From Paracoccaceae bacterium (lineage in GTDB: Bacteria > Pseudomonadota > Alphaproteobacteria > Rhodobacterales > Rhodobacteraceae), in assembly GCA_022843025.1 (NCBI GenBank), contig JALHOL010000003.1, positions 372,001 to 436,000 on the forward strand: a stretch of 64,000 nucleotides of DNA. The letters are read 5' to 3'. A program made the translations under genes and the position numbers. The notes under the pieces are model-generated. The model was not told where the DNA came from and ran no database searches. It saw only the letters and a program-made list of their open reading frames with translations. Positions within the stretch are counted from its first letter, which is position 1. Every line of letters starts with the position of its first letter. Of this stretch, positions 1 to 64,000 are shown piece after piece.

Positions 1-1
1 A

Positions 2-559
2 GTTGTGGAAGGGGAGTTTCCCGCCTCTGTCCAGGATGCCGATGGCTGGCTGATCACCGGGTCGCGGCACGGGGTTTATGAAGACCATCCCTGGATCCCA
101 CCACTGGAGGATTTCATCCGGGCGGCCTTTGCCGCGCGGGTGCCGGTTGTGGGCATCTGCTTTGGTCATCAGATCGTGGCGCAGGCCATGGGCGGCAAGG
201 TCGAACGCTACAATGGTGGCTGGGCGGTGGGCGCGACCGAATATGATTTCGGCGGCGAAACACTGCGCCTGAACGCCTGGCACCGCGATCAGGTGATCCG
301 TGTGCCAGAGGGCGCGCAGGTGATTGCCACCAACGAATTCTGCGCCAATGCCGCGCTTCTTTATGACGACCGCGCGCTGACGGTGCAGGCCCATCCGGAG
401 TTTCGCCCCGATTTCATCGACGGCTTGATAAGGACAAGGGGCAAAGGGCTGGTTCCAGACGAGGTCATGGCAGAAGCCACGGCACGGATGGACCTGCCCA
501 TTCAGGACAAGACCATGGCGGGGCGTATCGCCGCCTTCTTCAAGGAACCGCGCGCCTGA
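2..559 (+). CDS. Type 1 glutamine amidotransferase, 5' end cut by window edge
   Basis: Class I glutamine amidotransferase-like protein, about 185 codons visible. The nucleophile elbow GICFGHQ carries the catalytic Cys, and a His-Pro-Glu segment (AHPEF) near the C-terminus supplies the rest of the Cys-His-Glu triad, so the hydrolase site looks intact. The frame is open to the window edge and a GTG at 5 is probably internal: family members of this GuaA/YfeJ-like type are normally longer at the N-terminus. It is followed 40 bp later by a glutamine synthetase-like ligase and then an FAD oxidoreductase. That order suggests hydrolysis or transfer of a gamma-glutamyl group, by analogy with the PuuD step of putrescine use. 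The substrate is inferred from neighbours, not from the sequence. Confidence 0.85.
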   Translation, partial: VVEGEFPASVQDADGWLITGSRHGVYEDHPWIPPLEDFIRAAFAARVPVVGICFGHQIVAQAMGGKVERYNGGWAVGATEYDFGGETLRLNAWHRDQVIRVPEGAQVIATNEFCANAALLYDDRALTVQAHPEFRPDFIDGLIRTRGKGLVPDEVMAEATARMDLPIQDKTMAGRIAAFFKEPRA

Positions 560-599
560 CGGATGGGCGCGCGGGCAACCGCAAAACAAGAGATTACAC

Positions 600-1955
600 A
601 TGTCCAAGTGGACCGAGAAACTGCCCGAAGCCGCGCGTGATTTCATCGCAGGCCGCCGGGTTGATGAAGTGGAATGCATCATCGCCGATATCGCCGGCGT
701 GGCGCGGGGCAAGGCGATGCCCGCTTCGAAATTCGCCAAGCAGGCCAGCTATTTCCTGCCCAACTCGATCTTCCTGCAAACAATCACCGGGGAATGGGCC
801 GACAATCCGTCAGGTGCCTTTACCGAACCGGACATGATCCTTGTGCCGGATTTCAGCACGGCCACCGCCGCGCCCTGGACGGCGGATGTGACGCTGCAAG
901 TGATCCATGACGCGCAGGATCAGCAGGGCAATCCCGTCCCCACTGCCCCGCGCAACGTGCTGAAAAAGATCGTCGCGCTTTACAATGCCGAAGGCTGGCA
1001 GCCTATCGTTGCGCCAGAGATGGAGTTTTTCCTGACCGCCCGCAACCTTGATCCGAACATGCCGGTGATGCCGCCGATGGGCCGGTCCGGCCGCCGCGCG
1101 GCAGGAAAACAGGCCTATTCCATGAGCGCGGTCGATGAATATGGCAAGGTGATTGACGACATCTACGACTTTGCCGAAGCGCAGGGGTTCGAGATTGACG
1201 GCATCCTTCAGGAAGGCGGCGCCGGGCAGGTGGAAATCAACCTCGCCCATGGCGATCCGGTCGCGCTGGCCGATGAGATCTTTTTCTTCAAGCGCCTGAT
1301 CCGTGAGGCGGCGCTGCGGCATGACTGTTTCGCCACCTTCATGGCCAAACCGATCGAGGGCGAACCCGGATCGGCTATGCATATCCACCATTCGGTGGTG
1401 GATATGAAAACCGGCAAGAACATCTTTTCCGACAAGAAGGGCGGCGAAACGCCGGAGTTCCTGCATTTCATCGCCGGGATGCAGACCCACCTGCCCGCCG
1501 CCGTGGCCCTTCTGGCCCCTTACGTGAACAGCTATCGCCGCTACGTCCCCGATTTCGCAGCACCCATCAATCTGGAATGGGGGCGCGACAACCGCACCAC
1601 CGGCCTGCGCGTGCCAATTTCGGGGCCCGAGGCGCGGCGTCTGGAAAACCGCCTCGCAGGGATGGATTGCAACCCCTATCTCGGCCTCGCCGCCAGCCTG
1701 GCCTGTGGCTATCTGGGGCTGAAGGCGGGCAAGATGCCGCGTCCGGAATGCACGCAAGACGCCTATAACATGGAAACGGACCTGCCCTACAATCTGGGCG
1801 ATGCGCTGGATCTGCTGGAAGAAGATGCTGCCCTGCGCGAAGTGCTGGGGGTGGAATTCTGCAATGTCTATGACAGCGTGAAGCGCAATGAATACAAGGA
1901 ATTCCTGCAGGTCATCAGCCCGTGGGAACGTGAGCATCTGCTCTTGAACGTCTGA
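600..1955 (+). CDS. Glutamine synthetase family protein (gamma-glutamylpolyamine synthetase-like)
   Basis: 451-residue type I glutamine synthetase fold. The central catalytic segment carries the metal/glutamate residues (PEMEFFL, then GQVEINLAHGDP) and the ATP-binding region HIHHSV, followed by a Arg-rich NRTTGLRVP stretch. It is related to PuuA/GlnT-type ligases that join glutamate to an amine rather than to ammonia. No adenylylation-type Tyr context typical of GlnA was recognised. The ATG at 600 has only a weak purine stretch upstream. Its TGA overlaps the next ATG (TGATG at 1953-1957), so it is translationally coupled to an FAD amine oxidase. With the amidotransferase before it, this looks like a gamma-glutamylated amine pathway. 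The exact amine cannot be read from the sequence. Confidence 0.85.
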   Translation: MSKWTEKLPEAARDFIAGRRVDEVECIIADIAGVARGKAMPASKFAKQASYFLPNSIFLQTITGEWADNPSGAFTEPDMILVPDFSTATAAPWTADVTLQVIHDAQDQQGNPVPTAPRNVLKKIVALYNAEGWQPIVAPEMEFFLTARNLDPNMPVMPPMGRSGRRAAGKQAYSMSAVDEYGKVIDDIYDFAEAQGFEIDGILQEGGAGQVEINLAHGDPVALADEIFFFKRLIREAALRHDCFATFMAKPIEGEPGSAMHIHHSVVDMKTGKNIFSDKKGGETPEFLHFIAGMQTHLPAAVALLAPYVNSYRRYVPDFAAPINLEWGRDNRTTGLRVPISGPEARRLENRLAGMDCNPYLGLAASLACGYLGLKAGKMPRPECTQDAYNMETDLPYNLGDALDLLEEDAALREVLGVEFCNVYDSVKRNEYKEFLQVISPWEREHLLLNV

Positions 1956-3262
1956 TGCGCCTGAACCTGTTGCATGCCAATGACCGGGCGGGGGAATATC
2001 CCCCGTCTTTCTACGCCGCCACGCGCGCCGAGTTTGCCGCCCTACCCCCGCTGGCAGGCGAGGTGCGGGCAGATGTCTGTGTGATTGGCGCGGGCTATAC
2101 CGGTCTGTCCGCTGCGCTGCATCTGGCACAGCGCGGCTATCGCGTTGTGGTGCTAGAGGCGCATCGCGTGGGCTTTGGCGCGTCGGGCCGCAATGGTGGG
2201 CAGGTGGGCAGCGGGCAACGGCTGGATCAAGAGGCGCTGGAGGCAACGGTAGGCCGCGCCGACGCGCGCCGCCTGTGGGATCTGGCGGAAGACGCCAAAG
2301 GTATGGTGCGCGGCCTGATCGCCGAGCATGACATGCCGGTGCGGCTCCACCCCGGCATCGCCCATGCCTGCTGGACAGCGGCAGAGGCGCGCGATGCGCA
2401 GGCCTATGCCGAAAAACTGCGCCGCGACTATGAGTATGATCAGGTCGAAACCCTGTCGCGCGATCAGATGGCGCGGCTGATCCCATCCGGCGTCTTTGCC
2501 GGGGGCGAGGTGGACCGGGGCGCGGGGCATGTGCACCCGCTGAACTATGCGATCGGCTTGGCGCGGGCGGCGCTGGCGGCGGGTGCCGTGATCCATGAAC
2601 GGTCCGAGGTGACGCGGGTCGATCAGGGCGCGAAATCGGTGGTGCATACGTCCGAGGGCCGGGTGACCTGCGATCACCTGATCCTTGCCTGCAACGGCTA
2701 TCTGGGTGGGCTGGTGCCGCAGGTGGCCGCCCGGGTGATGCCTATCAACAATTTCATCGTCGCAACCGAACCGCTGGGAGACCGGGCGGCGCAGGTTCTG
2801 GCCGAACCCGTCGCCGTGGCGGATACGAAATTCGTGGTAAACTACTGGCGGCTGTCCGAGGATAATCGCCTGCTGTTCGGCGGCGGTGAAAGCTATGGCT
2901 ATCGGTTCCCCGACATCATCCAGACCGTGCGCAAGCCGATGCTGGAGATTTATCCCGCATTGCGCGATGTGCGGATCGACCACGCATGGGGCGGAACGCT
3001 GGCCATCACCATGACACGCAATCCGTGCTTCCTGCGCGTTGCTCCCAACATCCTGTCGGCCTCCGGCTATTCCGGGCATGGCGTGGCGCTGGCCACTTTG
3101 GCCGGGCGGTTGCTGGCGGAAACGGTGGCCGGACAGGCGGAACGGTTCGACCTGATGGCAACCCTGCCCACCCCGCGCTTTCCGGGCGGGGCCATGTTGC
3201 GCTGGCCAATACTGGTTCTTGCGATGACTTGGTTCTCTCTCCGCGACAGGTTGGGGTTCTGA
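1955..3262 (+). CDS. FAD-dependent oxidoreductase (DAO family, PuuB-like)
   Basis: 435-residue D-amino-acid-oxidase-type flavoprotein. The Rossmann FAD motif GAGYTGLSAALHLAQRG lies at about residues 46-62, a second glycine-rich segment (GASGRNGGQVG) follows, and the C-terminal FAD segment (GYSGHGVALA) is present. Such enzymes oxidise primary or secondary amines to imines. The family includes gamma-glutamylputrescine oxidase. The start codon overlaps the stop of the glutamine synthetase-like gene, so both are made together. The likely role is oxidation of the glutamylated amine made by the preceding ligase. Sarcosine- or glycine-oxidase activity is an alternative, because the family is broad. 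Confidence 0.85.
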   Translation: MRLNLLHANDRAGEYPPSFYAATRAEFAALPPLAGEVRADVCVIGAGYTGLSAALHLAQRGYRVVVLEAHRVGFGASGRNGGQVGSGQRLDQEALEATVGRADARRLWDLAEDAKGMVRGLIAEHDMPVRLHPGIAHACWTAAEARDAQAYAEKLRRDYEYDQVETLSRDQMARLIPSGVFAGGEVDRGAGHVHPLNYAIGLARAALAAGAVIHERSEVTRVDQGAKSVVHTSEGRVTCDHLILACNGYLGGLVPQVAARVMPINNFIVATEPLGDRAAQVLAEPVAVADTKFVVNYWRLSEDNRLLFGGGESYGYRFPDIIQTVRKPMLEIYPALRDVRIDHAWGGTLAITMTRNPCFLRVAPNILSASGYSGHGVALATLAGRLLAETVAGQAERFDLMATLPTPRFPGGAMLRWPILVLAMTWFSLRDRLGF

Positions 3263-3389
3263 CTGTCTGCTTGGGCGATTTCCCGCCATTGAACGGGGGG
3301 AAAAACCTGCTGTCGTAAAGATGTCACTGGAAATGTGGCATCTGTCCCTTTACACAAAAACAGAAGAAGAGTTTCAGAAAAGGTGCAGG

Positions 3390-4577
3390 ATGGCTCCTGA
3401 CGGACAGACGCTCGCCCCCAATGTCTATGACTCTGAGGCGATCCCCGATGCGGCGCGGGCCGAGATCGACCGACTGCTCGCTACCGGTGACCTGTTCCGC
3501 TACACCGCCCCGGAAGGCGCCCCCGTTGCGCTGCTGGAGGCCGAGTTCGCCGCACTTCTGGGTGCACGCTATGCGCTGGCCGTTTCCTCCTGCTCTGCCG
3601 CTCTGTTCCTGTCGCTCAAGGCGCTGGACCTGCCGCGTGGTGCAAGGGTCCTGATCCCCGCCTTTACCTTCGCCGCCGTGCCCTCCTCGATCGTGCATGC
3701 TGATTGCGTGCCGGTTCTGGTTGAGGTGGGGGCGAATTACCGCGTCGATATGGCCGATTTCGAAACGAAGCTGGCCAATGCCTCGGCCGTGATGATCAGC
3801 CACATGCGCGGCCATACGTCCGATATGGATGCGATCATGGCGCTGTGCGATGCGCGCGGCATTCCGGTGATCGAAGATGCGGCACATTCGCTCGGCACCA
3901 CATGGAACGGGCGCAATATCGGCACCATCGGCAAGGTGGGCTGTTTCAGCTTTCAGTCCTACAAACTGGTGAATGCCGGCGAAGGCGGGATCATGGTGAC
4001 GGATGATCCGGAACTGGCCGCGCGGGCGATCATCATGTCGGGCGCCTATGAGGAAAACTGGAAGAAACATCCGGGCCTGTCGAACAGCTGTGCGCATTGG
4101 CAGAACAAGCTGCCTTTGTACAATCTGCGCATGCAGAACCTGTCGGCGGCCGTGATCCGCCCACAACTGCCCGAAGTGGCCCGGCGCGTGACGCAAGGGC
4201 GTGCTAACCACGATTGGGTCGCGGCACAGTTGAACAGCAGCGACTGGATGCAGGTGCCCCCTGCCCTGCCGCAGGAGTTGCGCGCGCCGGATTCGATCCA
4301 GTTCAACCTGACGGGCGACTGGACGGATGATGAGGCGCGCGCCTTCCAAAAAGCCGCCAAGCGGCGCGGGGTTTCGGTGCAGATTTTCGGCCTGTCCGAA
4401 GGGAACGCCCGTGCCTTCTGGAACTGGCAATTCCTGACCGATCTGCCTGAGTTGCCGCAGACACGTGCCATGCTGATGCGCGCCTGCGACGTACGCCTGC
4501 CGGCCCGGCTGACCGAGGCAGAGCTGGATTACATCGCAACCGCCATTCTTGAGGCCGCCCACGACATAAAGGGCTAA
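3390..4577 (+). CDS. DegT/DnrJ/EryC1/StrS family PLP aminotransferase
   Basis: PLP-dependent aminotransferase of the DegT/StrS fold-type I family. The PLP-phosphate/pyridine-binding Asp lies in VIEDAAHS and the Schiff-base Lys in FQSYKLVNAGEGG, both in their normal positions. The family mostly aminates keto-sugars, but members also act on small ketones in cyclitol or amine pathways. The frame extends upstream to an ATG at 3321. The ATG at 3390 is preferred because a purine-rich AAAAGGTGCAGG precedes it and the protein then begins MAPDGQ just before the conserved core. It sits 127 bp after the FAD oxidoreductase on the same strand, so it may belong with the amine genes. The substrate is unknown. 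Confidence 0.8.
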   Translation: MAPDGQTLAPNVYDSEAIPDAARAEIDRLLATGDLFRYTAPEGAPVALLEAEFAALLGARYALAVSSCSAALFLSLKALDLPRGARVLIPAFTFAAVPSSIVHADCVPVLVEVGANYRVDMADFETKLANASAVMISHMRGHTSDMDAIMALCDARGIPVIEDAAHSLGTTWNGRNIGTIGKVGCFSFQSYKLVNAGEGGIMVTDDPELAARAIIMSGAYEENWKKHPGLSNSCAHWQNKLPLYNLRMQNLSAAVIRPQLPEVARRVTQGRANHDWVAAQLNSSDWMQVPPALPQELRAPDSIQFNLTGDWTDDEARAFQKAAKRRGVSVQIFGLSEGNARAFWNWQFLTDLPELPQTRAMLMRACDVRLPARLTEAELDYIATAILEAAHDIKG

Positions 4578-4580
4578 GAC

Positions 4581-4686
4581 AAAGAATTTTCGGCGAAAAT
4601 TCTTTGATGCGATCTTTCTGCGAAAGATCGGAAAATCCTTTTTCAAAGGATTTTCGCTAAGGCAATCTTTTCCATGGAAAAAATTG
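4581..4686. repeat. Array of four short hairpins (TTTTC-NNN-GAAAA type)
   Basis: Four adjacent inverted repeats fill the gap between two convergent genes. They are 4581-4605 (11-bp stem, loop GGC), 4610-4630 (9-bp stem, loop TGC), 4631-4655 (11-bp stem, loop TTC) and 4663-4686 (11-bp arms with one mismatch, loop AT). The stems share the pattern TTTC-NNN-GAAA but are not copies of each other. Read from either strand they could act as bidirectional terminators or 3'-end stabilisers for the aminotransferase and the lysR gene. The region is AT-rich against a GC-rich background. A second array of the same design lies at 39507-39612. Confidence 0.85.
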
Positions 4687-4691
4687 CAGCC

Positions 4692-5639
4692 TTACAGAAC
4701 CTTGAGCGCAGAGCCAAGCCAAGGCCAGGTCGCCTGTGCGGGATCAACCACCTGCGCCTGCAAAAGTCGGCGCAAACGGGCGGCCACTTCACCCGGCATA
4801 TCGCGCAGAACACCCGCGCGGGCGTGCAAGGACAGGGTCCGTCCCAGCGGTTCAAACGGCAACGGGCGCAGGTCCACCGCGCCACGGAAGCGGGCTGCCT
4901 GATGCAGCGCAAGCGGCGTCAGGATCGTCCAACCCGCACCTGCAGCCACCATCGCAAGAATGGGGGTATAGCTGTCCAGTTCAAACTTGGTCCCGATACG
5001 GATGTTCTGGCGGGCCAAATGGGCGGCGATCTGGCGCCCCATCAGATGGCGACTGGTATAGTGGATCAGCGGAAGATCAGCGAAATCCCCCACCCCTTTC
5101 GGCGCGATGGCCAGAAACGGTTCCGCCAGCAGGGGATGCACCTCGCGCCAGCCTTCGGACATGTCCAGCGTCGCATCGGCGGCCACGACGATATCCAGCG
5201 CGCGGGTGGATAGGCGCTCCAGCAAATGATGGCTCGCCCCGGTTTCCAGCAGGAAGCGGCACCCCTTCAACTCACCCGCCAGTTCGGCCAGCAATCGCGG
5301 GGTGACCTCGGCATCCAGATCCTCGATCATTCCCAGTCGCAGCGTCGTCAGCGCTGAAAGATCGGATTGGGCCAGTTCCGCCCGCGCCTCAGCCTCGGCA
5401 TTCAGGATCACCTGCGCGTGGCGGCGGAACATGGTTCCGGCCGGAGTCATCGTCATGGGGCGGGCGCTGCGGTCCAGTAGCGTGGTGCCAAGCGCAGCTT
5501 CAAGCGAGGAAAGCTGTTGGCTTACCGCTGACGGGCTTACGCCCAGCCGACGCGCCGCAGCCGAGATCGCGCCTTCCTCGGCGGTGGCGAGAAAGACCTC
5601 GATCCCCCAGAGCGTGACGCGACCCTGGCCTTCGGACAT
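4692..5639 (-). CDS. LysR family transcriptional regulator
   Basis: 315-residue LysR-type regulator. The N-terminal winged helix-turn-helix lies at about residues 10-70 (ISAAARRLGVSPSAVSQQLSSLEAALG) and is followed by a periplasmic-binding-protein-like effector domain. It lies 21 bp downstream of phaR on the same strand, so it may be co-transcribed with it, and it converges on the aminotransferase across the hairpin array. Its target is not evident. Candidates are the amine genes to its left or its own operon. No LysR box (T-N11-A) was singled out. Confidence 0.9.
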   Translation of the reverse strand: MSEGQGRVTLWGIEVFLATAEEGAISAAARRLGVSPSAVSQQLSSLEAALGTTLLDRSARPMTMTPAGTMFRRHAQVILNAEAEARAELAQSDLSALTTLRLGMIEDLDAEVTPRLLAELAGELKGCRFLLETGASHHLLERLSTRALDIVVAADATLDMSEGWREVHPLLAEPFLAIAPKGVGDFADLPLIHYTSRHLMGRQIAAHLARQNIRIGTKFELDSYTPILAMVAAGAGWTILTPLALHQAARFRGAVDLRPLPFEPLGRTLSLHARAGVLRDMPGEVAARLRRLLQAQVVDPAQATWPWLGSALKVL

Positions 5640-5660
5640 GGGTCGCGCCCCCTTTCCCGG

Positions 5661-6224
5661 TCAGAGTTTCGACAGCTTCTTTTGAAGCTCGGCCAACTGG
5701 CGTTTGATCTGGGCCAGTTCTTCATCCTTGGAACCAGCCTCTGCTGCCGCTTCCTCCTTGCCATGCGGCGCGCCGGTCCAGCCGGGCAGGCCGCCCATGA
5801 ACGCCTGCATGAACACCTCTTGCTGCTTGCGCATCGCCTCGAACCCCGGCATCGCGGCCATGGGGTTGGGGATGGACGAGATGTTTTCCATCATCTTGGA
5901 TTGCCCATCACGCAGCATCTCGAACGAGGCGGCGAGGAACTGAGGCACCACGGATTGAATCTCGGTTGTGTAGGACCGGACAAGATCGGTCAGCACCCCG
6001 ATGGGCAGCACGTTCTCGCCCTTGGATTCATGTTCGGCCACAATCTGAAGCAGATACTGGCGGGTCAGATCATCGCCGGATTTCAGATCGACGATCTGCA
6101 CCTCGCGCCCGGCCCGGATGAAACCTGCGATGTCCTCCAGCGTCACGTAATCGGACGTCTCGGTGTTGTAGAGACGGCGGCTGGCATAGCGCTTGATCAA
6201 CAGCGGCTTGTCGGTATCGGCCAT
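5661..6224 (-). CDS. phaR: Polyhydroxyalkanoate synthesis repressor PhaR
   Basis: 187-residue PHA/PHB regulator. The N-terminal PHB/PHA accumulation regulator DNA-binding domain is clear (LLIKRYASRRLYNTETSDYVTLEDIAGFIRAG split over residues 8-40), followed by the PHB_acc region. The C-terminus is a charged, probably coiled-coil tail (ELAQIKRQLAELQKKLSKL). Family members bind PHB granules and repress phaP and phaR until polymer accumulates. The ATG at 6224 is chosen over a longer frame because AGGGGAGG lies 7 bases upstream and the protein then begins MADTDKPLLIKRY, as in homologues. An exact CTGC-N3-GCAG site is found just upstream, consistent with autoregulation. Confidence 0.95.
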   Translation of the reverse strand: MADTDKPLLIKRYASRRLYNTETSDYVTLEDIAGFIRAGREVQIVDLKSGDDLTRQYLLQIVAEHESKGENVLPIGVLTDLVRSYTTEIQSVVPQFLAASFEMLRDGQSKMMENISSIPNPMAAMPGFEAMRKQQEVFMQAFMGGLPGWTGAPHGKEEAAAEAGSKDEELAQIKRQLAELQKKLSKL

Positions 6225-6259
6225 GGGCCACCTCCCCTTACGTTTTGCAGCCGCAGTGG

Positions 6260-6270
6260 CTGCAGTGCAG
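6260..6270. promoter_or_regulatory. Putative PhaR operator in front of phaR
   Basis: CTGCAGTGCAG matches the CTGC-N3-GCAG sequence described for Rhodobacter/Paracoccus PhaR binding. It overlaps a larger palindrome, TGCAGCC-GCAGT-GGCTGCA, at 6246-6264. It lies about 36 bp before the phaR ATG, which suits autorepression. The match is seen directly; binding is inferred. Confidence 0.7.
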
Positions 6271-6285
6271 AGAAGCTTAGGACAT

Positions 6286-6323
6286 GGAAATTCAAAAAGA
6301 AAGGGCGGGCGCAAGGCCCGCCC
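6286..6323 (-). terminator. Distal copy of tandem phaP terminator
   Basis: On the minus strand this reads GGGCGGGCCTTGCGCCCGCCC followed by TTTCTTTTT: a GC-rich hairpin with a U-tract, a classical intrinsic terminator. It is one of two 38-bp copies that differ at a single base. It sits between phaP and the phaR promoter and would keep phaP transcription out of phaR. Confidence 0.85.
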
Positions 6324-6329
6324 GTTAGG

Positions 6330-6367
6330 GGAAATTCAAAAAGAAAGGGCGGGCACAAGGCCCGCCC
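6330..6367 (-). terminator. Proximal copy of tandem phaP terminator
   Basis: Second 38-bp copy, 44 bp from the first, with a GGGCGGGCCTTG/CCCGCCC hairpin and T-rich tail on the minus strand. It differs from the distal copy only at one loop-side base (A for G). The proximal position, about 50 bp after the phaP stop, makes it the first terminator met by RNA polymerase. Confidence 0.85.
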
Positions 6368-6419
6368 AATGGCGCCGGTCCGACAGGGAGGAGTACGAAC
6401 GGCGCACAATCCTTGCGGA

Positions 6420-6869
6420 TTACTTCGCTGCTGCAGCGGCTTTCTTCGCGGCAGTGGTCACTTCCGACGTGGCTTTCTTCACGGCGGCGGTCGCGTCTTC
6501 CGAGATGTCTTTGCCAGCGGCCAGCATCAGTTCGACGGTCTCCATCTGAACCTTCTTCGCCACTTCGGCAAAGGCGGCCATATTTTCAGCAGCCATTTCC
6601 GCAGCGGCCGAAGCGAAGTCCGTCACCGATTTGGTGTAGTCGGTCGGCTCGGTCTTGGCCTTGGACACGTCGCTCAGCTTGGCCAGGGTGTCCTTGGTCC
6701 ACTTTGCGGTGATCTCGGTCGATTTTTCGGCGGCTTCCAGAGCCACTTTCGACAGTTTCTCGGCCATGGCGGCCTGGGTCTTGAATGCGTTCTGCATCGC
6801 CGACGAGTCGACCGGGAACGAAGCCATCATGTCCTGCATGACTTTGGTGAGGTCGGGGGTCTTGGTCAT
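6420..6869 (-). CDS. phaP: Phasin (PHB granule-associated protein)
   Basis: 149-residue phasin. It is Ala- and Lys-rich and almost entirely amphipathic helix (repeated FAEVAKKVQMETVELMLAAG-like segments), and it ends in an Ala/Lys tail (KKATSEVTTAAKKAAAAAK) like the PhaF-type histone-like tails but shorter. It coats PHB granules. The start at 6869 has GGAG 7 bases upstream and yields MTKTPDLTKVMQDM. A longer frame to 6947 runs through the operator region and is rejected. Two CTGC-N3-GCAG sites lie in its promoter, and the tandem terminators follow it. Expression is expected to be repressed by PhaR and high during polymer storage. Confidence 0.93.
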   Translation of the reverse strand: MTKTPDLTKVMQDMMASFPVDSSAMQNAFKTQAAMAEKLSKVALEAAEKSTEITAKWTKDTLAKLSDVSKAKTEPTDYTKSVTDFASAAAEMAAENMAAFAEVAKKVQMETVELMLAAGKDISEDATAAVKKATSEVTTAAKKAAAAAK

Positions 6870-6928
6870 TTCATCGCTCCTAGCGTTCCGGGTCGCAACC
6901 CGCTTCCTGATGACGCTAGATATACATG

Positions 6929-6939
6929 CTGCACCGCAG
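6929..6939. promoter_or_regulatory. Putative PhaR operator 1 upstream of phaP
   Basis: CTGCACCGCAG fits CTGC-N3-GCAG exactly. It is centred about 65 bp before the phaP ATG, in the interval between phaP and phaC. Together with the site 27 bp further upstream it forms a double operator. Confidence 0.7.
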
Positions 6940-6955
6940 CAATTCAAGTCTTTTT

Positions 6956-6966
6956 CTGCAGTGCAG
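6956..6966. promoter_or_regulatory. Putative PhaR operator 2 upstream of phaP
   Basis: CTGCAGTGCAG is identical in sequence to the operator in front of phaR. It is 27 bp (about two and a half helical turns) from operator 1. Confidence 0.7.
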
Positions 6967-7013
6967 CATTGCGCGGGCGGAATATGTCGTGCAACCGGAA
7001 ATTGCGCGGCAGA

Positions 7014-8810
7014 TCAACCGCTTGGTACAGAGGTTACGTAGGTGCCCGGTGCGGGAGCAAGGATTTCGGCCCCCGAATCGCCCGGAACGCGCGCCTTGAT
7101 CTTTTTGCCCGATTGCTTTGCCAGCCACTCTGCCCAGCGCGGCCACCAGCTGCCCTTGGTATAGGTTGCCGTGGCCTTCCAGTCCTCCGGTGCGCCTGCA
7201 AGCGGGGCATCACTGGTGTAATGGCCATACTTGCCCTTGGACGGCGGGTTGATGATCCCCGCGATATGGCCACTTTCGGCAAGGATAAAGGTCTTGTCCT
7301 TCGATCCCATCTGCTTCACGCCATTAAAGCTGCCGCGCCAATGGGCAATATGGTCAGTCTCACAGGCGATGGCGCAAAGCGGCAGCTTGACATCCGACAG
7401 GTGGATCGGGCGGCCGAATACGGGAAAGCCGATTGTGGCAAATCGGTCGCTCTGGCACAGCCCGCGTAGGTACTCCACCGCCATTTTGGCAGGCAGGTTG
7501 GTGCCATCGCCGTTCCAGTAAAGCAGGTCAAAGGCGGGCGGCGCCTCGCCCATCATGTAGCTTTTGATGGCCGGCTGATAGATCAAGTCATTCGACCGCA
7601 GAAAGCTGAAGGTTCGCGACATGAAAAACCGCGACAGGATGCCGTCCTGTGCTGACTGGCGCTCGATACCGTCGACAAAATCATCGTTCAGGAAGACCCC
7701 CACTTCGCCGGGATCAGAGAAATCGGTCAGGGTGGTGAACAGCGTGGCCGATTTCACCGAAGTATCGCCCGCCTTTTCCAGATGGCCCAGCGTCAGCGAC
7801 AGCGTGGTCCCCGCGATGCAATAGCCGACGCAGTTGATCTGCGCCTCGCCGGTGATGCGGCGCACCTCGGCCATGGCGCGCAGGTATCCGTCGCGGATGT
7901 AATCATCCAAGCCAACATCGGCATAGCTGGCATCCGGATTTACCCAAGACACGACGAAGACGGTAAAACCTTGTTCCACCACCCATTTTATCAGGCTGCT
8001 GGCGGGCTTCATGTCGAGGATATAGAATTTGTTGATCCAGGGCGGAAAGAACAACAGCGGGGTCTGATAGACCTTTTCCGTGGTGGGCGTGTACTGGATC
8101 AGCTCGAACATTCGGTTGCGATAGACCACCGCGCCGGGGGTGGTGGCGATGTTCTGACCCACCTGAAACGCTTCAGGGTCGGCCAGTGTCACCACCAAAT
8201 CGCCGGAATTGTTCTCGATATCGTGGACCAGATTTTCCAGCCCCTTCACCAGGCTTTCGCCATCGGTTTCCACGGCCTTTTCCAGCGCATCCGGGTTCGT
8301 ACCCAGAAAGTTGGTCGGCGCGAACATGTCGACGATCTGGCGCGTGAAGTATTCCACCCGGCGCCGATCAGCCGGATCCAGCGTTTCCATGTCACCCACC
8401 GCCTCGGTGATCGCGGCGGCATTCATCAGGTATTGCTGCTTGAGATAGTTGAAGAACGGATGGCTCTGCCACAGCGGGTTGGAAAAGCGGCGGTCTGCGG
8501 GGGTCGGGTCCGGCGGTGCCTTCAGCTCGCCCTTGGCCAGCACCTGCTGGGCCTCGACATAATGCTTCAGGCTTTTGCCCCAGTAGCTGATCTGATGCTC
8601 AAGGATCTTGGCGGGGTTCTGCATCATTTCCGCCATATAGGCAGCGGCGGCCTTCATGTAGACCTCGTTCGAGGGGCCGTTCAGCGCCGTATCGACCTGC
8701 TTGCGCTTGGCCATCGCGGAAACGAGCCGGGCTGACAACTCTTCGACCTTGGCAAGATTCTCGTTCAATCTGACGAGTCGCTCGCCTGCGTCGTTCTCTT
8801 CCGTTGTCAT
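7014..8810 (-). CDS. phaC: Class I poly(3-hydroxyalkanoate) synthase
   Basis: 598-residue PHA synthase, full length for class I. The N-terminal PhaC domain covers about residues 100-270 and the alpha/beta-hydrolase catalytic domain follows. The nucleophile Cys331 lies in the lipase-like box VGYCIAG, with Asp486 (CETDHIAHW) and His515 (ESGHIAG) completing the triad. The segment PPWINKFYILD is typical of the family. The box reads GYCIAG, whereas many class I enzymes have G-x-C-x-G-G. The enzyme polymerises (R)-3-hydroxybutyryl-CoA on the granule surface. It is transcribed away from phaZ, with a short shared upstream region, and lies upstream of phaP on the same strand. No phaA or phaB is in this window. 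Confidence 0.96.
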   Translation of the reverse strand: MTTEENDAGERLVRLNENLAKVEELSARLVSAMAKRKQVDTALNGPSNEVYMKAAAAYMAEMMQNPAKILEHQISYWGKSLKHYVEAQQVLAKGELKAPPDPTPADRRFSNPLWQSHPFFNYLKQQYLMNAAAITEAVGDMETLDPADRRRVEYFTRQIVDMFAPTNFLGTNPDALEKAVETDGESLVKGLENLVHDIENNSGDLVVTLADPEAFQVGQNIATTPGAVVYRNRMFELIQYTPTTEKVYQTPLLFFPPWINKFYILDMKPASSLIKWVVEQGFTVFVVSWVNPDASYADVGLDDYIRDGYLRAMAEVRRITGEAQINCVGYCIAGTTLSLTLGHLEKAGDTSVKSATLFTTLTDFSDPGEVGVFLNDDFVDGIERQSAQDGILSRFFMSRTFSFLRSNDLIYQPAIKSYMMGEAPPAFDLLYWNGDGTNLPAKMAVEYLRGLCQSDRFATIGFPVFGRPIHLSDVKLPLCAIACETDHIAHWRGSFNGVKQMGSKDKTFILAESGHIAGIINPPSKGKYGHYTSDAPLAGAPEDWKATATYTKGSWWPRWAEWLAKQSGKKIKARVPGDSGAEILAPAPGTYVTSVPSG

Positions 8811-8926
8811 GCGAAAAATTCCCCCCTATCCTCGCCGCTACGCAGCATACCGCCGCCTGTCCGGGGGGGGAAGCTGCGAATATGTTCGACGACCCCTTCC
8901 GGACCAGGAGACTCGCCTTGCGGTAC

Positions 8927-10195
8927 ATGTACACGTATGACCTGATGGAAACGACCCGGAACACGAATGAGTGGCTGGGTGCTACCGCGCGTGCCATGGC
9001 ATCCTACCCCGCCTTTGCCATGTCGATGAATCCCGTGCTGCCGCTGATGGCCGCCTGGGGTGAGGTGACGGAACGGACATTCCGCCGGATGGTGGCCAAG
9101 CCCGACTGGGGTATCCGGTCGATCGTGGGCCCCGATGGCACCGACCATCTGGTCGATGTGAAGACCGTGGTGGAAAAACCCTTCGGCAATCTGGTGCAGT
9201 TCTTTGTCCGCCGCCGCGCACCGATGGCCCGCAAGATCATGCTGGTTGCGCCCATGTCGGGCCATTACGCAACCCTGTTGCGGTCCACCGTCGCGTCCCT
9301 GCTGCCCGATGCCGATGTCTATGTCACCGACTGGCACAATGCGCGCGACATTCCGGTCTCTGCGGGCAAGTTCGACGTCGAGGATTACACCCTCTATCTT
9401 GTTGATTTCATGCGGGCCTTGGGGCCCGAGGTGAACGTGATCGCCGTTTGCCAGCCTGCGCCGCTGACGCTGGCCGCCACGGCCTATCTGGCCGCCGAAG
9501 ACCCGACAGCACAGCCGCGCAGCCTGACGCTGATCGGCGGGCCGATTGACCCGGATGCCGCCGCGACCGAGGTCACCGATTTCGGCCGCCGCGTGACGAT
9601 GGGGCAGCTGGAACAGACCGCGATCCAGCGCGTGGGGTTCAAATACAAGGGTGCCGGGCGGCTGGTTTATCCGGGCCTTCTGCAGCTGCAAAGCTTCATC
9701 TCGATGAACGCCGAACGCCATTCCAAGGCCTTCGCCGAGCAGATCATGCGCGCGGCGCGGGGGGAGTCGTCGGATCACGATGCCCATAACCGCTTCTATG
9801 ACGAATACCTCGCCGTGATGGACATGACGGCGGAATTCTACCTTTCAACTGTCGAGCGGATCTTCAAGAACCGCGAGATTGCGCGCAACGAATTCACCGT
9901 GAACGGCAAGAAGGTGGATATCGGCGCAATCACGCAGGTGGCGGTGAAAACCGTCGAAGGCGCGAATGATGATATCAGCGCGCCGGGGCAATGCGTGGCG
10001 GCGCTGGATCTGCTGACGGGTTTGCCCGATTCGAAAAAGGCCAGCCATCTGGAACCCGGCGCTGGCCATTACGGCATCTTCGCAGGCAAGAGCTGGCGTT
10101 TGAACATCCGCCCGCTGGTTCTGAACTTCATCGACGCGAACGCAGAACCGCCAAAAGTGCGCAAACCGAAGGTCAGCTTGGCTTCTTCGCAATAG
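8927..10195 (+). CDS. phaZ: Intracellular polyhydroxybutyrate depolymerase
   Basis: Intracellular PHB depolymerase, about 422 residues, with an alpha/beta-hydrolase-like fold. The CQP motif (IAVCQPAPLTLAA) is the characteristic nucleophile region of the PhaZ1-type granule depolymerases, in which Cys replaces Ser. The start is uncertain. ATG 8927 gives MYTYDLMETTRNTNEW, the usual family N-terminus. A TTG at 8918 has GGAG at ideal distance. ATG 8882 is preceded by a G-rich run. The longest frame, from 8804, would overlap the phaC start divergently and is unlikely. It is divergent from phaC, so synthesis and mobilisation genes share one control region. Its 3' end overlaps the tail of the convergent hydrolase gene by 23 bp. 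Confidence 0.93.
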   Translation: MYTYDLMETTRNTNEWLGATARAMASYPAFAMSMNPVLPLMAAWGEVTERTFRRMVAKPDWGIRSIVGPDGTDHLVDVKTVVEKPFGNLVQFFVRRRAPMARKIMLVAPMSGHYATLLRSTVASLLPDADVYVTDWHNARDIPVSAGKFDVEDYTLYLVDFMRALGPEVNVIAVCQPAPLTLAATAYLAAEDPTAQPRSLTLIGGPIDPDAAATEVTDFGRRVTMGQLEQTAIQRVGFKYKGAGRLVYPGLLQLQSFISMNAERHSKAFAEQIMRAARGESSDHDAHNRFYDEYLAVMDMTAEFYLSTVERIFKNREIARNEFTVNGKKVDIGAITQVAVKTVEGANDDISAPGQCVAALDLLTGLPDSKKASHLEPGAGHYGIFAGKSWRLNIRPLVLNFIDANAEPPKVRKPKVSLASSQ

Positions 10196-10916
10196 AGCGC
10201 AGCATCATGGGGCCATTGAGGAATGCCTCGATGGCCGCCGTGACGGTTTCGGGCTGTTCCAGCATCGGCAAATGTCCCGCGCCTTCGATCACCGTCAGCT
10301 TGCCATAAGGCGCAAGCTGCGCGGCGAAATCCTGACGGCGCACCGGGACAAGCCGATCCTCAGCCCCCGCGATGATCAGCAAAGGCAGGTTCGCGCGGCG
10401 CAGCGTCTTTTGCTGGTCCGGGCGGCGTTGCAGGGCGCGGCTCTGGCGCAGAAACACCCCCTCGCCCAACGTCAGCGCCATGTCGCGCAGCAGCGCCATG
10501 ATCTCATCCCGCCAATCGCTGGGGGCGAAGGCAGTTTCGGGATATTCCTGCGTCACCACCTCTTTCAACCGTCCGGCCTTGGCCGCAACGATCCGCGCCT
10601 CGCGTGCGGCGGCTGTGGCCGGGGGTTCGGCCAGCGGATCGGTGCTGATCAGAACCGCGCGGCTGGCGCGGCCCTGATCCCGCCCCAGATCGCGCCGCAG
10701 GATATCCAGCGCGATGTCACCGCCCAGCCCGTGCCCGATCAGAATGAACTTTGGCGGCGCAGTGGCAAGGATCGCCTCTGACATCTGCTCAACGGTTTCG
10801 CCCCGCGCAGGCACGGCAATATGCAGCGGATGCCTTGCCCCCAAATGCACGAGCTGCGGCAGGAAGACCCGCGCATCGCACAGCAGACCGGGCAGAAAGA
10901 GGATCGGTTCGGTCAC
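10173..10916 (-). CDS. Alpha/beta hydrolase fold protein lacking the usual nucleophile Ser
   Basis: 247-residue alpha/beta hydrolase-like protein. The oxyanion/N-terminal strand (LFLPGLLCDARVF) is normal, and the acidic (AGAEDRLVP) and His (GAGHLPMLEQP) motifs are present. The nucleophile elbow reads GHGLGG, however, so the expected Ser of G-x-S-x-G is Gly at about residue 63. It may be inactive on esters, use another mechanism, or have a non-catalytic role. The start chosen is GTG at 10916, which overlaps the TGA of the preceding gene (GTGA); a TTG at 10931 is the alternative. It is the last of three coupled alpha/beta hydrolase genes, and its 3' end overlaps the end of phaZ. Confidence 0.82.
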   Translation of the reverse strand: MTEPILFLPGLLCDARVFLPQLVHLGARHPLHIAVPARGETVEQMSEAILATAPPKFILIGHGLGGDIALDILRRDLGRDQGRASRAVLISTDPLAEPPATAAAREARIVAAKAGRLKEVVTQEYPETAFAPSDWRDEIMALLRDMALTLGEGVFLRQSRALQRRPDQQKTLRRANLPLLIIAGAEDRLVPVRRQDFAAQLAPYGKLTVIEGAGHLPMLEQPETVTAAIEAFLNGPMMLRSIAKKPS

Positions 10917-11893
10917 AGCCCCCGCGCCCAATCGGTGATGATGGCGATTACGGCTTCGGTCTGGCCGGGGCTCATGATATCGCCCGCAATCACGTGCGAC
11001 AGCGGGTCATCATCACCCTGCATCTCGCGCAGTTCCACCTGTGTCGGCCCACCCCAGGCGTCGATCACAGGGGGGATGTGTTCGGGATCAATCACCTGAT
11101 CCGCCGGGGCATAGAGGAACAGTGCAGGCGTCGTGGCCTGCCCGTAATCGACAGCGCGGCCGGCGCGGACCAGCCGCGCCATAGGGTAAAGCGACGCTGT
11201 AGGATATTCCGTCGTCCAGTGCCGCCCTTGTTCTGCGTTCAGCGGGGTAAAGCGGCGGGTTTCCCCGGCCACGCTATCGCCCCAGCTTTCGATGAACGGC
11301 GCATCCAGCAACCATTGCGTCGGCGCCTGCACGCCGAAATTCGGCGAGATCAGCACCGTTCCCGCCAGCCCCCCATTCAGCGCCGGATCAGTCGCCGCCA
11401 GCGCGGCCAACGTGCCCCCGGTCGAGGTGCCGATCACGATCACCCGATCCCCCAAACGGCGGCCAATCGCCATTGCCTCGGCCATATCGAACAGCCAATC
11501 CTCGGCACTGGCCGTGGCCATGGCCTTGCCGTCGCGCCCATGCCCCGCCAACCGCGTGAAGAACAGGTTCGCGCCCAGGTTCCGCGCCACCTCATCTGGG
11601 ACGGGGCGGATTTCGGCGGGGCCTGCGGAAAAGCCGTGGACATAGACGATGGCCAGCGGGGTCTTTTCCCCCTTCGCCCCAGCCCAGATGATGCGCTTAC
11701 CGTCGCCGGGGCGGATGTCGGTAAATTGCTGTTCCCGTGCGGTGATCCAGCCCTCGGGATCGGCGGGAATGTCGGCTTCTGAAAAGGCGATGGTCCGATC
11801 AACCCCGCTGCGCGGCACCGCAAACCACAAAACCGCCAGTCCGACCAACAGCGCCAGCAGACCCCGGCCAAGCCATTTCCCGAATGCCCGCAT
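10913..11893 (-). CDS. Membrane-anchored alpha/beta hydrolase
   Basis: 326-residue protein with an N-terminal hydrophobic segment ([18 protein letters not shown], about residues 7-24) that should act as a signal anchor, followed by a serine hydrolase domain. The nucleophile elbow GTSTGG is intact, with Asp (APADQVIDP) and a C-terminal His (SHVIAG) as candidate partners, and VYVHGFSAGPAEIRP supplies the oxyanion region. The start ATG at 11893 shares one base with the TGA of the upstream hydrolase (TGATG) and is coupled to it, which excludes a longer frame to 12004. The substrate is unknown. The location beside phaZ could hint at ester or oligomer hydrolysis, but that is speculation. Confidence 0.85.
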   Translation of the reverse strand: MRAFGKWLGRGLLALLVGLAVLWFAVPRSGVDRTIAFSEADIPADPEGWITAREQQFTDIRPGDGKRIIWAGAKGEKTPLAIVYVHGFSAGPAEIRPVPDEVARNLGANLFFTRLAGHGRDGKAMATASAEDWLFDMAEAMAIGRRLGDRVIVIGTSTGGTLAALAATDPALNGGLAGTVLISPNFGVQAPTQWLLDAPFIESWGDSVAGETRRFTPLNAEQGRHWTTEYPTASLYPMARLVRAGRAVDYGQATTPALFLYAPADQVIDPEHIPPVIDAWGGPTQVELREMQGDDDPLSHVIAGDIMSPGQTEAVIAIITDWARGL

Positions 11894-12639
11894 CACATTG
11901 CACCGCTGACGTTTTCCACACTGGCCGCAATCATGGCAAGGCAATCGGGTGTTGAAAAGCGGTGATCCGCCCCTTTCACCAATGTCAGCCGCAAATCGGG
12001 GCAATCGGCGTGGTCCATCAGCCGCAGCGCCACCGAAGGGGGCACATCGGTATCTGCCGTGCCTTGCAGGATGCGAAGCGGAAAAGGCAGCGACAAGGGC
12101 GCGCGCAGCACAAGGTGGCGGCGGCCATCCTCGATCAGCCTGCGCGTGATCGGATAGCCGTCGGGCGAATAATCCGATGGAACGGTAATCTGCCCGTCCC
12201 GCATCAGGGCGGCACGCTGCGCCTCGTCAAAACCGCTCCACATGCTGTCTTCGGTAAAGTCAGGTGCCGGGGCGATACCGACCATGCCGGAAATGCGTTC
12301 GGGGATTGCCTTCGCCACCAGCAGTGAAATCCAGCCCCCCATGGACGAGCCCACCAAAACCTGCGGCCCTTCGGTCAGGGTATTGATTACGGCCAACGCA
12401 TCCTCGGCCCAATCCCCGATGCACCCGTCTTCAAAAGCGCTGGAAGATTGCCCATGCCCGGAATAGTCGAACCGCATAAAGGCCCGCCCCTGCATCCGCG
12501 CCCAGTCTTGCAGGAACTGCGCCTTGGTGCCCGTCATATCCGACATGAACCCGCCCAGAAACACCACCCCCGGCCCCTGCCCCGGCGTGCGGACATAGGC
12601 GATGCTGCGGCCTTGCAGGGTGGTGAAACTGTCGATCAT
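11893..12639 (-). CDS. Alpha/beta hydrolase (ABHD10/carboxylesterase-like)
   Basis: 248-residue soluble alpha/beta hydrolase with an intact catalytic set: nucleophile elbow GSSMGG, Asp in GTADTDVPP and His in GADHRFS. The FDYSGHGQSS segment is typical of the ABHD10/acyl-thioesterase-like group. The start at 12639 is supported by GGAGG 7 bases upstream. It is the first gene of a run of three coupled hydrolases transcribed toward phaZ. The reaction is likely carboxylester or thioester hydrolysis; the substrate cannot be told. Confidence 0.87.
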   Translation of the reverse strand: MIDSFTTLQGRSIAYVRTPGQGPGVVFLGGFMSDMTGTKAQFLQDWARMQGRAFMRFDYSGHGQSSSAFEDGCIGDWAEDALAVINTLTEGPQVLVGSSMGGWISLLVAKAIPERISGMVGIAPAPDFTEDSMWSGFDEAQRAALMRDGQITVPSDYSPDGYPITRRLIEDGRRHLVLRAPLSLPFPLRILQGTADTDVPPSVALRLMDHADCPDLRLTLVKGADHRFSTPDCLAMIAASVENVSGAM

Positions 12640-12847
12640 CGTATGCCTCCGTCTTGCGCCATCGTCATAACAGGCGCACCGGGGCATCAGAAGCCCGCTC
12701 TGCACGGTCGCCGCGCAACAGCGCGTGACCCGCGCAAGGCGCCCGCCGTGGCAGCGGTTGACAATCCCGCCCCGCCCGCGCAGGAAAGCGGCACATAACC
12801 CGCAATCGGGCGTTCCGTGGGCGCCAAACCGACGAGGAGAGCCAAAG

Positions 12848-14794
12848 ATGGCCCAGATTTCCCTGACATTTCCCGATGGTAACACGCGCGTCTATGATGC
12901 GGGCGTAACGCCTGCCGAGGTGGCCGCCTCTATTGCGCCATCGCTCGCCAAGGCGGCGATTTCCGCGCAGGTGGACGGCGTGCATTGGGATCTGCAATGG
13001 CCGATCCACAGCGATGCGCGCCTGTCCATCAACACGATGAAGGATGACGGTCCGGCGCTGGAACTGATCCGGCATGACCTTGCCCATATCATGGCCCGCG
13101 CCGTGCAGGAGATTTGGCCCGATGTGAAGGTCACCATCGGCCCGGTGCGCGATTACGGATGGTTCTACGATTTCGACCGGGCCGAGCCCTTTACCCCCGA
13201 TGACCTTGGCCAGATCGAAGCCAAGATGAAGCAGATCATCAATGCCCGCGATCCCGTGCGGACGGAAATCTGGTCCCGCGCGGATGCACTGGCCTATTAC
13301 GAACAGCGCGGCGAACCCTACAAGGTGGAACTGGTCAACAAGATCCCCGAAGATCAGGACCTGCGGATGTATTGGCACGGCAACTGGCAAGACCTGTGCC
13401 GTGGCCCGCATTTTCAACATACGGGGCAGGTTCCGGCTGACGGGTTCAAACTGACACATGTCGCAGGCGCCTACTGGCTGGGCGACAGCACACGCCCAAT
13501 GCTGCAACGCATCTACGGTGTGGCCTTCAAGAACCGCGATGACCTGAAATCCCATATGACCATGCTGGAAGAGGCCGCCAAACGCGACCACCGCAAGCTG
13601 GGTCGCGAGATGGGCCTGTTCCACATGCAGGAAGAAGCCCCAGGTCAGATCTTCTGGCACCCGAACGGCTGGACGATCTACACCACCTTGCAAGATTACA
13701 TGCGCCGCCAGCAGCGCCGGGATGGCTATGTCGAGGTGAACACCCCGCAAGTAGTGAACCGCAAGCTGTGGGAAGCGTCGGGTCACTGGGAAAACTATCG
13801 CGAAAACATGTTCATCGTCGAAGTGGATGAAGAAGGCGCACGCGAAAAGGTCGTCAACGCGCTCAAACCCATGAACTGCCCCTGCCACGTGCAGATCTTC
13901 AACGTGGGCCTGAAATCCTATCGCGACCTGCCGATCCGCATGGCGGAATTCGGCTCTTGCGCGCGCTATGAACCGTCCGGCGCGCTGCATGGCATCATGC
14001 GCGTTCGCGGCTTCACGCAAGATGACGCGCACATCTTCTGCACGCTGGATCAGGTGGAAGCAGAGTCCAAGAAATTCATCCAGTTTCTGGCAAAGATCTA
14101 TTCCGACCTCGGCTTCGATAAGTGGCGGGTGAAACTCTCCACCCGTCCGGAAAAGCGTGTGGGCTCGGATGAAATCTGGGACAAAATGGAAGCCGCGCTT
14201 GCAAATGCCTGCACGGCCGCCGGTTACGCTTACGAGTTGTTCCCCGGCGAAGGGGCATTTTACGCGCCAAAACTGGAATTCGTTCTGACCGATGCCATCG
14301 GCCGCGACTGGCAATGCGGGACGCTGCAACTTGACCCGAACCTGCCGGAACGTCTGGATGCCAGCTATATCGGCGAAGATGGCGCAAAGCACCGCCCCTT
14401 CATGCTGCACCGCGCCTGCCTTGGGTCCTTCGAACGCTTCATCGGCATCCTGATCGAAAACTTCGCGGGCAAACTGCCCTTCTGGCTCGCCCCGCGTCAG
14501 GTGGTGGTGGCCTCTATCGTGTCAGACGCCGATCCCTTCGTGGAAGAGGTGGTGACCGCCCTGACGCTTGCCGGGGTGCGGGCCGAGGCGGACATGCGCA
14601 ACGAAAAGATCAACTACAAGGTGCGCGAGCATTCCGTGGGCAAGGTTCCAGTCATCCTCGCCATCGGGATGAAAGAGGTCGAAGAGCGCACGGTTTCCGT
14701 CCGTCGCCTGGGCGAGACGCAGACGCAAACCATGACGCTGGATGCCATCGTCGCTGAACTGACCGCAGCCTCTCTGCCGCCAGACATGCGTTGA
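12848..14794 (+). CDS. thrS: Threonyl-tRNA synthetase
   Basis: 648-residue ThrRS with the complete architecture: N-terminal TGS domain (residues about 1-62), the editing/second additional domain with the HxxxH metal site (HDLAHIMAR), the class II catalytic core (motif 2 around [16 protein letters not shown]; zinc ligand Cys in KPMNCPCHV) and the C-terminal anticodon-binding domain ([12 protein letters not shown]). It charges tRNA-Thr and clears mischarged serine. The ATG at 12848 follows GAGGAG and gives [12 protein letters not shown] longer frame from 12725 is not supported by a ribosome site. No leader-peptide or T-box structure was recognised upstream. A perfect 14-bp hairpin follows the gene. 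Confidence 0.97.
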
Positions 14795-14800
14795 AATCCC

Positions 14801-14834
14801 GGGCGGAAAGGTGCCTCAGCGCACCTTTCCGCCC
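14801..14834 (+). terminator. Hairpin downstream of thrS
   Basis: A perfect 14-bp inverted repeat (GGGCGGAAAGGTGC and its complement) has a 6-base loop and starts 7 bases after the thrS stop. There is no U-tract, so it may terminate weakly or protect the 3' end. Confidence 0.7.
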
Positions 14835-15086
14835 ACACCGCCGCGCGCCGCCAGCCCGCATGAAGCGGTCAATTCGCCAATTTTCCCCTTGTTTCATTGG
14901 CTTGCCCGCTGATTTCACGCCGCGGATTGGGGCTTGATTTTCATCCGGGCTTTGGCATGATTTTGCACAGTGACGACAGACTTTCGACCGCCTCCTGTGT
15001 TGCTCAGGCAGCCGGACCTAGGAAGACCTGGCTGCACGGCCTGACGGCAATATCGCCGCGGGGAGGTAGTGAAAGGAGAATGCGGA
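14835..15086 (+). other. Gene-free interval and probable long 5' leader of the cold-shock gene
   Basis: About 250 bp with no credible reading frame. Cold-shock mRNAs commonly have long structured leaders, and this interval could hold one. It ends with AAGGAG in front of the cspA-like ATG. No promoter was assigned with confidence. Confidence 0.4.
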
Positions 15087-15293
15087 ATGCCAACGGGCAC
15101 CGTGAAGTGGTTCAACACGACAAAGGGCTTTGGGTTCATCGCCCCCGATGATGGCGGCAAGGATGTGTTCGTGCATATTTCGGCGGTCGAACGGGCGGGT
15201 TTGCAAGGTCTGAACGACAACCAGAAAATCGCCTATGAATTGCAGTCGGGCCGCGACGGGCGGGCCTCGGCCAGCGATCTTCGGCTGCTCTGA
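15087..15293 (+). CDS. Cold-shock protein (CspA family)
   Basis: 68-residue single cold-shock domain. RNP1 is KGFGFI at residues 13-18 and RNP2 is VFVHI at 27-31, with the usual VKWFN start. It binds single-stranded RNA/DNA and acts as an RNA chaperone. The start at 15087 has AAGGAG 8 bases upstream; a GTG at 15069 would lie too close to its purine run. The gene is monocistronic, preceded by a gene-free leader and followed by a hairpin shared with the convergent arsC-like gene. Confidence 0.95.
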   Translation: MPTGTVKWFNTTKGFGFIAPDDGGKDVFVHISAVERAGLQGLNDNQKIAYELQSGRDGRASASDLRLL

Positions 15294-15324
15294 TCGCAGC
15301 AAACCGCTGAAAAGGCACAACAAT

Positions 15325-15353
15325 CACAAGGCCCGCCACTGGCGGGCCTTGTG
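15325..15353. terminator. Bidirectional hairpin terminator between cspA-like and arsC-like genes
   Basis: A perfect 13-bp stem (CACAAGGCCCGCC and its complement) with a 3-base ACT loop lies between the two convergent genes. It can serve both strands. Confidence 0.75.
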
Positions 15354-15355
15354 CG

Positions 15356-15679
15356 TTACAGCAGTTTCGCCTGCACCGCATCGTCCCAGCCAAGGTGCCA
15401 TTCGGCACCGATGCGGATGACCGGGCGCTTCATCACTGTGGGTTGCGCGGCGATCTGGGCCTCGGGGTCCGACGCCTTCAGGAAATCGCTGAACGCACGA
15501 TAGGTGGTCGACGTCTTGTTGATTACCCGGTCGCCGAATTCCACAACGATTTCATCGATTTCCGCCGAAGTGAGCGGGTTGGCCCGCACGTCGCGGAAGG
15601 TCACGTCATGGCCTGCCGCCTGCAATGCCTTGAGCGCTTTCTTGCAGGTGTCGCAGGTCGGGATACCGTAAAGGATCAT
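15356..15679 (-). CDS. ArsC/Spx-family thioredoxin-fold protein (arsenate reductase-like)
   Basis: 107-residue ArsC-superfamily protein: MILYGIPTCDTCKKALKAL with a CxxC redox motif at residues 9-12, the RDVRANPL segment, and the C-terminal RPVIRIG motif. The CxxC arrangement is Spx/YffB-like rather than that of true glutaredoxin-dependent arsenate reductase, which relies on a single N-terminal Cys. An arsenate function should not be assumed, and no ars genes are nearby. Four 12-bp GTGCAG-type repeats lie directly upstream. Confidence 0.8.
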   Translation of the reverse strand: MILYGIPTCDTCKKALKALQAAGHDVTFRDVRANPLTSAEIDEIVVEFGDRVINKTSTTYRAFSDFLKASDPEAQIAAQPTVMKRPVIRIGAEWHLGWDDAVQAKLL

Positions 15680-15690
15680 GTTTTTACCCT

Positions 15691-15732
15691 GTGCAGCCGA
15701 TGGTGCAGCACGCTGTGCAGCACATTGTGCAT
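15691..15732. repeat. Four 12-bp iterons with GTGCA core
   Basis: GTGCAGC begins at 15691, 15703 and 15715, and GTGCAT at 15727, each exactly 12 bp after the last. The array lies immediately upstream of the arsC-like ATG (15679, minus strand) and after the DUF2177 stop. Regular spacing near one helical turn suggests a cooperative protein-binding site. Confidence 0.7.
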
Positions 15733-15760
15733 ACGCAGCGGGCTGTGTTTTGACCAGAGG

Positions 15761-16156
15761 TTAACCGGTGATTGCCCGCGTGATGGCCACCCCGGCCCAG
15801 GCCGACAGGCCCGTCAGCACCGTGCCCCAGATCGTATCGGTCATCACCATCTGCCAATGCCAATCCTTCATGATGGCATAGGAGGTGAACTCATAGGTGC
15901 CATAGGCCATCGCCCCGATGATCATCGCCGGGATCAGCACCGGCGCGCCGGTCTTCAGCGCGGGCCATGAGATCAGGTAGATCAGCCCCGCCACATAGGC
16001 GAGGTAGAACAACGCCGCCGGAACAACGCGGATGTTCTCCAGCATCAGCGCCCCGATGTGACGGCTGAACAGCGGCTTCATCACGAAGGTCAACATGATC
16101 GCATCGAGGATCAGGAAGACGGCGGCGGTCGACAGGTAGAGGGTGGCGATCTGCAT
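15761..16156 (-). CDS. DUF2177 family membrane protein
   Basis: 131-residue integral membrane protein with four predicted helices (about residues 5-25, 43-65, 73-92 and 107-128). It has no signal peptide cleavage site. The sequence matches the DUF2177 family (LYLSTAAVFLILDAIML, FTSYAIMKDWHWQMVMTDTIWG), whose function is not established. It lies on the same strand as the arsC-like gene but is separated from it by the 12-bp iterons, so it is probably transcribed alone. The ATG at 16156 has a GGAGCGCC-like run upstream. Confidence 0.8.
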   Translation of the reverse strand: MQIATLYLSTAAVFLILDAIMLTFVMKPLFSRHIGALMLENIRVVPAALFYLAYVAGLIYLISWPALKTGAPVLIPAMIIGAMAYGTYEFTSYAIMKDWHWQMVMTDTIWGTVLTGLSAWAGVAITRAITG

Positions 16157-16349
16157 GGGGCGCTCCTTGTGGCGACACAGGTAGCACAGGGGGGGAAGGG
16201 GGAAAGGGGTTGTTAACCGTCTAAGGAAAACGGCCGCACTATCGAGGGCGCACCACTAGGGCCTTGACCACGGCACCCGTCGCACAACAGACTGCTCGTC
16301 GGACGCAAGTCCTGTGTGGTTTTACGAGTGCTGTTCAAGGAGATGTATT

Positions 16350-17525
16350 TTGCTCCAGTTGCCCAAGTCGCAGGTTGCGAACTTTCAAAAACTTTCCGAC
16401 ATCTACGATCTGTTCGATCCCGCCATGGATGCGGTGATCCGGGACCATCTCAAAACCTCGCCCGTTCACAGCCGCCGCACCTGGGAGTTTTCCATCATCT
16501 TCCTTGCCCTGCACGCGGCGGGCTGTTTGCATCCGCAGGCGCGCGGTCTGGCCATGGGGGCGGGGACCGAGCGGCTGATCTATGCCATCGCCCCGCAGGT
16601 GGAAAAGGTCGTGGTGACCGATCTTTATGGCATGCTGGGCGCTTGGAAGGGGCTGGATGTGCCCGACCCGCAAAAGCTGATCATGGCCAAGGCCCCCTGG
16701 CCGGTGGCAGAGGAAAAGCTTCAGGCGCTGCCCATGGACATGCGCGATCTGAAATTCCCCGATGACAGTTTTGACTTCTGCTGGTCGACCGGCGCGTTTG
16801 AACATATTGGCGGGGATGAGGATTTCATCCGCCATCTGAATGAAGTCTATCGGGTGCTGAAACCGGGGGGCACCTATGTGTTCACCACGGCCTGCGTGAT
16901 GGGCGACCAGACCGCCCGGATTCCGCATAATTACTATTTCAACCCGACGCATCTGATGGACCTCGCACATGAATCGATGTTGCAGGCCAATAGGGTGTTT
17001 GACTGCTTGCTCAGGGATCACACGCTGAATCAGGCCCGGCTGGAACGCCCGGAAACCTATGGATTTCTTGGGGCGAATAACGGCGTCGCACCGCTGGTTG
17101 CGCTGCGCCGGGGGCTTTTGATCATCGGGAATTCCGTCGTGCTGACGAAATCGGCGGCACGGAAGGTGCGCCCCGTCGTTAAAGGCTTCGCCAGAACCCG
17201 CGCCATGGCCGAACGCAGCGCGCGCAGCCTGATGGGCAAGATGTGGAAAGACTGGATGGGTCTTGCCCTGACACTGCAAGAGGATGCGCTGCGGTCGGAA
17301 CCGCAATGGTTTGGCGAAGGCCCGGTCGAGGCGCAGATCCTCGGCTCCTTCTCCGAGGCGCGGGTGTTCTCACGCGGGCTTGTCACCCCGGAACAGACAT
17401 TGGTGACCACATCGCGCAAAGGCCTGATCCGGTTCGAGGCCCGCGATGACCTGCTCTACACACTGCGCGTCTCGAACGCCAATCCCGACGCGGTGGTGCT
17501 GCGCGCGCGGCACGCGAGGGTTTAG
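16350..17525 (+). CDS. SAM-dependent methyltransferase (class I)
   Basis: 391-residue protein. A class I methyltransferase domain occupies about residues 60-190: glycine-containing motif I region (GLAMGAGTERLIYAIA), acidic loop (VVTDLYG), motif around MDMRDLKFPDDSFDFCWSTGAFEHIGG, and the post-motif VYRVLKPGGTYVF. The C-terminal 180 residues are unassigned. A TTG at 16350 is chosen because AAGGAG lies 7 bases upstream, giving (M)LQLPKSQVANFQ; a GTG at 16314 lacks such a site. The methyl acceptor is unknown. The gene is alone on its strand. Confidence 0.8.
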   Translation: MLQLPKSQVANFQKLSDIYDLFDPAMDAVIRDHLKTSPVHSRRTWEFSIIFLALHAAGCLHPQARGLAMGAGTERLIYAIAPQVEKVVVTDLYGMLGAWKGLDVPDPQKLIMAKAPWPVAEEKLQALPMDMRDLKFPDDSFDFCWSTGAFEHIGGDEDFIRHLNEVYRVLKPGGTYVFTTACVMGDQTARIPHNYYFNPTHLMDLAHESMLQANRVFDCLLRDHTLNQARLERPETYGFLGANNGVAPLVALRRGLLIIGNSVVLTKSAARKVRPVVKGFARTRAMAERSARSLMGKMWKDWMGLALTLQEDALRSEPQWFGEGPVEAQILGSFSEARVFSRGLVTPEQTLVTTSRKGLIRFEARDDLLYTLRVSNANPDAVVLRARHARV

Positions 17526-17584
17526 AGTGGAGCTGGAGGAGGGTTTAGGGTGGAGTTGGTGGAGGGTTGAGGTGAGAGCGGGCA

Positions 17585-18073
17585 TTAGGCGGGTGTTTGC
17601 GCCCTCACCCACTCCCGCAACACACAGCCCGGCCCGTCCTCCCGCAACCGACGCTCATGAATCACCCGCCACCCCCCCTCATCAAAGGCCGGGAAAAACG
17701 CGTCTGCGTCGGGGATTGTCAGGTCCACTTCTGTCACCAGCAGCCGGTGGGCCCGTGGCAGCAGAGCGCGGTAGATGGCGCTGCCGCCGATGCCGTAGAG
17801 GCGGGTGTGGCCGGCGTCGAGCGCCAGGGCGATGGCGGCCTCGGGCGTGGGGGCGGTGGTTTCCCAGACTGTCGGGTCAGAGGTGACCACGATGTTGAGC
17901 CGGTTCTTCAGCGGGCGGAAGGGCAGGCTTTCCCATGTGCGCCGCCCCATGATCAGCGCGCCACCGGTCGTTTCCCGCTGAAACGCGGCAAGGTCTTCGG
18001 GCGCGTGCCAAGGGATCGTGTTCCCCTTGCCGATGGCCCCGTTGCGGGCGCGGGCGACGATGAGCGTCAGCAT
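17585..18073 (-). CDS. folA: Dihydrofolate reductase
   Basis: 162-residue DHFR with the normal landmarks: IVARARNGAIGKGNTIPWH at the N-terminus, the catalytic acidic residue in PEDLAAFQRETTG, the NADPH-binding GRRTWESLPFRPLKNR, and GGSAIYRALLPRAHRL. It regenerates tetrahydrofolate after thymidylate synthesis. Its ATG shares one base with the thyA stop (TGATG at 18075-18071), so thyA and folA form a coupled operon. Confidence 0.96.
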   Translation of the reverse strand: MLTLIVARARNGAIGKGNTIPWHAPEDLAAFQRETTGGALIMGRRTWESLPFRPLKNRLNIVVTSDPTVWETTAPTPEAAIALALDAGHTRLYGIGGSAIYRALLPRAHRLLVTEVDLTIPDADAFFPAFDEGGWRVIHERRLREDGPGCVLREWVRAQTPA

Positions 18074-18852
18074 CAGACCGCCACCGGGGCCTTGATGGCG
18101 GGATGGGGGTCATAGCCTGTGATCTCAAAATCCTCGAACTTGAAGTCAAAGATGGACTGGACAGGGCGCGTGATCCGCAGCTTTGGCAGCGGGCGGGGGT
18201 CGCGGGCAAGCTGGGTGGCGACCTGATCCATGTGGTTGGAATAGATATGCGCGTCGCCGATGGAATGGACGAAATCGCCCGGTTCATAGCCCGTGACATG
18301 GGCCAGCATCACCAGAAGCAGCGCATAGGAGGCGATGTTGAACGGCACGCCGAGGAACATGTCGGCGCTGCGCTGGTAGAGTTGCAGGTGAAGCTTCCCG
18401 CCAAGGATGCGGACCTGCCACATCGTATGGCAGGGCGGCAGCGCCATCTGCGGCACGTCGAGCGGGTTCCATGCGGAAACGATCAGGCGGCGGGAATCCG
18501 GCGACTTGCGGATCATGTCGATCAGCGTCTGGATCTGATCCACGCCCCCGAAATCGCGCCACTGGCGGCCATAGACGGGGCCAAGGTCGCCATTCGCGTC
18601 GGCCCATTCATCCCAGATCGTCACGCCATTGTCGTTCAGGTAGCGGATGTTGGTATCGCCCTGCAAGAACCACAGAAGTTCGTGGATGATCGACTTGATG
18701 TGCAGCTTCTTGGTGGTAACCAGCGGGAAGCCATCGGCGAGTGGGTAGCGGCATTGCAGGCCGAAATGGCTGATGGTGCCGGTACCTGTGCGGTCGGTGG
18801 AGGGGGTGCCTTGGGCAAGGACGGTGCGGAGCGCGTCGTGATATTGCTGCAT
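18073..18852 (-). CDS. thyA: Thymidylate synthase
   Basis: 259-residue ThyA. The nucleophile Cys141 lies in LPPCHTMWQ, with dUMP/folate-binding segments RTGTGT (residues 21-26), [11 protein letters not shown] and [13 protein letters not shown]. It makes dTMP from dUMP using methylenetetrahydrofolate. The start at 18852 ([12 protein letters not shown]) matches family N-termini; a longer frame to 18954 would cover the promoter between thyA and the divergent glyoxalase gene. It is coupled to folA downstream. Confidence 0.97.
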
Positions 18853-18953
18853 GGGCCTGCCGATGGGTATGGGATGAGTCGGGTTCCACTCTATCTTGTG
18901 GTGGGCTTGGGTGCGACGGGCTATGTAAGGTGGAATGGAAAAAGGAGGCCGCA

Positions 18954-19382
18954 ATGGGCATTCGGTATCTGCATACGATGGTAAGGGTGAAGGATCTGGA
19001 GGCGTCGATCGCCTTCTACAAGCTTTTGGGGCTGGAGGAGACGCGGCGCTATGACAATGAAGGCGGGCGGTTCACGCTGGTCTTCCTCGCGCCCCCCGGT
19101 CAGCCGGAATGCCCGGTGGAGTTGACCTATAACTGGGATGGCGATGACGGCTTGCCAAGCGACAGCCGCCATTTCGGGCATCTGGCCTATGAGGTGGATG
19201 ACATCCACGCCACCTGCGCGCATTTGCAGGCGAACGGCGTGGTGATCAACCGCCCGCCGCGCGACGGGCGGATGGCCTTTGTGCGCAGCCCCGACAATAT
19301 CTCGATCGAGTTGCTGCAAAAGGGTGGCGCTTTGGAGCCGGTCGAGCCGTGGAAGAGCATGGCAAGCACTGGGCATTGGTGA
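18954..19382 (+). CDS. gloA: Lactoylglutathione lyase (glyoxalase I)
   Basis: 142-residue VOC-superfamily glyoxalase I. Metal ligands expected for the family are visible: His in RYLHTMVRV, Glu in PVELTYN, His in FGHLAYEV and Glu in ISIELLQ. It isomerises the methylglyoxal-glutathione hemithioacetal. The start at 18954 is fixed by AAAGGAGG at good distance. It is divergent from thyA. Confidence 0.93.
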
Positions 19383-19390
19383 GTGCAGGC

Positions 19391-19410
19391 GGGGGGACCA
19401 TGGTCCCCCC
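19391..19410. terminator. Perfect 20-bp palindrome after gloA
   Basis: G6-ACCATGGT-C6, a perfect palindrome centred on an NcoI-type CCATGG, starts 8 bases after the gloA stop. It may act as a terminator hairpin shared with the convergent ribD, but there is no U-tract. Confidence 0.5.
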
Positions 19411-19463
19411 GCGCGCCCCTTTGCGCAGAGTCAGACCGGCGGCGCAGCGGAGTGTGGGGAATT

Positions 19464-19485
19464 GGGTATTTGGGCCAAGGTGAAA
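19464..19485 (+). repeat. Dispersed intergenic motif, copy 1
   Basis: The sequence GTATTTGGGCCAAGGTGAA lies between convergent gloA and ribD. It is one base off the copy at 59806-59827 and is related to copies at 26743-26796 and 30596-30619. Confidence 0.75.
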
Positions 19486-19492
19486 CGGCAGG

Positions 19493-20572
19493 TCAGAAGG
19501 ACCAGCGGGTAAGTGTGTCGGGGCCGAGGGTGGTGGCGTCGATCAACCTTGGTCGCGGGGCATCAGCGAGCGCCGTCAGGCCGAGGGGGCCTAGGACCGG
19601 GATCCCGTCGCCGCCGATCAGGCAGCCAGCCTGAAACAAGGCAAGTTCATCGACAAGGTTCGCGCGTATCAGCGCGGCGGCGAACTGACCGCCAGCTTCG
19701 ATCAGGATGCGGGTCAGGCCCTCTGTCGCCAGCAGGCGAAAGGTGGCGGGCAGGTCGAGATGGTCGCCATCTGTCGGGGCTGTGATCAGGCGGGCATTGG
19801 TTTGATCCCAGCCGTTGGGTGCGGCGTCAGGACCGTGCAGCACCCAGACGGGGTGCAGGGCGGCTGTCTGGCCGAGGCGGGATGCCGCGGGCACGCGCAG
19901 GCGGGTATCAGCAAGGATGCGAAGCGGCTGATGGCTGGCGCCGATATCGCGGGCCGTAAGGTCGGGGTCATCGGCCAGCGCGGTGGCAGAGGTCGTCAGC
20001 ACGGCGTCGTGGGCGAGGCGCATCTGATGGACAGCGCGGCGGGCAGCCGGGCCGGTGATCCAGCGGCTTTCGCCCGAGGCTGTGGCGATGCGGCCATCGA
20101 GTGTGGTTGCCAACTTCAGCGTGACGAAGGGTAGGCCTGCCGTGATGCGCTTGAGGAAACCTGCCTGCAGCGCCCGCGCGCGGGGTTCCAGCACACCTTC
20201 CGTCACCGCAAGGCCTGCGTCGCGCAGGATGGCATGGCCCCGGCCCGAGACGCGGGGATCGGGGTCGGTTTGCGCGGTCACCACGCGGGCGACCTCGGCC
20301 GCGACCAGCGCCTCGGCACAGGGGGAGGTGCGGCCGTGATGGGCGCAGGGTTCCAGCGTGACATAGGCGGTGGCACCTTCGGCCTGCGCGCCCGCCTGCG
20401 CCAGCGCCATGCGTTCGGCATGGGGCCTGCCGCCCGGCTGTGTCCAGCCGCGCCCGATGATGCGACCTGCCTTGACGATCACGCAGCCTACAGCCGGGTT
20501 GGGCCATGTGCGGCCAAGCCCCCGCGCGGCAAGCGCGAGGGCGTGGGACATATGGACCTCATCCTCGGTCAC
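19493..20572 (-). CDS. ribD: Bifunctional diaminohydroxyphosphoribosylaminopyrimidine deaminase / reductase
   Basis: 359-residue RibD. The N-terminal deaminase domain carries the zinc motif HAE (GRPHAERMALA) and PCAHHGRTSPC; the C-terminal RibD reductase domain follows (FVTLKLATTLDGRIATASGESRWITG, then GLTRILIEAGGQFAAALI). It catalyses the second and third steps of riboflavin synthesis. The GTG at 20572 gives (M)TEDEVHMSHALALAARG, which agrees with related proteins, and begins 10 bases after the nrdR stop; the internal ATG at 20551 is the alternative. It is probably co-transcribed with nrdR. Confidence 0.94.
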   Translation of the reverse strand: MTEDEVHMSHALALAARGLGRTWPNPAVGCVIVKAGRIIGRGWTQPGGRPHAERMALAQAGAQAEGATAYVTLEPCAHHGRTSPCAEALVAAEVARVVTAQTDPDPRVSGRGHAILRDAGLAVTEGVLEPRARALQAGFLKRITAGLPFVTLKLATTLDGRIATASGESRWITGPAARRAVHQMRLAHDAVLTTSATALADDPDLTARDIGASHQPLRILADTRLRVPAASRLGQTAALHPVWVLHGPDAAPNGWDQTNARLITAPTDGDHLDLPATFRLLATEGLTRILIEAGGQFAAALIRANLVDELALFQAGCLIGGDGIPVLGPLGLTALADAPRPRLIDATTLGPDTLTRWSF

Positions 20573-20582
20573 ATGCGGCCCG

Positions 20583-21050
20583 TCACTCTTCGGGGCCGCC
20601 GCCGGGGCGAAGTTCGCTGACGAATTTGTCGAAATCATCCGCTGCCTGGAAGTTTTTGTAGACGCTGGCAAAGCGGACATAGGCCACGGTGTCGATCCGG
20701 GCGAGGGATTCCATGACAATCTCACCGATAACCTTCGACGAGATGTCGGTTTCGCCCAGGGATTCCAGCCGCCGCACGATGCCGGAAATCATCTGGTCGA
20801 TGCGTTCGGGATCGATGGGCCGCTTCTGCATGGCGATGCGGATGGAGCGTTCCAGCTTGGTCCGGTCGAAATCTTCGCGTTTGCCGCTGGATTTGATGAC
20901 GACCAGATCGCGCAGCTGCACACGTTCATAGGTGGTAAAGCGGCCGCCACAGGCCGGGCAGAAACGCCGCCGCCGAATGGCGACGTGGTCCTCGGCGGGA
21001 CGGCTGTCCTTTACCTGGGTGTCGATATTGCCGCAGAATGGGCAGCGCAT
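20583..21050 (-). CDS. nrdR: Transcriptional repressor NrdR
   Basis: 155-residue NrdR. A zinc ribbon with Cys3, Cys6, Cys31 and Cys34 is followed by an ATP-cone domain ([21 protein letters not shown]). It represses ribonucleotide reductase genes according to ATP/dATP state. The nrdR-ribD order is conserved in many bacteria. It is first in its operon, with about 150 bp of non-coding DNA upstream before the toxin gene. Confidence 0.96.
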
Positions 21051-21207
21051 GGGCCCCCTCCTTGCTTGTTGTTGGTTACGCCTGCCTCATGCCGGGGTGT
21101 TTCCCCCGGTTCGGCCCAAACTATAGGGGGGGAAGCGAGGTTTCGCCTAGAGGGAACTGCGCGGCCCCATATCCGGGGGTGGCGGGGTGTGGCGGCGGGG
21201 ACTCAGG

Positions 21208-21462
21208 TCAGTAATGATAGCGGCATTGCACGACCTCGATTGCCGATGCCGTCACGCGATAGACAAGGCGATGTTCACGTGTGATCCGGCGCGACCAGAA
21301 GCCCGACAGATCACCCTTCAGTGGCTCGGGTTTGCCTGTGCCTTCGAAGGGATGGCGCTGAAATTCGCGGATCAGGGCGTTCAGTTTTCGGGACGTCGCC
21401 TTGTCGGTTTCCTGCCAGTACAGGTATTGTTCCCAGGCCTTGTCCCAGAACAGCAGGTTCAT
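21208..21462 (-). CDS. yoeB: YoeB-type mRNA interferase toxin
   Basis: 84-residue Txe/YoeB toxin, the same length as E. coli YoeB, ending in the catalytic His83-Tyr84 pair (CRYHY). The RNase core (LIREFQRHPFEGTGKPEPLKGDLSGFWSRRITREHRLVYRV) holds the expected Glu/Arg residues. It cleaves mRNA on the ribosome. It overlaps the antitoxin gene by 4 bases (ATGA), the normal YefM-YoeB arrangement. Confidence 0.94.
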   Translation of the reverse strand: MNLLFWDKAWEQYLYWQETDKATSRKLNALIREFQRHPFEGTGKPEPLKGDLSGFWSRRITREHRLVYRVTASAIEVVQCRYHY

Positions 21463-21713
21463 TCGTCGATCAGATCACGCGGCTGCCCCTGCCCCGCGTT
21501 CAGCGCAGCGATCCCTTCGCGCAACAGCCGGGCATTGGCGGGGCTGGCGAGCAGATAGGTTGTTTCATCCATGCTGGCCCAGTCTTCCAGACTGACCATG
21601 ACCACGGGCTTGCCGCCCGCGCGGGTGACGATGACAGGTTCATGGTCATCGTTCACACGGTCCATGACAGCGGAGAGGTTGGCACGGAGTTCTGTGGAGG
21701 TGAGGGTTTTCAT
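21459..21713 (-). CDS. yefM: YefM-type antitoxin
   Basis: 84-residue Phd/YefM antitoxin. The N-terminal DNA-binding fold (STELRANLSAVMDRVNDDHEPVIVTRAGGKPVVMVSLEDW) is followed by a C-terminal toxin-binding tail. It neutralises YoeB and autorepresses the operon. The start at 21713 gives MKTLTSTELRANL; a frame from 21749 would run through the operator. Two TGTACG elements 12 bp apart sit just upstream. Confidence 0.94.
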   Translation of the reverse strand: MKTLTSTELRANLSAVMDRVNDDHEPVIVTRAGGKPVVMVSLEDWASMDETTYLLASPANARLLREGIAALNAGQGQPRDLIDE

Positions 21714-21722
21714 GGGGATGAA

Positions 21723-21740
21723 TGTACGTGATTGTGTACG
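21723..21740. promoter_or_regulatory. Probable YefM-YoeB operator
   Basis: TGTACG occurs at 21723-21728 and 21735-21740, 12 bp apart, 10 bp upstream of the yefM ATG. The E. coli YefM operator uses TGTACA cores with the same 12-bp spacing, so this is a close structural match with one base changed in each core. Confidence 0.6.
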
Positions 21741-21806
21741 TTTGGGCAAGATCAGTCTGACACTGCTTCACGCTCAACCCTCCGAAACTTGCCCAATAAC
21801 AAAGTT

Positions 21807-22415
21807 CTACGCAGAATGCCTGTAGATACTCATGACCACCTTGCCATTGCCCCGGATGAGTTTCTGCATTTCAGAGAATGCCAACACAGTCTTTCCGTTT
21901 GAAATTCCGGCATCAACAAAATAAACGGGAAGAAATCTGTTTTTGTTATACGCTCCACCCTTCAATTGGCCCGCTAGGTGCTTTATGTTATTGGAGAAAT
22001 CGTTTGCCGTTTTGTACTGCGGAAAATGGTCATCTAGGAGGCTCTTTGAACCAAGACCGTTGAGCGCATCAATCATGATGTGCAGGTGCAAAATACAAGA
22101 TTCAGCATCGGCTAACGCGTTGAAATAATGAGCCAGTTTCGGTTGATCGCGCTTGAAATCCTTGAAATACAGCCTCAGCGACTTGCGCATGCTTCCGTAT
22201 GATTTTGCAGCATAAATGCACCGGCGAGCATACTGACGAACCAAAGTATTTTGAGCATCATTGAACTGCCCCAACAATACGCGCCTATTGGCAATATTCC
22301 ACATTAGGGAATGGACGGGTGGCAATACTATTCCAACCGAAGGACATTTTATAGAAGTGAAATCCCAAAGCTGAGGTGCAAACTCGTCAACAACCGTCTC
22401 GCTGTACTGGATCAA
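21807..22415 (-). CDS. Hypothetical protein in AT-richer segment
   Basis: 202-residue protein of unknown family. It starts with TTG at 22415, which is preceded by GAGGGA at about 6 bases; the next in-frame codons give (M)IQYSETVVDEF. No signal peptide or membrane helix is evident. The sequence is Lys/Asn/Tyr/Phe-rich compared with neighbours (YAAKSYGSMRKSLRLYFKDFKRD, NDFSNNIKHLAGQ) and the DNA is visibly less GC-rich, so recent acquisition is likely. It lies between rpoD and the YefM-YoeB pair on the same strand, but rpoD ends in a terminator before it. It could be a cargo or defence gene of a small island; no motif supports a specific function. Confidence 0.6.
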   Translation of the reverse strand: MIQYSETVVDEFAPQLWDFTSIKCPSVGIVLPPVHSLMWNIANRRVLLGQFNDAQNTLVRQYARRCIYAAKSYGSMRKSLRLYFKDFKRDQPKLAHYFNALADAESCILHLHIMIDALNGLGSKSLLDDHFPQYKTANDFSNNIKHLAGQLKGGAYNKNRFLPVYFVDAGISNGKTVLAFSEMQKLIRGNGKVVMSIYRHSA

Positions 22416-22461
22416 AATTTTCCCTCAGATAGAAAAAGTATCCAATCATCAATCCAGCAGA

Positions 22462-22483
22462 AAGGCGCCCCGCAGGGCGCCTT
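22462..22483 (-). terminator. rpoD terminator
   Basis: A perfect 9-bp stem (AAGGCGCCC and its complement, loop CGCA) lies 4 bases after the rpoD stop and is followed on the minus strand by TTTCT. Confidence 0.75.
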
Positions 22484-22487
22484 CTAT

Positions 22488-24485
22488 TCACTGATCCAGG
22501 AAACTCCGCAGTTTCCGGCTCCGTGACGGATGTTTCAGCTTCCTCAGCGCCTTCGCCTCGATCTGGCGGATGCGTTCGCGGGTGACGCTGAACTGTTGGC
22601 CCACTTCTTCCAGCGTGTGGTCGGTGTTCATGCCGATGCCGAAGCGCATCCGCAGGACGCGTTCTTCGCGGGGGGTGAGGCTGGCCAGAACGCGGGTCGT
22701 GGTTTCCTTCAGGTTTTCCTGAATGGCGCTGTCCAAGGGCAGGATCGCGTTCTTGTCTTCGATGAAATCGCCAAGCTGGCTGTCTTCCTCGTCGCCAATC
22801 GGGGTTTCCAAGGAAATCGGTTCCTTGGCGATCTTCATCACCTTGCGGACCTTTTCCAGCGGCATCTGGAGTTTCTCGGCCAGTTCTTCCGGTGTCGGTT
22901 CGCGGCCGATTTCGTGCAGCATCTGGCGGCCGGTGCGAACCAGCTTGTTGATCGTTTCGATCATGTGCACGGGGATACGGATCGTGCGGGCCTGATCGGC
23001 GATCGACCGGGTGATGGCCTGACGGATCCACCATGTGGCGTAGGTCGAGAATTTATAACCACGGCGGTATTCGAATTTATCCACGGCCTTCATCAGGCCG
23101 ATGTTGCCTTCCTGAATAAGGTCAAGGAATTGCAGACCGCGGTTGGTGTATTTCTTGGCGATGGAGATCACGAGGCGCAGGTTCGCCTCGACCATTTCCT
23201 TCTTGGCCTGACGGGCCTCTTTCTCGCCCTTTTGCACCTGGTTCACGATGCGGCGGAATTCGGAAATGTCGACGCCGATATACTGGCCGACCTGCGCCAT
23301 CTCGGCCCGCAGTTCTTCGACCTTGTCGCGCGATTTTTCCATCAGCGCCTGCCAGCCCCGGCCTGCCTTGGCGGCCATGCGGTCCAGCCAGGTGGGATCA
23401 AGCTCATAGCCCTGATATTCGTCGATGAATTCGCGGCGGTTGATGCGGGCGGCATCGGCCAGTTTCACCATGCCGGAATTGATCGCCATGATCTTGCGGT
23501 TGATGCCGTAAAGCTGATCAATCAGCGCTTCGATCCGGTTGTTGTGCAGGTGCAGCGCGTTGACGAGCGTGACGATCTCTGAGCGCAGCTTTTGATAGGC
23601 GGCTTCGTCGGATGCCGAATAGCTGGCGGTTTCCGACAGGGTCGCCGACATGCGCAGATCCTGCATTTCGGCCAGCTTGGAATAGTCGCGGGCGATGATT
23701 TCCAGCGTTTCCAGAACCTTGGGCTTCAGCGCGGCTTCCATCGCCGCCAGCGACATGGCGCTGGCTTCGTCATCGTCATCCTCTTCCTCGGCGCGCGAGA
23801 TGGGGTTGCCATCGGCGTCAAGTTCCGGCTCGGCGCTGCCGCCAGACCGGCGCGGGGCGGCGGCGGACATGTCCACCTCATCCAGCGCGGGGCCGCCTTC
23901 CATATCATCTTCACCGTCGAGCGACCGGCCGAAAGTGGCCTCAAGGTCGATCACGTCGCGCAACAGGATGTCTTCGTTCAGAAGTTCGTCGCGCCAGATG
24001 GTAATGGCCTGAAATGTCAGCGGGCTTTCGCACAGGCCCGCGATCATGGTGTTGCGCCCGGCCTCGATCCGCTTGGCGATGGCGATCTCGCCCTCGCGCG
24101 ACAGAAGTTCAACCGACCCCATCTCGCGCAGATACATGCGGACCGGGTCATCGGTGCGGTCCAGTGTTTCGGTCGTGGCCCCCACGACGGCCACTTCGCG
24201 CGAGGTGGACGAGGTTTCCACCAGTTCGCCGCCAACTTCGCCTTCTTCGGCTTCGTCATCTTCGATGACGTTGATGCCCATTTCCGACAGCATGGACATC
24301 ACGTCCTCGATCTGTTCGGACGAGACCTGTTCCGGCGGAAGCACGGTGTTGAGCTGTTCGTAGGTGATGTAGCCGCGCTCGCGGGCGTCGGCGATCATCT
24401 TCTTGACCGCGGCCTGGCTCATGTCGAGCGAGACATCGGCTTCCTGCTCTTCGGGCTTCGCGTCGTCAGTGTCTTTGAGTGCCAT
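22488..24485 (-). CDS. rpoD: RNA polymerase primary sigma factor (sigma-70)
   Basis: 665-residue sigma-70 factor with all regions: region 1.1 ([24 protein letters not shown]), region 1.2 ([29 protein letters not shown]), an acidic non-conserved region, regions 2.1-2.4 ([61 protein letters not shown] in pieces from about residue 435), region 3 and the region 4 helix-turn-helix ([29 protein letters not shown]). It directs housekeeping transcription. The start at 24485 has GGAG upstream and gives [13 protein letters not shown]. It lies downstream of dnaG on the same strand, the usual dnaG-rpoD order. Confidence 0.97.
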
Positions 24486-24623
24486 GTGGTCTCCTCGGGC
24501 GCGGGGCGGATGCGAATCGGTTCGCCTGCAACGAATCAATAACGCGAATCACGGTGGGTTAAAGGGTGCGAACGGTGATTCTTTCGTATTCTTTGGGCTT
24601 TTCGGGCCTTGGGGTTTTGCCGG

Positions 24624-26573
24624 TCAATGCCGGCGCGACGGGCGGTCAAAGCGGATGCTGTCAAAGACCTTCCGCGCCTCTTCAAGTTCCTCCTTGTCCA
24701 GCGCAACCCCGTTGGCCGAGATCACGGCCTCGCCGACCTTGTCCTGCGGGCCGCGATGTGCTGCGGCGCGGGCCTCGTTCGCCTTGGCGATGCGCCATGT
24801 CAGCCCTTCGTCGACCACGCCTTCGATATCCTGTTCGGCCTCTTCAATTTCGCGGCGGCGGCCACGTTCGGCGGACAGGATGAAGAAATCCTGCGCCAAT
24901 GCGAATTCGGCCCGTTCGGTATCGGCAAGGTCAAGAAGGGCGGGTGCATTACGCACATGGGGATGGGACAGCAACACGTCAAGCGGTGCGGGCGCTGCGC
25001 GGGCGATGGCGTCTTTCGGATCGGGCGCATCGGCATGGGCCAAAAGCAGGTCTCGGATCAGGGCATGACCGTCGCCCGTGCAATCCAGGCTTTCCAGTGC
25101 GGATTCAAAGCGGGCGATCAGGCGCGGATGGGTGACAAGCGTGGCAAGGATCACCGCTTCGCGCAGCGCTTCCTCTACCGGCGTAGTGGCGGATCCCAGC
25201 AGGGAGTGCTTTGTCGTTTGTGCTGGTGGAGCGTTATCAGCAGCTCGTTTTGGAGTTTTCGAGCCATTCTTTCGCGCGCCTGACTCAATCTCCCAAAAGA
25301 GATTTTTCCGAAGATTGAAGAATGCGGTTTCGTAATGTTTGCGAACAGTTGCATCCTTGACCTGCGCGGCCAATTCAAGGCTGCGTTTCTCTAAAGCTGC
25401 TCGCCGCTCCGGCGTTACAAACTTCTTCGAAGCAGTTTCACGCCACCAGAGCAAATCCACCATCGAAAGGGCAGCATCCAACACTTTCTGCATCGCAGGC
25501 GCGCCTTGCGCCTTGATGAGATCGTCCGGATCCATTCCTTGCGGCAGGATGGCAAAGCGCAACCCCTTGCCCGCTTCCAACAGTGGCAGCGCCAGGTCGA
25601 TCACCCGCAGCGCGGCGCGGAATCCAGCCGCATCGCCATCCAGCGCGATGATAGGTTCATCATGGATACGCCAGAGCAGGCGAAGCTGGTCTTCGGTCAC
25701 GGCGGTGCCGAGGGGGGCCACGGTCGCGCGGAAGCCGGCCTCGGACAGGGCGATCACGTCCATATAGCCTTCGGCCACCACCAGGGGCTGGCCCTTGCCC
25801 GCCGCCTCCCGCGCGGGGGCTTGGTTGTAGAGGTTGCGCCCCTTGTCGAAGAGTTCGGTTTCCGGGCCGTTGAGGTATTTGGCCCGCGCGTTCGGGTCCA
25901 TCGCCCGCCCGCCCAAGCTGATGGCGCGACCGCGCGCGTCGCGGATGGGAAAGATGATCCGACCACGGAAGCGGTCATAGGGGGGGCCGCCGTCATCGGG
26001 TTTGGCGCAAAGGCCTGCATCGACGATCAGGTCGGGCGCGATGCCCTTTTGGGTCAGCGCGTGAAAAAGCCCCTGCCGCTGATCCGGGGCAAAGCCGATT
26101 TCCCAGCGGTCCTGCGCGGCGGGTGACATGCGGCGCTTGTCAAGATAGGCGCGCGCGTCCGAGGCGGCAGAGGTTTTCAATTGCAGGCGGAACCATTTGA
26201 CCGCCTCTTCCATCACCTGTGAAAGCTGGGTGCGGCGGTCGGCCTTCTGGGCGGCTTGAGGGTCGCGCGCGGGCATCTGCATCCCGGCCTCGCGCGCCAG
26301 AACCTCGACCGCTTCCATGAACGAGACGTTGTCGTTTTCCTTGATGAAGGTGACCGCGTCGCCCTTGGCGTGGCAGCCGAAGCAGTAATAGAACCCCTTG
26401 CGATCATCGACATGAAAGCTGGCGGATTTTTCCTGATGGAAGGGGCACGGCGCCCACCAGTCACCCTTGGCCATGTTGGACTTGCGCATGTCCCATGTGA
26501 CCTTGCGCCCCACGACTTGGCTCAGGGACACACGGGTGCGGAGTTCGTCAAGGAATCCGGGCGGCAGGGACAT
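24624..26573 (-). CDS. dnaG: DNA primase
   Basis: 649-residue DnaG. The CHC2 zinc finger is Cys43, His46, Cys64 and Cys67; then come the RNAP core, the TOPRIM domain (VVAEGYMDVIALSEAG, ALDGDAAGFRAA) and a C-terminal helicase-binding region. It makes RNA primers for replication. An internal stretch, roughly 25195-25450, coding for the TOPRIM-to-C-terminal linker (around GARKNGSKTPKRAADN), is clearly less GC-rich than the rest and its codon choice differs. The reading frame stays open throughout, so the gene looks functional. Confidence 0.96.
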   Translation of the reverse strand: MSLPPGFLDELRTRVSLSQVVGRKVTWDMRKSNMAKGDWWAPCPFHQEKSASFHVDDRKGFYYCFGCHAKGDAVTFIKENDNVSFMEAVEVLAREAGMQMPARDPQAAQKADRRTQLSQVMEEAVKWFRLQLKTSAASDARAYLDKRRMSPAAQDRWEIGFAPDQRQGLFHALTQKGIAPDLIVDAGLCAKPDDGGPPYDRFRGRIIFPIRDARGRAISLGGRAMDPNARAKYLNGPETELFDKGRNLYNQAPAREAAGKGQPLVVAEGYMDVIALSEAGFRATVAPLGTAVTEDQLRLLWRIHDEPIIALDGDAAGFRAALRVIDLALPLLEAGKGLRFAILPQGMDPDDLIKAQGAPAMQKVLDAALSMVDLLWWRETASKKFVTPERRAALEKRSLELAAQVKDATVRKHYETAFFNLRKNLFWEIESGARKNGSKTPKRAADNAPPAQTTKHSLLGSATTPVEEALREAVILATLVTHPRLIARFESALESLDCTGDGHALIRDLLLAHADAPDPKDAIARAAPAPLDVLLSHPHVRNAPALLDLADTERAEFALAQDFFILSAERGRRREIEEAEQDIEGVVDEGLTWRIAKANEARAAAHRGPQDKVGEAVISANGVALDKEELEEARKVFDSIRFDRPSRRH

Positions 26574-26742
26574 GATCCCTATATCGGGCGGGCGGGGGCG
26601 GCTGTCCAGTCATCATGCGGACGGCAGGCGGGCAGGCCCGCCCGCCGAAGGCCATTCTCCCCACCCGCGCCTTGCGGCGCGTGCGGGGCCCGTTCAGGGG
26701 GCGTTCCGCCCCCTCTGGGCCTGCGGCCCATTCACCCCCTGA

Positions 26743-26796
26743 GAGTATTTGCCGCCAAGATGAAGGGTTTGGGTTTCATCTTGGCCGTAAATACCC
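26743..26796. repeat. Dispersed intergenic motif, copies 2 and 3 in inverted orientation
   Basis: GAGTATTTGCCGCCAAGATGAA at 26743-26764 and its near-complement ending at 26796 form a 20-bp stem with two mismatches and a GGGTTTGGGT-like loop. The interval 26574-26822 also holds GC-rich hairpins (for example GGGGGC-GTTCC-GCCCCC) and no gene. CACCCCCTGAG just before it recurs (inverted) at 46437-46455. Confidence 0.7.
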
Positions 26797-26822
26797 TTCT
26801 GCTCTGACCGCCCCGCGCAGCG

Positions 26823-27374
26823 TTAGGACACCTTGGCGCGGGCGGCCAACACGTCCAAGGCTTCGGCCAGTTCGGCCCAAGCGGTGCGGGCCATGGAGCG
26901 GAAGATCATGATCTCGAACGCGTCCGGGCCAGTGCGGGAGAGGATGGCCTGCATGTGGTTGAGCGGTGCGCGGGCGGTTCGGCCCGCGGGGAAACTGGCC
27001 GCGCGCAGGTCCAGCGGGACGGGGCGCATCAACGCATCCGTAGCTGCAGGGCCGTGCAAGGTGAGGATGGCCCAGCCATCGGTCTGATCCGTCAGCGCGG
27101 CGTGATCGGCCAAGGCATCAGGGGCCGGGACGCCGATCAGGAAGGCCTGATCGCGACCGGTCCAGATCAGGCGGACCTCGCCATTGGTGGATTGGGCATT
27201 GGGCAACGGAAAGGCCAGACCGAGCGGCGCAAATGCGGCGTTGACCTGCGCCATCCGCCCCGGAAAGGGCGCGATGGAGGTGATCGGCGCCGCCCGCCCC
27301 TCGGAAAGAGTGGTGCCGAGCACGGTTACGGGGGCATGGCCGGACAGGGCGGATTTGGCGATGAGTTCAGGCAC
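26823..27374 (-). CDS. soxG: Sarcosine oxidase gamma subunit
   Basis: 183-residue SoxG, the small subunit of heterotetrameric sarcosine oxidase, related to the GcvT fold. GTG at 27374 is chosen because GGAAGGGG lies 9 bases upstream and the protein then starts (M)PELIAKSALSGHAPV; an ATG at 27398 is closer to no such site. It overlaps the end of soxA by 8 bases and closes the soxBDAG operon. Its role is structural within the alpha-beta-gamma-delta complex. Confidence 0.9.
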   Translation of the reverse strand: MPELIAKSALSGHAPVTVLGTTLSEGRAAPITSIAPFPGRMAQVNAAFAPLGLAFPLPNAQSTNGEVRLIWTGRDQAFLIGVPAPDALADHAALTDQTDGWAILTLHGPAATDALMRPVPLDLRAASFPAGRTARAPLNHMQAILSRTGPDAFEIMIFRSMARTAWAELAEALDVLAARAKVS

Positions 27375-30282
27375 GGAGCTTTGCCCCTTCCTTGTCATGG
27401 AACACGGGATCGGTGATTTCGGCCATCACATCGATCTTGCGCAGGTGATCGACGACGCGGATCTTTTGCCCATGTCGCGCGCGGCCATCCTTGACGAAAG
27501 CCAGCGCCAGATGCGCCTCCAGCGTGGGTGACCAGCAGACCGAGGTGATATAGCCCTGATCGGTTTCACGATGCACCCGGTCGCCGGGGGTGAAGACATG
27601 CGCGCCTGCCGTCATGGCGGCACTGGCCCTCAAGCCCACCAGCTGTTCCCGCTCTGGCCCATGCATGCCGGGCCGCGTGGCGGCGGCCTTGCCGATGCAG
27701 TCCTTCTTGGCCGACACCATCTTTTCCATGCCGATGTCAAAGGCCGTGGTGCGGCCATGAATCTCGGCATGGGTGATGAAGCCCTTCTCGATCCGCAAGA
27801 CGTTGAGCGCCTCCATCCCATAAGGACCGCCGCCCATGGTTTCGGCCCGCGCCAGCAGGTCGCGGAACAGCGCCTCGCCAAAGCGGGTGGGAACGGCGAT
27901 CTCATACCCTTCCTCGCCCGAGAACGAGATGCGGAACAGCCGCGCCGGGGTGGAGCCGAGCGTGATGTCCGTCACCCCCATGAAGGGCAGGTTGGGCGCC
28001 TCGCCCAGCAGCGTGGCAAGCAGATCGCGCGCCTTTGGCCCGGCGACGGCGAATTGCGCCCAGCCTTCTGTCACCGAGATGAAGCGCACATCCCAGCCTT
28101 CACAAAAGGCCTGATGCACGAAATCCAGATGGCGCATCACCAATCCGGCGGCGGCGGTGGTGGTTGTCATAAGATAGTGGTTTTCCCCCAGCCGCGCGGT
28201 GGTGCCATCATCCAGCACCAGCCCATCCTCGCGCAGCATCAGCCCGTAGCGGACGCGGCCCACGGGCAGGGTGGAGAAGGTGTTGGTATAGACGAAATCC
28301 AGAAAGCGCGCCGCATCCTTGCCCTGAATATCAATCTTGCCGAGGGTGGAGACATCGGCCACGCCCACGCTACCGCGCACCATGCGGACCTCGCGGTTGC
28401 AGGCCTCCAGCCATGTCGTCTCCCCCGGTTTGGGGAAATAGCTGGGGCGATACCACAGCCCTGCCTCGATCATCGGGGCGCCTCGGTCGCGGCTGGCCTG
28501 ATCGGAGGTGAGGAAGCGTTGCGGCGCAAAACCCGCGCCGCGCCCGCCCGCCCCCATCGCGGCGATGGAGGTGGGGATATAGGGCGGGCGGAAGGTGGTG
28601 GTCCCGGTCTGCGGAATGCCGCGCCCGGTGGCATCAGCAAGGATCGCCAGCGCCGCCACGTTGGAGTTTTTGCCCTGATCGGGGGCCATGCCCTGTGTCG
28701 TGTAGCGCTTCATATGCTCGACGCTGCGGAAGTTTTCCTGCGCCGACAGCTTTACATCCTTGGTCGTCACGTCATTGGCGAAATCGAGCCATTGGCGGCC
28801 CTCAACCCCCGGCGTCTGCCAGAAGGGTGTGATGGCATAAGGCGCGTCCTCGGTCACCGGCAAGGGCATGTCCGGGGCGGTCTTGCCCAGCGCGGCAAGG
28901 GCGGTGCGGGCGGCCTCCATCCCGTCACGCAGACAGGCGGCGGTAGAGAACGCACCGTTGCAGGCCCCGGCAGGCGTCAGGCGCGGCACGGCATCGGGGG
29001 CGGGGATGAAGGCGGCGATATCCTCGCGCCACAAGGGGCGGCCGTTCATGTGGCAGGTCAAATGGACCGTGGGGTTCCATCCGCCCGACATGGCAAGGCA
29101 ATCGGTTTCCAGCGTCGATGTGCCGCCCGCATGGCGGAAAGTGATTGACGACAGGCCAAGTCGCCCAGCCGTGCCGGTGATCTGGGCGTTCAGGTAGACC
29201 GGGCAATCCTCCAGAGCCGTGGCATCGGGGCGGGTGTCGAGGATGGCGGTCACCTTGACGCCAGCCGCCATCAGATCGCGCGCGGTGGCGCGGGCGGCAT
29301 CGTTATTGGCGATGACGGTGATGCGGCTTCCCGGCACCACGCCATAGCGGTGCAGATAGCTGCGTATAGCCGAGGCCAGCATGATGCCGGGGCGGTCATT
29401 GTCGGGAAAGGCCAGCGGCCGTTCCAGCGCGCCGGCGGCCAGCACCGCCTGTCCCGCCACGATGCGCCAGAAACATTCGCGCGGCAGATGCGGGGCGGGT
29501 TTGACATGCAGCCCAACCCGCTCCAGCGCGCCGAAGGTGCCGTCATCATAGGCCCCGGCCACCGAGGTGCGGGTCATCAGGCGCACATTGGGCATGGCGC
29601 GCAATTCAGCCAGCACGGCATCGGCCCAATCCGCGCCGGGTTGCCCATCGATGCGAAGATTTTCGGCAAGCAAGCGGCCGCCCATGCGGGCATCCTCTTC
29701 GGCCAGGATCACATCCGCCCCCGCCTGCGCGGCGGTCAGCGCGGCCATCAGGCCGGTTGGGCCAGAGCCAATCACCAGCACATCGCAAAAGGCCCATGCC
29801 TTTTCATACTGCGCTTCGTCATGCTTGCCAGACAGCGAACCAAGACCCGCCGCGCGGCGGATCAGCGGCTCATACAGCTTTTCCCACAAGGGGCGCGGCC
29901 ACATGAAAGTCTTGTAATAGAACCCCGCCGACAGGAAGGGCGCGGCAAGGTCATTGACCGACAGAAGGTCGAATTTCAGCGACGGGAACCGGTTCTGGCT
30001 GCGGGCAGACAGACCGTCGAACAGTTCCTGCACCGTGACGCGGACATTCGGGGTCTGCTGGTTGCCCTCAAGGATTTCGACCATCGCGTTCGGCTCTTCG
30101 CTGCCTGCCGTCAGCACGCCGCGCGGACGGTGGTATTTGAAGCTGCGCCCCACCAGACGCACATCATTGGCCAGCAAGGCCGAGGCCAGCGTGTCCCCCT
30201 GGTAGCCCTGATAGCTGCGCCCGTCGAAGGTGAAGCTGACAGGTTGGCTGCGGTCGATCAGTCCCTTGCCGGCGAGCCTCAT
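27367..30282 (-). CDS. soxA: Sarcosine oxidase alpha subunit
   Basis: 971-residue SoxA. The N-terminal 2Fe-2S-ferredoxin-like fold (VSFTFDGRSYQGYQGDTLASALLAND) is followed by an NAD-binding Rossmann domain (DVLVIGSGPTGLMAALTAAQAG, about residues 168-189) and a C-terminal aminomethyltransferase (GcvT-like) folate domain from about residue 600. The complex demethylates sarcosine to glycine, passing the methyl carbon to tetrahydrofolate as methylene-THF. The start ATG overlaps the soxD stop (ATGA). No glyA or formyl-THF gene lies nearby. Confidence 0.95.
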   Translation of the reverse strand: MRLAGKGLIDRSQPVSFTFDGRSYQGYQGDTLASALLANDVRLVGRSFKYHRPRGVLTAGSEEPNAMVEILEGNQQTPNVRVTVQELFDGLSARSQNRFPSLKFDLLSVNDLAAPFLSAGFYYKTFMWPRPLWEKLYEPLIRRAAGLGSLSGKHDEAQYEKAWAFCDVLVIGSGPTGLMAALTAAQAGADVILAEEDARMGGRLLAENLRIDGQPGADWADAVLAELRAMPNVRLMTRTSVAGAYDDGTFGALERVGLHVKPAPHLPRECFWRIVAGQAVLAAGALERPLAFPDNDRPGIMLASAIRSYLHRYGVVPGSRITVIANNDAARATARDLMAAGVKVTAILDTRPDATALEDCPVYLNAQITGTAGRLGLSSITFRHAGGTSTLETDCLAMSGGWNPTVHLTCHMNGRPLWREDIAAFIPAPDAVPRLTPAGACNGAFSTAACLRDGMEAARTALAALGKTAPDMPLPVTEDAPYAITPFWQTPGVEGRQWLDFANDVTTKDVKLSAQENFRSVEHMKRYTTQGMAPDQGKNSNVAALAILADATGRGIPQTGTTTFRPPYIPTSIAAMGAGGRGAGFAPQRFLTSDQASRDRGAPMIEAGLWYRPSYFPKPGETTWLEACNREVRMVRGSVGVADVSTLGKIDIQGKDAARFLDFVYTNTFSTLPVGRVRYGLMLREDGLVLDDGTTARLGENHYLMTTTTAAAGLVMRHLDFVHQAFCEGWDVRFISVTEGWAQFAVAGPKARDLLATLLGEAPNLPFMGVTDITLGSTPARLFRISFSGEEGYEIAVPTRFGEALFRDLLARAETMGGGPYGMEALNVLRIEKGFITHAEIHGRTTAFDIGMEKMVSAKKDCIGKAAATRPGMHGPEREQLVGLRASAAMTAGAHVFTPGDRVHRETDQGYITSVCWSPTLEAHLALAFVKDGRARHGQKIRVVDHLRKIDVMAEITDPVFHDKEGAKLRA

Positions 30283-30551
30283 GCCGCGTCTCCCTTACGG
30301 TCGGCCACGGCTTCGACGGACAGGATCTCATGCGTCACCGTGTTGCGCGTTACCACCAGCCACGAGGAACAGCCCATGTCGTGATACCACAGATCGCGCG
30401 TCACCCCCGCAGGGTTGTCGCGGTTATGCAGGTAATCATCCCAAGCCTGCGGCGCGGCATCAGGGGCGGGGCGATTCAGGTAATCCTCGGCGCCATAGTA
30501 ATAGAACTCGCGCCGGTCGCGGGGGCCGCAGAGGGGGCAGGTCAGGCGCAT
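30279..30551 (-). CDS. soxD: Sarcosine oxidase delta subunit
   Basis: 90-residue SoxD with the zinc-binding start MRLTCPLCGPRDRREFYYYG and a downstream His/Cys pair (WYHDMGCSSWLVVTRNT). It is a small structural subunit of the tetrameric complex. The start at 30551 follows from the conserved MRLxCPxCG N-terminus. It overlaps soxA by 4 bases. Confidence 0.94.
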   Translation of the reverse strand: MRLTCPLCGPRDRREFYYYGAEDYLNRPAPDAAPQAWDDYLHNRDNPAGVTRDLWYHDMGCSSWLVVTRNTVTHEILSVEAVADRKGDAA

Positions 30552-30595
30552 GGCAAGCTCATTTCGTGGAAGCGGTGGTTTGTCTGACGGGCGGG

Positions 30596-30619
30596 TTTCA
30601 TCTTGGCCCAAATACCCTC
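30596..30619 (-). repeat. Dispersed intergenic motif, copy 4
   Basis: On the minus strand this reads GAGGGTATTTGGGCCAAGATGAAA. It lies in the 120-bp gap between soxB and soxD and matches the copy at 59806-59827 almost exactly. Confidence 0.75.
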
Positions 30620-30672
30620 GCCGAAGGCGGCGACAGAAGGGGCCGGGTGCAGGGCATGAGGTCTGGTCATGG

Positions 30673-31923
30673 TCAGTGCAGATTGTGCTGGCTGCCGGTG
30701 CCTTCCTCGTCGAGGAGGTGGCCGGTCGCGAAACGGTTCAGGCGGAAGCGGGCGGCAACGGGATGGGATTCACCCGTCGCCATCAGATGCGCCATGCACC
30801 AACCCGAAGCGGGGACGGCCTTGAAGCCCCCGTAGTTCCAGCCGCAGTCGATGAACAGGCCATCCACGGGCGTCTTGTCGATGATGGGCGATCCGTCCGG
30901 CGACATGTCCATGATCCCGCCCCAGGACCGCAGCACCTTGGCCCGCCCGATCATCGGCATCAGGGTCATGCCCGCCTCCATCACATGTTCCACCATGGGC
31001 AGGTTGCCGCGCGACGCATAGCTTGCGTAAAAATCCAGATCGCCGCCAAAGACCAGACCGCCCTTGTCGGACTGGCTGATGTAGAAATGGCCCATCCCGA
31101 AGCTGACGACATGGTCGATCACCGGTTTCAGCCCTTCGGTCACGAAGGCTTGCAGGATGTGGGATTCAATGGGCAGGCGCATCCCTGCCATGGCGGCGAC
31201 TTGCGACGATCGGCCTGCAACGACGATGCCCACCTTCTTGGCCCGGATCGCGCCGCGCGTGGTCTGCACGCCGATCACGCGGCCATTCTGGACGTCGATC
31301 CCCGTCACCTCGCAGTTCTGGATCAGGTCCACGCCGCGCCGGTCGGCCCCGCGCGCATAGCCCCAGGCCACCGCATCATGCCGCGCCGTACCGCCGCGCG
31401 GGTGGAACAGGCCGCCATAGATCGGGAACCGCGTCTGTTCGAAATCGAGATAGGGCAGATGCTCGCGCACACCTTCGCGGTCCAGAAGGATCGCGTCGTC
31501 GCCCTGGTTGATCATCGCATTGCCGCGCCGGGCAAAGGCATCGCGCTGGCCATCGGAATGGAACAGGTTGATCAGCCCGCGCTGGGAATGCATCACGTTA
31601 TAGTTCAGGTCGGGCTCTAGCCCTTCCCACAGTTTCATCGAATGGCTGTAGAATTCCGAATTGCCCGGCAGGAAATAGTTGGCGCGCACGATGGTGGTGT
31701 TGCGCCCGATATTGCCGCTGCCCAGATAGCCCTTTTCCAGCACGGCGATATTGGTCAGCCCGTGGTTCTTGGCCAGATAATAGGCGGTAGAAAGGCCATG
31801 CCCGCCCCCCCCGATGATGATGGCATCGTATTCCGCCTTGGGGGCCGGGTCACGCCAGGCGGGTTTCCAGCCCTTGTTGCCGAAAAGCCCTTCCTTGATG
31901 ACCTGAAAGCCTGAATAGCGCAT
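30673..31923 (-). CDS. soxB: Sarcosine oxidase beta subunit
   Basis: 416-residue flavoprotein subunit. The FAD motif AIIIGGGGHGLSTAYYLA is at residues 34-51, and the conserved FHPRGGTARHDAVAW segment (residues 173-187) lies where the covalent FMN-His is found in the family. It carries out the amine oxidation. The start at 31923 gives MRYSGFQVIKEGLFG as in homologues. It is first in the soxBDAG operon; the gap to soxD carries the dispersed repeat. Confidence 0.95.
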   Translation of the reverse strand: MRYSGFQVIKEGLFGNKGWKPAWRDPAPKAEYDAIIIGGGGHGLSTAYYLAKNHGLTNIAVLEKGYLGSGNIGRNTTIVRANYFLPGNSEFYSHSMKLWEGLEPDLNYNVMHSQRGLINLFHSDGQRDAFARRGNAMINQGDDAILLDREGVREHLPYLDFEQTRFPIYGGLFHPRGGTARHDAVAWGYARGADRRGVDLIQNCEVTGIDVQNGRVIGVQTTRGAIRAKKVGIVVAGRSSQVAAMAGMRLPIESHILQAFVTEGLKPVIDHVVSFGMGHFYISQSDKGGLVFGGDLDFYASYASRGNLPMVEHVMEAGMTLMPMIGRAKVLRSWGGIMDMSPDGSPIIDKTPVDGLFIDCGWNYGGFKAVPASGWCMAHLMATGESHPVAARFRLNRFATGHLLDEEGTGSQHNLH

Positions 31924-32031
31924 CGCTTTATCCCGTCCGCTGGCCGCGCCAAGACAAGCGCGCCACGGGCGAAGATGCAACCCCCGGCGGGCTGGGCCAT
32001 TGCCGGGGGCGACAGGAAATGTCGCTTATGG

Positions 32032-33462
32032 TCAGAGACCCTTGGACCGATAGGTCTGCGCCACGCGACCAATCGACACAAGATAGGCCGCCATCCGCAG
32101 GTCCTCGACATCGGCGCGGCTGTGCCAGACCTCACGCATGGCCTGATAGGCCGATCGCATCGTGTCATCCAGTCCCGACCGGACCAGTTCCAGCTCCCCT
32201 GCCCCGCGCAGATAGGTTTCCTTGAAGCCGGGGTTCAGCGTCCAGCCCAGCCCTTTGTCGGCGGACAGGCGTTCCAACTCATCCACCAGCAGGTGATGTC
32301 GCGCCTCTTCGGCGCGGCGCTGCATCCGGCCAAAGCGGATATGCGACAGGTTCTTGACCCATTCGAAATAGCTGACCGTGACCCCGCCCGCATTGGCATA
32401 CATGTCGGGGATGATCACCGCACCCTTGGCGCGCAGGATTTCATCGGCGCCAAAGGTGATGGGGCCATTGGCCGCCTCAACGATCAGCGGCGCGGTGATC
32501 CGGTGGGCGTTGCCCTTGTGGATCACGCCTTCCAACGCGGCCGGGATCAGGATGTCGCAATCCTTTTCCAGCACCGCCGCACCATCGGCGGTGAACTCCG
32601 CCCCGGCAAAGCCTTTCAACCCGCCGGTGGCGGCCATGTGCTGGCGCACGGCTTCCACATCAAGGCCGGTATCGGAGATCAGGGCACCATCGCGTTCGAT
32701 GATGGCGGTGATCTTCGCCCCATCCTCTTCCGAAAGAAACTTGGCCGCGTGATAGCCCACATTGCCCAGGCCCTGCACCACCACGCGCTTGCCGTCCAGC
32801 CCGCCGGACAGCCGCGCCTTGGCCACATCTTCCGGGTGGCGGAAAAACTCGCGCAGGGCGTATTGCACGCCCCTGCCCGTCGCCTCCACCCGCCCCTGTA
32901 TGCCACCAGCATGGGGCGGCTTTCCGGTAACGCAGGCCCGGGCGTTGATGTCGGTGGTGTTCATGCGGGCGTATTGATCGGCGATCCAGGCCATTTCGCG
33001 TTCACCCGTGCCCATATCGGGGGCGGGCACATTCTGCGCCGGGTGGATCAGGTCGCGCTTGATCAGCTCATAGGCGAAGCGGCGGGTGATCTGCTCCAGT
33101 TCATGTTCATCCCAGGCGCGGGGATCAATGCAAAGCCCGCCTTTCGATCCGCCAAAGGGCGTTTCCACCAGCGCGCATTTATAGGTCATCAGCGCGGCCA
33201 GCGCCTCTACCTCATCCTGGCTGACGGACAGGGCATAACGGATACCGCCCTTCACCGGTTCCATATGTTCCGAATGAACAGACCGATACCCGGTGAAGGT
33301 TTCGATCTTGCCGCGCAGGCGCACCCCGAAGCGGACGGTGTAGGTCGAATTGCAGACCCGGATCTTCTGTTCCAGCCCGGGGCTGAGATCCATCAGCCGG
33401 ACCGCGCGGTTGAACATCAGATCGACAGATTCCCGAAAGCTGGGTTCACCGGAATGTTGCAT
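32032..33462 (-). CDS. Glu/Leu/Phe/Val dehydrogenase (glutamate dehydrogenase type)
   Basis: 476-residue amino-acid dehydrogenase. The catalytic Lys motif (PVKGGIRY, then KCALVETPFGGSKGG) and the NAD(P) Rossmann motif (VVVQGLGNVGYHAAKF) are clear, with the GNAHRITAPLIVEAANGP substrate-cofactor segment. It interconverts an amino acid, most likely glutamate, with its 2-oxo acid and ammonia. The start at 33462 is fixed by GGGAGGATGAC directly upstream; a longer frame to 33681 is unsupported. It lies next to, but is not clearly co-transcribed with, the sarcosine oxidase operon (about 110 bp gap). Confidence 0.92.
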   Translation of the reverse strand: MQHSGEPSFRESVDLMFNRAVRLMDLSPGLEQKIRVCNSTYTVRFGVRLRGKIETFTGYRSVHSEHMEPVKGGIRYALSVSQDEVEALAALMTYKCALVETPFGGSKGGLCIDPRAWDEHELEQITRRFAYELIKRDLIHPAQNVPAPDMGTGEREMAWIADQYARMNTTDINARACVTGKPPHAGGIQGRVEATGRGVQYALREFFRHPEDVAKARLSGGLDGKRVVVQGLGNVGYHAAKFLSEEDGAKITAIIERDGALISDTGLDVEAVRQHMAATGGLKGFAGAEFTADGAAVLEKDCDILIPAALEGVIHKGNAHRITAPLIVEAANGPITFGADEILRAKGAVIIPDMYANAGGVTVSYFEWVKNLSHIRFGRMQRRAEEARHHLLVDELERLSADKGLGWTLNPGFKETYLRGAGELELVRSGLDDTMRSAYQAMREVWHSRADVEDLRMAAYLVSIGRVAQTYRSKGL

Positions 33463-33762
33463 GTCATCCTCCCTGTCGCGCCAAACAGGGGACGCGGCCC
33501 TGACTGTGACGCTAGCACAGCCTGATCCTGTAGCCTCAGGATTACGACGGACAGGTTTGCAGGGATTTAAGACAGCTGCATGAAACACCCGCAAATGCAG
33601 GCGCGCGGGGCCGGTTCGGCAGGGCGCTGCGGCGCTAAGATTTACCTCAATACGCCTGCTTCTTTCCCAATCCTGCCTCAATCCTGCCTAGCGGAATGGT
33701 TAACTTCTGCAGACTTGAGGATGGGTGCCAATCCGCTTGGAACATCCCGGAAAGGGTAAGAC
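33463..33762. other. Gene-free divergent intergenic region
   Basis: About 300 bp between the amino-acid dehydrogenase and a small rightward frame. No gene, tRNA or strong hairpin is seen. It must hold the dehydrogenase promoter. The right part carries short AT-containing stretches (GGAATGGTTAACTTCTGCAG) but no assignable -35/-10 pair. Confidence 0.4.
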
Positions 33763-34056
33763 ATGACGATTTACCATATCAACCGCCGCACAAGGGCAAT
33801 AATTGCCCGGGCGGCATCGGGCGAATCAGTCTCGGGCAGCCTTCGGGCCGCCCGCAAAGCACTGTCTGCGGCCCCGCCACAATCATGGCGGAATTTGGCC
33901 GACCGTTTCGGCGACACCCCCTCTGCCAACCTTGAATCTTCACAAAGCTTGCAGCCAGCACAGGCATCCCGCATCCCTGATCGGGGGCGCAAAGATGCGG
34001 TAAACCGGGTTACCGGGCTGCCGTGCAATGATCATGGGATCACGAGTCATGCGTAA
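33763..34056 (+). CDS. Small hypothetical protein ahead of the TadG gene
   Basis: 97-residue frame starting MTIYHINRRTRAIIARAASG, with GGAAAGGGTAAG at 7-9 bases upstream. It is Arg/Ala/Ser-rich and has no membrane segment or signal. Its end overlaps the start of the VWA/TadG gene by a few bases, so it could be a coupled leader gene. The last 30 residues look less protein-like than the first 55, so the true gene may be shorter or absent. Confidence 0.4.
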   Translation: MTIYHINRRTRAIIARAASGESVSGSLRAARKALSAAPPQSWRNLADRFGDTPSANLESSQSLQPAQASRIPDRGRKDAVNRVTGLPCNDHGITSHA

Positions 34057-35698
34057 TTCTGTCCTCTCACTTCTCGGTCGGCCGTTCCGTCGGTTCCACC
34101 GCAGCGAGGACGGCTCGCTGCTGGTCTTCGGTCTGTTCCTTTTCGCCACCTTCTTCCTGATGAGCGGCATGGCCGTTGATCTGATGCGGACGGAAAATCG
34201 CCGCACGGCGCTGGCGCAATCGCTGGACCGCTGCGCGCTGAACGCCGCCGCCTTGCGCCAAACGCTGGACCCCGCCGCCGTGGTGCGCGACTGCGTGGAT
34301 CGCGACGGGATGCTGTCCTACCTGACAGACGTCAAGGTCACCAGCGTCGCCGGTCAGCGGTCGGTCGAGGTGAAGGGAAAGATCCCTGTTGAAACACTGT
34401 TCATGGGCGCATCGGGCGTGGACGTGATCGATGTGGCCGCCCGGTCGGTTGCCGAACAGCGCGCCACGAATATCGAGATCGTGCTGGCGCTCGACGTTTC
34501 GGGGTCGATGGCGGGCAGCAAGATGGACTCGCTGAAAGATTCGGCCAAGAACTTCGTAAGCACCGTTCTGGGGAACAACACCGACAAGATTTCCATCGCG
34601 GTCGTTCCCTATAATGGTCAGGTGAACCTTGGCGAGTCGTTGCGGACAAAGTTCAACGTGACCAATGTTCCCGGACTGACGGCCACCCAGAACGTGAATT
34701 GCGTAGACATGCCGGCCAGCGTTTATGGATATACCGGCATTGCGCGCGACCTGCCGCTGCCCGCAACGGGCTGGGCGGATGCGTTCAGCACGCTCAGTTC
34801 TTTCCCGACCAGCTATTCGACGACCGGACGGTCGCCGACTGCGGGCAACGTATGGTGCCCACCGTCAACGGTGAACGTGGTGCGCCTGCAGGATGACAGC
34901 ATCTCTGCTTTGCACACGTATATCAACAATCTGACTGCGATCGGCGCGACCTCGATCAACGCCGGGATGAAATGGGCCGGCGCTATGCTGGACCCGCAAT
35001 TCCGCAGCGTGGTGAACGAATATGTCGACGCCGGGACCATTCCGACAGAATTCCGCGACCGCCCCTTCGACTATTCCAAGCGTGACGCGCTGAAGATCGT
35101 GGTTCTGATGACCGACGGGGAAAACTTTGGCGACGTGCGCCTGAATAACAATTACCGCACCGGCCCATCGCCCATTTTCAAGGGCACGGATGGCAACCAT
35201 TCCATCCAGTTCACCTCGGGCCGCCCTGCGGCGGCAGGCACCAACCAATTCTGGGTGCCGCACCGCAACGAATGGCGCGCAACCTCTTGGGGCGGGACGA
35301 CCAGCACGACGGGCACCCCGCAAAGCTGGCAGCAGGTCTGGCAGGACCTGAACGTCAGCTGGACCGCATGGCACCTGTATGCACGGGCCTTGGGCACCAC
35401 CTCAAGCACACGGACCAACACCTACAACACTTGGTTCAACAACTTCCGCTCGCAACGCGGCACCAGCACATCAACGCCAGAAATGGACGCTGAATTGCAA
35501 CAGATCTGCACCCTTACCAAAACCCAGGGGATCATGGTCTACGGGATCGCCTTCTCGGCACCCACGCGCGGCGTCAACGCGGTGAAGGGCTGCGCGTCTT
35601 CTGAAGGTCACTTCTTCAACTCGACCAACACCACGCAGCTGAACGCCGCTTTCCAGGCGATTGCCACCAACATCACCCAACTGAGGCTCGTGAATTGA
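34028..35698 (+). CDS. TadG-like protein with von Willebrand factor A domain
   Basis: Protein of about 550 residues. An N-terminal TadE/TadG-type membrane helix (LLVFGLFLFATFFLMSGMAVDLM) follows a short basic region containing the SEDGSLL motif of this family; a VWA domain begins near residue 153 with an intact MIDAS motif (LALDVSGSM, later VVLMTDGENFGD). The start may be 34028 or 34049 (MRNSVLSLLG), the latter with GGGATCACGAG before it. TadG proteins belong to Flp/Tad pilus systems and are exported, inner-membrane-anchored factors. Its stop overlaps the next ATG (TGATG), coupling it to a TadE gene. No cpa/tad secretion genes are in the window. Confidence 0.88.
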   Translation: MIMGSRVMRNSVLSLLGRPFRRFHRSEDGSLLVFGLFLFATFFLMSGMAVDLMRTENRRTALAQSLDRCALNAAALRQTLDPAAVVRDCVDRDGMLSYLTDVKVTSVAGQRSVEVKGKIPVETLFMGASGVDVIDVAARSVAEQRATNIEIVLALDVSGSMAGSKMDSLKDSAKNFVSTVLGNNTDKISIAVVPYNGQVNLGESLRTKFNVTNVPGLTATQNVNCVDMPASVYGYTGIARDLPLPATGWADAFSTLSSFPTSYSTTGRSPTAGNVWCPPSTVNVVRLQDDSISALHTYINNLTAIGATSINAGMKWAGAMLDPQFRSVVNEYVDAGTIPTEFRDRPFDYSKRDALKIVVLMTDGENFGDVRLNNNYRTGPSPIFKGTDGNHSIQFTSGRPAAAGTNQFWVPHRNEWRATSWGGTTSTTGTPQSWQQVWQDLNVSWTAWHLYARALGTTSSTRTNTYNTWFNNFRSQRGTSTSTPEMDAELQQICTLTKTQGIMVYGIAFSAPTRGVNAVKGCASSEGHFFNSTNTTQLNAAFQAIATNITQLRLVN

Positions 35699-36231
35699 TG
35701 CGTGTGTCATCCATGATGCGCCGCTTCCGGCGGCGCGAGGACGGAACGGCAACGGTGGAATTCGTCATCCTCGTGCCGCTGATCTTTTCGATCTTCATCG
35801 CGACGCTGGAAATCGGCATGATGATGTCGCGCTGGTCCAGCATCGACCGTGCCGCCGATATGGTGATCCGGTCGCTGCGCCTTGGGCAGTACACAAACCC
35901 GACGGCGCAACTGTTGCGGCAGGAAATCTGCGATGACGTGTTCCTCGTGGAAAACTGCTTCGAGAACATCGCCGTCGATATCCGCCGCATCAACCGGGCA
36001 ACCTTCCTGATGCCCGATGATGACGAACCCTGCGTGACGCGCGATCAGGACATCATCCAACCGGTGACGCAGGTCACGCCGGGCCAGCAGAACGACCTGA
36101 TGCTGATCCGCGTCTGTGTCGCGGTGGATGCCATGTTCCCGACATCGCGCTTTGCGCTGCCGATCACGCTGGATGCACAGGGCGGCTATGCGCTGTCGGT
36201 CGCGTCTGTCTATGTCAACGAACCAAGCTAA
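35698..36231 (+). CDS. TadE family pseudopilin-like protein
   Basis: 177-residue protein with the TadE signature: a basic start (MRVSSMMRRFRRRED), the G-T-A-T-V-E-F motif with the conserved Glu (residues 16-22) and one N-terminal hydrophobic helix (FVILVPLIFSIFIATLEIGMMM), followed by a mainly extracytoplasmic domain with several Cys. Such proteins are minor pseudopilins of Flp pili. It begins at the TGATG overlap with the TadG-like gene and is followed 10 bp later by a similar gene. Confidence 0.88.
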   Translation: MRVSSMMRRFRRREDGTATVEFVILVPLIFSIFIATLEIGMMMSRWSSIDRAADMVIRSLRLGQYTNPTAQLLRQEICDDVFLVENCFENIAVDIRRINRATFLMPDDDEPCVTRDQDIIQPVTQVTPGQQNDLMLIRVCVAVDAMFPTSRFALPITLDAQGGYALSVASVYVNEPS

Positions 36232-36241
36232 GGGGCAGTTC

Positions 36242-36823
36242 ATGCAAATCCTGTCCTCCATCACTGCGGGCATCAAACGGTCTGTCCGCCGCTTCGCCAA
36301 AGACACCTCGGGCAGCATGCTGGCCGAAGCCATGTTCATCGTGCCGGTCATGGCCATGGGGATGTCGGGCTTTTATGCCTTCTGGGATGCCTATCAGACC
36401 CAGAACCGCGTGCAGAAAGGGGCCTATGCCATTTCCGACATGTTGTCGCGCGAGATGGTTCCCGCGACCCCGGCCTTTCTGAACGGGCTGGAAACCACGC
36501 TGGAATATCTGATCGGCACCAATGCCCGCACCCGCATCACCAGCATCCGCCGCAATTCGGACGGTCCGCTCGGGGCGACCGGGCTGGTGGTGCTGTGGTC
36601 GCATTCGCCCGGCAACACGATGCCGCCGCTGACCAATGGCACTCTGAACCAAGTGATTTCAGAAGTCCCGATGATGGCCGTCGGGTCGAACATGGTGGTC
36701 TATGAGGTGGTGGTCCCCTATTCCCCGGTGACCGAGATCCTGACCCTGAACACGATCAACGAAACCGTCGCCATGCGGCCGCGCTTTCTGCCCACCCTGT
36801 GCCTGACGGGCGTGACCTGCTGA
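36242..36823 (+). CDS. TadE-like pilus assembly protein
   Basis: 193-residue protein. After a basic stretch it has the motif DTSGSMLAEAMFIVPVMAMGMSGFYAF, a TadE/G-type N-terminal helix with the conserved Glu, then a globular extracytoplasmic part ending PTLCLTGVTC. The start at 36242 has AGGGGC 6 bases upstream. It closes the TadG-TadE-TadE trio, which ends in a hairpin terminator. Confidence 0.82.
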   Translation: MQILSSITAGIKRSVRRFAKDTSGSMLAEAMFIVPVMAMGMSGFYAFWDAYQTQNRVQKGAYAISDMLSREMVPATPAFLNGLETTLEYLIGTNARTRITSIRRNSDGPLGATGLVVLWSHSPGNTMPPLTNGTLNQVISEVPMMAVGSNMVVYEVVVPYSPVTEILTLNTINETVAMRPRFLPTLCLTGVTC

Positions 36824-36880
36824 CATGCGCCTGACGCGCGGCCCTTGCAGGGCTGTGCGCCAGGGCACCAACCTTCTGCA

Positions 36881-36902
36881 CGGGGCGGCGTTGTCCGCCC
36901 CG
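36881..36902 (+). terminator. Terminator after the Tad trio
   Basis: A perfect 8-bp stem (CGGGGCGG/CCGCCCCG) with a 6-base loop is followed by TTTG. It lies 58 bp after the last TadE stop. Confidence 0.6.
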
Positions 36903-36949
36903 TTTGCATGACCTAGGTTACGGCTTGTCCAGCAGCAGGAAGCCCGCCC

Positions 36950-37861
36950 ATGTCCATCCGCCCCGTCGTTCAGGAAAACCGCGCCCAGCCCACCTATGAA
37001 GGCGCGGGCGTGCATCTGCACCGCGCCTTTGGCTTTGGCGACCCGGACCGGATGGACCCGTTCCTGCTGTTCGACGATTTCCGCAACGAAGACCCGCGCG
37101 ATTACATGCGCGGCTTCCCGTGGCACCCCCATCGCGGGATCGAGACGATCACCTATGTTCTGGCCGGGGCCGTGGAGCATGGCGACAGTCTGGGCAACCA
37201 CGGCCTTCTGAAGGGTGGCGATGTGCAATGGATGACCGCCGGTTCGGGCATCCTGCATCAGGAAATGCCGCGCGGTAACGCCCGCGGCCAGATGCACGGC
37301 TTCCAGCTATGGGCCAACCTGCCCTCGACCCTGAAGATGACCGCGCCGCGCTATCAGGATGTGAAGGGCAAGGACATCCCCGAGATCATGGATGACGACG
37401 GCACGGTGGTGAAAGTCATCGTGGGATCATTCTGGGGCAAGACCGGCCCGGTGGACGGGATCGCCGCTGATCCGCAATATCTCGACATTTCCGTCCCGCC
37501 CGGGCGGCGCAAGACCTTCAAGGTGGACACCTATCGCCGCGCCTTCGCCTATGTCTTTGACGGCAAGGGAACTTTCCGCGATGCAAGCCGCCCCAAAGGC
37601 GTGCTGCTGGAAAAAGAAGTGATGGGCCAGGAGGTGAACATCCGCGACATGTCGGGGGATCGCACGCTGGTGCAGTTCGGCACCGGCGACGAGGTGACGG
37701 TGCAGGCCGGGCCGGATGGCATCCGCTTTCTGCTGATCTCCGGCGCGCCGATTCAGGAACCCGTGGCATGGCACGGCCCCATCGTGATGAACACGCAGGC
37801 CGAAATCCGCCAGGCCATGGCCGAGTTGAAGAACGGCACCTTCATCCGGCCTGCGCATTGA
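36950..37861 (+). CDS. Pirin family protein (bicupin)
   Basis: 303-residue pirin. The N-terminal cupin has the metal-binding set HPHRGIET (two His), a further His in SGILHQEMPR and a Glu, as in YhhW/pirin quercetin dioxygenases. The PRD-type start and a C-terminal pirin domain are present. Biological roles of bacterial pirins vary (quercetinase, redox sensing, interaction with pyruvate metabolism), so no substrate is claimed. It has its own 5' region after the Tad terminator. Confidence 0.88.
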   Translation: MSIRPVVQENRAQPTYEGAGVHLHRAFGFGDPDRMDPFLLFDDFRNEDPRDYMRGFPWHPHRGIETITYVLAGAVEHGDSLGNHGLLKGGDVQWMTAGSGILHQEMPRGNARGQMHGFQLWANLPSTLKMTAPRYQDVKGKDIPEIMDDDGTVVKVIVGSFWGKTGPVDGIAADPQYLDISVPPGRRKTFKVDTYRRAFAYVFDGKGTFRDASRPKGVLLEKEVMGQEVNIRDMSGDRTLVQFGTGDEVTVQAGPDGIRFLLISGAPIQEPVAWHGPIVMNTQAEIRQAMAELKNGTFIRPAH

Positions 37862-37914
37862 CGCGGGCGCCACTTGCGGCTTTGCTGCGCGCCAGCCTGA
37901 CCGGAGCCCGAGCG

Positions 37915-38133
37915 ATGCACGTTGCGCCTGCCCTTGCTGTTGCTACTCTGGCCCTCTTGGCGGGGTGCAGTGAACCGGGCTTCATCCGCAAGGCCGAACC
38001 CGCCGCCACACCCAGCCTGCTGCCGATCGACGAAATCCTCAGCGGCGAAAGCCCGCAACTGGATGCCGAGGCAGCCGCAGCCCTGACGGCACGGGGCGCG
38101 GCATTGCGGGCAAAGGCCGGCACGTCCGGTTAG
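37915..38133 (+). CDS. Small putative lipoprotein
   Basis: 72-residue protein. A type II signal peptide (MHVAPALAVATLALLAGC) places the lipidated Cys at residue 18, and about 54 mature residues follow that are Ala-rich and contain SLLPIDEILSGE. GGAG lies 8 bases upstream of the ATG. It lies between pirin and hom on the same strand. The family is not recognised; the lipobox LAGC is the only functional sign. Confidence 0.72.
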   Translation: MHVAPALAVATLALLAGCSEPGFIRKAEPAATPSLLPIDEILSGESPQLDAEAAAALTARGAALRAKAGTSG

Positions 38134-38201
38134 CCCGCGTTGCAAGCCCTGCCGCGAACGGCTAAGGGGGCGCTGTGCCTGTCCGCTTGATGGAGTCTCT
38201 C

Positions 38202-39497
38202 ATGCCTGCGCCCCTTCGCCTTGGTCTTGCCGGTCTGGGAACCGTGGGCATCGGTGTGGTGAAGATCGTGCAAAAGCACGCCGATCTGATCGCCGCCCGC
38301 GCCGGCCGCCCGGTGGTGCTCACCGCCGTCTCCGCCCGCGACCGCAGCAAGAACCGCGATGCCGATCTGTCGGGATTTGCCTGGGAAACCGATCCCGTCG
38401 CACTGGCGCGGCGCGACGATGTGGACGTGTTCGTCGAGGTGATGGGCGGCCATGAAGGCCCCGCCCGCGCCGCGACCGAGGCCGCCATTGCAGGCGGCAA
38501 GGACGTGGTCACCGCCAACAAGGCGCTTCTGGCCCACCATGGCCATGCGCTTGCTCTGGCCGCCGAGGCGGCAGGGCGCGTGATCCGTTTCGAGGCCGCC
38601 GTCGCCGGGGGCATCCCGGTGATCAAGACCCTGACCGAAGGGCTGGCCGGTAACCAGATCCGCCGGGTGATGGGCGTGATGAACGGCACCTGCAACTATA
38701 TCCTGACACGCATGGCCAATGCGGGCCTGCCCTATGAGACGGTATTCGAAGAGGCGCGCCAGCTTGGCTATCTCGAGGCCGACCCGAACCTTGACGTGGG
38801 CGGCATCGACGCGGGCCACAAGCTTTCCCTGCTGGCCGCCATTGCCTTTGGCACTCGCGTCAGCTTTGACCATGTGGAACTGGAAGGCATCGGCAATGTC
38901 TCGATCGAAGACATCCGCATGGCCGATGACATGGGCTATCACATCAAGCTCTTGGGTGTGGCGCAGATGACGGGGCGCGGGCTGGAACAGCGCATGACCC
39001 CCTGCCTTGTGCCGGCGGAAAGCCCGCTGGGCCAGTTGCAGGGCGGCACCAACATGGTGGTGCTGGATGGCGACAGCGTGGGCCAGATCGTGCTGCGCGG
39101 CCCCGGCGCGGGCGAAGGGCCGACAGCCAGCGCCGTGATGGGCGATGTGATCGACCTCGCCCGTGGCATCCGCGTGCCCACTTTCGGGCGGCCCGCTGCG
39201 ACCCTTGCCGAACCGATCCCGGCCAAGGCCGCGACCCCGGCGCCCTATTACCTGCGGATGACGCTGCTCGACAAACCCGGCGCGCTGGCCAAGGTGGCCA
39301 CCTGTCTGGGCGAGGCGGGCATTTCCATCGACCAGATGCGCCAGATCAACCAGCCCGGCGAGGCCGATGACAAGGCGGTGGTCCTGATCGTCACCCACAA
39401 GGCGGCCCCTGCCGACATCGCCTATGCACTGGCGCGTTTTGGTGAAACCGGCGTGGTAATGGGTGCGCCCGTCGCCATCCGGATCGAGGAAGTCTGA
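38202..39497 (+). CDS. hom: Homoserine dehydrogenase
   Basis: 431-residue homoserine dehydrogenase: NAD(P)-binding GLAGLGTVGIGVV at residues 8-20, a catalytic core containing the NGTCNYILTRM signature and the lysine/aspartate region EADPNLDVGGIDAGHK, and a C-terminal ACT domain (YLRMTLLDKPGALAKVATCLGEAGISIDQM) for threonine control. It makes homoserine for Thr/Met synthesis. The start at 38202 is preferred over 38175 and 38190 because GGAG lies 6 bases upstream. The hom-glpX-recJ order is retained downstream. Confidence 0.96.
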   Translation: MPAPLRLGLAGLGTVGIGVVKIVQKHADLIAARAGRPVVLTAVSARDRSKNRDADLSGFAWETDPVALARRDDVDVFVEVMGGHEGPARAATEAAIAGGKDVVTANKALLAHHGHALALAAEAAGRVIRFEAAVAGGIPVIKTLTEGLAGNQIRRVMGVMNGTCNYILTRMANAGLPYETVFEEARQLGYLEADPNLDVGGIDAGHKLSLLAAIAFGTRVSFDHVELEGIGNVSIEDIRMADDMGYHIKLLGVAQMTGRGLEQRMTPCLVPAESPLGQLQGGTNMVVLDGDSVGQIVLRGPGAGEGPTASAVMGDVIDLARGIRVPTFGRPAATLAEPIPAKAATPAPYYLRMTLLDKPGALAKVATCLGEAGISIDQMRQINQPGEADDKAVVLIVTHKAAPADIAYALARFGETGVVMGAPVAIRIEEV

Positions 39498-39506
39498 GGG
39501 CGGGAC

Positions 39507-39612
39507 AAAAACTTTCCACGGAAAGTTTTTGAAGGGCGCAAATTTTTCGACGAAAAATTTGCCTGCCGACCTTTGGTCGGCAAGCCGGAAAATTTTTCAG
39601 TGAAAAATTTTC
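39507..39612. repeat. Second array of four short hairpins
   Basis: Hairpins lie at 39507-39530 (10-bp stem, loop CACG), 39538-39562 (11-bp stem, loop GAC), 39564-39582 (8-bp GC-richer stem TGCCGACC, loop TTT) and 39588-39612 (11-bp stem, loop AGT). Three of the four share the TTTTC-NNN-GAAAA design with the array at 4581-4686, and both arrays are 106 bp long. This one lies between hom and glpX, which are on the same strand. Confidence 0.85.
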
Positions 39613-39728
39613 TCTCATGCGCCCGTCCAGGAACCCTTGTCACCGAGTGTTAGCGCGACCACGCTTGCCCCGCCCCTGTCCGGGCGCTAAGGGGCGGGAA
39701 GCACAGCCGGGGCGAGGAGCACGATACC

Positions 39729-40694
39729 ATGGCCGACAAGCAGGAATTTGAGGACCGTCTCCTCTCGCTGGGCCTTGCCCGCGTGTCGGAAGCGGCGGCA
39801 CTGGCCAGCGCGCAGCTGATCGGTCGGGGTGATGAGAAAGCCGCCGATCAGGCCGCCGTCAATGCGATGCGCGACCAGCTCAACCTGCTCGACATTGCCG
39901 GGGTGGTTGTGATCGGCGAAGGTGAGCGGGACGAGGCGCCGATGCTCTATATCGGCGAAAAGGTCGGCACCGGGAACGGGCCTGCCGTGGATATCGCGCT
40001 TGATCCGCTGGAAGGCACCACGCTGACCGCCAAGGACATGCCCAATGCGCTGACCGTGATCGCCATGGCCCCGCGCGGCACGATGCTGCACGCGCCCGAT
40101 GTCTATATGGAAAAGCTGGCCATCGGCCCGGGCTACAAGCCCGGCACCGTGACCATGTCCATGAGCCCGTCTGAACGGGTCTCGGCCCTTGCTGCGGCCA
40201 AGGGCTGCTCGACCGAGGATATCACCGTCTGCGTGCTGGAACGCCCCCGGCATGAGGAGATGATCAACGAACTGCGCTCCACCGGGGCCTCGATCCGGCT
40301 GATCACGGATGGCGATGTGGCGGGTGTGATGCACTGTGCCGAGCCTGAGGTGACCGGGATCGACATGTATATGGGATCGGGCGGCGCGCCCGAAGGGGTG
40401 CTGGCGGCGGCCGCGCTGAAATGCATGGGCGGGCAATTCTTCGGCAAGCTATTGTTCCGCAACGAAGATGAGCGTGCCCGTGCCCGCAAGGCCGGGATCA
40501 CCAATTTCGACCGCGTCTACACGCGCGATGATCTGGTGCGCGGCGACGTGATCTTTGCGGCCACGGGCGTGACCAGCGGGTCACTGCTGGCAGGCATCAA
40601 GCGTGAACCCGGCGTGGTGACGACCGAGACGATCCTGATGCGGTCCAAGACCGGATCGGTGCGCCGGATGACCTATCGCAGCCCGGTGAAGTGA
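39729..40694 (+). CDS. glpX: Class II fructose-1,6-bisphosphatase
   Basis: 321-residue GlpX. Metal-binding segments GEGERDEAPMLYIGE (from residue 63) and DPLEGTTLTAK (from residue 92) are intact, as are the later ITDGDVAG and GSGGAPEGV motifs. It hydrolyses fructose-1,6-bisphosphate (and often sedoheptulose bisphosphate in this group) in gluconeogenesis. It follows hom after the hairpin array, with a GGCGAGGAGCACG-like ribosome site upstream. Confidence 0.95.
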   Translation: MADKQEFEDRLLSLGLARVSEAAALASAQLIGRGDEKAADQAAVNAMRDQLNLLDIAGVVVIGEGERDEAPMLYIGEKVGTGNGPAVDIALDPLEGTTLTAKDMPNALTVIAMAPRGTMLHAPDVYMEKLAIGPGYKPGTVTMSMSPSERVSALAAAKGCSTEDITVCVLERPRHEEMINELRSTGASIRLITDGDVAGVMHCAEPEVTGIDMYMGSGGAPEGVLAAAALKCMGGQFFGKLLFRNEDERARARKAGITNFDRVYTRDDLVRGDVIFAATGVTSGSLLAGIKREPGVVTTETILMRSKTGSVRRMTYRSPVK

Positions 40695-40764
40695 GCGCAG
40701 GTTCGGCCTGCCGTTCCCAGGGCAGGGCTTGCAGGAGGTGCCGCTTTGCGGCACTTCCTTTGGT

Positions 40765-42516
40765 ATGACAGCACGCGCTTTTCTGAACGTCGAAGCGTCG
40801 CTTACTGGGCGGCGCTGGATCGGCCCTTCCGCCGAAGAGGACCGTCTGGCCGAAGCCATGGCGCAAGTCACGCACCTGCCGCTGGCCCTGTGTCACACGC
40901 TGGTCAAGCGGGGCGTGGCACCCGAGGATTGCGCCGCTTACCTTGCCCCGGCCCTGCGCGATCTGCTGCCTGATCCGCTGACGCTGCGCGACATGGGCCC
41001 TGCCGCCGCGCGCTTTCTGCGGGCGTTGAAGGCGCGCGAAACGATTGCGGTCTTTGCCGATTATGATGTCGACGGCGGGTCATCTGCCGCGCTTCTGATG
41101 ATCTGGCTGCGCGCGATGGGCCATACGGCCACGCTCTACATCCCCGACCGTATCGACGAGGGATATGGCCCCAACGTTCCGGCCATGGCGGGGCTGGCCG
41201 AAAAGCACCGGCTGATCATTTGCGTCGATTGCGGAACACTGTCGCATGATCCTATCGCCGCCGCTGTAGCGAAGGGTGCGGATGTGGTGGTGCTGGACCA
41301 TCATCTTGGGGCCGACACCCTGCCCCCCGCTTTGGCCGTCGTGAACCCCAACCGGCAGGATGAAGATGGCACCTTGGGCCACCTTTGCGCCGCTTCGGTT
41401 GTGTTTCTGATGCTGGTGGAGGCGAACCGTCAGTTGCGCGCCGATGGCGTGCAGGGCCCGGACCTGATGGCGCTGCTCGATCTTGTGGCGCTGGCCACGG
41501 TGGCCGATGTGGCCCCGCTGATCGGGGTCAACCGGGCGTTGGTGCGGCAGGGGCTCAAGGTGATGGCGCGGCGCGACCGGGTGGGTCTGCGCGCGCTGGC
41601 CGATGTGGCGCGGATGGATACGGCCCCCAACACCTATAGCCTCGGCTTTCTGCTTGGCCCCCGCGTCAACGCTGGCGGACGCATCGGCGCGGCCGATCTG
41701 GGTGCTCGGCTGCTGTGCACCGATGATGAGGCCGAGGCCAAGGCGCTGGCCGACCGGCTGGATGAGTTGAACACGGAACGGCGCGAGATCGAGATGCGGG
41801 TGCGCGAAGCCGCCATGGCACAGGCCGAAGCCCGTGGTCTGGACGCCCCCCTCGTCTGGGCTGCAGGGGAGGGCTGGCATCCGGGCGTGGTAGGCATTGT
41901 CGCCAGCCGGTTGAAAGAGGCGACCAACCGCCCCGCCGTGGTGATCGGGCTGGAAGGCGGGATGGGCAAGGGATCGGGGCGGTCCATCTCGGGTGTCGAT
42001 CTGGGCGCATCCATCCATCGGCTGGCCGCCGAGGGCTTGCTGGTCAAGGGCGGTGGGCACCGCATGGCCGCTGGGTTGACAGTCGAGGAAGGCAAGCTGG
42101 ACGCGGCGATGGCCCGCCTGTCCGACCTGCTGGCGCGTCAGGGCGCGGGCAGTGCGGGCCCTGCGGACCTGAAGCTGGACGGGCTTTTGATGCCTGGTGC
42201 CGCCGACCGCGATCTGGTGGAAAAGCTTGAAGAAGCGGGGCCCTTCGGGGCCTCTTCCCCTGCCCCGCGTTTTGCCTTTGCCGCCATGGCCGTGAGCGCG
42301 CGGCGGATCGGTGAATCCCACCTGCGCCTGTCCTTCGGCGATGGGATTGGCCCAAAGCTGGAGGCCGTGGCCTTCGGTGCCTTTGACGGCCCACTCGGAC
42401 CCGCCCTGCTCGAAGGGGGCCATCAACGCTTCCATCTGGCCGGTCGGCTGGAACTGAACCAATGGAACGGCAAGACCAAGGTACAGCTCCGCCTGGAAGA
42501 CGCCGCACGAGCCTGA
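40765..42516 (+). CDS. recJ: Single-stranded-DNA-specific exonuclease RecJ
   Basis: 583-residue DHH/DHHA1 exonuclease. Motif I is DYDVDG (residues 99-104), then D155 in CVDCG, motif III DHH (178-180), a later GGRIGAADLGARLL region and DHHA1 GGGHRMAAGLTV. It degrades single-stranded DNA 5' to 3' in recombination and mismatch repair. ATG 40765 (MTARAFLNVEASLTG) is taken as the start; a TTG at 40729 adds 12 residues. The ribosome site is weak in both cases. Confidence 0.95.
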   Translation: MTARAFLNVEASLTGRRWIGPSAEEDRLAEAMAQVTHLPLALCHTLVKRGVAPEDCAAYLAPALRDLLPDPLTLRDMGPAAARFLRALKARETIAVFADYDVDGGSSAALLMIWLRAMGHTATLYIPDRIDEGYGPNVPAMAGLAEKHRLIICVDCGTLSHDPIAAAVAKGADVVVLDHHLGADTLPPALAVVNPNRQDEDGTLGHLCAASVVFLMLVEANRQLRADGVQGPDLMALLDLVALATVADVAPLIGVNRALVRQGLKVMARRDRVGLRALADVARMDTAPNTYSLGFLLGPRVNAGGRIGAADLGARLLCTDDEAEAKALADRLDELNTERREIEMRVREAAMAQAEARGLDAPLVWAAGEGWHPGVVGIVASRLKEATNRPAVVIGLEGGMGKGSGRSISGVDLGASIHRLAAEGLLVKGGGHRMAAGLTVEEGKLDAAMARLSDLLARQGAGSAGPADLKLDGLLMPGAADRDLVEKLEEAGPFGASSPAPRFAFAAMAVSARRIGESHLRLSFGDGIGPKLEAVAFGAFDGPLGPALLEGGHQRFHLAGRLELNQWNGKTKVQLRLEDAARA

Positions 42517-42567
42517 CCGCTATGCGCCCCTGCTGCCAAAGCGCCCCTGTGTCGCACATTTTCCCCC

Positions 42568-42596
42568 TTGCGAGTCACCCAGCCCCCCTTTAGACA
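42568..42596 (+). promoter_or_regulatory. Candidate promoter of tRNA-Glu
   Basis: TTGCGA and TAGACA are separated by 17 bp and end 15 bp before the tRNA. The -35 and -10 elements are near-consensus for a sigma-70 promoter with a start about 7 bases downstream. Confidence 0.45.
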
Positions 42597-42611
42597 CCCG
42601 CCACCGACAGT

Positions 42612-42686
42612 GGCCCGTTCGTCTATCGGTTAGGACACCAGGTTTTCAACCTGGGAAGAGGGGTTCGACTCCCCTACGGGCTGCCA
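42612..42686 (+). tRNA. tRNA-Glu (anticodon TTC)
   Basis: A complete cloverleaf: 7-bp acceptor (GGCCCGT/ACGGGCT with G-U at the first pair), D-arm containing CTATCGGTTAGGA, anticodon stem CCAGG/CCTGG with loop TTTTCAA and TTC at 42645-42647, variable loop GAAGA, T-arm GGGG-TTCGACT-CCCC, discriminator G and an encoded CCA at 42684-42686. It reads GAA/GAG. Confidence 0.97.
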
Positions 42687-42827
42687 CTTCCTGCCATAGA
42701 CATCCAATTCGGATTTGGGCCTTTTGTGCCGCGTATTCGCAATGCGGGATCGGTCTGTCCGCAGACTGGCGACACCGCCCTTCCCCCGTGCCATGATGCT
42801 GCCAGTGACCCCGTCTTAGAGGCGCAG

Positions 42828-44456
42828 ATGCAGACGATCCCCCTCGGCCCCACGGGCCATAGCGACACCTTCACCCGCGATAGCCTGCCCCCTGCCGACC
42901 AGTGGCCGGAATTGCAACTGGGCGCGTTCGACTATCCCGACTGGCTTAACGCCGCTGTGGAACTGACCGACCGGATGGTTGATCGCGGCTTTGGTGACCA
43001 TACCGCGCTGATCGGCAATGGCCGCGCGCGCACCTATAAAGAACTTACCGACTGGTCCAATCGCATCGCCCATGCGCTGGTCGAAGATTACGGCGTCAAA
43101 CCCGGCAACCGGGTGCTGATCCGGTCGGCCAATAACCCGGCGATGGTGGCCTGCTGGCTGGCCGCCACCAAGGCGGGGGCGGTGGTGGTGAACACCATGC
43201 CCATGCTGCGCGCGGGCGAGTTGACGGCCATCGTGAACAAGGCCGAAATCACCCACGCCCTGTGCGACACCCGCCTGATGGAAGAACTGGTCGCCTGCCA
43301 GAAGGACAGCGCTTTTCTTCACACGGTCGTGGGCTTTGACGGCACGGCCAACCATGATGCGGAACTCGACCGGATCGCCCTGCGAAAATCCGTCCGTTTC
43401 ACCCCGCACCCCACGGGGCGCGATGACGTGGCGCTTTTGGGCTTCACCTCGGGCACCACGGGCGCGCCCAAGGCCACGATGCATTTCCACCGCGACCTGC
43501 TGATCATCGCCGATGGCTATGCGCGCGAGGTTCTGACCGTGACCCCCGATGACGTTTTTGTCGGCTCTCCACCGCTGGCCTTCACCTTTGGCCTTGGTGG
43601 CCTTGCCATCTTCCCCCTGCGCTTTGGCGCGGCGGCGGCGCTGCTGGAACAGGCAAGCCCGCCCAATATGATCGACATCATCACCGAACATCGCGCGACG
43701 ATCTGCTTCACCGCACCGACCGCCTATCGCGTCATGCTCAAGGCGATAGAGGACGGCGCGGACCTCTCCTCGCTGCGCGCCGCCGTCAGCGCGGGCGAAA
43801 CCCTGCCCGCCCCGGTCTATGAAGAATGGATGGCACGCACGGGCAAGCCGATGCTCGACGGCATCGGTGCGACCGAGATGTTGCACATCTTCCTGACCAA
43901 CCGCTTCGATGACCACCGCCCCGGTTGCACCGGGCGCCCCGTCACGGGGTATGAGGCGCGGATCGTCGGCCCCGACATGGCCGAGTTGCCGCGCGGCGAA
44001 GTGGGTCGTCTGGCCGTGCGCGGCCCCACCGGCTGCCGCTATCTGGCCGATGATCGGCAGACCAACTATGTCCGCGATGGATGGAACCTGACGGGTGACA
44101 GTTTCTGGCAAGACGAAGACGGCCGCTTCCACTTTGCCGCCCGCTCTGACGACATGATCATCAGCGCAGGCTATAACATCGCCGGGCCAGAGGTAGAGGC
44201 GGCGCTGCTCTCCCACCCCGCCGTTCAGGAATGCGCCGTGATCGGTGCCGCCGATGCAGAACGCGGTCAGGTGGTCGAGGCCCATGTCGTGCTTGCCGCC
44301 GGTCATGCGGGCGACGCGCTGATGATCAAGCTGTTGCAGGATCACGTGAAAAAGGTGATCGCGCCCTACAAGTATCCCCGCCGGGTGCTGTTCACCGACG
44401 CCCTGCCGAAAACCCAGACCGGCAAGATCCAGCGCTTCCGCCTGCGCAGCAACTGA
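42828..44456 (+). CDS. abmG: AMP-forming aryl-CoA ligase (probable 2-aminobenzoate-CoA ligase)
   Basis: 542-residue ANL-superfamily acyl-CoA ligase. The P-loop is GFTSGTTGAPKATMHFH, the A5-type motif is LDGIGATEMLHIF, A8 is WNLTGDSFWQDEDGRFHFAARSDDMIISAGYNI, and the catalytic Lys motif LPKTQTGKIQRF is at the C-terminus. The sequence falls with the benzoate/2-aminobenzoate-CoA ligases. The specific substrate is inferred from the facing gene set, which encodes the other steps of 2-aminobenzoyl-CoA use. The start at 42828 gives MQTIPLGPTGHSD with GAGGCGC before it. It converges on the RidA-like gene with a 15-bp gap. Confidence 0.85.
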   Translation: MQTIPLGPTGHSDTFTRDSLPPADQWPELQLGAFDYPDWLNAAVELTDRMVDRGFGDHTALIGNGRARTYKELTDWSNRIAHALVEDYGVKPGNRVLIRSANNPAMVACWLAATKAGAVVVNTMPMLRAGELTAIVNKAEITHALCDTRLMEELVACQKDSAFLHTVVGFDGTANHDAELDRIALRKSVRFTPHPTGRDDVALLGFTSGTTGAPKATMHFHRDLLIIADGYAREVLTVTPDDVFVGSPPLAFTFGLGGLAIFPLRFGAAAALLEQASPPNMIDIITEHRATICFTAPTAYRVMLKAIEDGADLSSLRAAVSAGETLPAPVYEEWMARTGKPMLDGIGATEMLHIFLTNRFDDHRPGCTGRPVTGYEARIVGPDMAELPRGEVGRLAVRGPTGCRYLADDRQTNYVRDGWNLTGDSFWQDEDGRFHFAARSDDMIISAGYNIAGPEVEAALLSHPAVQECAVIGAADAERGQVVEAHVVLAAGHAGDALMIKLLQDHVKKVIAPYKYPRRVLFTDALPKTQTGKIQRFRLRSN

Positions 44457-44471
44457 CCCCGATCCCGGCTC

Positions 44472-44879
44472 TCAGGCCGGGATCACCGCCGTTGCCTCGA
44501 TCTCTACCTTGGCGCGGTCCTCGACCAGCGCCACCACCTGCACCAGCGCCATCGCCGGGTAATGCCGCCCGATCACCGCCTTGTAGACGCGGCCAAGCTC
44601 CTTGAGCGACCCAAGATATTCCCGCTTGTCGGTGACATACCATGTCAGCCGCACCAGATGCTCCGGTCCCGCCCCCGCACAGGCCAGCACCTCGACGATC
44701 GATTTCAGGGCCTGCTCCACCTGCCCCACGAAATCATCCGTCTCGAACTGCTGTTCGGCGTTCCAGCCGATGATGCCCCCTGTGAACACCATCCGCCCCG
44801 TGGCGGCCACCCCGTTGGAATAGCCGATGGCTGGTTTCCAATGCGACGGGTGCAGGAATTGCAGCGCGGTTTCGGTCAT
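44472..44879 (-). CDS. RidA family protein (candidate enamine/imine deaminase of the pathway)
   Basis: 135-residue RidA/YjgF/UK114 protein. The fold signatures VFTGGIIGWN and VRLTWYVTDKREY...VYKAVIGRHYPAMALVQVVAL...VEIEATAV are present, in order. The classical Arg that binds substrate carboxylates (PARS motif) is replaced: here the motif is PAM (Met110). That fits the Rid subfamilies without Arg and suits a CoA-thioester substrate without a free carboxylate. In the pathway it could hydrolyse the enamine of the reduced 2-amino-5-oxocyclohexene-carboxyl-CoA; this is inference. It is the last gene of the leftward operon and overlaps the thioesterase gene by 4 bases. Confidence 0.85.
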   Translation of the reverse strand: MTETALQFLHPSHWKPAIGYSNGVAATGRMVFTGGIIGWNAEQQFETDDFVGQVEQALKSIVEVLACAGAGPEHLVRLTWYVTDKREYLGSLKELGRVYKAVIGRHYPAMALVQVVALVEDRAKVEIEATAVIPA

Positions 44880-45286
44880 GCGGTCGTCTCCAGATGTGCG
44901 GTCAGCACCGCGCGAATAGGGTCAGGCCAGCGCGCAGGCCGCCCCTCGGGCGACATCCAGACCAGCACCAGCCGCGCCGTCAGCCGATGCGCGCCACCGC
45001 TGCCCATGTCCAGCTGGACGGTGACGGAACTGCCACCCACCTTTTCCACCACCAGCACCCAGTCCAGCACATCGCCAAGGCGCGACGGCGCGCGGAAATC
45101 CGTCTCCACCCGCGCGGTCGGCACGCCGATGCCATCCTTCATCATGGCGTGATAGGAATAGCCCACCACCTCGCGGAAGAAATTCTCGCAGACGGAATTG
45201 GTCATCTCGAAGTAACGGGGATAGAAGACGATCCCCGCCGGATCGCAATGGTTGAACTCCACCCGGATCGTGCGCCCATAGCTCAT
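44876..45286 (-). CDS. Acyl-CoA thioesterase (4-hydroxybenzoyl-CoA thioesterase type)
   Basis: 136-residue hotdog-fold thioesterase. The signature [20 protein letters not shown] contains Asp15, the catalytic Asp of the Pseudomonas-type 4-hydroxybenzoyl-CoA thioesterases. It would release CoA from aryl- or alicyclic thioesters, as a side-product relief valve or a pathway step. It overlaps the acyl-CoA dehydrogenase (ATGA) and the RidA-like gene (ATGA), so the three are coupled. Confidence 0.88.
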
Positions 45287-46419
45287 CCCAGCACACTCCG
45301 CGCGATCACAACCCGCTGCACATCGGATGCGCCCTCATAGATCCGCAGCGCTCGTATCTCGCGGTACAGGCTCTCCACCACAGACCCATGCCGCACACCG
45401 TCGCCCCCGTGCAACTGAACCGCCATGTCGATCACCTCCTGCGCGGCCTCGGTGGCATAAAGTTTCGCCATCGCCGCCTCGCGCGTGACCCGCGCCGCGC
45501 CACTGTCCTTCACCCAGGCCGCGCGATAGACCAACAGCGCCGCCGCGTCGATCTTCACGGCCATATCGGCCAGATGTCCCTGCACCATCTGCAATTCGGC
45601 CAGCGCCTGCCCCTGAATCCGCCGCGCCTTCACCCGCGCCAACGCCTCATCCAAAGCCCGCCGCGCAAAGCCCAGCGCCGCCGCCCCGACGGTCGACCGA
45701 AACACGTCCAGCACCGACATGGCGATCCGGAACCCCGCACCCGGTTCGCCGATCAACGCCCCCTCCGGCAGCACCATCCCCTTCATCCGCAAGGTCGCCA
45801 AAGGATGCGGTGCGATCACCTCCAATCGCTCCACCACCTCCAACCCCGGTGCATCGGCGGGCATCAGAAAGGCCGACAACCCCTTCGCCCCCGGTGCTTC
45901 GCCCGTTCGGGCAAAGAGCACATAGACATCCGCAATCCCGCCGTTGGAAATCCAGGTCTTCTCCCCCTCGATCAGCCATCCGCCCTGCACCCGCGTGGCA
46001 GTGGTCCTTGTCGCCGCCACATCCGATCCCGATCCCGGCTCCGTCAGGGCAAAACCCGAAATCGCCGCTCCCGCCCGCGTGCGCGCCAGCCACTCCTGCT
46101 GCGCAGCCGTGCCGAACAGGCTCACCGCCCCCATTCCCAGCCCCTGCATGGCAAAAGCGAAATCCGCCAACCCGTCATGCCGCGCCAGCGTCTCACGGAT
46201 CAGGCACAGCGTGCGCACATCCAGCCGCTCCCCCGCTGCAGCAGCGCTGTGCTGCAACCAGCCACCCGCCCCCAGCATGGCCACCAGCGACCGGCAGGCT
46301 GCATCCACATCGCCATGATCCACCGGCAGATGCGCCCCACACCACGCCTCCAGCGCGACGGACAGTTCGCGATGCCGATCTTCAAAGAAAGGCCAGTCCA
46401 GAAAACTCGTATCGCTCAT
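45283..46419 (-). CDS. Acyl-CoA dehydrogenase
   Basis: 378-residue FAD acyl-CoA dehydrogenase. FAD- and substrate-binding segments are [17 protein letters not shown], then [17 protein letters not shown]; the C-terminal helical domain includes [40 protein letters not shown]. It would oxidise an alicyclic CoA ester during ring degradation. It heads a sub-operon (dehydrogenase, thioesterase, RidA) separated from the enoyl-CoA hydratase upstream by two hairpins. The catalytic base cannot be named with certainty from the sequence alone. Confidence 0.9.
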
Positions 46420-46436
46420 GTCATCTTCTCTGTTTC

Positions 46437-46455
46437 AAATATCCTCAGGGGGTGA
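46437..46455 (-). repeat. Inverted relative of the CACCCCCTGAG-TATTT element
   Basis: On the minus strand this reads TCACCCCCTGAGGATATTT, matching 17 of 19 bases at 26732-26750. It belongs to the same class of intergenic element as the dispersed GTATTTGGGCC motif. Confidence 0.55.
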
Positions 46456-46472
46456 GGCGCGGCACGCGCCGA

Positions 46473-46511
46473 GGGGGCGCGAGCGCCCCCTGATTTTTCG
46501 CATGAAAAATC
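46473..46511 (-). terminator. Two hairpins between enoyl-CoA hydratase and acyl-CoA dehydrogenase
   Basis: GGGGGCGC-GA-GCGCCCCC at 46473-46490 and GATTTTTC-GCAT-GAAAAATC at 46492-46511 lie directly after the hydratase stop. The second has the same stem type as the two hairpin arrays. They may attenuate read-through into the acyl-CoA dehydrogenase sub-operon. Confidence 0.6.
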
Positions 46512-46512
46512 G

Positions 46513-47325
46513 TCAATCCCCGCCAAACACCGGCGTTTCCTTCGCCACAAAGGCACGGTAGGCCCGCTCGAAATCCCGGGTCTGCATGCAGATGGCCTGT
46601 GCCTGTGCCTCGGCCTCGATGGCCTGCTCCAGCCCCATGTTCCATTCCTGATTGAGCTGTGTCTTGGTGATCCCATGCGCAAATGTCGGCCCTGCCGCCA
46701 GGGCCCGCGCCAGCGTCATCGCCCCCGCCTCCAGCTCTTCCGCCGGATGCAGCGCGTTCCAGAACCCCCACCGCTCGCCTTCCTCGGCGCGCAGTACGCG
46801 CCCGGTATAAAGCAGTTCCGCCGCCCGACCCTGCCCAATGATCCGCGGCAGCATCGCGCAGGCCCCCATGTCGCACCCCGCCAGCCCCACGCGGGTGAAC
46901 AGAAAGGCGCATTTCGCCCCGGGTGTTGCCAGCCGCAGGTCCGACGCCATCGCCATGATCGCGCCCGCCCCCACGCAAACGCCGTCTACCGCCGCGATGA
47001 TGGGTTTGCCGCAGCCGATCATCGCCTTCACGAGATCGCCGGTCATGCGGGTAAAGGCGAGAAGCTCTTTCATCTCCATCCCGACCAGCGGGCCGATGAT
47101 GTCATGTACATCGCCACCGGAACAGAAATTCCCCCCATTGGACGCAATCACCACCACATCCACATCCGTCGCATAGACCAGCGCGCGGAACGTATCGCGC
47201 AACTCGGCATAGCTCTCAAACGTCAGCGGGTTCTTTCGTTCGGGCCGGTTCAGCCGCACCACGGCCACCCGATCCACCACCTGCCACAGGAAATGTTCGG
47301 GCCGCAGCCCCGCCATCGCGCCCAT
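46513..47325 (-). CDS. Enoyl-CoA hydratase/isomerase family protein
   Basis: 270-residue crotonase-fold protein. The oxyanion-hole segments are [16 protein letters not shown] (about residues 63-78) and [24 protein letters not shown]; the region [19 protein letters not shown] replaces the Glu-rich signature of classical hydratases, so it may act as an isomerase, hydrolase or ring-opening enzyme instead. ATG 47325 shares a base with the MarR stop (TGATG). It belongs to the leftward 2-aminobenzoyl-CoA operon. Confidence 0.88.
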
Positions 47326-47759
47326 CACGCGCCCCCCATGCGTTTAAGAATATCGGTCAGCGCGTCCAGATCCGCCTCGGACAGGTTGGCAAAGCGGCGC
47401 GACACTTCGGTCTCATGCCCCGCGGCCAGCACTTCGAACTGCGCCAGCCCCTCGGGCGTCAGCGCCACATAAACCGTCCGCCGGTCCACCTCGGACGGCG
47501 TGCGCCGCACCAGCCCGTCCTTCTCCAACCGGTCCACCACCGTGGTCGCATTGCCGTTCGACACCAGCAGCATCCGGCTCAACTCGCTCATCGTCACGCC
47601 TTCACGGCGGCGATAAAGCGCGGCCATCACGTCAAAGCGCGGCAAGGTCGTCTGGTGCTGCAACCGCAGGAATTCGCGCAGATCGCTTTCCGCCATCCGC
47701 GTCACCCCCAGCAGGCGGATCCACATCTTAAGCCGCCGTTTTGACAGAGGATCGGTCAT
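47325..47759 (-). CDS. MarR family transcriptional regulator
   Basis: 144-residue MarR-type winged helix: [32 protein letters not shown] (recognition helix) followed by the wing [17 protein letters not shown]. MarR regulators in aromatic CoA operons usually sense the CoA-ester or acid and derepress. It is encoded inside the operon, overlapping the SDR stop (ATGA) and the hydratase start (TGATG). A palindrome in the divergent promoter at 50841-50858 is a good candidate operator. Confidence 0.92.
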
Positions 47760-48499
47760 ACCTCCCCCCCGGAAATCACGATCCCCTGCCCGTTAACCCC
47801 ATCGGCCCCATCTGATGCCAGCCACAGCGCCGCCGATGTCACCTCATCGGGGCGATACAGGCGGTTCTGCGGGCTCATCGCCTCCAATGCGGCACGTGCC
47901 TCGGTCAGCGACCGCCCGGTCTTTTCCGAGATGACCTTGATGGAGTGCTCCGTCATCTCGGTATCCAGAAACCCCGGGCAGATCGCGTTCACCGTCACCG
48001 GCCCGCGCGCCACCTCCAGCGCCAGCGACCGCACGATCCCCATCACCCCATGCTTGGCCGCCGCATAGGGGGCGACCTTGGCATAGCCCTTGACCCCCGC
48101 GGTCGAGGCTACGGCGATCAACCGCCCCCAGCCATCGAACTGCCGCAACCCTTCGCGAAAGGTCAGGAACACCCCCGTCAGGTTCACCGCCAGCATCGCA
48201 TTCCACTGCTCCAGCGTGGTGCGGGCAAAGGGCGCGCTATCGGCCTGCCCCGCATTGGCGATCACCACATCCACCCGCCCCGCCTGCGCAAACAGCGCCT
48301 GCACGGAGGACTCATCCGTCACATCGCAAGGCAGCGCCCGAATGGCGGGGTGTTGCGCGGCGACCGAAGCCAAGGCTTCCACCCGCCGCCCGCAGATCAC
48401 CACCTCGGCGGCACCGGCACGGGCGAAGCCCAGCGCAAGGTCTGCCCCCGCGCCCGATCCGCCGCCCGTGACCAGAACTCGCCGTCCCGTGATGCTCAT
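47756..48499 (-). CDS. SDR family oxidoreductase (hydroxyacyl-CoA dehydrogenase-like)
   Basis: 247-residue short-chain dehydrogenase. The cofactor motif is [15 protein letters not shown] (about residues 10-24), with NAG (IANAG), an active-site Ser in [11 protein letters not shown] and the YxxxK motif YAAAKHG. It would oxidise or reduce a ring-derived alcohol or ketone. The start at 48499 overlaps the stop of the monooxygenase/reductase gene (ATGA). A longer frame to 48619 lies inside that gene and is not supported. Confidence 0.9.
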
Positions 48500-50781
48500 G
48501 CCCGGATCACCTCTGTCCCCTTTTGCGCCAGCCGCCGCATCTGATCGCGCCCGGCCAGATAGGGCAACGGCCATTCGGTGGCAGCATCGCCCATGGCGAC
48601 GGCGGCGTGAAGGGTCCAATAGGGGTTGGCCAAATGCGGCCGCGCGAGGCAGACCAGATCCGCCCGCCCTGCCAGCAGGATGGAATTGACGTGATCCGGT
48701 TCGGTAATGTTGCCCACCGCCATGGTAGCAATCCCTGCCTCGTTGCGGATGCGGTCGCTGAAGGGTGTCTGGAACATGCGGCCATAAACCGGCTTGGCGT
48801 CTACGGACGTCTGCCCCGCCGACACGTCGATGATATCCGCCCCATTGGCCGCGAACAGGCGCGCAATCTCCACCGCTTCATCCGGCGTCACGCCTTCGTC
48901 GCCCACCCAATCGGTGGCCGAAATGCGCACCGACAAGGGCTTCTCCTCGCCCCATGCCGCCCGCATCGCGCGCAGCACCTCCAACGGCCAGCGCATCCGG
49001 TTCTCAAGCGATCCGCCATAGGCATCGGTCCGGATGTTCGATTTCGGGCTGATGAAGGACGACACCAGATAGCCATGCGCCGCGTGCAGTTCGATCATGT
49101 CAAACCCCGCCCGCTTGGCCATATCGGTCGCTGCGACAAACTCCGCCGTCACTGCTTCCATATCCGCCCGCGTCATTTCGCGCGGGGTGGCGTTCTTGGC
49201 CGACCAGGGCAGTGCGGATGGCCCGATGATCTCCCAGTTCCCCGTGGGCAAGGGCGCGTCGCCCTCCTCCCATCCGACCTGCGTCGATGCTTTCCGCCCG
49301 GCATGGCCGATCTGGCAGCAGATCTTGGCCTCCGTCTCGGTATGGACAAAATCCACCACCCGCCGCCACGCGGACTCATGCTCTTGCGCATAGAGCCCCG
49401 GGCAGCCCGGCGTGATCCGCCCCTGCGCGGAGGTGCAGGTCATTTCCGTATAGACCAGCCCCGCGCCCCCCTTGGCGCGTTCGCCGTAATGGACCAGATG
49501 CCAGTCGGTCGGGCAGCCCTCCACCGCCTTGTATTGCGCCATGGGTGACACGACGACACGGTTCTTCAGTGCCATATCGCGCAAGCGGAACGGCGCGAAC
49601 ATGGGCTTGCGCCCCTTCACCCCACCCGCCTGTTCCTGAAACCAGTCCTCGGTCCGGCCCAGCCATTCTGGGTCACGCAGGCGGAGGTTTTCATGCCCGA
49701 TCCGCTGGCTGCGGGTCAGCAGGGAATAGGCGAACTGCTCGGGCGGCAGGTCCAGATAGCGTTCCACCTGCTCGAACCACTCCAGCGAATTGCGCGCCGC
49801 CGATTGCAGGCGCAGCACCTCTACCCGCCGCTCATCCTGATAGCGCTGGAAGGCTGCCTCCATCGTCGGCTCACTATGCAGGTATTCCGCCAGCGCGATT
49901 GCGGAATCAAATGCCAGCCGCGTACCCGACCCGATGGAGAAATGCCCCGTCGCCGCCGCATCGCCCATCAGCACCACATTTTCATGGAACCACTTGCCAC
50001 AGACCACGCGGGGAAAGTTCATCCACACTGCCGACCCGCGCAGATGCGCCGCGTTGGAGATCAGCTCATGCCCGCCCAGATGCCGGTCGAATATCCGCCG
50101 GCACGTTTCGACCGTGTCCTCCTTGGACATATCGGCAAAGCCCCAGCGGTCCCACGTCTCCTGCGCCATTTCCACGATGAAGGTCGCGGTCTTGTCGTCG
50201 AACTGATAGGCATGCGCCCAGACCCAGCCATGCTCCGTCTTTTCGAAGATGAAGGTAAAGGCATCGTCGAATTTCTGCTGCGTGCCCAGCCAGACGAACT
50301 TGCACAGCCGCATGTCGATATCGGGCTGGAACACGGGTTCATATTCCCGGCGCACCGCCGAATTGATGCCGTCACAGGCGACGACGATATCGTATTCCTT
50401 GCGGTATTCCTCGGCCGATTTGAACTCTGTCTCGAACTGCAGATCGACGCCCAACTCGCGCGCCCGCGCCTGCAACAGGATCAGCATCTGCTTGCGTCCG
50501 ATCCCCGCAAAACCATGCCCGCCCGATACCGTGCGCACGCCGTCATGCACCACGGCGATATCATCCCAATAGGCGAAGTGATCGCGGATGGATTGGGTGG
50601 ACACCGGATCGTTCCGCCCCATCCGCCCCAGCGCATCATCCGACAGCACCACGCCCCAGCCAAAGGTATCATTGGCCCGGTTGCGCTCCAGCACGGTGAT
50701 CTGATGCGCCGGATCGCGCAGCTTCATCGAAATCGCAAAGTAAAGGCCGGCAGGGCCGCCGCCCAGACAAAGTATCTTCAT
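48496..50781 (-). CDS. abmA: 2-aminobenzoyl-CoA monooxygenase/reductase (fused FAD monooxygenase and OYE-type reductase)
   Basis: 761-residue natural fusion. The N-terminal half is a class A FAD monooxygenase: [11 protein letters not shown] at residues 7-17, VVLSDDALG, and [14 protein letters not shown] for FAD binding. The C-terminal half from about residue 385 is an Old-Yellow-Enzyme barrel ([50 protein letters not shown]). This architecture is that of the Azoarcus evansii enzyme that hydroxylates and reduces 2-aminobenzoyl-CoA. Salicylyl-CoA 5-hydroxylase is the usual automated label for the same architecture. The beta-oxidation-like neighbours and the absence of gentisate genes favour the 2-aminobenzoyl-CoA function. 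It is the first gene of the leftward operon. Confidence 0.9.
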
Positions 50782-50840
50782 GGCCCAAATCCCAGATGGC
50801 GCGGAATGCGCCTTGGGGAAAAGCTACACCGGATCAAAAC

Positions 50841-50875
50841 AATTTCAAGCTTGAAATTTTCGGGCTTGAAATTTC
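50841..50875. promoter_or_regulatory. Palindromic operator candidate in divergent promoter
   Basis: AATTTCAAGCTTGAAATT at 50841-50858 is a perfect 18-bp palindrome. The half-site GCTTGAAATTT repeats at 50864-50874, 15 bp after the first occurrence at 50849. It lies between the divergent abmA-like gene (ATG 50781) and the second hydratase gene (ATG 50901). It is a likely binding site for the MarR in the operon or for the broken AraC. Confidence 0.6.
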
Positions 50876-50900
50876 TGCCGCGCTTGCGAAGATCACCCCC

Positions 50901-51656
50901 ATGGACCTGATCATTGACCGCATGGGGGGCTGGGCCCGCCTCACCCTCAACCGCCCGGCGCAAAAGAATGCGCTGAACACCGCGCTCCTCGCAGCGGTGG
51001 CAGATGCGCTTGCGGGCTTTGCTGCCGATCCCGCGATCCGCGCCGTGCTCCTGACCGGGGCGGATGGCAACTTCGCCGCCGGGGCCGATATCGGCGAGAT
51101 TGAACACAAGACCGCAGCCGAAGGGGCCGCCGATCCGCGCAAGGCGCATTGGGCCACCATCCGCGCCTTTCCCAAACCCCTTGTCGCGGCGGTGGATGGC
51201 TTTGCCCTTGGCGGCGGTTTCGAACTGGCGCTGATGGCCGATCTGATGGTGCTTGGCCCTACCGCGCGGGTGGGTCTGCCGGAAACCAACCTCGGTCTGA
51301 TCCCCGGTGCGGGCGGCGGGCAGCGCCTGCTGGCGCTTGCAGGACGCGCGCGCGCCATGCGTATGGTCCTGACGGGCGAGGTGATCGACGCCGCCACCGC
51401 CTGTGACTGGGGCATCGCCACTCATCTGGCCGACGGCCCCGCGCTGGCCATGGCCGAACCGCTCACCGCCCGCCTTGCCACCCGCGCGCCACTGGCGCTG
51501 ATCGCGGCCAAAGCCGCGCTGATCGCGGGGTCGGAACAGGCGCTCGCCCTATCACAGGAACGCGCCGCGTTCGAGGCGCTGCTGGATACCTACGACAAGG
51601 CCGAAGGCATCCGCGCCTTCCACGCCCGAATGAAACCGGAGTTCAGGGGAAAATGA
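50901..51656 (+). CDS. Enoyl-CoA hydratase (second, PaaF-like)
   Basis: 251-residue crotonase. The oxyanion segments are ADGNFAAGADIGEIE and AAVDGFALGGGFELALMADL; LPETNLGLIPGAGGGQRL carries the Glu expected in hydratases. The start at 50901 gives MDLIIDRMGGW; a longer frame from 50796 runs through the palindrome and is rejected. It opens a rightward three-gene operon and overlaps the 3-hydroxyacyl-CoA dehydrogenase by 4 bases (ATGA). It is expected in the lower part of the 2-aminobenzoyl-CoA route. Confidence 0.9.
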   Translation: MDLIIDRMGGWARLTLNRPAQKNALNTALLAAVADALAGFAADPAIRAVLLTGADGNFAAGADIGEIEHKTAAEGAADPRKAHWATIRAFPKPLVAAVDGFALGGGFELALMADLMVLGPTARVGLPETNLGLIPGAGGGQRLLALAGRARAMRMVLTGEVIDAATACDWGIATHLADGPALAMAEPLTARLATRAPLALIAAKAALIAGSEQALALSQERAAFEALLDTYDKAEGIRAFHARMKPEFRGK

Positions 51657-52765
51657 CCGTCGCCATCATCGGCCTTGGGGCGATGGGCCTTGGCATCGCG
51701 CAGGTCTACGCGCAGGCGGGCCACACCATCCGCGCCACCGATGCGAGCACGGACGCGCGCGGCACCGCCACCGCCCGCCTTGCCGCAACCCTCTCCCCCC
51801 GCGTGGCCAAAGGCGCCATGACGCAGGCCGACTGTGACGCCATCCTGTCGCGCCTTCACATCGTCGACCGGATCGAAGACCTCGCCCCCGCCGATCTGGT
51901 GATCGAGGCCGTGGTGGAACGGCTGGCCGTGAAACAGGCGGTGTTTACCGTGCTGGAGCCGCTTTTGCCGCCCCATGCCGTGCTGGCGACCAACACCTCC
52001 TCCCTCTCGGTCGCCACCATCGCGCGCGGCCTTGCCCACCCGGAACGCTTGCTGGGCCTGCATTTCTTCAACCCCGCCCCCGTGATGCGTCTGGTGGAAC
52101 TGATCCCCCATGCCACCACCGCATCCGATGCCCTTGCCGCCGCCCGCGCCTTGACGGAAAGCGCCGGAAAGACCGTCATCCAATGCCCCGACCGCCCCGG
52201 TTTCATCGTCAACCGCTGCGCCCGGCCCTTTTATGGCGAGGCGCTGGCAATGCTGGAGGAAGGCCGCAACGCGGGTGATATTGACGCGGCGATGATGGCC
52301 GAAGGCTATCGCCTTGGCCCCTTTGCGCTGATCGATCTGATCGGTGCCGACATCAACCTTGCCGCGACGGAGGGCCTCGCTGCCGCGATGGACCACCACC
52401 CGCGCTACCATGTCTTTGACGCGCTCAAGGCGCAGGTGGCGCGCGGCGATCTGGGCCGCAAGACCGGGCGCGGCTTTGTGTTTCCTGCCGATCCCCCACC
52501 GCCCCCGCAAGATGCCGCGGCCATCACCCTGCGGATCGAAGCCGCGCTGGTGAATGAGGCCGCATGGCTGCTGGCAGAAGGCGGCAGCACTGCGGATGGC
52601 ATCGACACAGCCTTGAAACTGGGCCTCAACTTCCCGCGTGGCCCGTTCGAAGCACTCGCCCATCACGGGCGCAGCCGGGTGCTGGCAACCCTCGCCGCAT
52701 TGGAAAGCGCGGCCCCGCCGCATCTGAAAGGGCGCTACCTGCGCGCACCGGAGCTGACCGCATGA
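51653..52765 (+). CDS. 3-hydroxyacyl-CoA dehydrogenase
   Basis: 370-residue two-domain dehydrogenase. The NAD motif is IIGLGAMGLGIAQVYAQAG (residues 5-23); the family signature LGLHFFNPAPVMRLVEL and the C-terminal domain DRPGFIVNRCARPF follow. It resembles PaaH/PaaC. It oxidises the 3-hydroxyacyl-CoA product of the hydratase. The C-terminus is Pro-rich before a second helical domain (PADPPPPPQDAAAI). It is coupled at both ends by ATGA overlaps. Confidence 0.93.
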   Translation: MTVAIIGLGAMGLGIAQVYAQAGHTIRATDASTDARGTATARLAATLSPRVAKGAMTQADCDAILSRLHIVDRIEDLAPADLVIEAVVERLAVKQAVFTVLEPLLPPHAVLATNTSSLSVATIARGLAHPERLLGLHFFNPAPVMRLVELIPHATTASDALAAARALTESAGKTVIQCPDRPGFIVNRCARPFYGEALAMLEEGRNAGDIDAAMMAEGYRLGPFALIDLIGADINLAATEGLAAAMDHHPRYHVFDALKAQVARGDLGRKTGRGFVFPADPPPPPQDAAAITLRIEAALVNEAAWLLAEGGSTADGIDTALKLGLNFPRGPFEALAHHGRSRVLATLAALESAAPPHLKGRYLRAPELTA

Positions 52766-53937
52766 CCGACGTTTTCCTCTGCGCCCATCGCCGCACCCCC
52801 ATTGGCCGCCATGGCGGCGCGATGGCCATGGTCCGCCCCGATGACATGGCCGCCCATGTGATTGACGGGCTCTTGGACCTGCATCCCGGTCTGACGGTGG
52901 ATGAGGTAATCCTGGGCTGCGCCAATCAGGCGGGCGAGGATAACCGCAACGTCGCCCGCATGGCCGTCCTCCTCTCGCGCCTGCCCGACAGCGTGCCGGG
53001 ACTTACCGTGAATCGCCTTTGCGCCTCCGGCCTTGATGCGGTGATCGCAGGCGCACGCGCCGTGCGCGACGGGGCGGATGTTGTGATCGCAGGCGGTGTG
53101 GAAAGCATGACCCGCGCGCCCTTCGTTCTGGCCAAGGCGGAAACCGCCTTTTCGCGTCAGGCGGAGATACATGACACCACCATTGGCTGGCGTTTCGTGA
53201 ATGACCGGATCGCGCGCGCCTATGGCACAGACTCGATGCCCGAAACGGCCGAGAATGTGGCGGCAGAGCACGCGATCTCCCGCGCCGATCAGGATGCCTT
53301 CGCCCTGCGGTCGCAATCGCGCTACAGCGCCGATTGGCACGCGTGCGATCTCCTGCCCGTAACGATCACGGGGCGCAAAGGCGACACCGTGGTCGCGCAG
53401 GACGAACACCCACGCGCCACGACGCTGGAAAAGCTGGCCGCCCTGCCCACCCCGTTCCGCCCGGGCGGCACGATCACGGCAGGCAATGCCGCAGGCATCA
53501 ACGATGGCGCGGCTGCGCTGATCCTCGCCTCAGCCGCCGGGGTGAAGCGCCACGGCCTCACCCCCCTCGCCCGGATCGGCGCGGCGGCATCGGCAGGGGT
53601 TGCCCCGCGTGTCATGGGCGTCGGCCCGGTGGCCGCCGTGGAACGCCTGACCGCACGCACAGGCCGCGCGGCCGCCGATTTCGATGTGATAGAAATCAAC
53701 GAAGCCTTCGCCGCGCAGGTGCTGGCCTGCCTGCGCGCTTGGGGCATCGCGGACGATGATCCGCGTGTGAATGCCTTTGGTGGCGGCATCAGCATGGGCC
53801 ACCCGCTTGGCATGTCCGGCGCACGTATCGCGGGTACCGCCGCGCGCAGGCTGGCCGAAGGCGGCGGCAAAAGCGCTCTGGTCACGCTCTGCGTGGGCGT
53901 AGGCCAAGGCGTCGCGCTGGAGTTGCTGGCCATCTGA
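52762..53937 (+). CDS. Acetyl-CoA acyltransferase (3-oxoacyl/3-oxoadipyl-CoA thiolase type)
   Basis: 391-residue thiolase. The acyl-carrying Cys87 is in NRLCASGLDAV, with the catalytic His in GGGISMGHPLGMSGAR and the second Cys in LCVGVGQG. It is close to PcaF/PaaJ thiolases that cleave 3-oxoadipyl-CoA to succinyl-CoA and acetyl-CoA, so it can finish the ring-degradation route. It overlaps the dehydrogenase by 4 bases and ends the rightward operon. The AraC gene converges on it. Confidence 0.93.
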   Translation: MTDVFLCAHRRTPIGRHGGAMAMVRPDDMAAHVIDGLLDLHPGLTVDEVILGCANQAGEDNRNVARMAVLLSRLPDSVPGLTVNRLCASGLDAVIAGARAVRDGADVVIAGGVESMTRAPFVLAKAETAFSRQAEIHDTTIGWRFVNDRIARAYGTDSMPETAENVAAEHAISRADQDAFALRSQSRYSADWHACDLLPVTITGRKGDTVVAQDEHPRATTLEKLAALPTPFRPGGTITAGNAAGINDGAAALILASAAGVKRHGLTPLARIGAAASAGVAPRVMGVGPVAAVERLTARTGRAAADFDVIEINEAFAAQVLACLRAWGIADDDPRVNAFGGGISMGHPLGMSGARIAGTAARRLAEGGGKSALVTLCVGVGQGVALELLAI

Positions 53938-53956
53938 CCCGGCCTGCCGAGGGGCG

Positions 53957-54943
53957 CTATCCCCCCGCCCGCCCCCCCGTCCTCAAGGTATCGCGTGGCG
54001 ACAGACCATACTGCGCGCGGTAAAGCTCGGAAAACCGCCCGAAGTGGGTAAAGCCCCAGCGCAGCGCAACATCGGTGACTGTCGTTCCCGGCGGTGCAGA
54101 CAAAAGATCGGCATGCGCCCGCGCCAACCGCGCCGCGCGCCAAAAGGCCAGCGGCGTGGTCCCCCGCCAATCGCGAAAGGCCAGTTGCAGCCCGCGCGGC
54201 GAAACCCCCGCCGCCGCCGCCACATCCTCGATGGTGATGGGCTGATCCAGATGCGCCTCGATGAACCCTTCGGCCAGCCGCAGATGGCGCGGCCGGGGGG
54301 CCGCGCGCTGGCGCGCGATCTGGGGGTGATGGTCGTGCCGCGCCTCCAAGAGGCCCGAAAGCACCGTGCTTTCAATCTGCCGCGCCATCAGCCCCGGCCC
54401 GATGGGCGGGTTGCCCGCATCCACCTCATCCACCAACCACAGCACCAGCCGCCGTAGCGCCGCGCCCGGTCCAGAAGCCAAGTCCAGCGGCCCGTCAAAC
54501 GTCAGCGGTCGGTCCGATGGGCCGCCCAGCAGACCCGCCAGATGATCCTGCATCGCCCGGCGCGAGATCTACACCAGAACCTGCCGCGTGCCTTCTTCCC
54601 ATGTCATCCGCGTGGGCAGATGCGGGTTCAGGATCGCCGCGCGGTCGGGCGTAGACAGATAGGTATCGCGCCCGTTGGTGATTTCCGCACCGCCCTCCAG
54701 CGGGATCTGCAACAGGTAGAACCCGCCCAACTCCCCCGGCGCGATCCGCGTGCGCGCGCCGTATTCGATGTAGTTCAGCGACAGCCGTTCCCCCGCCAAA
54801 TGATGGTGGCAGGCATCAAACAGGTTCCGCGCCCCCAGCGTTTCCAGCCGGTGCGGGCAGAACACCGCCGCCACCCGCTCGCGCGCCTCATCAAGGTCGC
54901 GGGTGCGAAACAGAGCATGATGACGCAGAAGCGGCAGGTTCAT
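53957..54943 (-). pseudogene. AraC family regulator interrupted by an in-frame amber codon
   Basis: One 329-codon reading frame with a single TAG at 54569-54571 (codon 125). The upstream part (MNLPLLRHHALFRTRDLDE...EEGTRQVLV) is an AraC_binding_2-type sensor domain. The downstream part resumes in the same frame (ISRRAMQDHLAG) and contains the two AraC helix-turn-helix motifs (ITIEDVAAAAGVSPRGLQLAFRDW and VTDVALRWGFTHFGRFSELYRAQYG). No base is inserted or lost: only one codon (probably CAG, Gln) has changed. It is either a real null allele, suppressed or re-initiated at ATG 54553, or a sequencing error. As the neighbour of the thiolase operon it was probably a pathway activator. Confidence 0.85.
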
Positions 54944-55093
54944 CAGCGGCGACCTTTGTGTCCTTGGCCTTGTTTTCTTGATCCAGCCTAGCATGACAGC
55001 CGCCAATCAGACCCGCCCCGCCTGTCGATTTTTTCGTTTTCCGGATAATCCCCGCGCCCGGCGGATAGACCCATCCCGCCAGCCCGTCACAAT

Positions 55094-55110
55094 CCTTTCA
55101 AATTCAAAGG
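55094..55110. promoter_or_regulatory. Imperfect palindrome upstream of the SDR gene
   Basis: CCTTTCAAATTCAAAGG is a 17-bp inverted repeat with one mismatched pair, about 19 bp before the ATG. It has TTTCAAA half-site similarity to the palindrome at 50841-50858, so the same regulator may be involved. Confidence 0.4.
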
Positions 55111-55128
55111 AAAAAGCGGAGGGCGCGG

Positions 55129-55896
55129 ATGCGGGGATTATCGGGCAAGGTGGCCATCGTGCCGGGGGGCTGCACGAAAATCGGGCGCGCGGTGGTCGAT
55201 GCCTTTGTCGCCGCAGGCACAAAGGTGATGGTGGCAGACATCGCACCGGGCGAGGGATTCGCGCCCGAAGTGGGGTTTCAATCCTGCGACCTGCGCGATG
55301 ATGCCCAGATCACCGCGCTCGTGGCTGCCACGAAGGACCGGTTCGGCCGCATCGACTTTCTGGTGAACGTCGCCTGTTCCTATCTGGACAACGGCGCTGC
55401 CTCCACTCGCGCGGAATGGCTGGAAAGCCTGAACGTGAACGTGGTGGGATCGGTCATGCTGATGCAGGCAGCCGAGGCGGAGTTGGCCGCGACCCATGGC
55501 GCGATCGTCAATTTCGGCTCCATCTCTTCGCGCGTGGCGCAGACGGGGCGCTGGCTATACCCGGTGTCCAAGGCCGCGATCCTGCAACTCACGCGCAATC
55601 AGGCGATGGACCTTGCCCCCAAGGGCATACGCGTGAACGCCGTCAGCCCCGGCTGGACTTGGTCGAACATCATGGACCAGTTGACGAACAGCAACCGCGC
55701 CAAAACCGATGCTGTCGCCGCCCCCTTCCACCTGCTGGGCCGCGTCGCAAACCCGGAAGAGGTGGCCTCCGCCGTGCTGTTCCTCTGCTCAGATGAGGCC
55801 AGCTTCATCACCGGAACCGATCTCTGCGTCGATGGCGGCTATACTGCCATGGGCCCGGAACAGGCGGTGCCTGCCATCCCGCTTTTGATGTCCTGA
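55129..55896 (+). CDS. SDR family oxidoreductase
   Basis: 255-residue short-chain dehydrogenase. Cofactor motif GGCTKIGRAVVDAF (the TGxxxGxG motif reads PGGCTKIG), FLVNVACSYLDNG in place of NNAG, an active Ser in NFGSISSRVAQTG and YPVSKAAILQLTRN giving YxxxK. The altered NNAG (VNVAC) is unusual. GGAGG lies 7-8 bases upstream of the ATG. It begins a rightward pair with the FMO gene 53 bp later. The substrate is unknown. Confidence 0.85.
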   Translation: MRGLSGKVAIVPGGCTKIGRAVVDAFVAAGTKVMVADIAPGEGFAPEVGFQSCDLRDDAQITALVAATKDRFGRIDFLVNVACSYLDNGAASTRAEWLESLNVNVVGSVMLMQAAEAELAATHGAIVNFGSISSRVAQTGRWLYPVSKAAILQLTRNQAMDLAPKGIRVNAVSPGWTWSNIMDQLTNSNRAKTDAVAAPFHLLGRVANPEEVASAVLFLCSDEASFITGTDLCVDGGYTAMGPEQAVPAIPLLMS

Positions 55897-55949
55897 CCTT
55901 TGGCGAGGGGTCGCGATAAGGCCCCCGCCCCAACCCACGGGGAACCACA

Positions 55950-57452
55950 ATGAAAATCGCCATCATCGGGGCCGGTTTTGCCGGACTGACCACCGCGCGC
56001 CACCTGCGCGACTTCGGCCATGACGTGACCGTGTTCGAAAAGGTGCATGACGTGGGCGGCGTCTGGTCCACCACGCGGCTTTATCCCGGCGTATCGACGC
56101 AAAATGGCAAGGACACCTATCACCTGTCCGATTTCCCGATGCCGAAACACTATCCCGAATGGCCGTCAGGCCAGCAGGTGCAGGCCTATCTGAACGCCTA
56201 TGCCGATCACTTTGGCCTGAACCCTCTGATCCGCCTGTCCACCCCCGTCACCCATGCGGCACAGGGCGCAGACGGGCGCTGGACCGTCACCTTCCGGCCC
56301 GACGGGCAGGCGGAACAAACGGAGAGCTTCGATTTCCTGACCATCTGCAACGGCATCTTCTCTGCCCCCGCCATCCCCGACTTCCCCGGTGCGGCAGAGT
56401 TCAAATCCGCAGGCGGCACGATCTGCCATTCTTCGGAATTCCTCGATCTGGAACAGGCGAGGGGCAAGCATGTGGTGGTGATCGGCTATGGCAAATCCTC
56501 TTGCGATGTGGCGGTGGGGCTGGTCGATGCCGCTGCCTCCATGACCGTGGTCGCGCGGGAACTGATCTGGAAAATGCCCAAGAAACTGGGCGGCGTGCTG
56601 AATTACAAATACATCTTCCTCACCCGGATGGGCGAGGCGCTGTTTCCCTATATCCGCCTGCAGGGGGTTGAGAAATTCCTACACGGCGCAGGCCGCCCGG
56701 TGCGCAACTCCATGCTGGGATCGGTGCAGGCGGTGATCACCAAACAGCTGAAACTCAAACAGCGCGGCGCACTGCCGCGAGGGTCATTCGAACGCATCGC
56801 GCGGTCCACCGTCAGCCTTGTCACCGACGGCTTCTTTGATCTGGTGGAGAAAGGCCGCATCACCATCAAGCGTGACACGGCCATCGACCAGTTGGTTGTC
56901 GAAGGCGGCCGCCGCTTTGCCCTGCTGAAATCGGGCGAAAAGATCCCCGCCGATATCGTGATCTGCGGCACCGGATGGCGGCAAGAGGTGCCCTTCCTCG
57001 ACCCTGCGCTTCAGGCGCGCATCATGGACGGGCGCGGCAATTTCCGCCTCTATCGCTGCATCCTGCCCACGGGCGTGCGCAACCTTGCCTTCAACGGCTA
57101 TAATTCCTCCTTCTTCTCGCCCCTGTCGGCGGAAATGGGCGCGCTCTGGATCGCGGCCCATCTGGGCGGCGCGCTGGACCTGCCGTCCGAGCGTGCGCAG
57201 CTTGAGGCGACCGATGCCCGCCTGCGCTGGATGGAGGAACGGACCGAAGGCAAACATGCGCGCGGCACCAATATCATCCCCTTTTCCATGCATCAGGTGG
57301 ATGAGTTGCTTGCAGACATGGGCCTGTCCATCGGCCCGATGCAGCGCTTCATGGAATGGCAGATGCCGGTCAAGCCGGGGGCCTATGCCCGCGTCGCGCG
57401 CGACCTGCACCGCCGGCTGGACAGCGTCGAACGAAAACCCGTGCTGGCCTGA
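55950..57452 (+). CDS. Flavin-containing monooxygenase (FMO/BVMO-like)
   Basis: 500-residue NAD(P)-binding flavoprotein. The FAD motif is IIGAGFAGLTTARHLRDFGH (residues 5-24), a W-rich active-site region GGVWSTTRLYPGVSTQNGKDTYHLSDFP follows, and a second Rossmann motif VVIGYGKSSCDVAVGL binds NADPH. It is related to class B monooxygenases. It could oxygenate an indole- or ketone-type intermediate. Its partners here are an SDR upstream and, facing it, a winged-helix regulator plus a two-component flavin oxygenase. The substrate is not known. Confidence 0.86.
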   Translation: MKIAIIGAGFAGLTTARHLRDFGHDVTVFEKVHDVGGVWSTTRLYPGVSTQNGKDTYHLSDFPMPKHYPEWPSGQQVQAYLNAYADHFGLNPLIRLSTPVTHAAQGADGRWTVTFRPDGQAEQTESFDFLTICNGIFSAPAIPDFPGAAEFKSAGGTICHSSEFLDLEQARGKHVVVIGYGKSSCDVAVGLVDAAASMTVVARELIWKMPKKLGGVLNYKYIFLTRMGEALFPYIRLQGVEKFLHGAGRPVRNSMLGSVQAVITKQLKLKQRGALPRGSFERIARSTVSLVTDGFFDLVEKGRITIKRDTAIDQLVVEGGRRFALLKSGEKIPADIVICGTGWRQEVPFLDPALQARIMDGRGNFRLYRCILPTGVRNLAFNGYNSSFFSPLSAEMGALWIAAHLGGALDLPSERAQLEATDARLRWMEERTEGKHARGTNIIPFSMHQVDELLADMGLSIGPMQRFMEWQMPVKPGAYARVARDLHRRLDSVERKPVLA

Positions 57453-57458
57453 ACCGCG

Positions 57459-58013
57459 TCACGGCCTGCGATGCGTGGCGGCAACGCGCGAGATTTCCTC
57501 GTAAATCCCGGATAGCAGGTTCAGTGTGCGCGTGGCCTCGGCCAGGCGTTCGCTGAATCCCGGCACATTGGCCACCGCCTGCAACAACAGCCGCCGCCGC
57601 AATGCGCCGTAATCCTCGGTCACACGCAGGCCTTCTTCGGTCACCTCATAGGTCACACCCGACCGCCCCGCCCCCTTGCGCAGCACCAGCCCGGCCCCGA
57701 TCAGCTTGCGCAGCGAATACTGGATGTTGGGCACATCATCCCGATTCGTCAGCCGCGCCAGATCCTTGATCGTCTTGGGGCGGTCGTTCATCCGGATGAT
57801 GTGCAAAAGCGCGTTCTCCGGCCCCGTCGCCGCCAGATCGCAGACCGACGCCAGACATTCCGATTGCCAGCGCCCGAATCCCTCAAACGTGCGCATCAGG
57901 GCAAACTCCAGCTCGGTCGTGTCCACCTCGACCGCGCTTTGCGCCAGATGCCAGTGCCAATCCAGCCCCCGCACCCGTGCATCATTTTGAACTGGAATGA
58001 TTTTGTCTGCCAT
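57459..58013 (-). CDS. Winged-helix (MarR-like) transcriptional regulator
   Basis: 184-residue winged-helix protein. The DNA-binding core is ALLHIIRMNDRPKTIKDLARLTNRDDVPNIQYSLRKLIGAGLVLRKGAGRSGVTYEVTEEG (about residues 78-137); a short C-terminal helix follows. The start at 58013 gives MADKIIPVQND with a G-rich ribosome site. It is divergent from the LLM oxygenase gene and very probably controls it through the 116-bp shared region. It is related to regulators commonly found beside LLM oxygenases. Confidence 0.85.
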   Translation of the reverse strand: MADKIIPVQNDARVRGLDWHWHLAQSAVEVDTTELEFALMRTFEGFGRWQSECLASVCDLAATGPENALLHIIRMNDRPKTIKDLARLTNRDDVPNIQYSLRKLIGAGLVLRKGAGRSGVTYEVTEEGLRVTEDYGALRRRLLLQAVANVPGFSERLAEATRTLNLLSGIYEEISRVAATHRRP

Positions 58014-58056
58014 GAACCCCGCCCTTTTCCAGCGTGACTCTGGCCGCACGCGCCCG

Positions 58057-58084
58057 TTGACGCAATTGGAATTTACGATAGACT
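58057..58084 (+). promoter_or_regulatory. Candidate promoter and direct repeats before the LLM oxygenase gene
   Basis: TTGACG and TAGACT are separated by 16 bp. Overlapping and following it, ACTTTCAAA (58082) and ACTTTTAAA (58099) are direct repeats 17 bp apart, which could be bound by the divergent winged-helix regulator. Confidence 0.45.
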
Positions 58085-58129
58085 TTCAAACATAAAATAC
58101 TTTTAAAACTCCAACAGGGACGGCTGACA

Positions 58130-59221
58130 ATGACCCAACACCCGATGCTCTCGGGCGATCGTTTTCGCCTTGGCACTTTTTCCACCAACTGCTCCTCGGG
58201 CATGACGCCCACCAAAGCGCCCGAACGCTGGAACAACAGTTGGGACAACAACCTGAAACTGGCAAAGATGCTGGATGAGGCGGGGATTGATTTCATGCTG
58301 CCGATTGCCCGCTGGATCGGTTACGGCGGCGAGACGGATTTCCACGGCGGCGTGCTGGAAACCATGACCTGGGCCGCGGGCCTGCTGGCCGCCACAAAGA
58401 ACATCGCCGTCTTCGCCACCATCCACACTGCCGCCAACCACCCCGTCGTGGTGGCCAAGCAGATGGCCACGATCGACCAGATCGGCCACGGCCGCGCCGG
58501 GCTGAACATCGTCGCGGGCTGGAACAAGCCGGAATATGAGGCGCTGGGTCTGACCCTGCCCGATGACCATGAAACCCGTTACGGCTATGCGCAGGAATGG
58601 TTCGACCTGATCCGCAAGCTGTGGACATCAGACGATCATTTCGACTGGGACGGCAAGTACTTCAAAGCCGCCAAGGTGAAGGGCGACCCGAAACCAATGC
58701 GCGGCACGGTCCCCATCATCAACGCGGCAGGCAGCCCGCAAGGCCGCGAATTTGCCACCGACAATGCCAACTTCCTGTTCACCCCCGCCATCGACCTTGA
58801 ACGCTCAAAGGCGGAAATCGCGGAACTGAAGGCGCAGGCCAAGGCCAAGGGGCGCGATGTGAACGTGCTGACCTTCAGCCATGTCATCTGCCGCCCGACC
58901 GAGGATGAAGCAAAGGCCTATGCCGATTACACCGCCGTGCAGAATGCCGATACCGATGCCGTCGACAATCTGGTGCGCCTGCAATTCGCCCATGCCCACA
59001 GCTTTCCCCATGATCTGCTGGCCCAGATCAAGCATCTTTTTGCGCTGGGGCATGGCGGTTTCCCCTTGATTGGCACGCCGGAACAGGTGGCCGACGGAAT
59101 CGTGAAGCTGCATGCGACAGGATTTGCAGGAACCACGCTTTCCTTTGTCGATTATGTCGAAGAGTTCCCCTATTTCCGTGACCATGTGCTGCCCCGGCTG
59201 GAGGCGGCAGGGATCAGATAG
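58130..59221 (+). CDS. LLM class flavin-dependent monooxygenase (RutA/SfnG-like)
   Basis: 363-residue luciferase-like monooxygenase. LGTFSTNCSSGMTPTKAPERW at the N-terminus, WIGYGGETDFHGG and VFATIHTAANHPVVVAKQMATIDQIGHGRAGLNIVAGWN are typical of the RutA-like group of FMNH2-using oxygenases. The flavin is supplied by a reductase, encoded 11 bp downstream. The family cleaves or hydroxylates heterocycles and sulfones. An indole-derived substrate is possible from context only. It is divergent from the winged-helix regulator. Confidence 0.88.
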   Translation: MTQHPMLSGDRFRLGTFSTNCSSGMTPTKAPERWNNSWDNNLKLAKMLDEAGIDFMLPIARWIGYGGETDFHGGVLETMTWAAGLLAATKNIAVFATIHTAANHPVVVAKQMATIDQIGHGRAGLNIVAGWNKPEYEALGLTLPDDHETRYGYAQEWFDLIRKLWTSDDHFDWDGKYFKAAKVKGDPKPMRGTVPIINAAGSPQGREFATDNANFLFTPAIDLERSKAEIAELKAQAKAKGRDVNVLTFSHVICRPTEDEAKAYADYTAVQNADTDAVDNLVRLQFAHAHSFPHDLLAQIKHLFALGHGGFPLIGTPEQVADGIVKLHATGFAGTTLSFVDYVEEFPYFRDHVLPRLEAAGIR

Positions 59222-59232
59222 GAGAATGGCAG

Positions 59233-59724
59233 ATGGCCGAACCGGACGCCAAAGCGTTTCGCGATGCGATGCGCGCCTTTGTGGGCAATTGCAGCGTGAT
59301 CACCGTGGGCGAGGGCGAAGAGGCGACGGGGTTGGTCGTCACCTCGGCCATCTCGCTTTCGGCCGAACCACCCTTGCTGCTGGCCTGCGTGAACCGCTCG
59401 GCCTCCAGCCACCCCTTGTTCGCGCGCTACGGCCATTTCGGCTGGAACTCGCTGGGCGCGGCGCATCAGCCGGTGGCGGAACGCTTCTCCGGCTTTGCCG
59501 GGGTGCGCGGGGCCGCGCGCTATGAAGGGGCGGAATGGGAAACCGCCGTCACCGGGGCGCAACTCCTGAAGGGCGCACCGGCCGCCTTTGACTGCACGCT
59601 GGAGGAAATGATCGACCGCGCTACCCATTCCATCCTGATCGGCCGCGTCCGCGCGATCCGCACCACCCCGAACGCCGGGGCGTTGATGTATTGGAACGGC
59701 GCTTATCGCGCGCTAGAGGCTTAA
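59233..59724 (+). CDS. Flavin reductase (two-component monooxygenase partner)
   Basis: 163-residue flavin reductase-like FMN-binding protein. FRDAMRAFVGNCSVITVG, GLVVTSAISLSAEPPLLLACVNRSASSHPLF and GAAHQPVAERFSGF form the flavin-binding split barrel, and a C-terminal IGRVRAIR segment follows. It supplies reduced flavin to the LLM oxygenase just upstream. It ends before a perfect 10-bp GC-rich hairpin (59731-59754). Confidence 0.9.
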   Translation: MAEPDAKAFRDAMRAFVGNCSVITVGEGEEATGLVVTSAISLSAEPPLLLACVNRSASSHPLFARYGHFGWNSLGAAHQPVAERFSGFAGVRGAARYEGAEWETAVTGAQLLKGAPAAFDCTLEEMIDRATHSILIGRVRAIRTTPNAGALMYWNGAYRALEA

Positions 59725-59730
59725 GGCCGC

Positions 59731-59754
59731 AAGGGGGGGCAACCGCCCCCCCTT
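59731..59754 (+). terminator. Terminator after the flavin reductase gene
   Basis: A perfect 10-bp stem, AAGGGGGGGC and its complement, with loop AACC, lies 6 bases after the stop codon. It closes the LLM/reductase operon. Confidence 0.7.
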
Positions 59755-59805
59755 GACCCCCCATTTTCCTTTTGCCCAAACCTTGCGCAGCGGTGCGGGC
59801 AGATT

Positions 59806-59827
59806 GGGTATTTGGGCCAAGATGAAG
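59806..59827 (+). repeat. Dispersed intergenic motif, copy 5
   Basis: GTATTTGGGCCAAGATGAA lies between the convergent flavin reductase and iorB genes. It matches the copies near 19.5 and 30.6 kb almost exactly. Confidence 0.75.
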
Positions 59828-59848
59828 CGGCTAGAAAAGATCTAGGTG

Positions 59849-61411
59849 TCAGGCGAAACTGCGGATCGTAGCCACAGCCCCGTCCAACGCCTTGCCCTCT
59901 TCATCCTTCAGCGCAGCCTCCCGCAACCGGCGGCACCAGTCGGCGGCATCCGGGCGCGCGGCGATCTGCGCGGTGGCGGCAAGGACGCGGTCAAACTTGG
60001 ATTGCCCGCGCGCATGCGTATCGGAATAGCCCTTGATCAGGCGGCGACAGCGGATCAGTTCCACCGCCAGATCATAATTGCGCGCCGTCTCGGCCAAGGC
60101 CGTTTGCAACCAGCGCGCCATATGCGCCTGTTCCTGCGCGTGGCGCAGCGTGCGGCGACGCCATCCGCGCAAGCCCCCCACGATATGCAAAGTCAGAAAG
60201 GCGCGCAGGCTGTCGGTCCGCAGGCGGCGGCCCTTGTTGAACCACAGATCCAGCCGCGCCATCCATTTCGGATCGGCCTCCACCTTCGCACCCAGACGCG
60301 CCGGGAACAGCCCGACGATTTCCTCAGCCCGGGGGTGAAAGAATTCGGTCAGGTGCAGAAGGTTTGCCTCCTTCACCCCCATCTCCTTGCGGATACGGTC
60401 AAAGCGGCGGCCGCGGGTTTTCAGATCGGCCACGCGGATGATGTCGTCATAGGCCATGGCGTTGGCGATGTACTTCGCCGCCTCGCGCGACAGCACCCAG
60501 CCCTGCGCCGCGCTGTCCTGCGCCAGAACTGTGGCAAGCCGGTCCAGGTACTCGCCCCCATAGGCGATGTCCTGAAAATCCACCACCTTGCGCAGGCCCG
60601 GCAGGGCCATCTCGGCCACCGGCGCGGGCAGGGCCGCGACGCGGGCGGCAAGTGTGTCCCAGGCTGCCGTCAGCCGGGCGGGGCCTGTCACCTGTGCCGC
60701 TACCGCCTTGGGCTTTGGCGCGGCCACCTCGGCCACCGGGTTTGCCGCCACGGCCAGCGCCGCGCCAAAAGCGCGCAGCGACCCCTCCACTCCCTTGCCG
60801 CTGGCACGGATCGCAGCCTCGAACGCTGCGCGGTCAAAGGGCAGCGCCCCCGACCCCGCCAGCGCCCCGAAGAGCGAGGCGGAAATCACCGACCCGTTCG
60901 CAATCGCCAGCGCGTCGAAATCCGCCGCGATGAAGCGCTGCGCCGCGATCTCTGCCGCTGCCATCACCTCATCCGATGCCGCGATACCATCCCCCGGCAC
61001 CATCTTTTCCGACACCGCCAGCGCGCGGTGGGTGCTGGCGATCAGCGTGGTCCGGTCCGGCGTCACGAACCCCCGGATGATCGATCGCCCGGCCTCCATC
61101 ATTTCCGCCGCGATCATGATGTCCACATCGCCCGCCGCCGGCATCAGCGAAAAGACCGGCATCGGATCACCCGCCCGATGCGGGGCCATCTCGATGTAAT
61201 AGACCGTGGCCCCGGTCCGTTGCGCCACCCCTGCCACCGATGTGGCCTGCGCGGCATAGCCGTTGGATCGCGCCAGATCCTCGATCCAGCTGGTCAGAAC
61301 CCCGCCGCCCTGCCCACCCACGGCCAGGATCGCCAGCTTGATGATCCCCGACAGGCGCGGATCGGCGGATTTGGCGGGCAAGGCGCCCGACACCATGTCA
61401 TGCACCGTCAT
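59849..61411 (-). CDS. iorB: Indolepyruvate oxidoreductase beta subunit (with C-terminal DUF6537-type domain)
   Basis: 520-residue IorB-like subunit. The N-terminal gamma-type POR domain (AILAVGGQGGGVLTSWIEDLA, then DVDIMIAAEMMEAGRSI) is followed by a long C-terminal extension from about residue 250 that ends in a helical, Arg-rich region (GLRGWRRRTLRHAQEQAHMARWLQTAL). Classical IorB proteins lack this tail, so the protein is a fusion form. The ATG at 61411 overlaps the iorA stop (ATGA), so iorA and iorB are coupled. It would transfer electrons from 2-oxo-acid decarboxylation together with IorA. Confidence 0.88.
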   Translation of the reverse strand: MTVHDMVSGALPAKSADPRLSGIIKLAILAVGGQGGGVLTSWIEDLARSNGYAAQATSVAGVAQRTGATVYYIEMAPHRAGDPMPVFSLMPAAGDVDIMIAAEMMEAGRSIIRGFVTPDRTTLIASTHRALAVSEKMVPGDGIAASDEVMAAAEIAAQRFIAADFDALAIANGSVISASLFGALAGSGALPFDRAAFEAAIRASGKGVEGSLRAFGAALAVAANPVAEVAAPKPKAVAAQVTGPARLTAAWDTLAARVAALPAPVAEMALPGLRKVVDFQDIAYGGEYLDRLATVLAQDSAAQGWVLSREAAKYIANAMAYDDIIRVADLKTRGRRFDRIRKEMGVKEANLLHLTEFFHPRAEEIVGLFPARLGAKVEADPKWMARLDLWFNKGRRLRTDSLRAFLTLHIVGGLRGWRRRTLRHAQEQAHMARWLQTALAETARNYDLAVELIRCRRLIKGYSDTHARGQSKFDRVLAATAQIAARPDAADWCRRLREAALKDEEGKALDGAVATIRSFA

Positions 61412-63555
61412 GCCGCCCCCCCGAAATCCAGCCGCCGCGCGGCGCGGCAGGCCTGCAACCAGCCGATCACGCGCGTGCGGAAAGCCGCCAGCCGCGTTTC
61501 CCATTTCGACGGGTTATGGATCACATCCGCGCGGTAGAAAGACGGGCAAAGGACAGCGGCATCCGCCACCTCACCACAGTTCCCGCAGCCCACACAGCTT
61601 TGGTCGATGCTGGCCACCGGATCGTCGCGCAGCGGATCGTCCAGCTTCTTGACGGACAATGACGGACAGCCCGACAGGCGGATACAGGCATGATCGCCGG
61701 TGCATACATCCTCATCCACGCCAAAACGCGGCGCCTCCACCCGGCGTCCTTCCTTGATCGCCTTGGCCGCAAGCGGTTTTTCCCGCCGCTGCTTGTTCAG
61801 CATGCATTCGCTGGAGGCGACAATAACCTTCGGCCCCGGCGCATCCGTCGTCAGCGCCTCGCGCAGCACGTCGCGCATATGGCCCACATCATAGGTGCGG
61901 TCCACCTGACGGACCCAGTCGATCCCGATGCCCTTCAGCGCCTTGGTGATCGGGTGCTTGGTGGCCTTGGTCGGGTTGTCGGCGCGCGACGACATGATGT
62001 CCTGCCCGCCGGTGGCGGCGGAATAGTAGTTGTCCACGATCACCGCCACGCCGTCGGATTTGTTGAAGGCCATGTTGGTGAAACTGGACGACAGCCCGTT
62101 ATGCCAGAAGCCCCCATCCCCGATGATCGCCACAGGCCGCCGCTCCCCCCCGCCATCAAAAGCGGCATTCGCGGCGGGGCCAAGGCCATAGCCCATGGTC
62201 GCGCCGCCAATCTCGAACGGCGGCAGCGCAGCAAACAGATGGCAGCCGATATCGGCGCTGATCTGCAACTTGCCGGTTTCCTTCTGCACCAGCTTCATCG
62301 CGGCAAAGATCGGCCGTTCCGGGCAGCCGGTGCAGAATCCCGGCGGGCGGATCGGCACGGTTTTCGTCAGATCGGGGATCTGCGGCTTGTCCTCATTCGG
62401 GGCGCGCACCAGCGCGGGCAGCATCTGGGGCGCGGCCTCCTTGAGAAAGGCCGTGATCCCGTCAAGCAGCACTTGGCCCGTATATTCCCCCGCCATCGGC
62501 AGGATGCCCTTGCCGCGCAGCTTTACCGACGATCCCGCGCGATAAAGATAGGTCGTCAACTGTTGTTCGATGAATTCCGGCTGGCCTTCCTCGATCACCA
62601 GCACCTGATCCTTGCCCTCGCAGAACTCCAGAAATTCGCCTGCCAGCAGGGGATAGGTCACGTTCAGCACATAAAGCGGCACCTCGGTATTGCCGTGCAG
62701 GTCCGCCAGACCCAACCGCTGCAAGGCGCGGATGACGCCGTTATACATGCCGCCTTGCAACACCAGCCCCACCGGGGCGATGCTGGGGCCGAACACCTCA
62801 TTCAACGCGCGCTCGCGGATGAACCGTTCTGCATTGGGCCAGCGATTCTTGATCTTGTCCTGCTCATGGGCAAAGGACATGGGCGGCAGCACGACACGGG
62901 CGAAATCGGATTGCGGGTTCGACAGCGCATCCTTCACGCTGAGCGTCGGGCGCTGGTTGTCGCGCGTCTGGAAAGACCCGGTCACATGGCAGGACCGTAT
63001 CCGCACCATCAGCATGACGGGCGTATTCGATGCCTCGGACAGTTCAAACCCGTCCTTCACCGCCTTGGTGATGCAGGGCAGGTTCGGGCGCGGGTCCAGC
63101 AGCCAGAATTGCGATTTCATCGCAAAGGCATGGCTGCGTTCCTGCATGATCGAGGAACCCTCGCCGTAATCCTCGCCCACAATGACCAGCGCGCCGCCGT
63201 TCACCCCCGATGATGACAGGTTCGCCAGCGCGTCAGAGGCCACGTTGACCCCCACCGATCCCTTGAAAGTCACCGCCCCCCGGATCGGGTAATGCACAGA
63301 TGCCGCCAGCATCGCCGCCGCCGCCGCCTCATTGGCATTGGCCTCGAACCGGATGCCCAACTCGCCCAGCAGCTCTTCGGCATCTGCCAAGACGTCCATC
63401 AGATGCGAAATCGGCGCGCCCTGATAGCCGCCGACATAGCCCACCCCGTTTTCCAGCAGCGCCTTGGTGATGGCCAGGATCCCTTCGCCGGTGAAGGTTT
63501 CCCCCTCGCCCAGCCGCAGATGTTCCACTTCCGCCTTGAAGGACCGTTCAGCCAT
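61408..63555 (-). CDS. iorA: Indolepyruvate:ferredoxin oxidoreductase alpha subunit
   Basis: 715-residue IorA-type enzyme. An N-terminal pyruvate-ferredoxin-like domain (GYVGGYQGAPISHLMDVLADAEEL) is followed by the TPP-binding domain from about residue 440 with the GDG-N motif GDGGFWHNGLSSSFTNMAFN and by two Fe-S cluster Cys sets near the C-terminus (VCTGDHACIRLSGCP; SCVGCGNCGEVADAAVLCP). It decarboxylates arylpyruvates (indolepyruvate, phenylpyruvate) to aryl-acetyl-CoA with ferredoxin as electron acceptor. The first Cys set has longer spacings than a standard ferredoxin motif. It follows a MarR gene by one base and is coupled to iorB. Confidence 0.92.
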   Translation of the reverse strand: MAERSFKAEVEHLRLGEGETFTGEGILAITKALLENGVGYVGGYQGAPISHLMDVLADAEELLGELGIRFEANANEAAAAAMLAASVHYPIRGAVTFKGSVGVNVASDALANLSSSGVNGGALVIVGEDYGEGSSIMQERSHAFAMKSQFWLLDPRPNLPCITKAVKDGFELSEASNTPVMLMVRIRSCHVTGSFQTRDNQRPTLSVKDALSNPQSDFARVVLPPMSFAHEQDKIKNRWPNAERFIRERALNEVFGPSIAPVGLVLQGGMYNGVIRALQRLGLADLHGNTEVPLYVLNVTYPLLAGEFLEFCEGKDQVLVIEEGQPEFIEQQLTTYLYRAGSSVKLRGKGILPMAGEYTGQVLLDGITAFLKEAAPQMLPALVRAPNEDKPQIPDLTKTVPIRPPGFCTGCPERPIFAAMKLVQKETGKLQISADIGCHLFAALPPFEIGGATMGYGLGPAANAAFDGGGERRPVAIIGDGGFWHNGLSSSFTNMAFNKSDGVAVIVDNYYSAATGGQDIMSSRADNPTKATKHPITKALKGIGIDWVRQVDRTYDVGHMRDVLREALTTDAPGPKVIVASSECMLNKQRREKPLAAKAIKEGRRVEAPRFGVDEDVCTGDHACIRLSGCPSLSVKKLDDPLRDDPVASIDQSCVGCGNCGEVADAAVLCPSFYRADVIHNPSKWETRLAAFRTRVIGWLQACRAARRLDFGGAA

Positions 63556-63556
63556 G

Positions 63557-64000
63557 TCAGATCTCGTGCTTGCGGATATTGGTCAGCATCTTCTGCAACG
63601 TGCCCACAAAGGCCCGCCGCTCATCATCGGGAATGCCGCGGAACATGCGGGCATGTGCCTCGGCCATCCGGGGCCAAAGCGCCTCGAACGCCATGCGCCC
63701 ACCTTCGGTGATGAAGATACGCGTCGCGCGGCTGTCGCTGGCATCCGCCTCGCGCCGGATCAGGCCCTCTGCCGCCAACTGGTCCAGCGCGCGGGACAGG
63801 GTGGATTGCTCCACCACCGAATAGACCGCCAGTTCCCGGATCAGCGGCCCCTCGATCACCGACAGCACCGCCAAGGCCCGCATTTTGGGCGTGGTCAGAC
63901 CCTGCCCCGCCATCTCATCGCGCAAGCTGGCATTGTACCGCCCCATGATGCGGTTCATCAGATAAGGCGCGTAATTCGTCAGCCCGATCTCCCCCAGCCG
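63557..64000 (-). CDS. MarR family regulator, 5' end beyond window
   Basis: At least 147 codons are visible. The winged-helix core is TTPKMRALAVLSVIEGPLIRELAVYSVVEQSTLSRALDQLAAEGLIRREADASDSRATRIFITEGG, with a C-terminal helix. An ATG at 63958 is probably internal, because the frame continues to the window edge with MarR-like sequence (EIGLTNYAPYLMNRIMGRYN). It stops one base before iorA and probably controls the ior operon in response to an arylpyruvate- or CoA-type ligand. Confidence 0.88.
   Translation of the reverse strand, partial: RLGEIGLTNYAPYLMNRIMGRYNASLRDEMAGQGLTTPKMRALAVLSVIEGPLIRELAVYSVVEQSTLSRALDQLAAEGLIRREADASDSRATRIFITEGGRMAFEALWPRMAEAHARMFRGIPDDERRAFVGTLQKMLTNIRKHEI

Follow-up and report, generated by a model that had tools for sequence, protein, structure and literature searches.

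A gene island in the 64-kb window (the whole stretch of DNA analysed, 64,000 nucleotides) very probably serves isatin catabolism. As a complete scheme, we consider it probable that the island is an indole-catabolic locus working through isatin, with IorAB making 2-aminobenzoyl-CoA. The IorAB enzyme, which appears to be wrongly named, may well convert the opened ring straight to a CoA-bound compound that can serve the cell as fuel. The original prediction had described three blocks lying side by side, namely an indolepyruvate oxidoreductase, a set of flavin enzymes, and a CoA-dependent 2-aminobenzoate operon ending in a thiolase. Profile matches located all three where they had been placed, and the gene families of a complete operon up to the thiolase occupy 42828 to 53937. 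The genes of the island are as follows.

42828..44456, plus strand: 2-aminobenzoate-CoA ligase-like (AbmG-like) protein of the benzoate-CoA ligase family (TIGR02262, 360 bits, just below the cut-off of 375)
44472..44879, minus strand: RidA family enamine/imine deaminase (PF01042)
44876..45286, minus strand: hotdog thioesterase (PF13279)
45283..46419, minus strand: acyl-CoA dehydrogenase (PF00441, PF02770)
46513..47328, minus strand: enoyl-CoA hydratase ECH1 (NF006107, 478 bits, cut-off 330)
47325..47759, minus strand: MarR1, MarR regulator of the abm block (PF01047)
47756..48502, minus strand: SDR dehydrogenase SDR1 (PF00106)
48496..50781, minus strand: candidate 2-aminobenzoyl-CoA monooxygenase/reductase, ACMR (NF006101, 1275.7 bits, cut-off 1078)
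50796..51656, plus strand: enoyl-CoA hydratase ECH2 (PF00378)
51653..52765, plus strand: 3-hydroxyacyl-CoA dehydrogenase, HBDH (PF02737, PF00725)
52762..53937, plus strand: PcaF-like thiolase (TIGR02430, 545 bits, below the cut-off of 597)
53957..54940, minus strand: AraC regulator gene broken by an in-frame TAG (both pieces match AndR, NF041686, below cut-off)
55129..55896, plus strand: SDR2, IifB-like dehydrogenase (by identity to SDRs of indole clusters)
55950..57452, plus strand: FMO, candidate indole oxygenase (PF00743)
57459..58049, minus strand: winged-helix regulator, LLM-associated (PF13463)
58130..59221, plus strand: LLM, luciferase-like (RutA/SfnG-type) FMN monooxygenase (TIGR04021 and TIGR03612 below cut-off; SfnG and RutA structures)
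59233..59724, plus strand: flavin reductase, LLM partner (PF01613; best NCBIfam RutF, below cut-off)
59849..61411, minus strand: iorB-like subunit, POR + DUF6537 (NF006179, 689.6 bits, cut-off 348; PF01558, PF20169)
61408..63555, minus strand: iorA-like subunit, TPP enzyme (TIGR03336, 283.1 bits, cut-off 650.9; PF02775)
63557..63958, minus strand: MarR2, MarR regulator directly upstream of iorA (relative present in isatin-hydrolase loci)

ATGA stop/start overlaps join iorA/iorB, ACMR/SDR1, SDR1/marR1, ECH2/HBDH, and HBDH/thiolase, and the marR1/ECH1 junction is a GTGA overlap; the start of iorB was set at 61411 from its overlap with iorA. The island runs beyond the right window edge on the same contig, where we found a crtI-like FAD oxidoreductase (FMOx), an isatin hydrolase gene, a second crtI-like oxidoreductase (FMOy), and an SBP5 ABC transporter.

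The isatin hydrolase gene lies 1.6 kb beyond the right edge and forms a single run with FMOx-marR2-iorA-iorB. Judged by its sequence, this cyclase gene belongs to the isatin hydrolase family, whose activity is known for a homologue. The protein matches Labrenzia aggregata isatin hydrolase B (PDB 4j0n; phmmer E = 2.5e-145, 486 bits) over residues 4-264 of 265, and we saw no feature that sets the two apart. Structures 5nmp, 5nna, and 5nnb match at an E of about 1e-80, whereas kynurenine formamidases match at only 4e-5. Its metal-binding HxxxHxD motif (H75, H79, D81) is invariant in 11/11 aligned homologues and has the spacing of His69, His73, and Asp75 in PMC6117287. The gene is one of three PF04199 genes in its own genome. 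With a hydrolase-family gene found just beyond the window, the idea that the LLM replaces isatin hydrolase in opening isatin was dropped.

The hydrolase is the usual partner of iorA. We inspected isatin-hydrolase loci for the best 80 of 592 confirmed relatives, which, being the best matches, are close and related to each other. In these, iorA (at least 55% identity) was present in 68, within 2.8 kb in 66 of the 68; marR2 was present in 67, FMOx in 52, FMOy in 47, and the SBP5 protein in 44. Twelve of the best 80 had no iorA in reach; for 10 of these, 10 kb of 3' sequence was available. A better test is a family sample of 149 genomes from 148 genera, for which the statistics ignore kinship. At an E of ≤1e-150, 34 of these genomes carry iorA; with an identity line of 64%, drawn after seeing the list, five at 53-55% were set apart (hydrolase in 0/5, ACMR in 1/5). 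All 26 family genomes with isatin hydrolase carry iorA, versus 3/123 without it (G031, G092, and G139; Fisher 5e-26, kinship ignored), and hydrolase and iorA lie on one contig, at most 10 kb apart, in 22 of the 26. ACMR follows the same line, occurring in 23/26 genomes with the hydrolase versus 31/123 without (2e-9, kinship ignored) and in 26/29 with iorA versus 28/120 without. In this respect the original prediction is supported: the abm operon, iorAB, and the flavin-oxygenase genes belong together. iorA and ACMR are within 12 kb of each other in only 6 of the 26 family genomes having both, and one genome (G034) holds most of the chain within 20 kb. Four class genomes (G253, G223, G325, and G235) carry an iorA of this clade but lack an isatin hydrolase over roughly 20 kb around it; none of them is among the 7/240 class genomes with the hydrolase at an E of ≤1e-60.

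The iorB product is placed in its family (PRK08312) well above the cut-off, and iorA misses the IOR-alpha equivalog cut-off. The genome has one POR-domain gene and one iorA gene, and a PDB sequence search with IorA gave no match at 0.001. The product of isatin hydrolase, isatinate, is itself an alpha-keto acid, and our best reading is that isatinate (2-aminophenylglyoxylate), not indolepyruvate, is the substrate of IorAB. The proposed chemistry, arylglyoxylate + CoA to aroyl-CoA + CO2 + electrons, is that of the CoA-benzoylating phenylglyoxylate oxidoreductase of Azoarcus evansii (PadEFGHI), an enzyme named in PMC5109826. The two are likened by chemistry, not sequence: IorAB has DUF6537 and a different subunit make-up, and its proposed substrate bears an ortho-amino group. 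In Variovorax boronicumulans, an iorAB relative sits with homologues of mandelate racemase and mandelate dehydrogenase, which would supply it with phenylglyoxylate; this mandelate-linked iorA falls in another clade of the tree than the island's. Ferredoxin-like cysteines in iorA were spotted by eye.

The other end of the route is suggested by the AraC-SDR pair, which matches that of indole-degradation clusters. SDR2 is 59% identical to the SDR of a Burkholderia pyrrocinia indole cluster (iif by gene content) and 75% identical to an SDR adjoining an indole monooxygenase in Alloyangia. In the position of the FMO, a relative (G121) has the two-component indole monooxygenase SMO+FR. The FMO may thus stand in for that enzyme, which makes it a candidate indole oxygenase. 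SMO has no match in the island's own genome at an E of ≤1e-80. In the best 80 of 592 isatin-hydrolase loci, the two-component monooxygenase was seen in 7 and the FMO in 3, never both. The AraC frame is cut by the TAG at 54569-54571 and is open in G121; the broken state of the regulator here was counted against the isatin scheme.

The island shares with the iif/ind cluster (Acinetobacter sp. O153, Cupriavidus sp. SHE; WHOP dhoAB-ipoABC) an IifB-type SDR beside a flavin-dependent oxygenase; the AraC regulator gene of that cluster has a counterpart in the expected place, split here by the TAG. The iif/ind route leads from indole to 3-hydroxyindolin-2-one (PMC6221969; PMC12538310). Here, however, the FMO stands in place of the two-component oxygenase IifC/IifD, and the proposed continuation from 3-hydroxyindolin-2-one via isatin relies on FAD oxidoreductases, isatin hydrolase, and IorAB. 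We found no close IifA-like gene: the B. pyrrocinia gene, assigned by gene order, had no match in the window or in L044-L045, reaching 24 kb beyond, and its best match genome-wide is 35% over residues 4-230 of 415. Elsewhere, six SMO clusters with an IifA-like gene had no isatin hydrolase in the stretch read, and 11 SMO clusters with isatin hydrolase had no IifA-like gene. Among the 12 of 21 plasmid records with an indole monooxygenase that we looked at, six carry an IifA-like gene and two an isatin hydrolase; four (Nonomuraea, Streptomyces, and two Deinococcus) lack both, as well as an IifB-like SDR. In the class sample, G286 and G316 have SMO and an IifB-like SDR without IifA or isatin hydrolase in 20 kb; a further one (G275) was left out of this inspection. 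In Novosphingobium sp. EMRT-2, the neighbours of a related FMO-SDR-AraC set are catechol and Rieske/amidase genes rather than iorAB.

At the lower end, ACMR is a fused FAD monooxygenase/OYE-type reductase, in which a VioD-like half and an OYE half are both seen. Its family name is "bifunctional salicylyl-CoA 5-hydroxylase/oxidoreductase," but gene context makes it a candidate for acting on 2-aminobenzoyl-CoA, not salicylyl-CoA. The block has in common with the aerobic abm pathway of the Azoarcus/Cupriavidus type a CoA ligase, a monooxygenase/reductase, and beta-oxidation-type genes; it differs, on this reading, in that it would also be fed by IorAB from isatinate, not only by the ligase from anthranilate. 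The ligase is 71% identical to that of an Alloyangia indole/isatin plasmid cluster. The notion that it is lost where IorAB forms the CoA ester directly found no support; it is retained in 34/36 genomes at 76% identity or more and is therefore still needed even if the CoA ester forms directly.

Combining these findings, we propose that indole would pass through 3-hydroxyindolin-2-one, isatin, and isatinate to 2-aminobenzoyl-CoA. The FMO would oxidize indole at C2/C3, and SDR2, by analogy with its relative IifB in the Iif pathway, would make 3-hydroxyindolin-2-one. FMOx and/or FMOy would then carry out the oxidation to isatin, whose lactam would be opened to isatinate by the hydrolase. IorAB would oxidatively decarboxylate isatinate onto CoA, giving 2-aminobenzoyl-CoA, CO2, and reduced ferredoxin, and ACMR with the beta-oxidation-type enzymes through the thiolase would complete the breakdown. 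The CoA ligase would serve as a second entry, for anthranilate from other sources. A ligase route spends ATP, while an oxidoreductase route gains reduced ferredoxin; if the scheme is true, the pathway gains the latter in place of the former cost.

A further known system is the iad locus, by which Variovorax paradoxus CL14 and Bradyrhizobium degrade IAA and which, matched by family, has in common iadAB/iorAB, the cyclase-family gene iadI, and a MarR regulator. iadI is annotated as a kynurenine formamidase, and isatin hydrolase is our own reading. Dioxindole, isatin, and isatinic acid are reported intermediates of that route (PMC9613470, PMC12633357); passages on the locus in these papers use iorAB as a marker and name no reaction for it. 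The island differs in having an indole-type front end and the full abm operon, and none of the genes scanned in the window and flank corresponds to the iad front end of Rieske iadDE with reductase iadC, ligase iadF, and thiolase iadG. Such an IAA-type Rieske front end does adjoin iorAB in G031, G027, L150, Paracoccus saliphilus, and Azospirillum, the last with ACMR in the same run. We lean modestly toward regarding the IorAB clade as a distinct, CoA-acylating isatinate (2-aminophenylglyoxylate):ferredoxin oxidoreductase. In many alphaproteobacteria, and in one actinobacterium at least, it would be the common exit of indole and IAA degradation via isatin, yielding 2-aminobenzoyl-CoA without ATP or free anthranilate, with the RutA-like LLM pair adding oxidative opening of a related lactam.

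The original prediction had Trp transaminated, indoleacetyl-CoA made from indolepyruvate by IorAB, and the flavin enzymes leading on to 2-aminobenzoyl-CoA. The family name of iorAB and the arylpyruvate activity of Pyrococcus IOR (as cited in PMC5109826) speak for it. We nevertheless find it very improbable, given that iorA scores 283 against 650.9 bits in the IOR-alpha test and is partnered by isatin hydrolase, not an aminotransferase (68 of the best 80 of 592 loci). No Trp aminotransferase was found among the island genes scanned in and just beyond the window. Moreover, iorAB is likewise an exclusive marker of loci whose starting compound is IAA and in which indolepyruvate does not occur as an intermediate (PMC9613470). 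What survives is an island for indolic compounds; the passage via indoleacetyl-CoA is not supported. Another possibility, which we consider unlikely, is that the core is the same and the natural substrate is not indole but IAA, oxindole, a substituted indole, or imported isatin, on which the FMO and SDR act. The iad-type Rieske front ends beside the same iorAB in other genomes would fit this, as would the SBP5 solute-binding protein, seen near the core genes in 44 of the best 80 of 592 loci, and the absence of all three front ends from the reach of 69 of these 80. Against it stand SDR2 and AraC of the iif-cluster type, the indole monooxygenase in the adjoining slot in relatives, and the lack of a Rieske gene among the genes scanned in the window.

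It is also conceivable, although quite improbable, that decarboxylation or oxidation first converts isatinate to free anthranilate, which only the CoA ligase activates, while IorAB does another job, e.g., on arylpyruvates from amino acids. The ligase is indeed kept in 34/36 genomes, and in the indole degrader Cupriavidus sp. SHE a 2-aminobenzoyl-CoA cluster has been called vital for anthranilate degradation (PMC6221969). In Variovorax, iadC-K2 restored anthranilic acid without iadAB (PMC12633357), which means that this organism has a further way of converting isatinate to anthranilate. Yet this explanation leaves unaccounted for the tracking of isatin hydrolase by iorAB in 26/26 family genomes and the occurrence of iorAB in both indole and IAA loci. 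It also fails to explain why strains without iadAB strongly accumulate C8H7NO3: overexpression of iadC-K2 in a deletion removing iadA, which by its numbering would also remove iadB, led to strong accumulation of C8H7NO3 and C7H7NO (PMC12633357, PMC9613470). By our own reading, the two formulae are those of isatinic acid and 2-aminobenzaldehyde, although the accumulation may stem from overexpression alone.

The place of the LLM/reductase/winged-helix block is less firm. The LLM scores below both NCBIfam cut-offs (RutA, 164.5 of 498.3 bits; SfnG, 187.7 of 382.95 bits), and by our own count T87 and N116 in the RutA chain, which we take to be its oxygen-pocket Thr and Asn, have T97 and N126 of the LLM as aligned counterparts. 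The winged-helix gene adjoins it in G104, G121, G028, G044, G124, G062, and two rhizobial plasmids. That the block is an unrelated passenger is somewhat unlikely, but several observations lean that way: LLM and hydrolase lie on different contigs in five of eight family genomes (G028, G044, G124, G062, and G138), the two rhizobial plasmids have the block but neither iorAB nor hydrolase over the 25-32 kb inspected, and in the class sample of 240 the island's own genome is the sole carrier at an E of ≤1e-130. On the other hand, isatin hydrolase is present in all eight family genomes with the LLM (at least 73% identity) versus 18/141 without (p = 3e-7, 149-genome sample), a set that omits G040 and a second copy in G138, both at 44% identity; the LLM also lies within 10 kb in 10 of the best 80 of 592 isatin-hydrolase loci. 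Within the isatin scheme, the RutA-like pair probably acts on a side product or a related lactam.

A 2018 review of indole raises two questions: whether indole degradation truly passes through isatin, and by which genes anthranilate is processed onward (PMC6221969). For the formation of isatin, its opening, and the capture on CoA, the island and its relatives supply candidate genes, and they link the indole and IAA routes. If our reading is true, many genes annotated as indolepyruvate oxidoreductase are misnamed.

MarR2 has its best PDB match in 3cjn (E = 7e-47, no function named) and its second in 7kym (E = 9e-18), one of the structures in the auxin-locus MarR paper, a match that favours the isatin scheme slightly; IAA-bound Variovorax MarR_73 (7kfo) matches at only 8e-7. 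In Labrenzia sp. DG1229 (L147), the core gene order equals that of the island.

Past the right edge of the window, and contiguous with its last genes, lies the enzyme that sets the reading of the whole region. A cyclase-family search of the organism's own 3.9-Mb genome returned three genes, one of them about 1.6 to 1.8 kb beyond the edge. Features used below are as follows (window numbering).

48496-50781, fused monooxygenase/reductase (ACMR, a candidate 2-aminobenzoyl-CoA monooxygenase/reductase), within the CoA block
64042-65607, minus strand, FMOx, a crtI-like FAD oxidoreductase, beyond the window
65611-66408, minus strand, cyclase (isatin hydrolase), beyond the window
66560-68110, plus strand, FMOy, a second crtI-like FAD oxidoreductase, beyond the window
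after FMOy, family-5 solute-binding protein and ABC transporter genes, beyond the window

The cyclase aligned with isatin hydrolase B of Labrenzia aggregata over residues 4 to 264 of 265 (E = 2.5e-145), compared with E = 4e-5 at best for kynurenine formamidases, and the alignment shows its metal-binding pattern to be kept in 11 of 11 homologues. Given these coordinates and this identity, isatin hydrolase, FMOx, the MarR gene marR2, iorA and iorB constitute a single same-strand run. On genomic grounds, it is close to certain that the locus serves isatin catabolism.

The three gene blocks from which the original prediction had assembled a route from tryptophan through indoleacetyl-CoA to 2-aminobenzoyl-CoA were all recovered in place. 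The CoA block opens with a benzoate-CoA-ligase-family gene (42828) and closes with a PcaF-like thiolase (to 53937); after it come an AraC gene, an IifB-like dehydrogenase (SDR2), a flavin monooxygenase (FMO), a winged-helix gene, a luciferase-like FMN monooxygenase (LLM), its reductase and, on the minus strand, iorB-iorA-marR2. The proposed linkage of these blocks also proved real, as judged by co-occurrence of isatin hydrolase, iorA, ACMR and LLM. When named genomes were scanned with an isatin-hydrolase alignment, iorA (at least 55% identity) was present in 68 of the best 80 of 592 hydrolase loci, 0.5 to 2.8 kb from the hydrolase in 66 and 6.3 and 7.6 kb away in 2; the other 12 had none in reach, two of them ending within 1.6 kb. 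The same best 80 of 592 carried marR2 in 67 cases, FMOx in 52, FMOy in 47, the solute-binding protein in 44, ACMR in 13 and LLM in 10. Since these 80 loci are mutually related, we also used 149 genomes drawn evenly from the window's family (its own genome counted), 26 of which encode isatin hydrolase (E ≤ 1e-100). In tests that ignore kinship, iorA (at least 64%) occurred in 26/26 genomes with the hydrolase versus 3/123 without it (p = 5e-26), ACMR in 23/26 versus 31/123 (p = 2e-9), and LLM (at least 73%) in eight genomes, all among the 26 (p = 3e-7). Of the 26, 22 have iorA and the hydrolase on a common contig and no more than 10 kb apart (exceptions, G027, G068, G102 and G148). ACMR and iorA occur together in 26 family genomes, and in 6 of these the distance between them is at most 12 kb. 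Of 240 genomes in a class sample, 35 encode iorA (E ≤ 1e-100) and 7 encode isatin hydrolase (E ≤ 1e-60); four hydrolases at 57% identity or more adjoin iorA, and three at 43 to 48% are on other contigs.

An iorA tree (55 rows, thinned from 118) is divided by one branch (100/100). On one side are 26/26 hydrolase-linked rows, 2/2 Rieske-linked rows, one row linked to a carbon-nitrogen hydrolase and 7 others, including G148, whose hydrolase is elsewhere on the same contig; opposite are 18 other rows and a mandelate-linked row, several on this side being labeled from 1.5-kb flanks only. Hydrolase linkage is not of single origin (8 changes versus 18.6 in shuffles), and no isatin hydrolase was found in the stretches read around the isatin-clade iorA of G253, G223, G325 and G235 (L089-L092), which also belong to the 7 others.

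The product of isatin hydrolase, isatinate, is 2-aminophenylglyoxylate, an alpha-keto acid, as are the substrates of POR/IOR superfamily enzymes. IorAB would act on isatinate; this predicted function is likely but unproven. iorAB is common to loci with indole-type and with indoleacetate (IAA)-type front ends. In G031 and G027, iorAB-marR2 lies alongside Rieske/PDR/ligase genes; L150 combines such genes with two hydrolases, iorAB and genes of the 2-aminobenzoyl-CoA (abm) operon; and a plasmid of Azospirillum thermophilum (NZ_CP029358, L210 6917-21485) has the run MarR-iorA-iorB-PDR-Rieske-ligase-SDR-ACMR-SDR-ECH-ACAD. Another plasmid of this organism bears an AraC-SDR-SMO-FR-FAD oxidoreductase-cyclase cluster (SMO-FR, two-component styrene/indole monooxygenase and flavin reductase). 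The compound shared by the indole and IAA starting points is isatin, not indolepyruvate. The tryptophan/indolepyruvate entry first proposed is replaced.

Conway et al. (PMC9613470) describe iorAB as exclusive markers of IAA-degradation (iad) loci, with IAA degraded via isatin and isatinic acid. In a 2025 preprint (PMC12633357), a whole-locus deletion was complemented by overexpressing iadC-K2, which excludes iadA (iadA is gene 72 and iadC gene 70 in PMC9613470), and C8H7NO3 and C7H7NO strongly accumulated only in that strain. By our interpretation the two formulae stand for isatinic acid and 2-aminobenzaldehyde, as expected without IorAB; sections 5 and 11 make no such statement, and the main text has no match for iadA, iadB or indolepyruvate. 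Against this reading, anthranilic acid was restored in the same strain, the build-up may be an overexpression effect, and early steps of the IAA route as published are revised in the preprint. No paper assigning isatinate to IorAB was found in searches of an open-access library that leaves out most subscription journals. A different keto acid is possible in Variovorax boronicumulans (plasmid NZ_CP138497, L209 9809-20385), where the neighbors of iorAB include one gene homologous to (S)-mandelate dehydrogenase (6bfg, E = 5e-89), another homologous to mandelate racemase (3uxk, E = 7e-138), and genes for an ABC transporter of branched-chain type; from its gene content, this locus might direct mandelate to benzoyl-CoA, with IorAB acting on phenylglyoxylate supplied by the mandelate enzymes. 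On Sagittula, Ruegeria and Shinella plasmids (L038, L039 and L211), iorAB accompanies a carbon-nitrogen hydrolase, a cupin and a fumarylacetoacetase-like gene.

As to the front ends, SDR2 is 75% identical to an Alloyangia plasmid SDR that adjoins a styrene/indole monooxygenase. It shares 59% identity with the SDR of a cluster in Burkholderia pyrrocinia whose order is AraC, dienelactone-hydrolase-like gene, SDR, indole monooxygenase, flavin reductase, transporter. This cluster has the same composition as the iif/ind indole-degradation clusters, in which, according to two reports (PMC6221969, PMC12538310), IifB yields 3-hydroxyindolin-2-one and IifA converts this to anthranilate; by position only, the dienelactone-hydrolase-like gene is a candidate IifA. 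In G121, SMO and its reductase occupy the FMO slot, and the best 80 of 592 loci include SMO in 7, FMO in 3 and both together in 0. The Tsukamurella order is AraC-SDR-FMO-FAD oxidoreductase-iorBA-cyclase. Isatin hydrolase was not found in the 8 to 25 kb read of six IifA-like records (L181, L183, L189, L190, L192 and L196), nor an IifA-like gene in 11 SMO clusters with isatin hydrolase (Azospirillum, Alloyangia, G121, G149, G034, L117, L118, L121, L122, L126 and L141; the hydrolase side of G149 was covered by whole-genome search only). Among 13 whole genomes searched for an IifA-like gene, the best match was 44% and none extended beyond residue 234 of 415. The Azospirillum stretch contains no IifA-like gene; after its indole oxygenase and transporter genes come an FAD oxidoreductase with 60% identity to FMOx and a cyclase with 49% identity to the isatin hydrolase. 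FMOx is for this reason a candidate for the proposed isatin-forming step.

LLM matches the structures of SfnG (E = 3e-42) and RutA (E = 2e-36) and falls below the NCBIfam cut-offs of both. RutA-type enzymes cleave amides by means of a flavin-N5-peroxide, so a lactam would be the natural guess, by analogy, for its substrate. Opening of isatin itself by LLM is disfavored, as isatin hydrolase does so already.

A related FMO-SDR-AraC set on a Novosphingobium sp. EMRT-2 plasmid (L035 5333-18187) has catechol genes as neighbors, together with a set of amidase, acyl-CoA dehydrogenase and Rieske genes similar to an iac IAA locus. In the window, the AraC gene (AndR/IifR-like) is split by an in-frame TAG (54569-54571, minus strand), which could be regulatory decay or an assembly error; the frame is open in the relative G121. 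Six of 10 scanned left-flank proteins had families, including a primase, a tRNA synthetase and a glutamine synthetase, and RecJ and homoserine dehydrogenase were named by eye. A tRNA-Glu gene (42612-42686) immediately precedes the CoA-ligase gene, and in the same-genus G104 the ligase is about 310 kb from the remaining operon.
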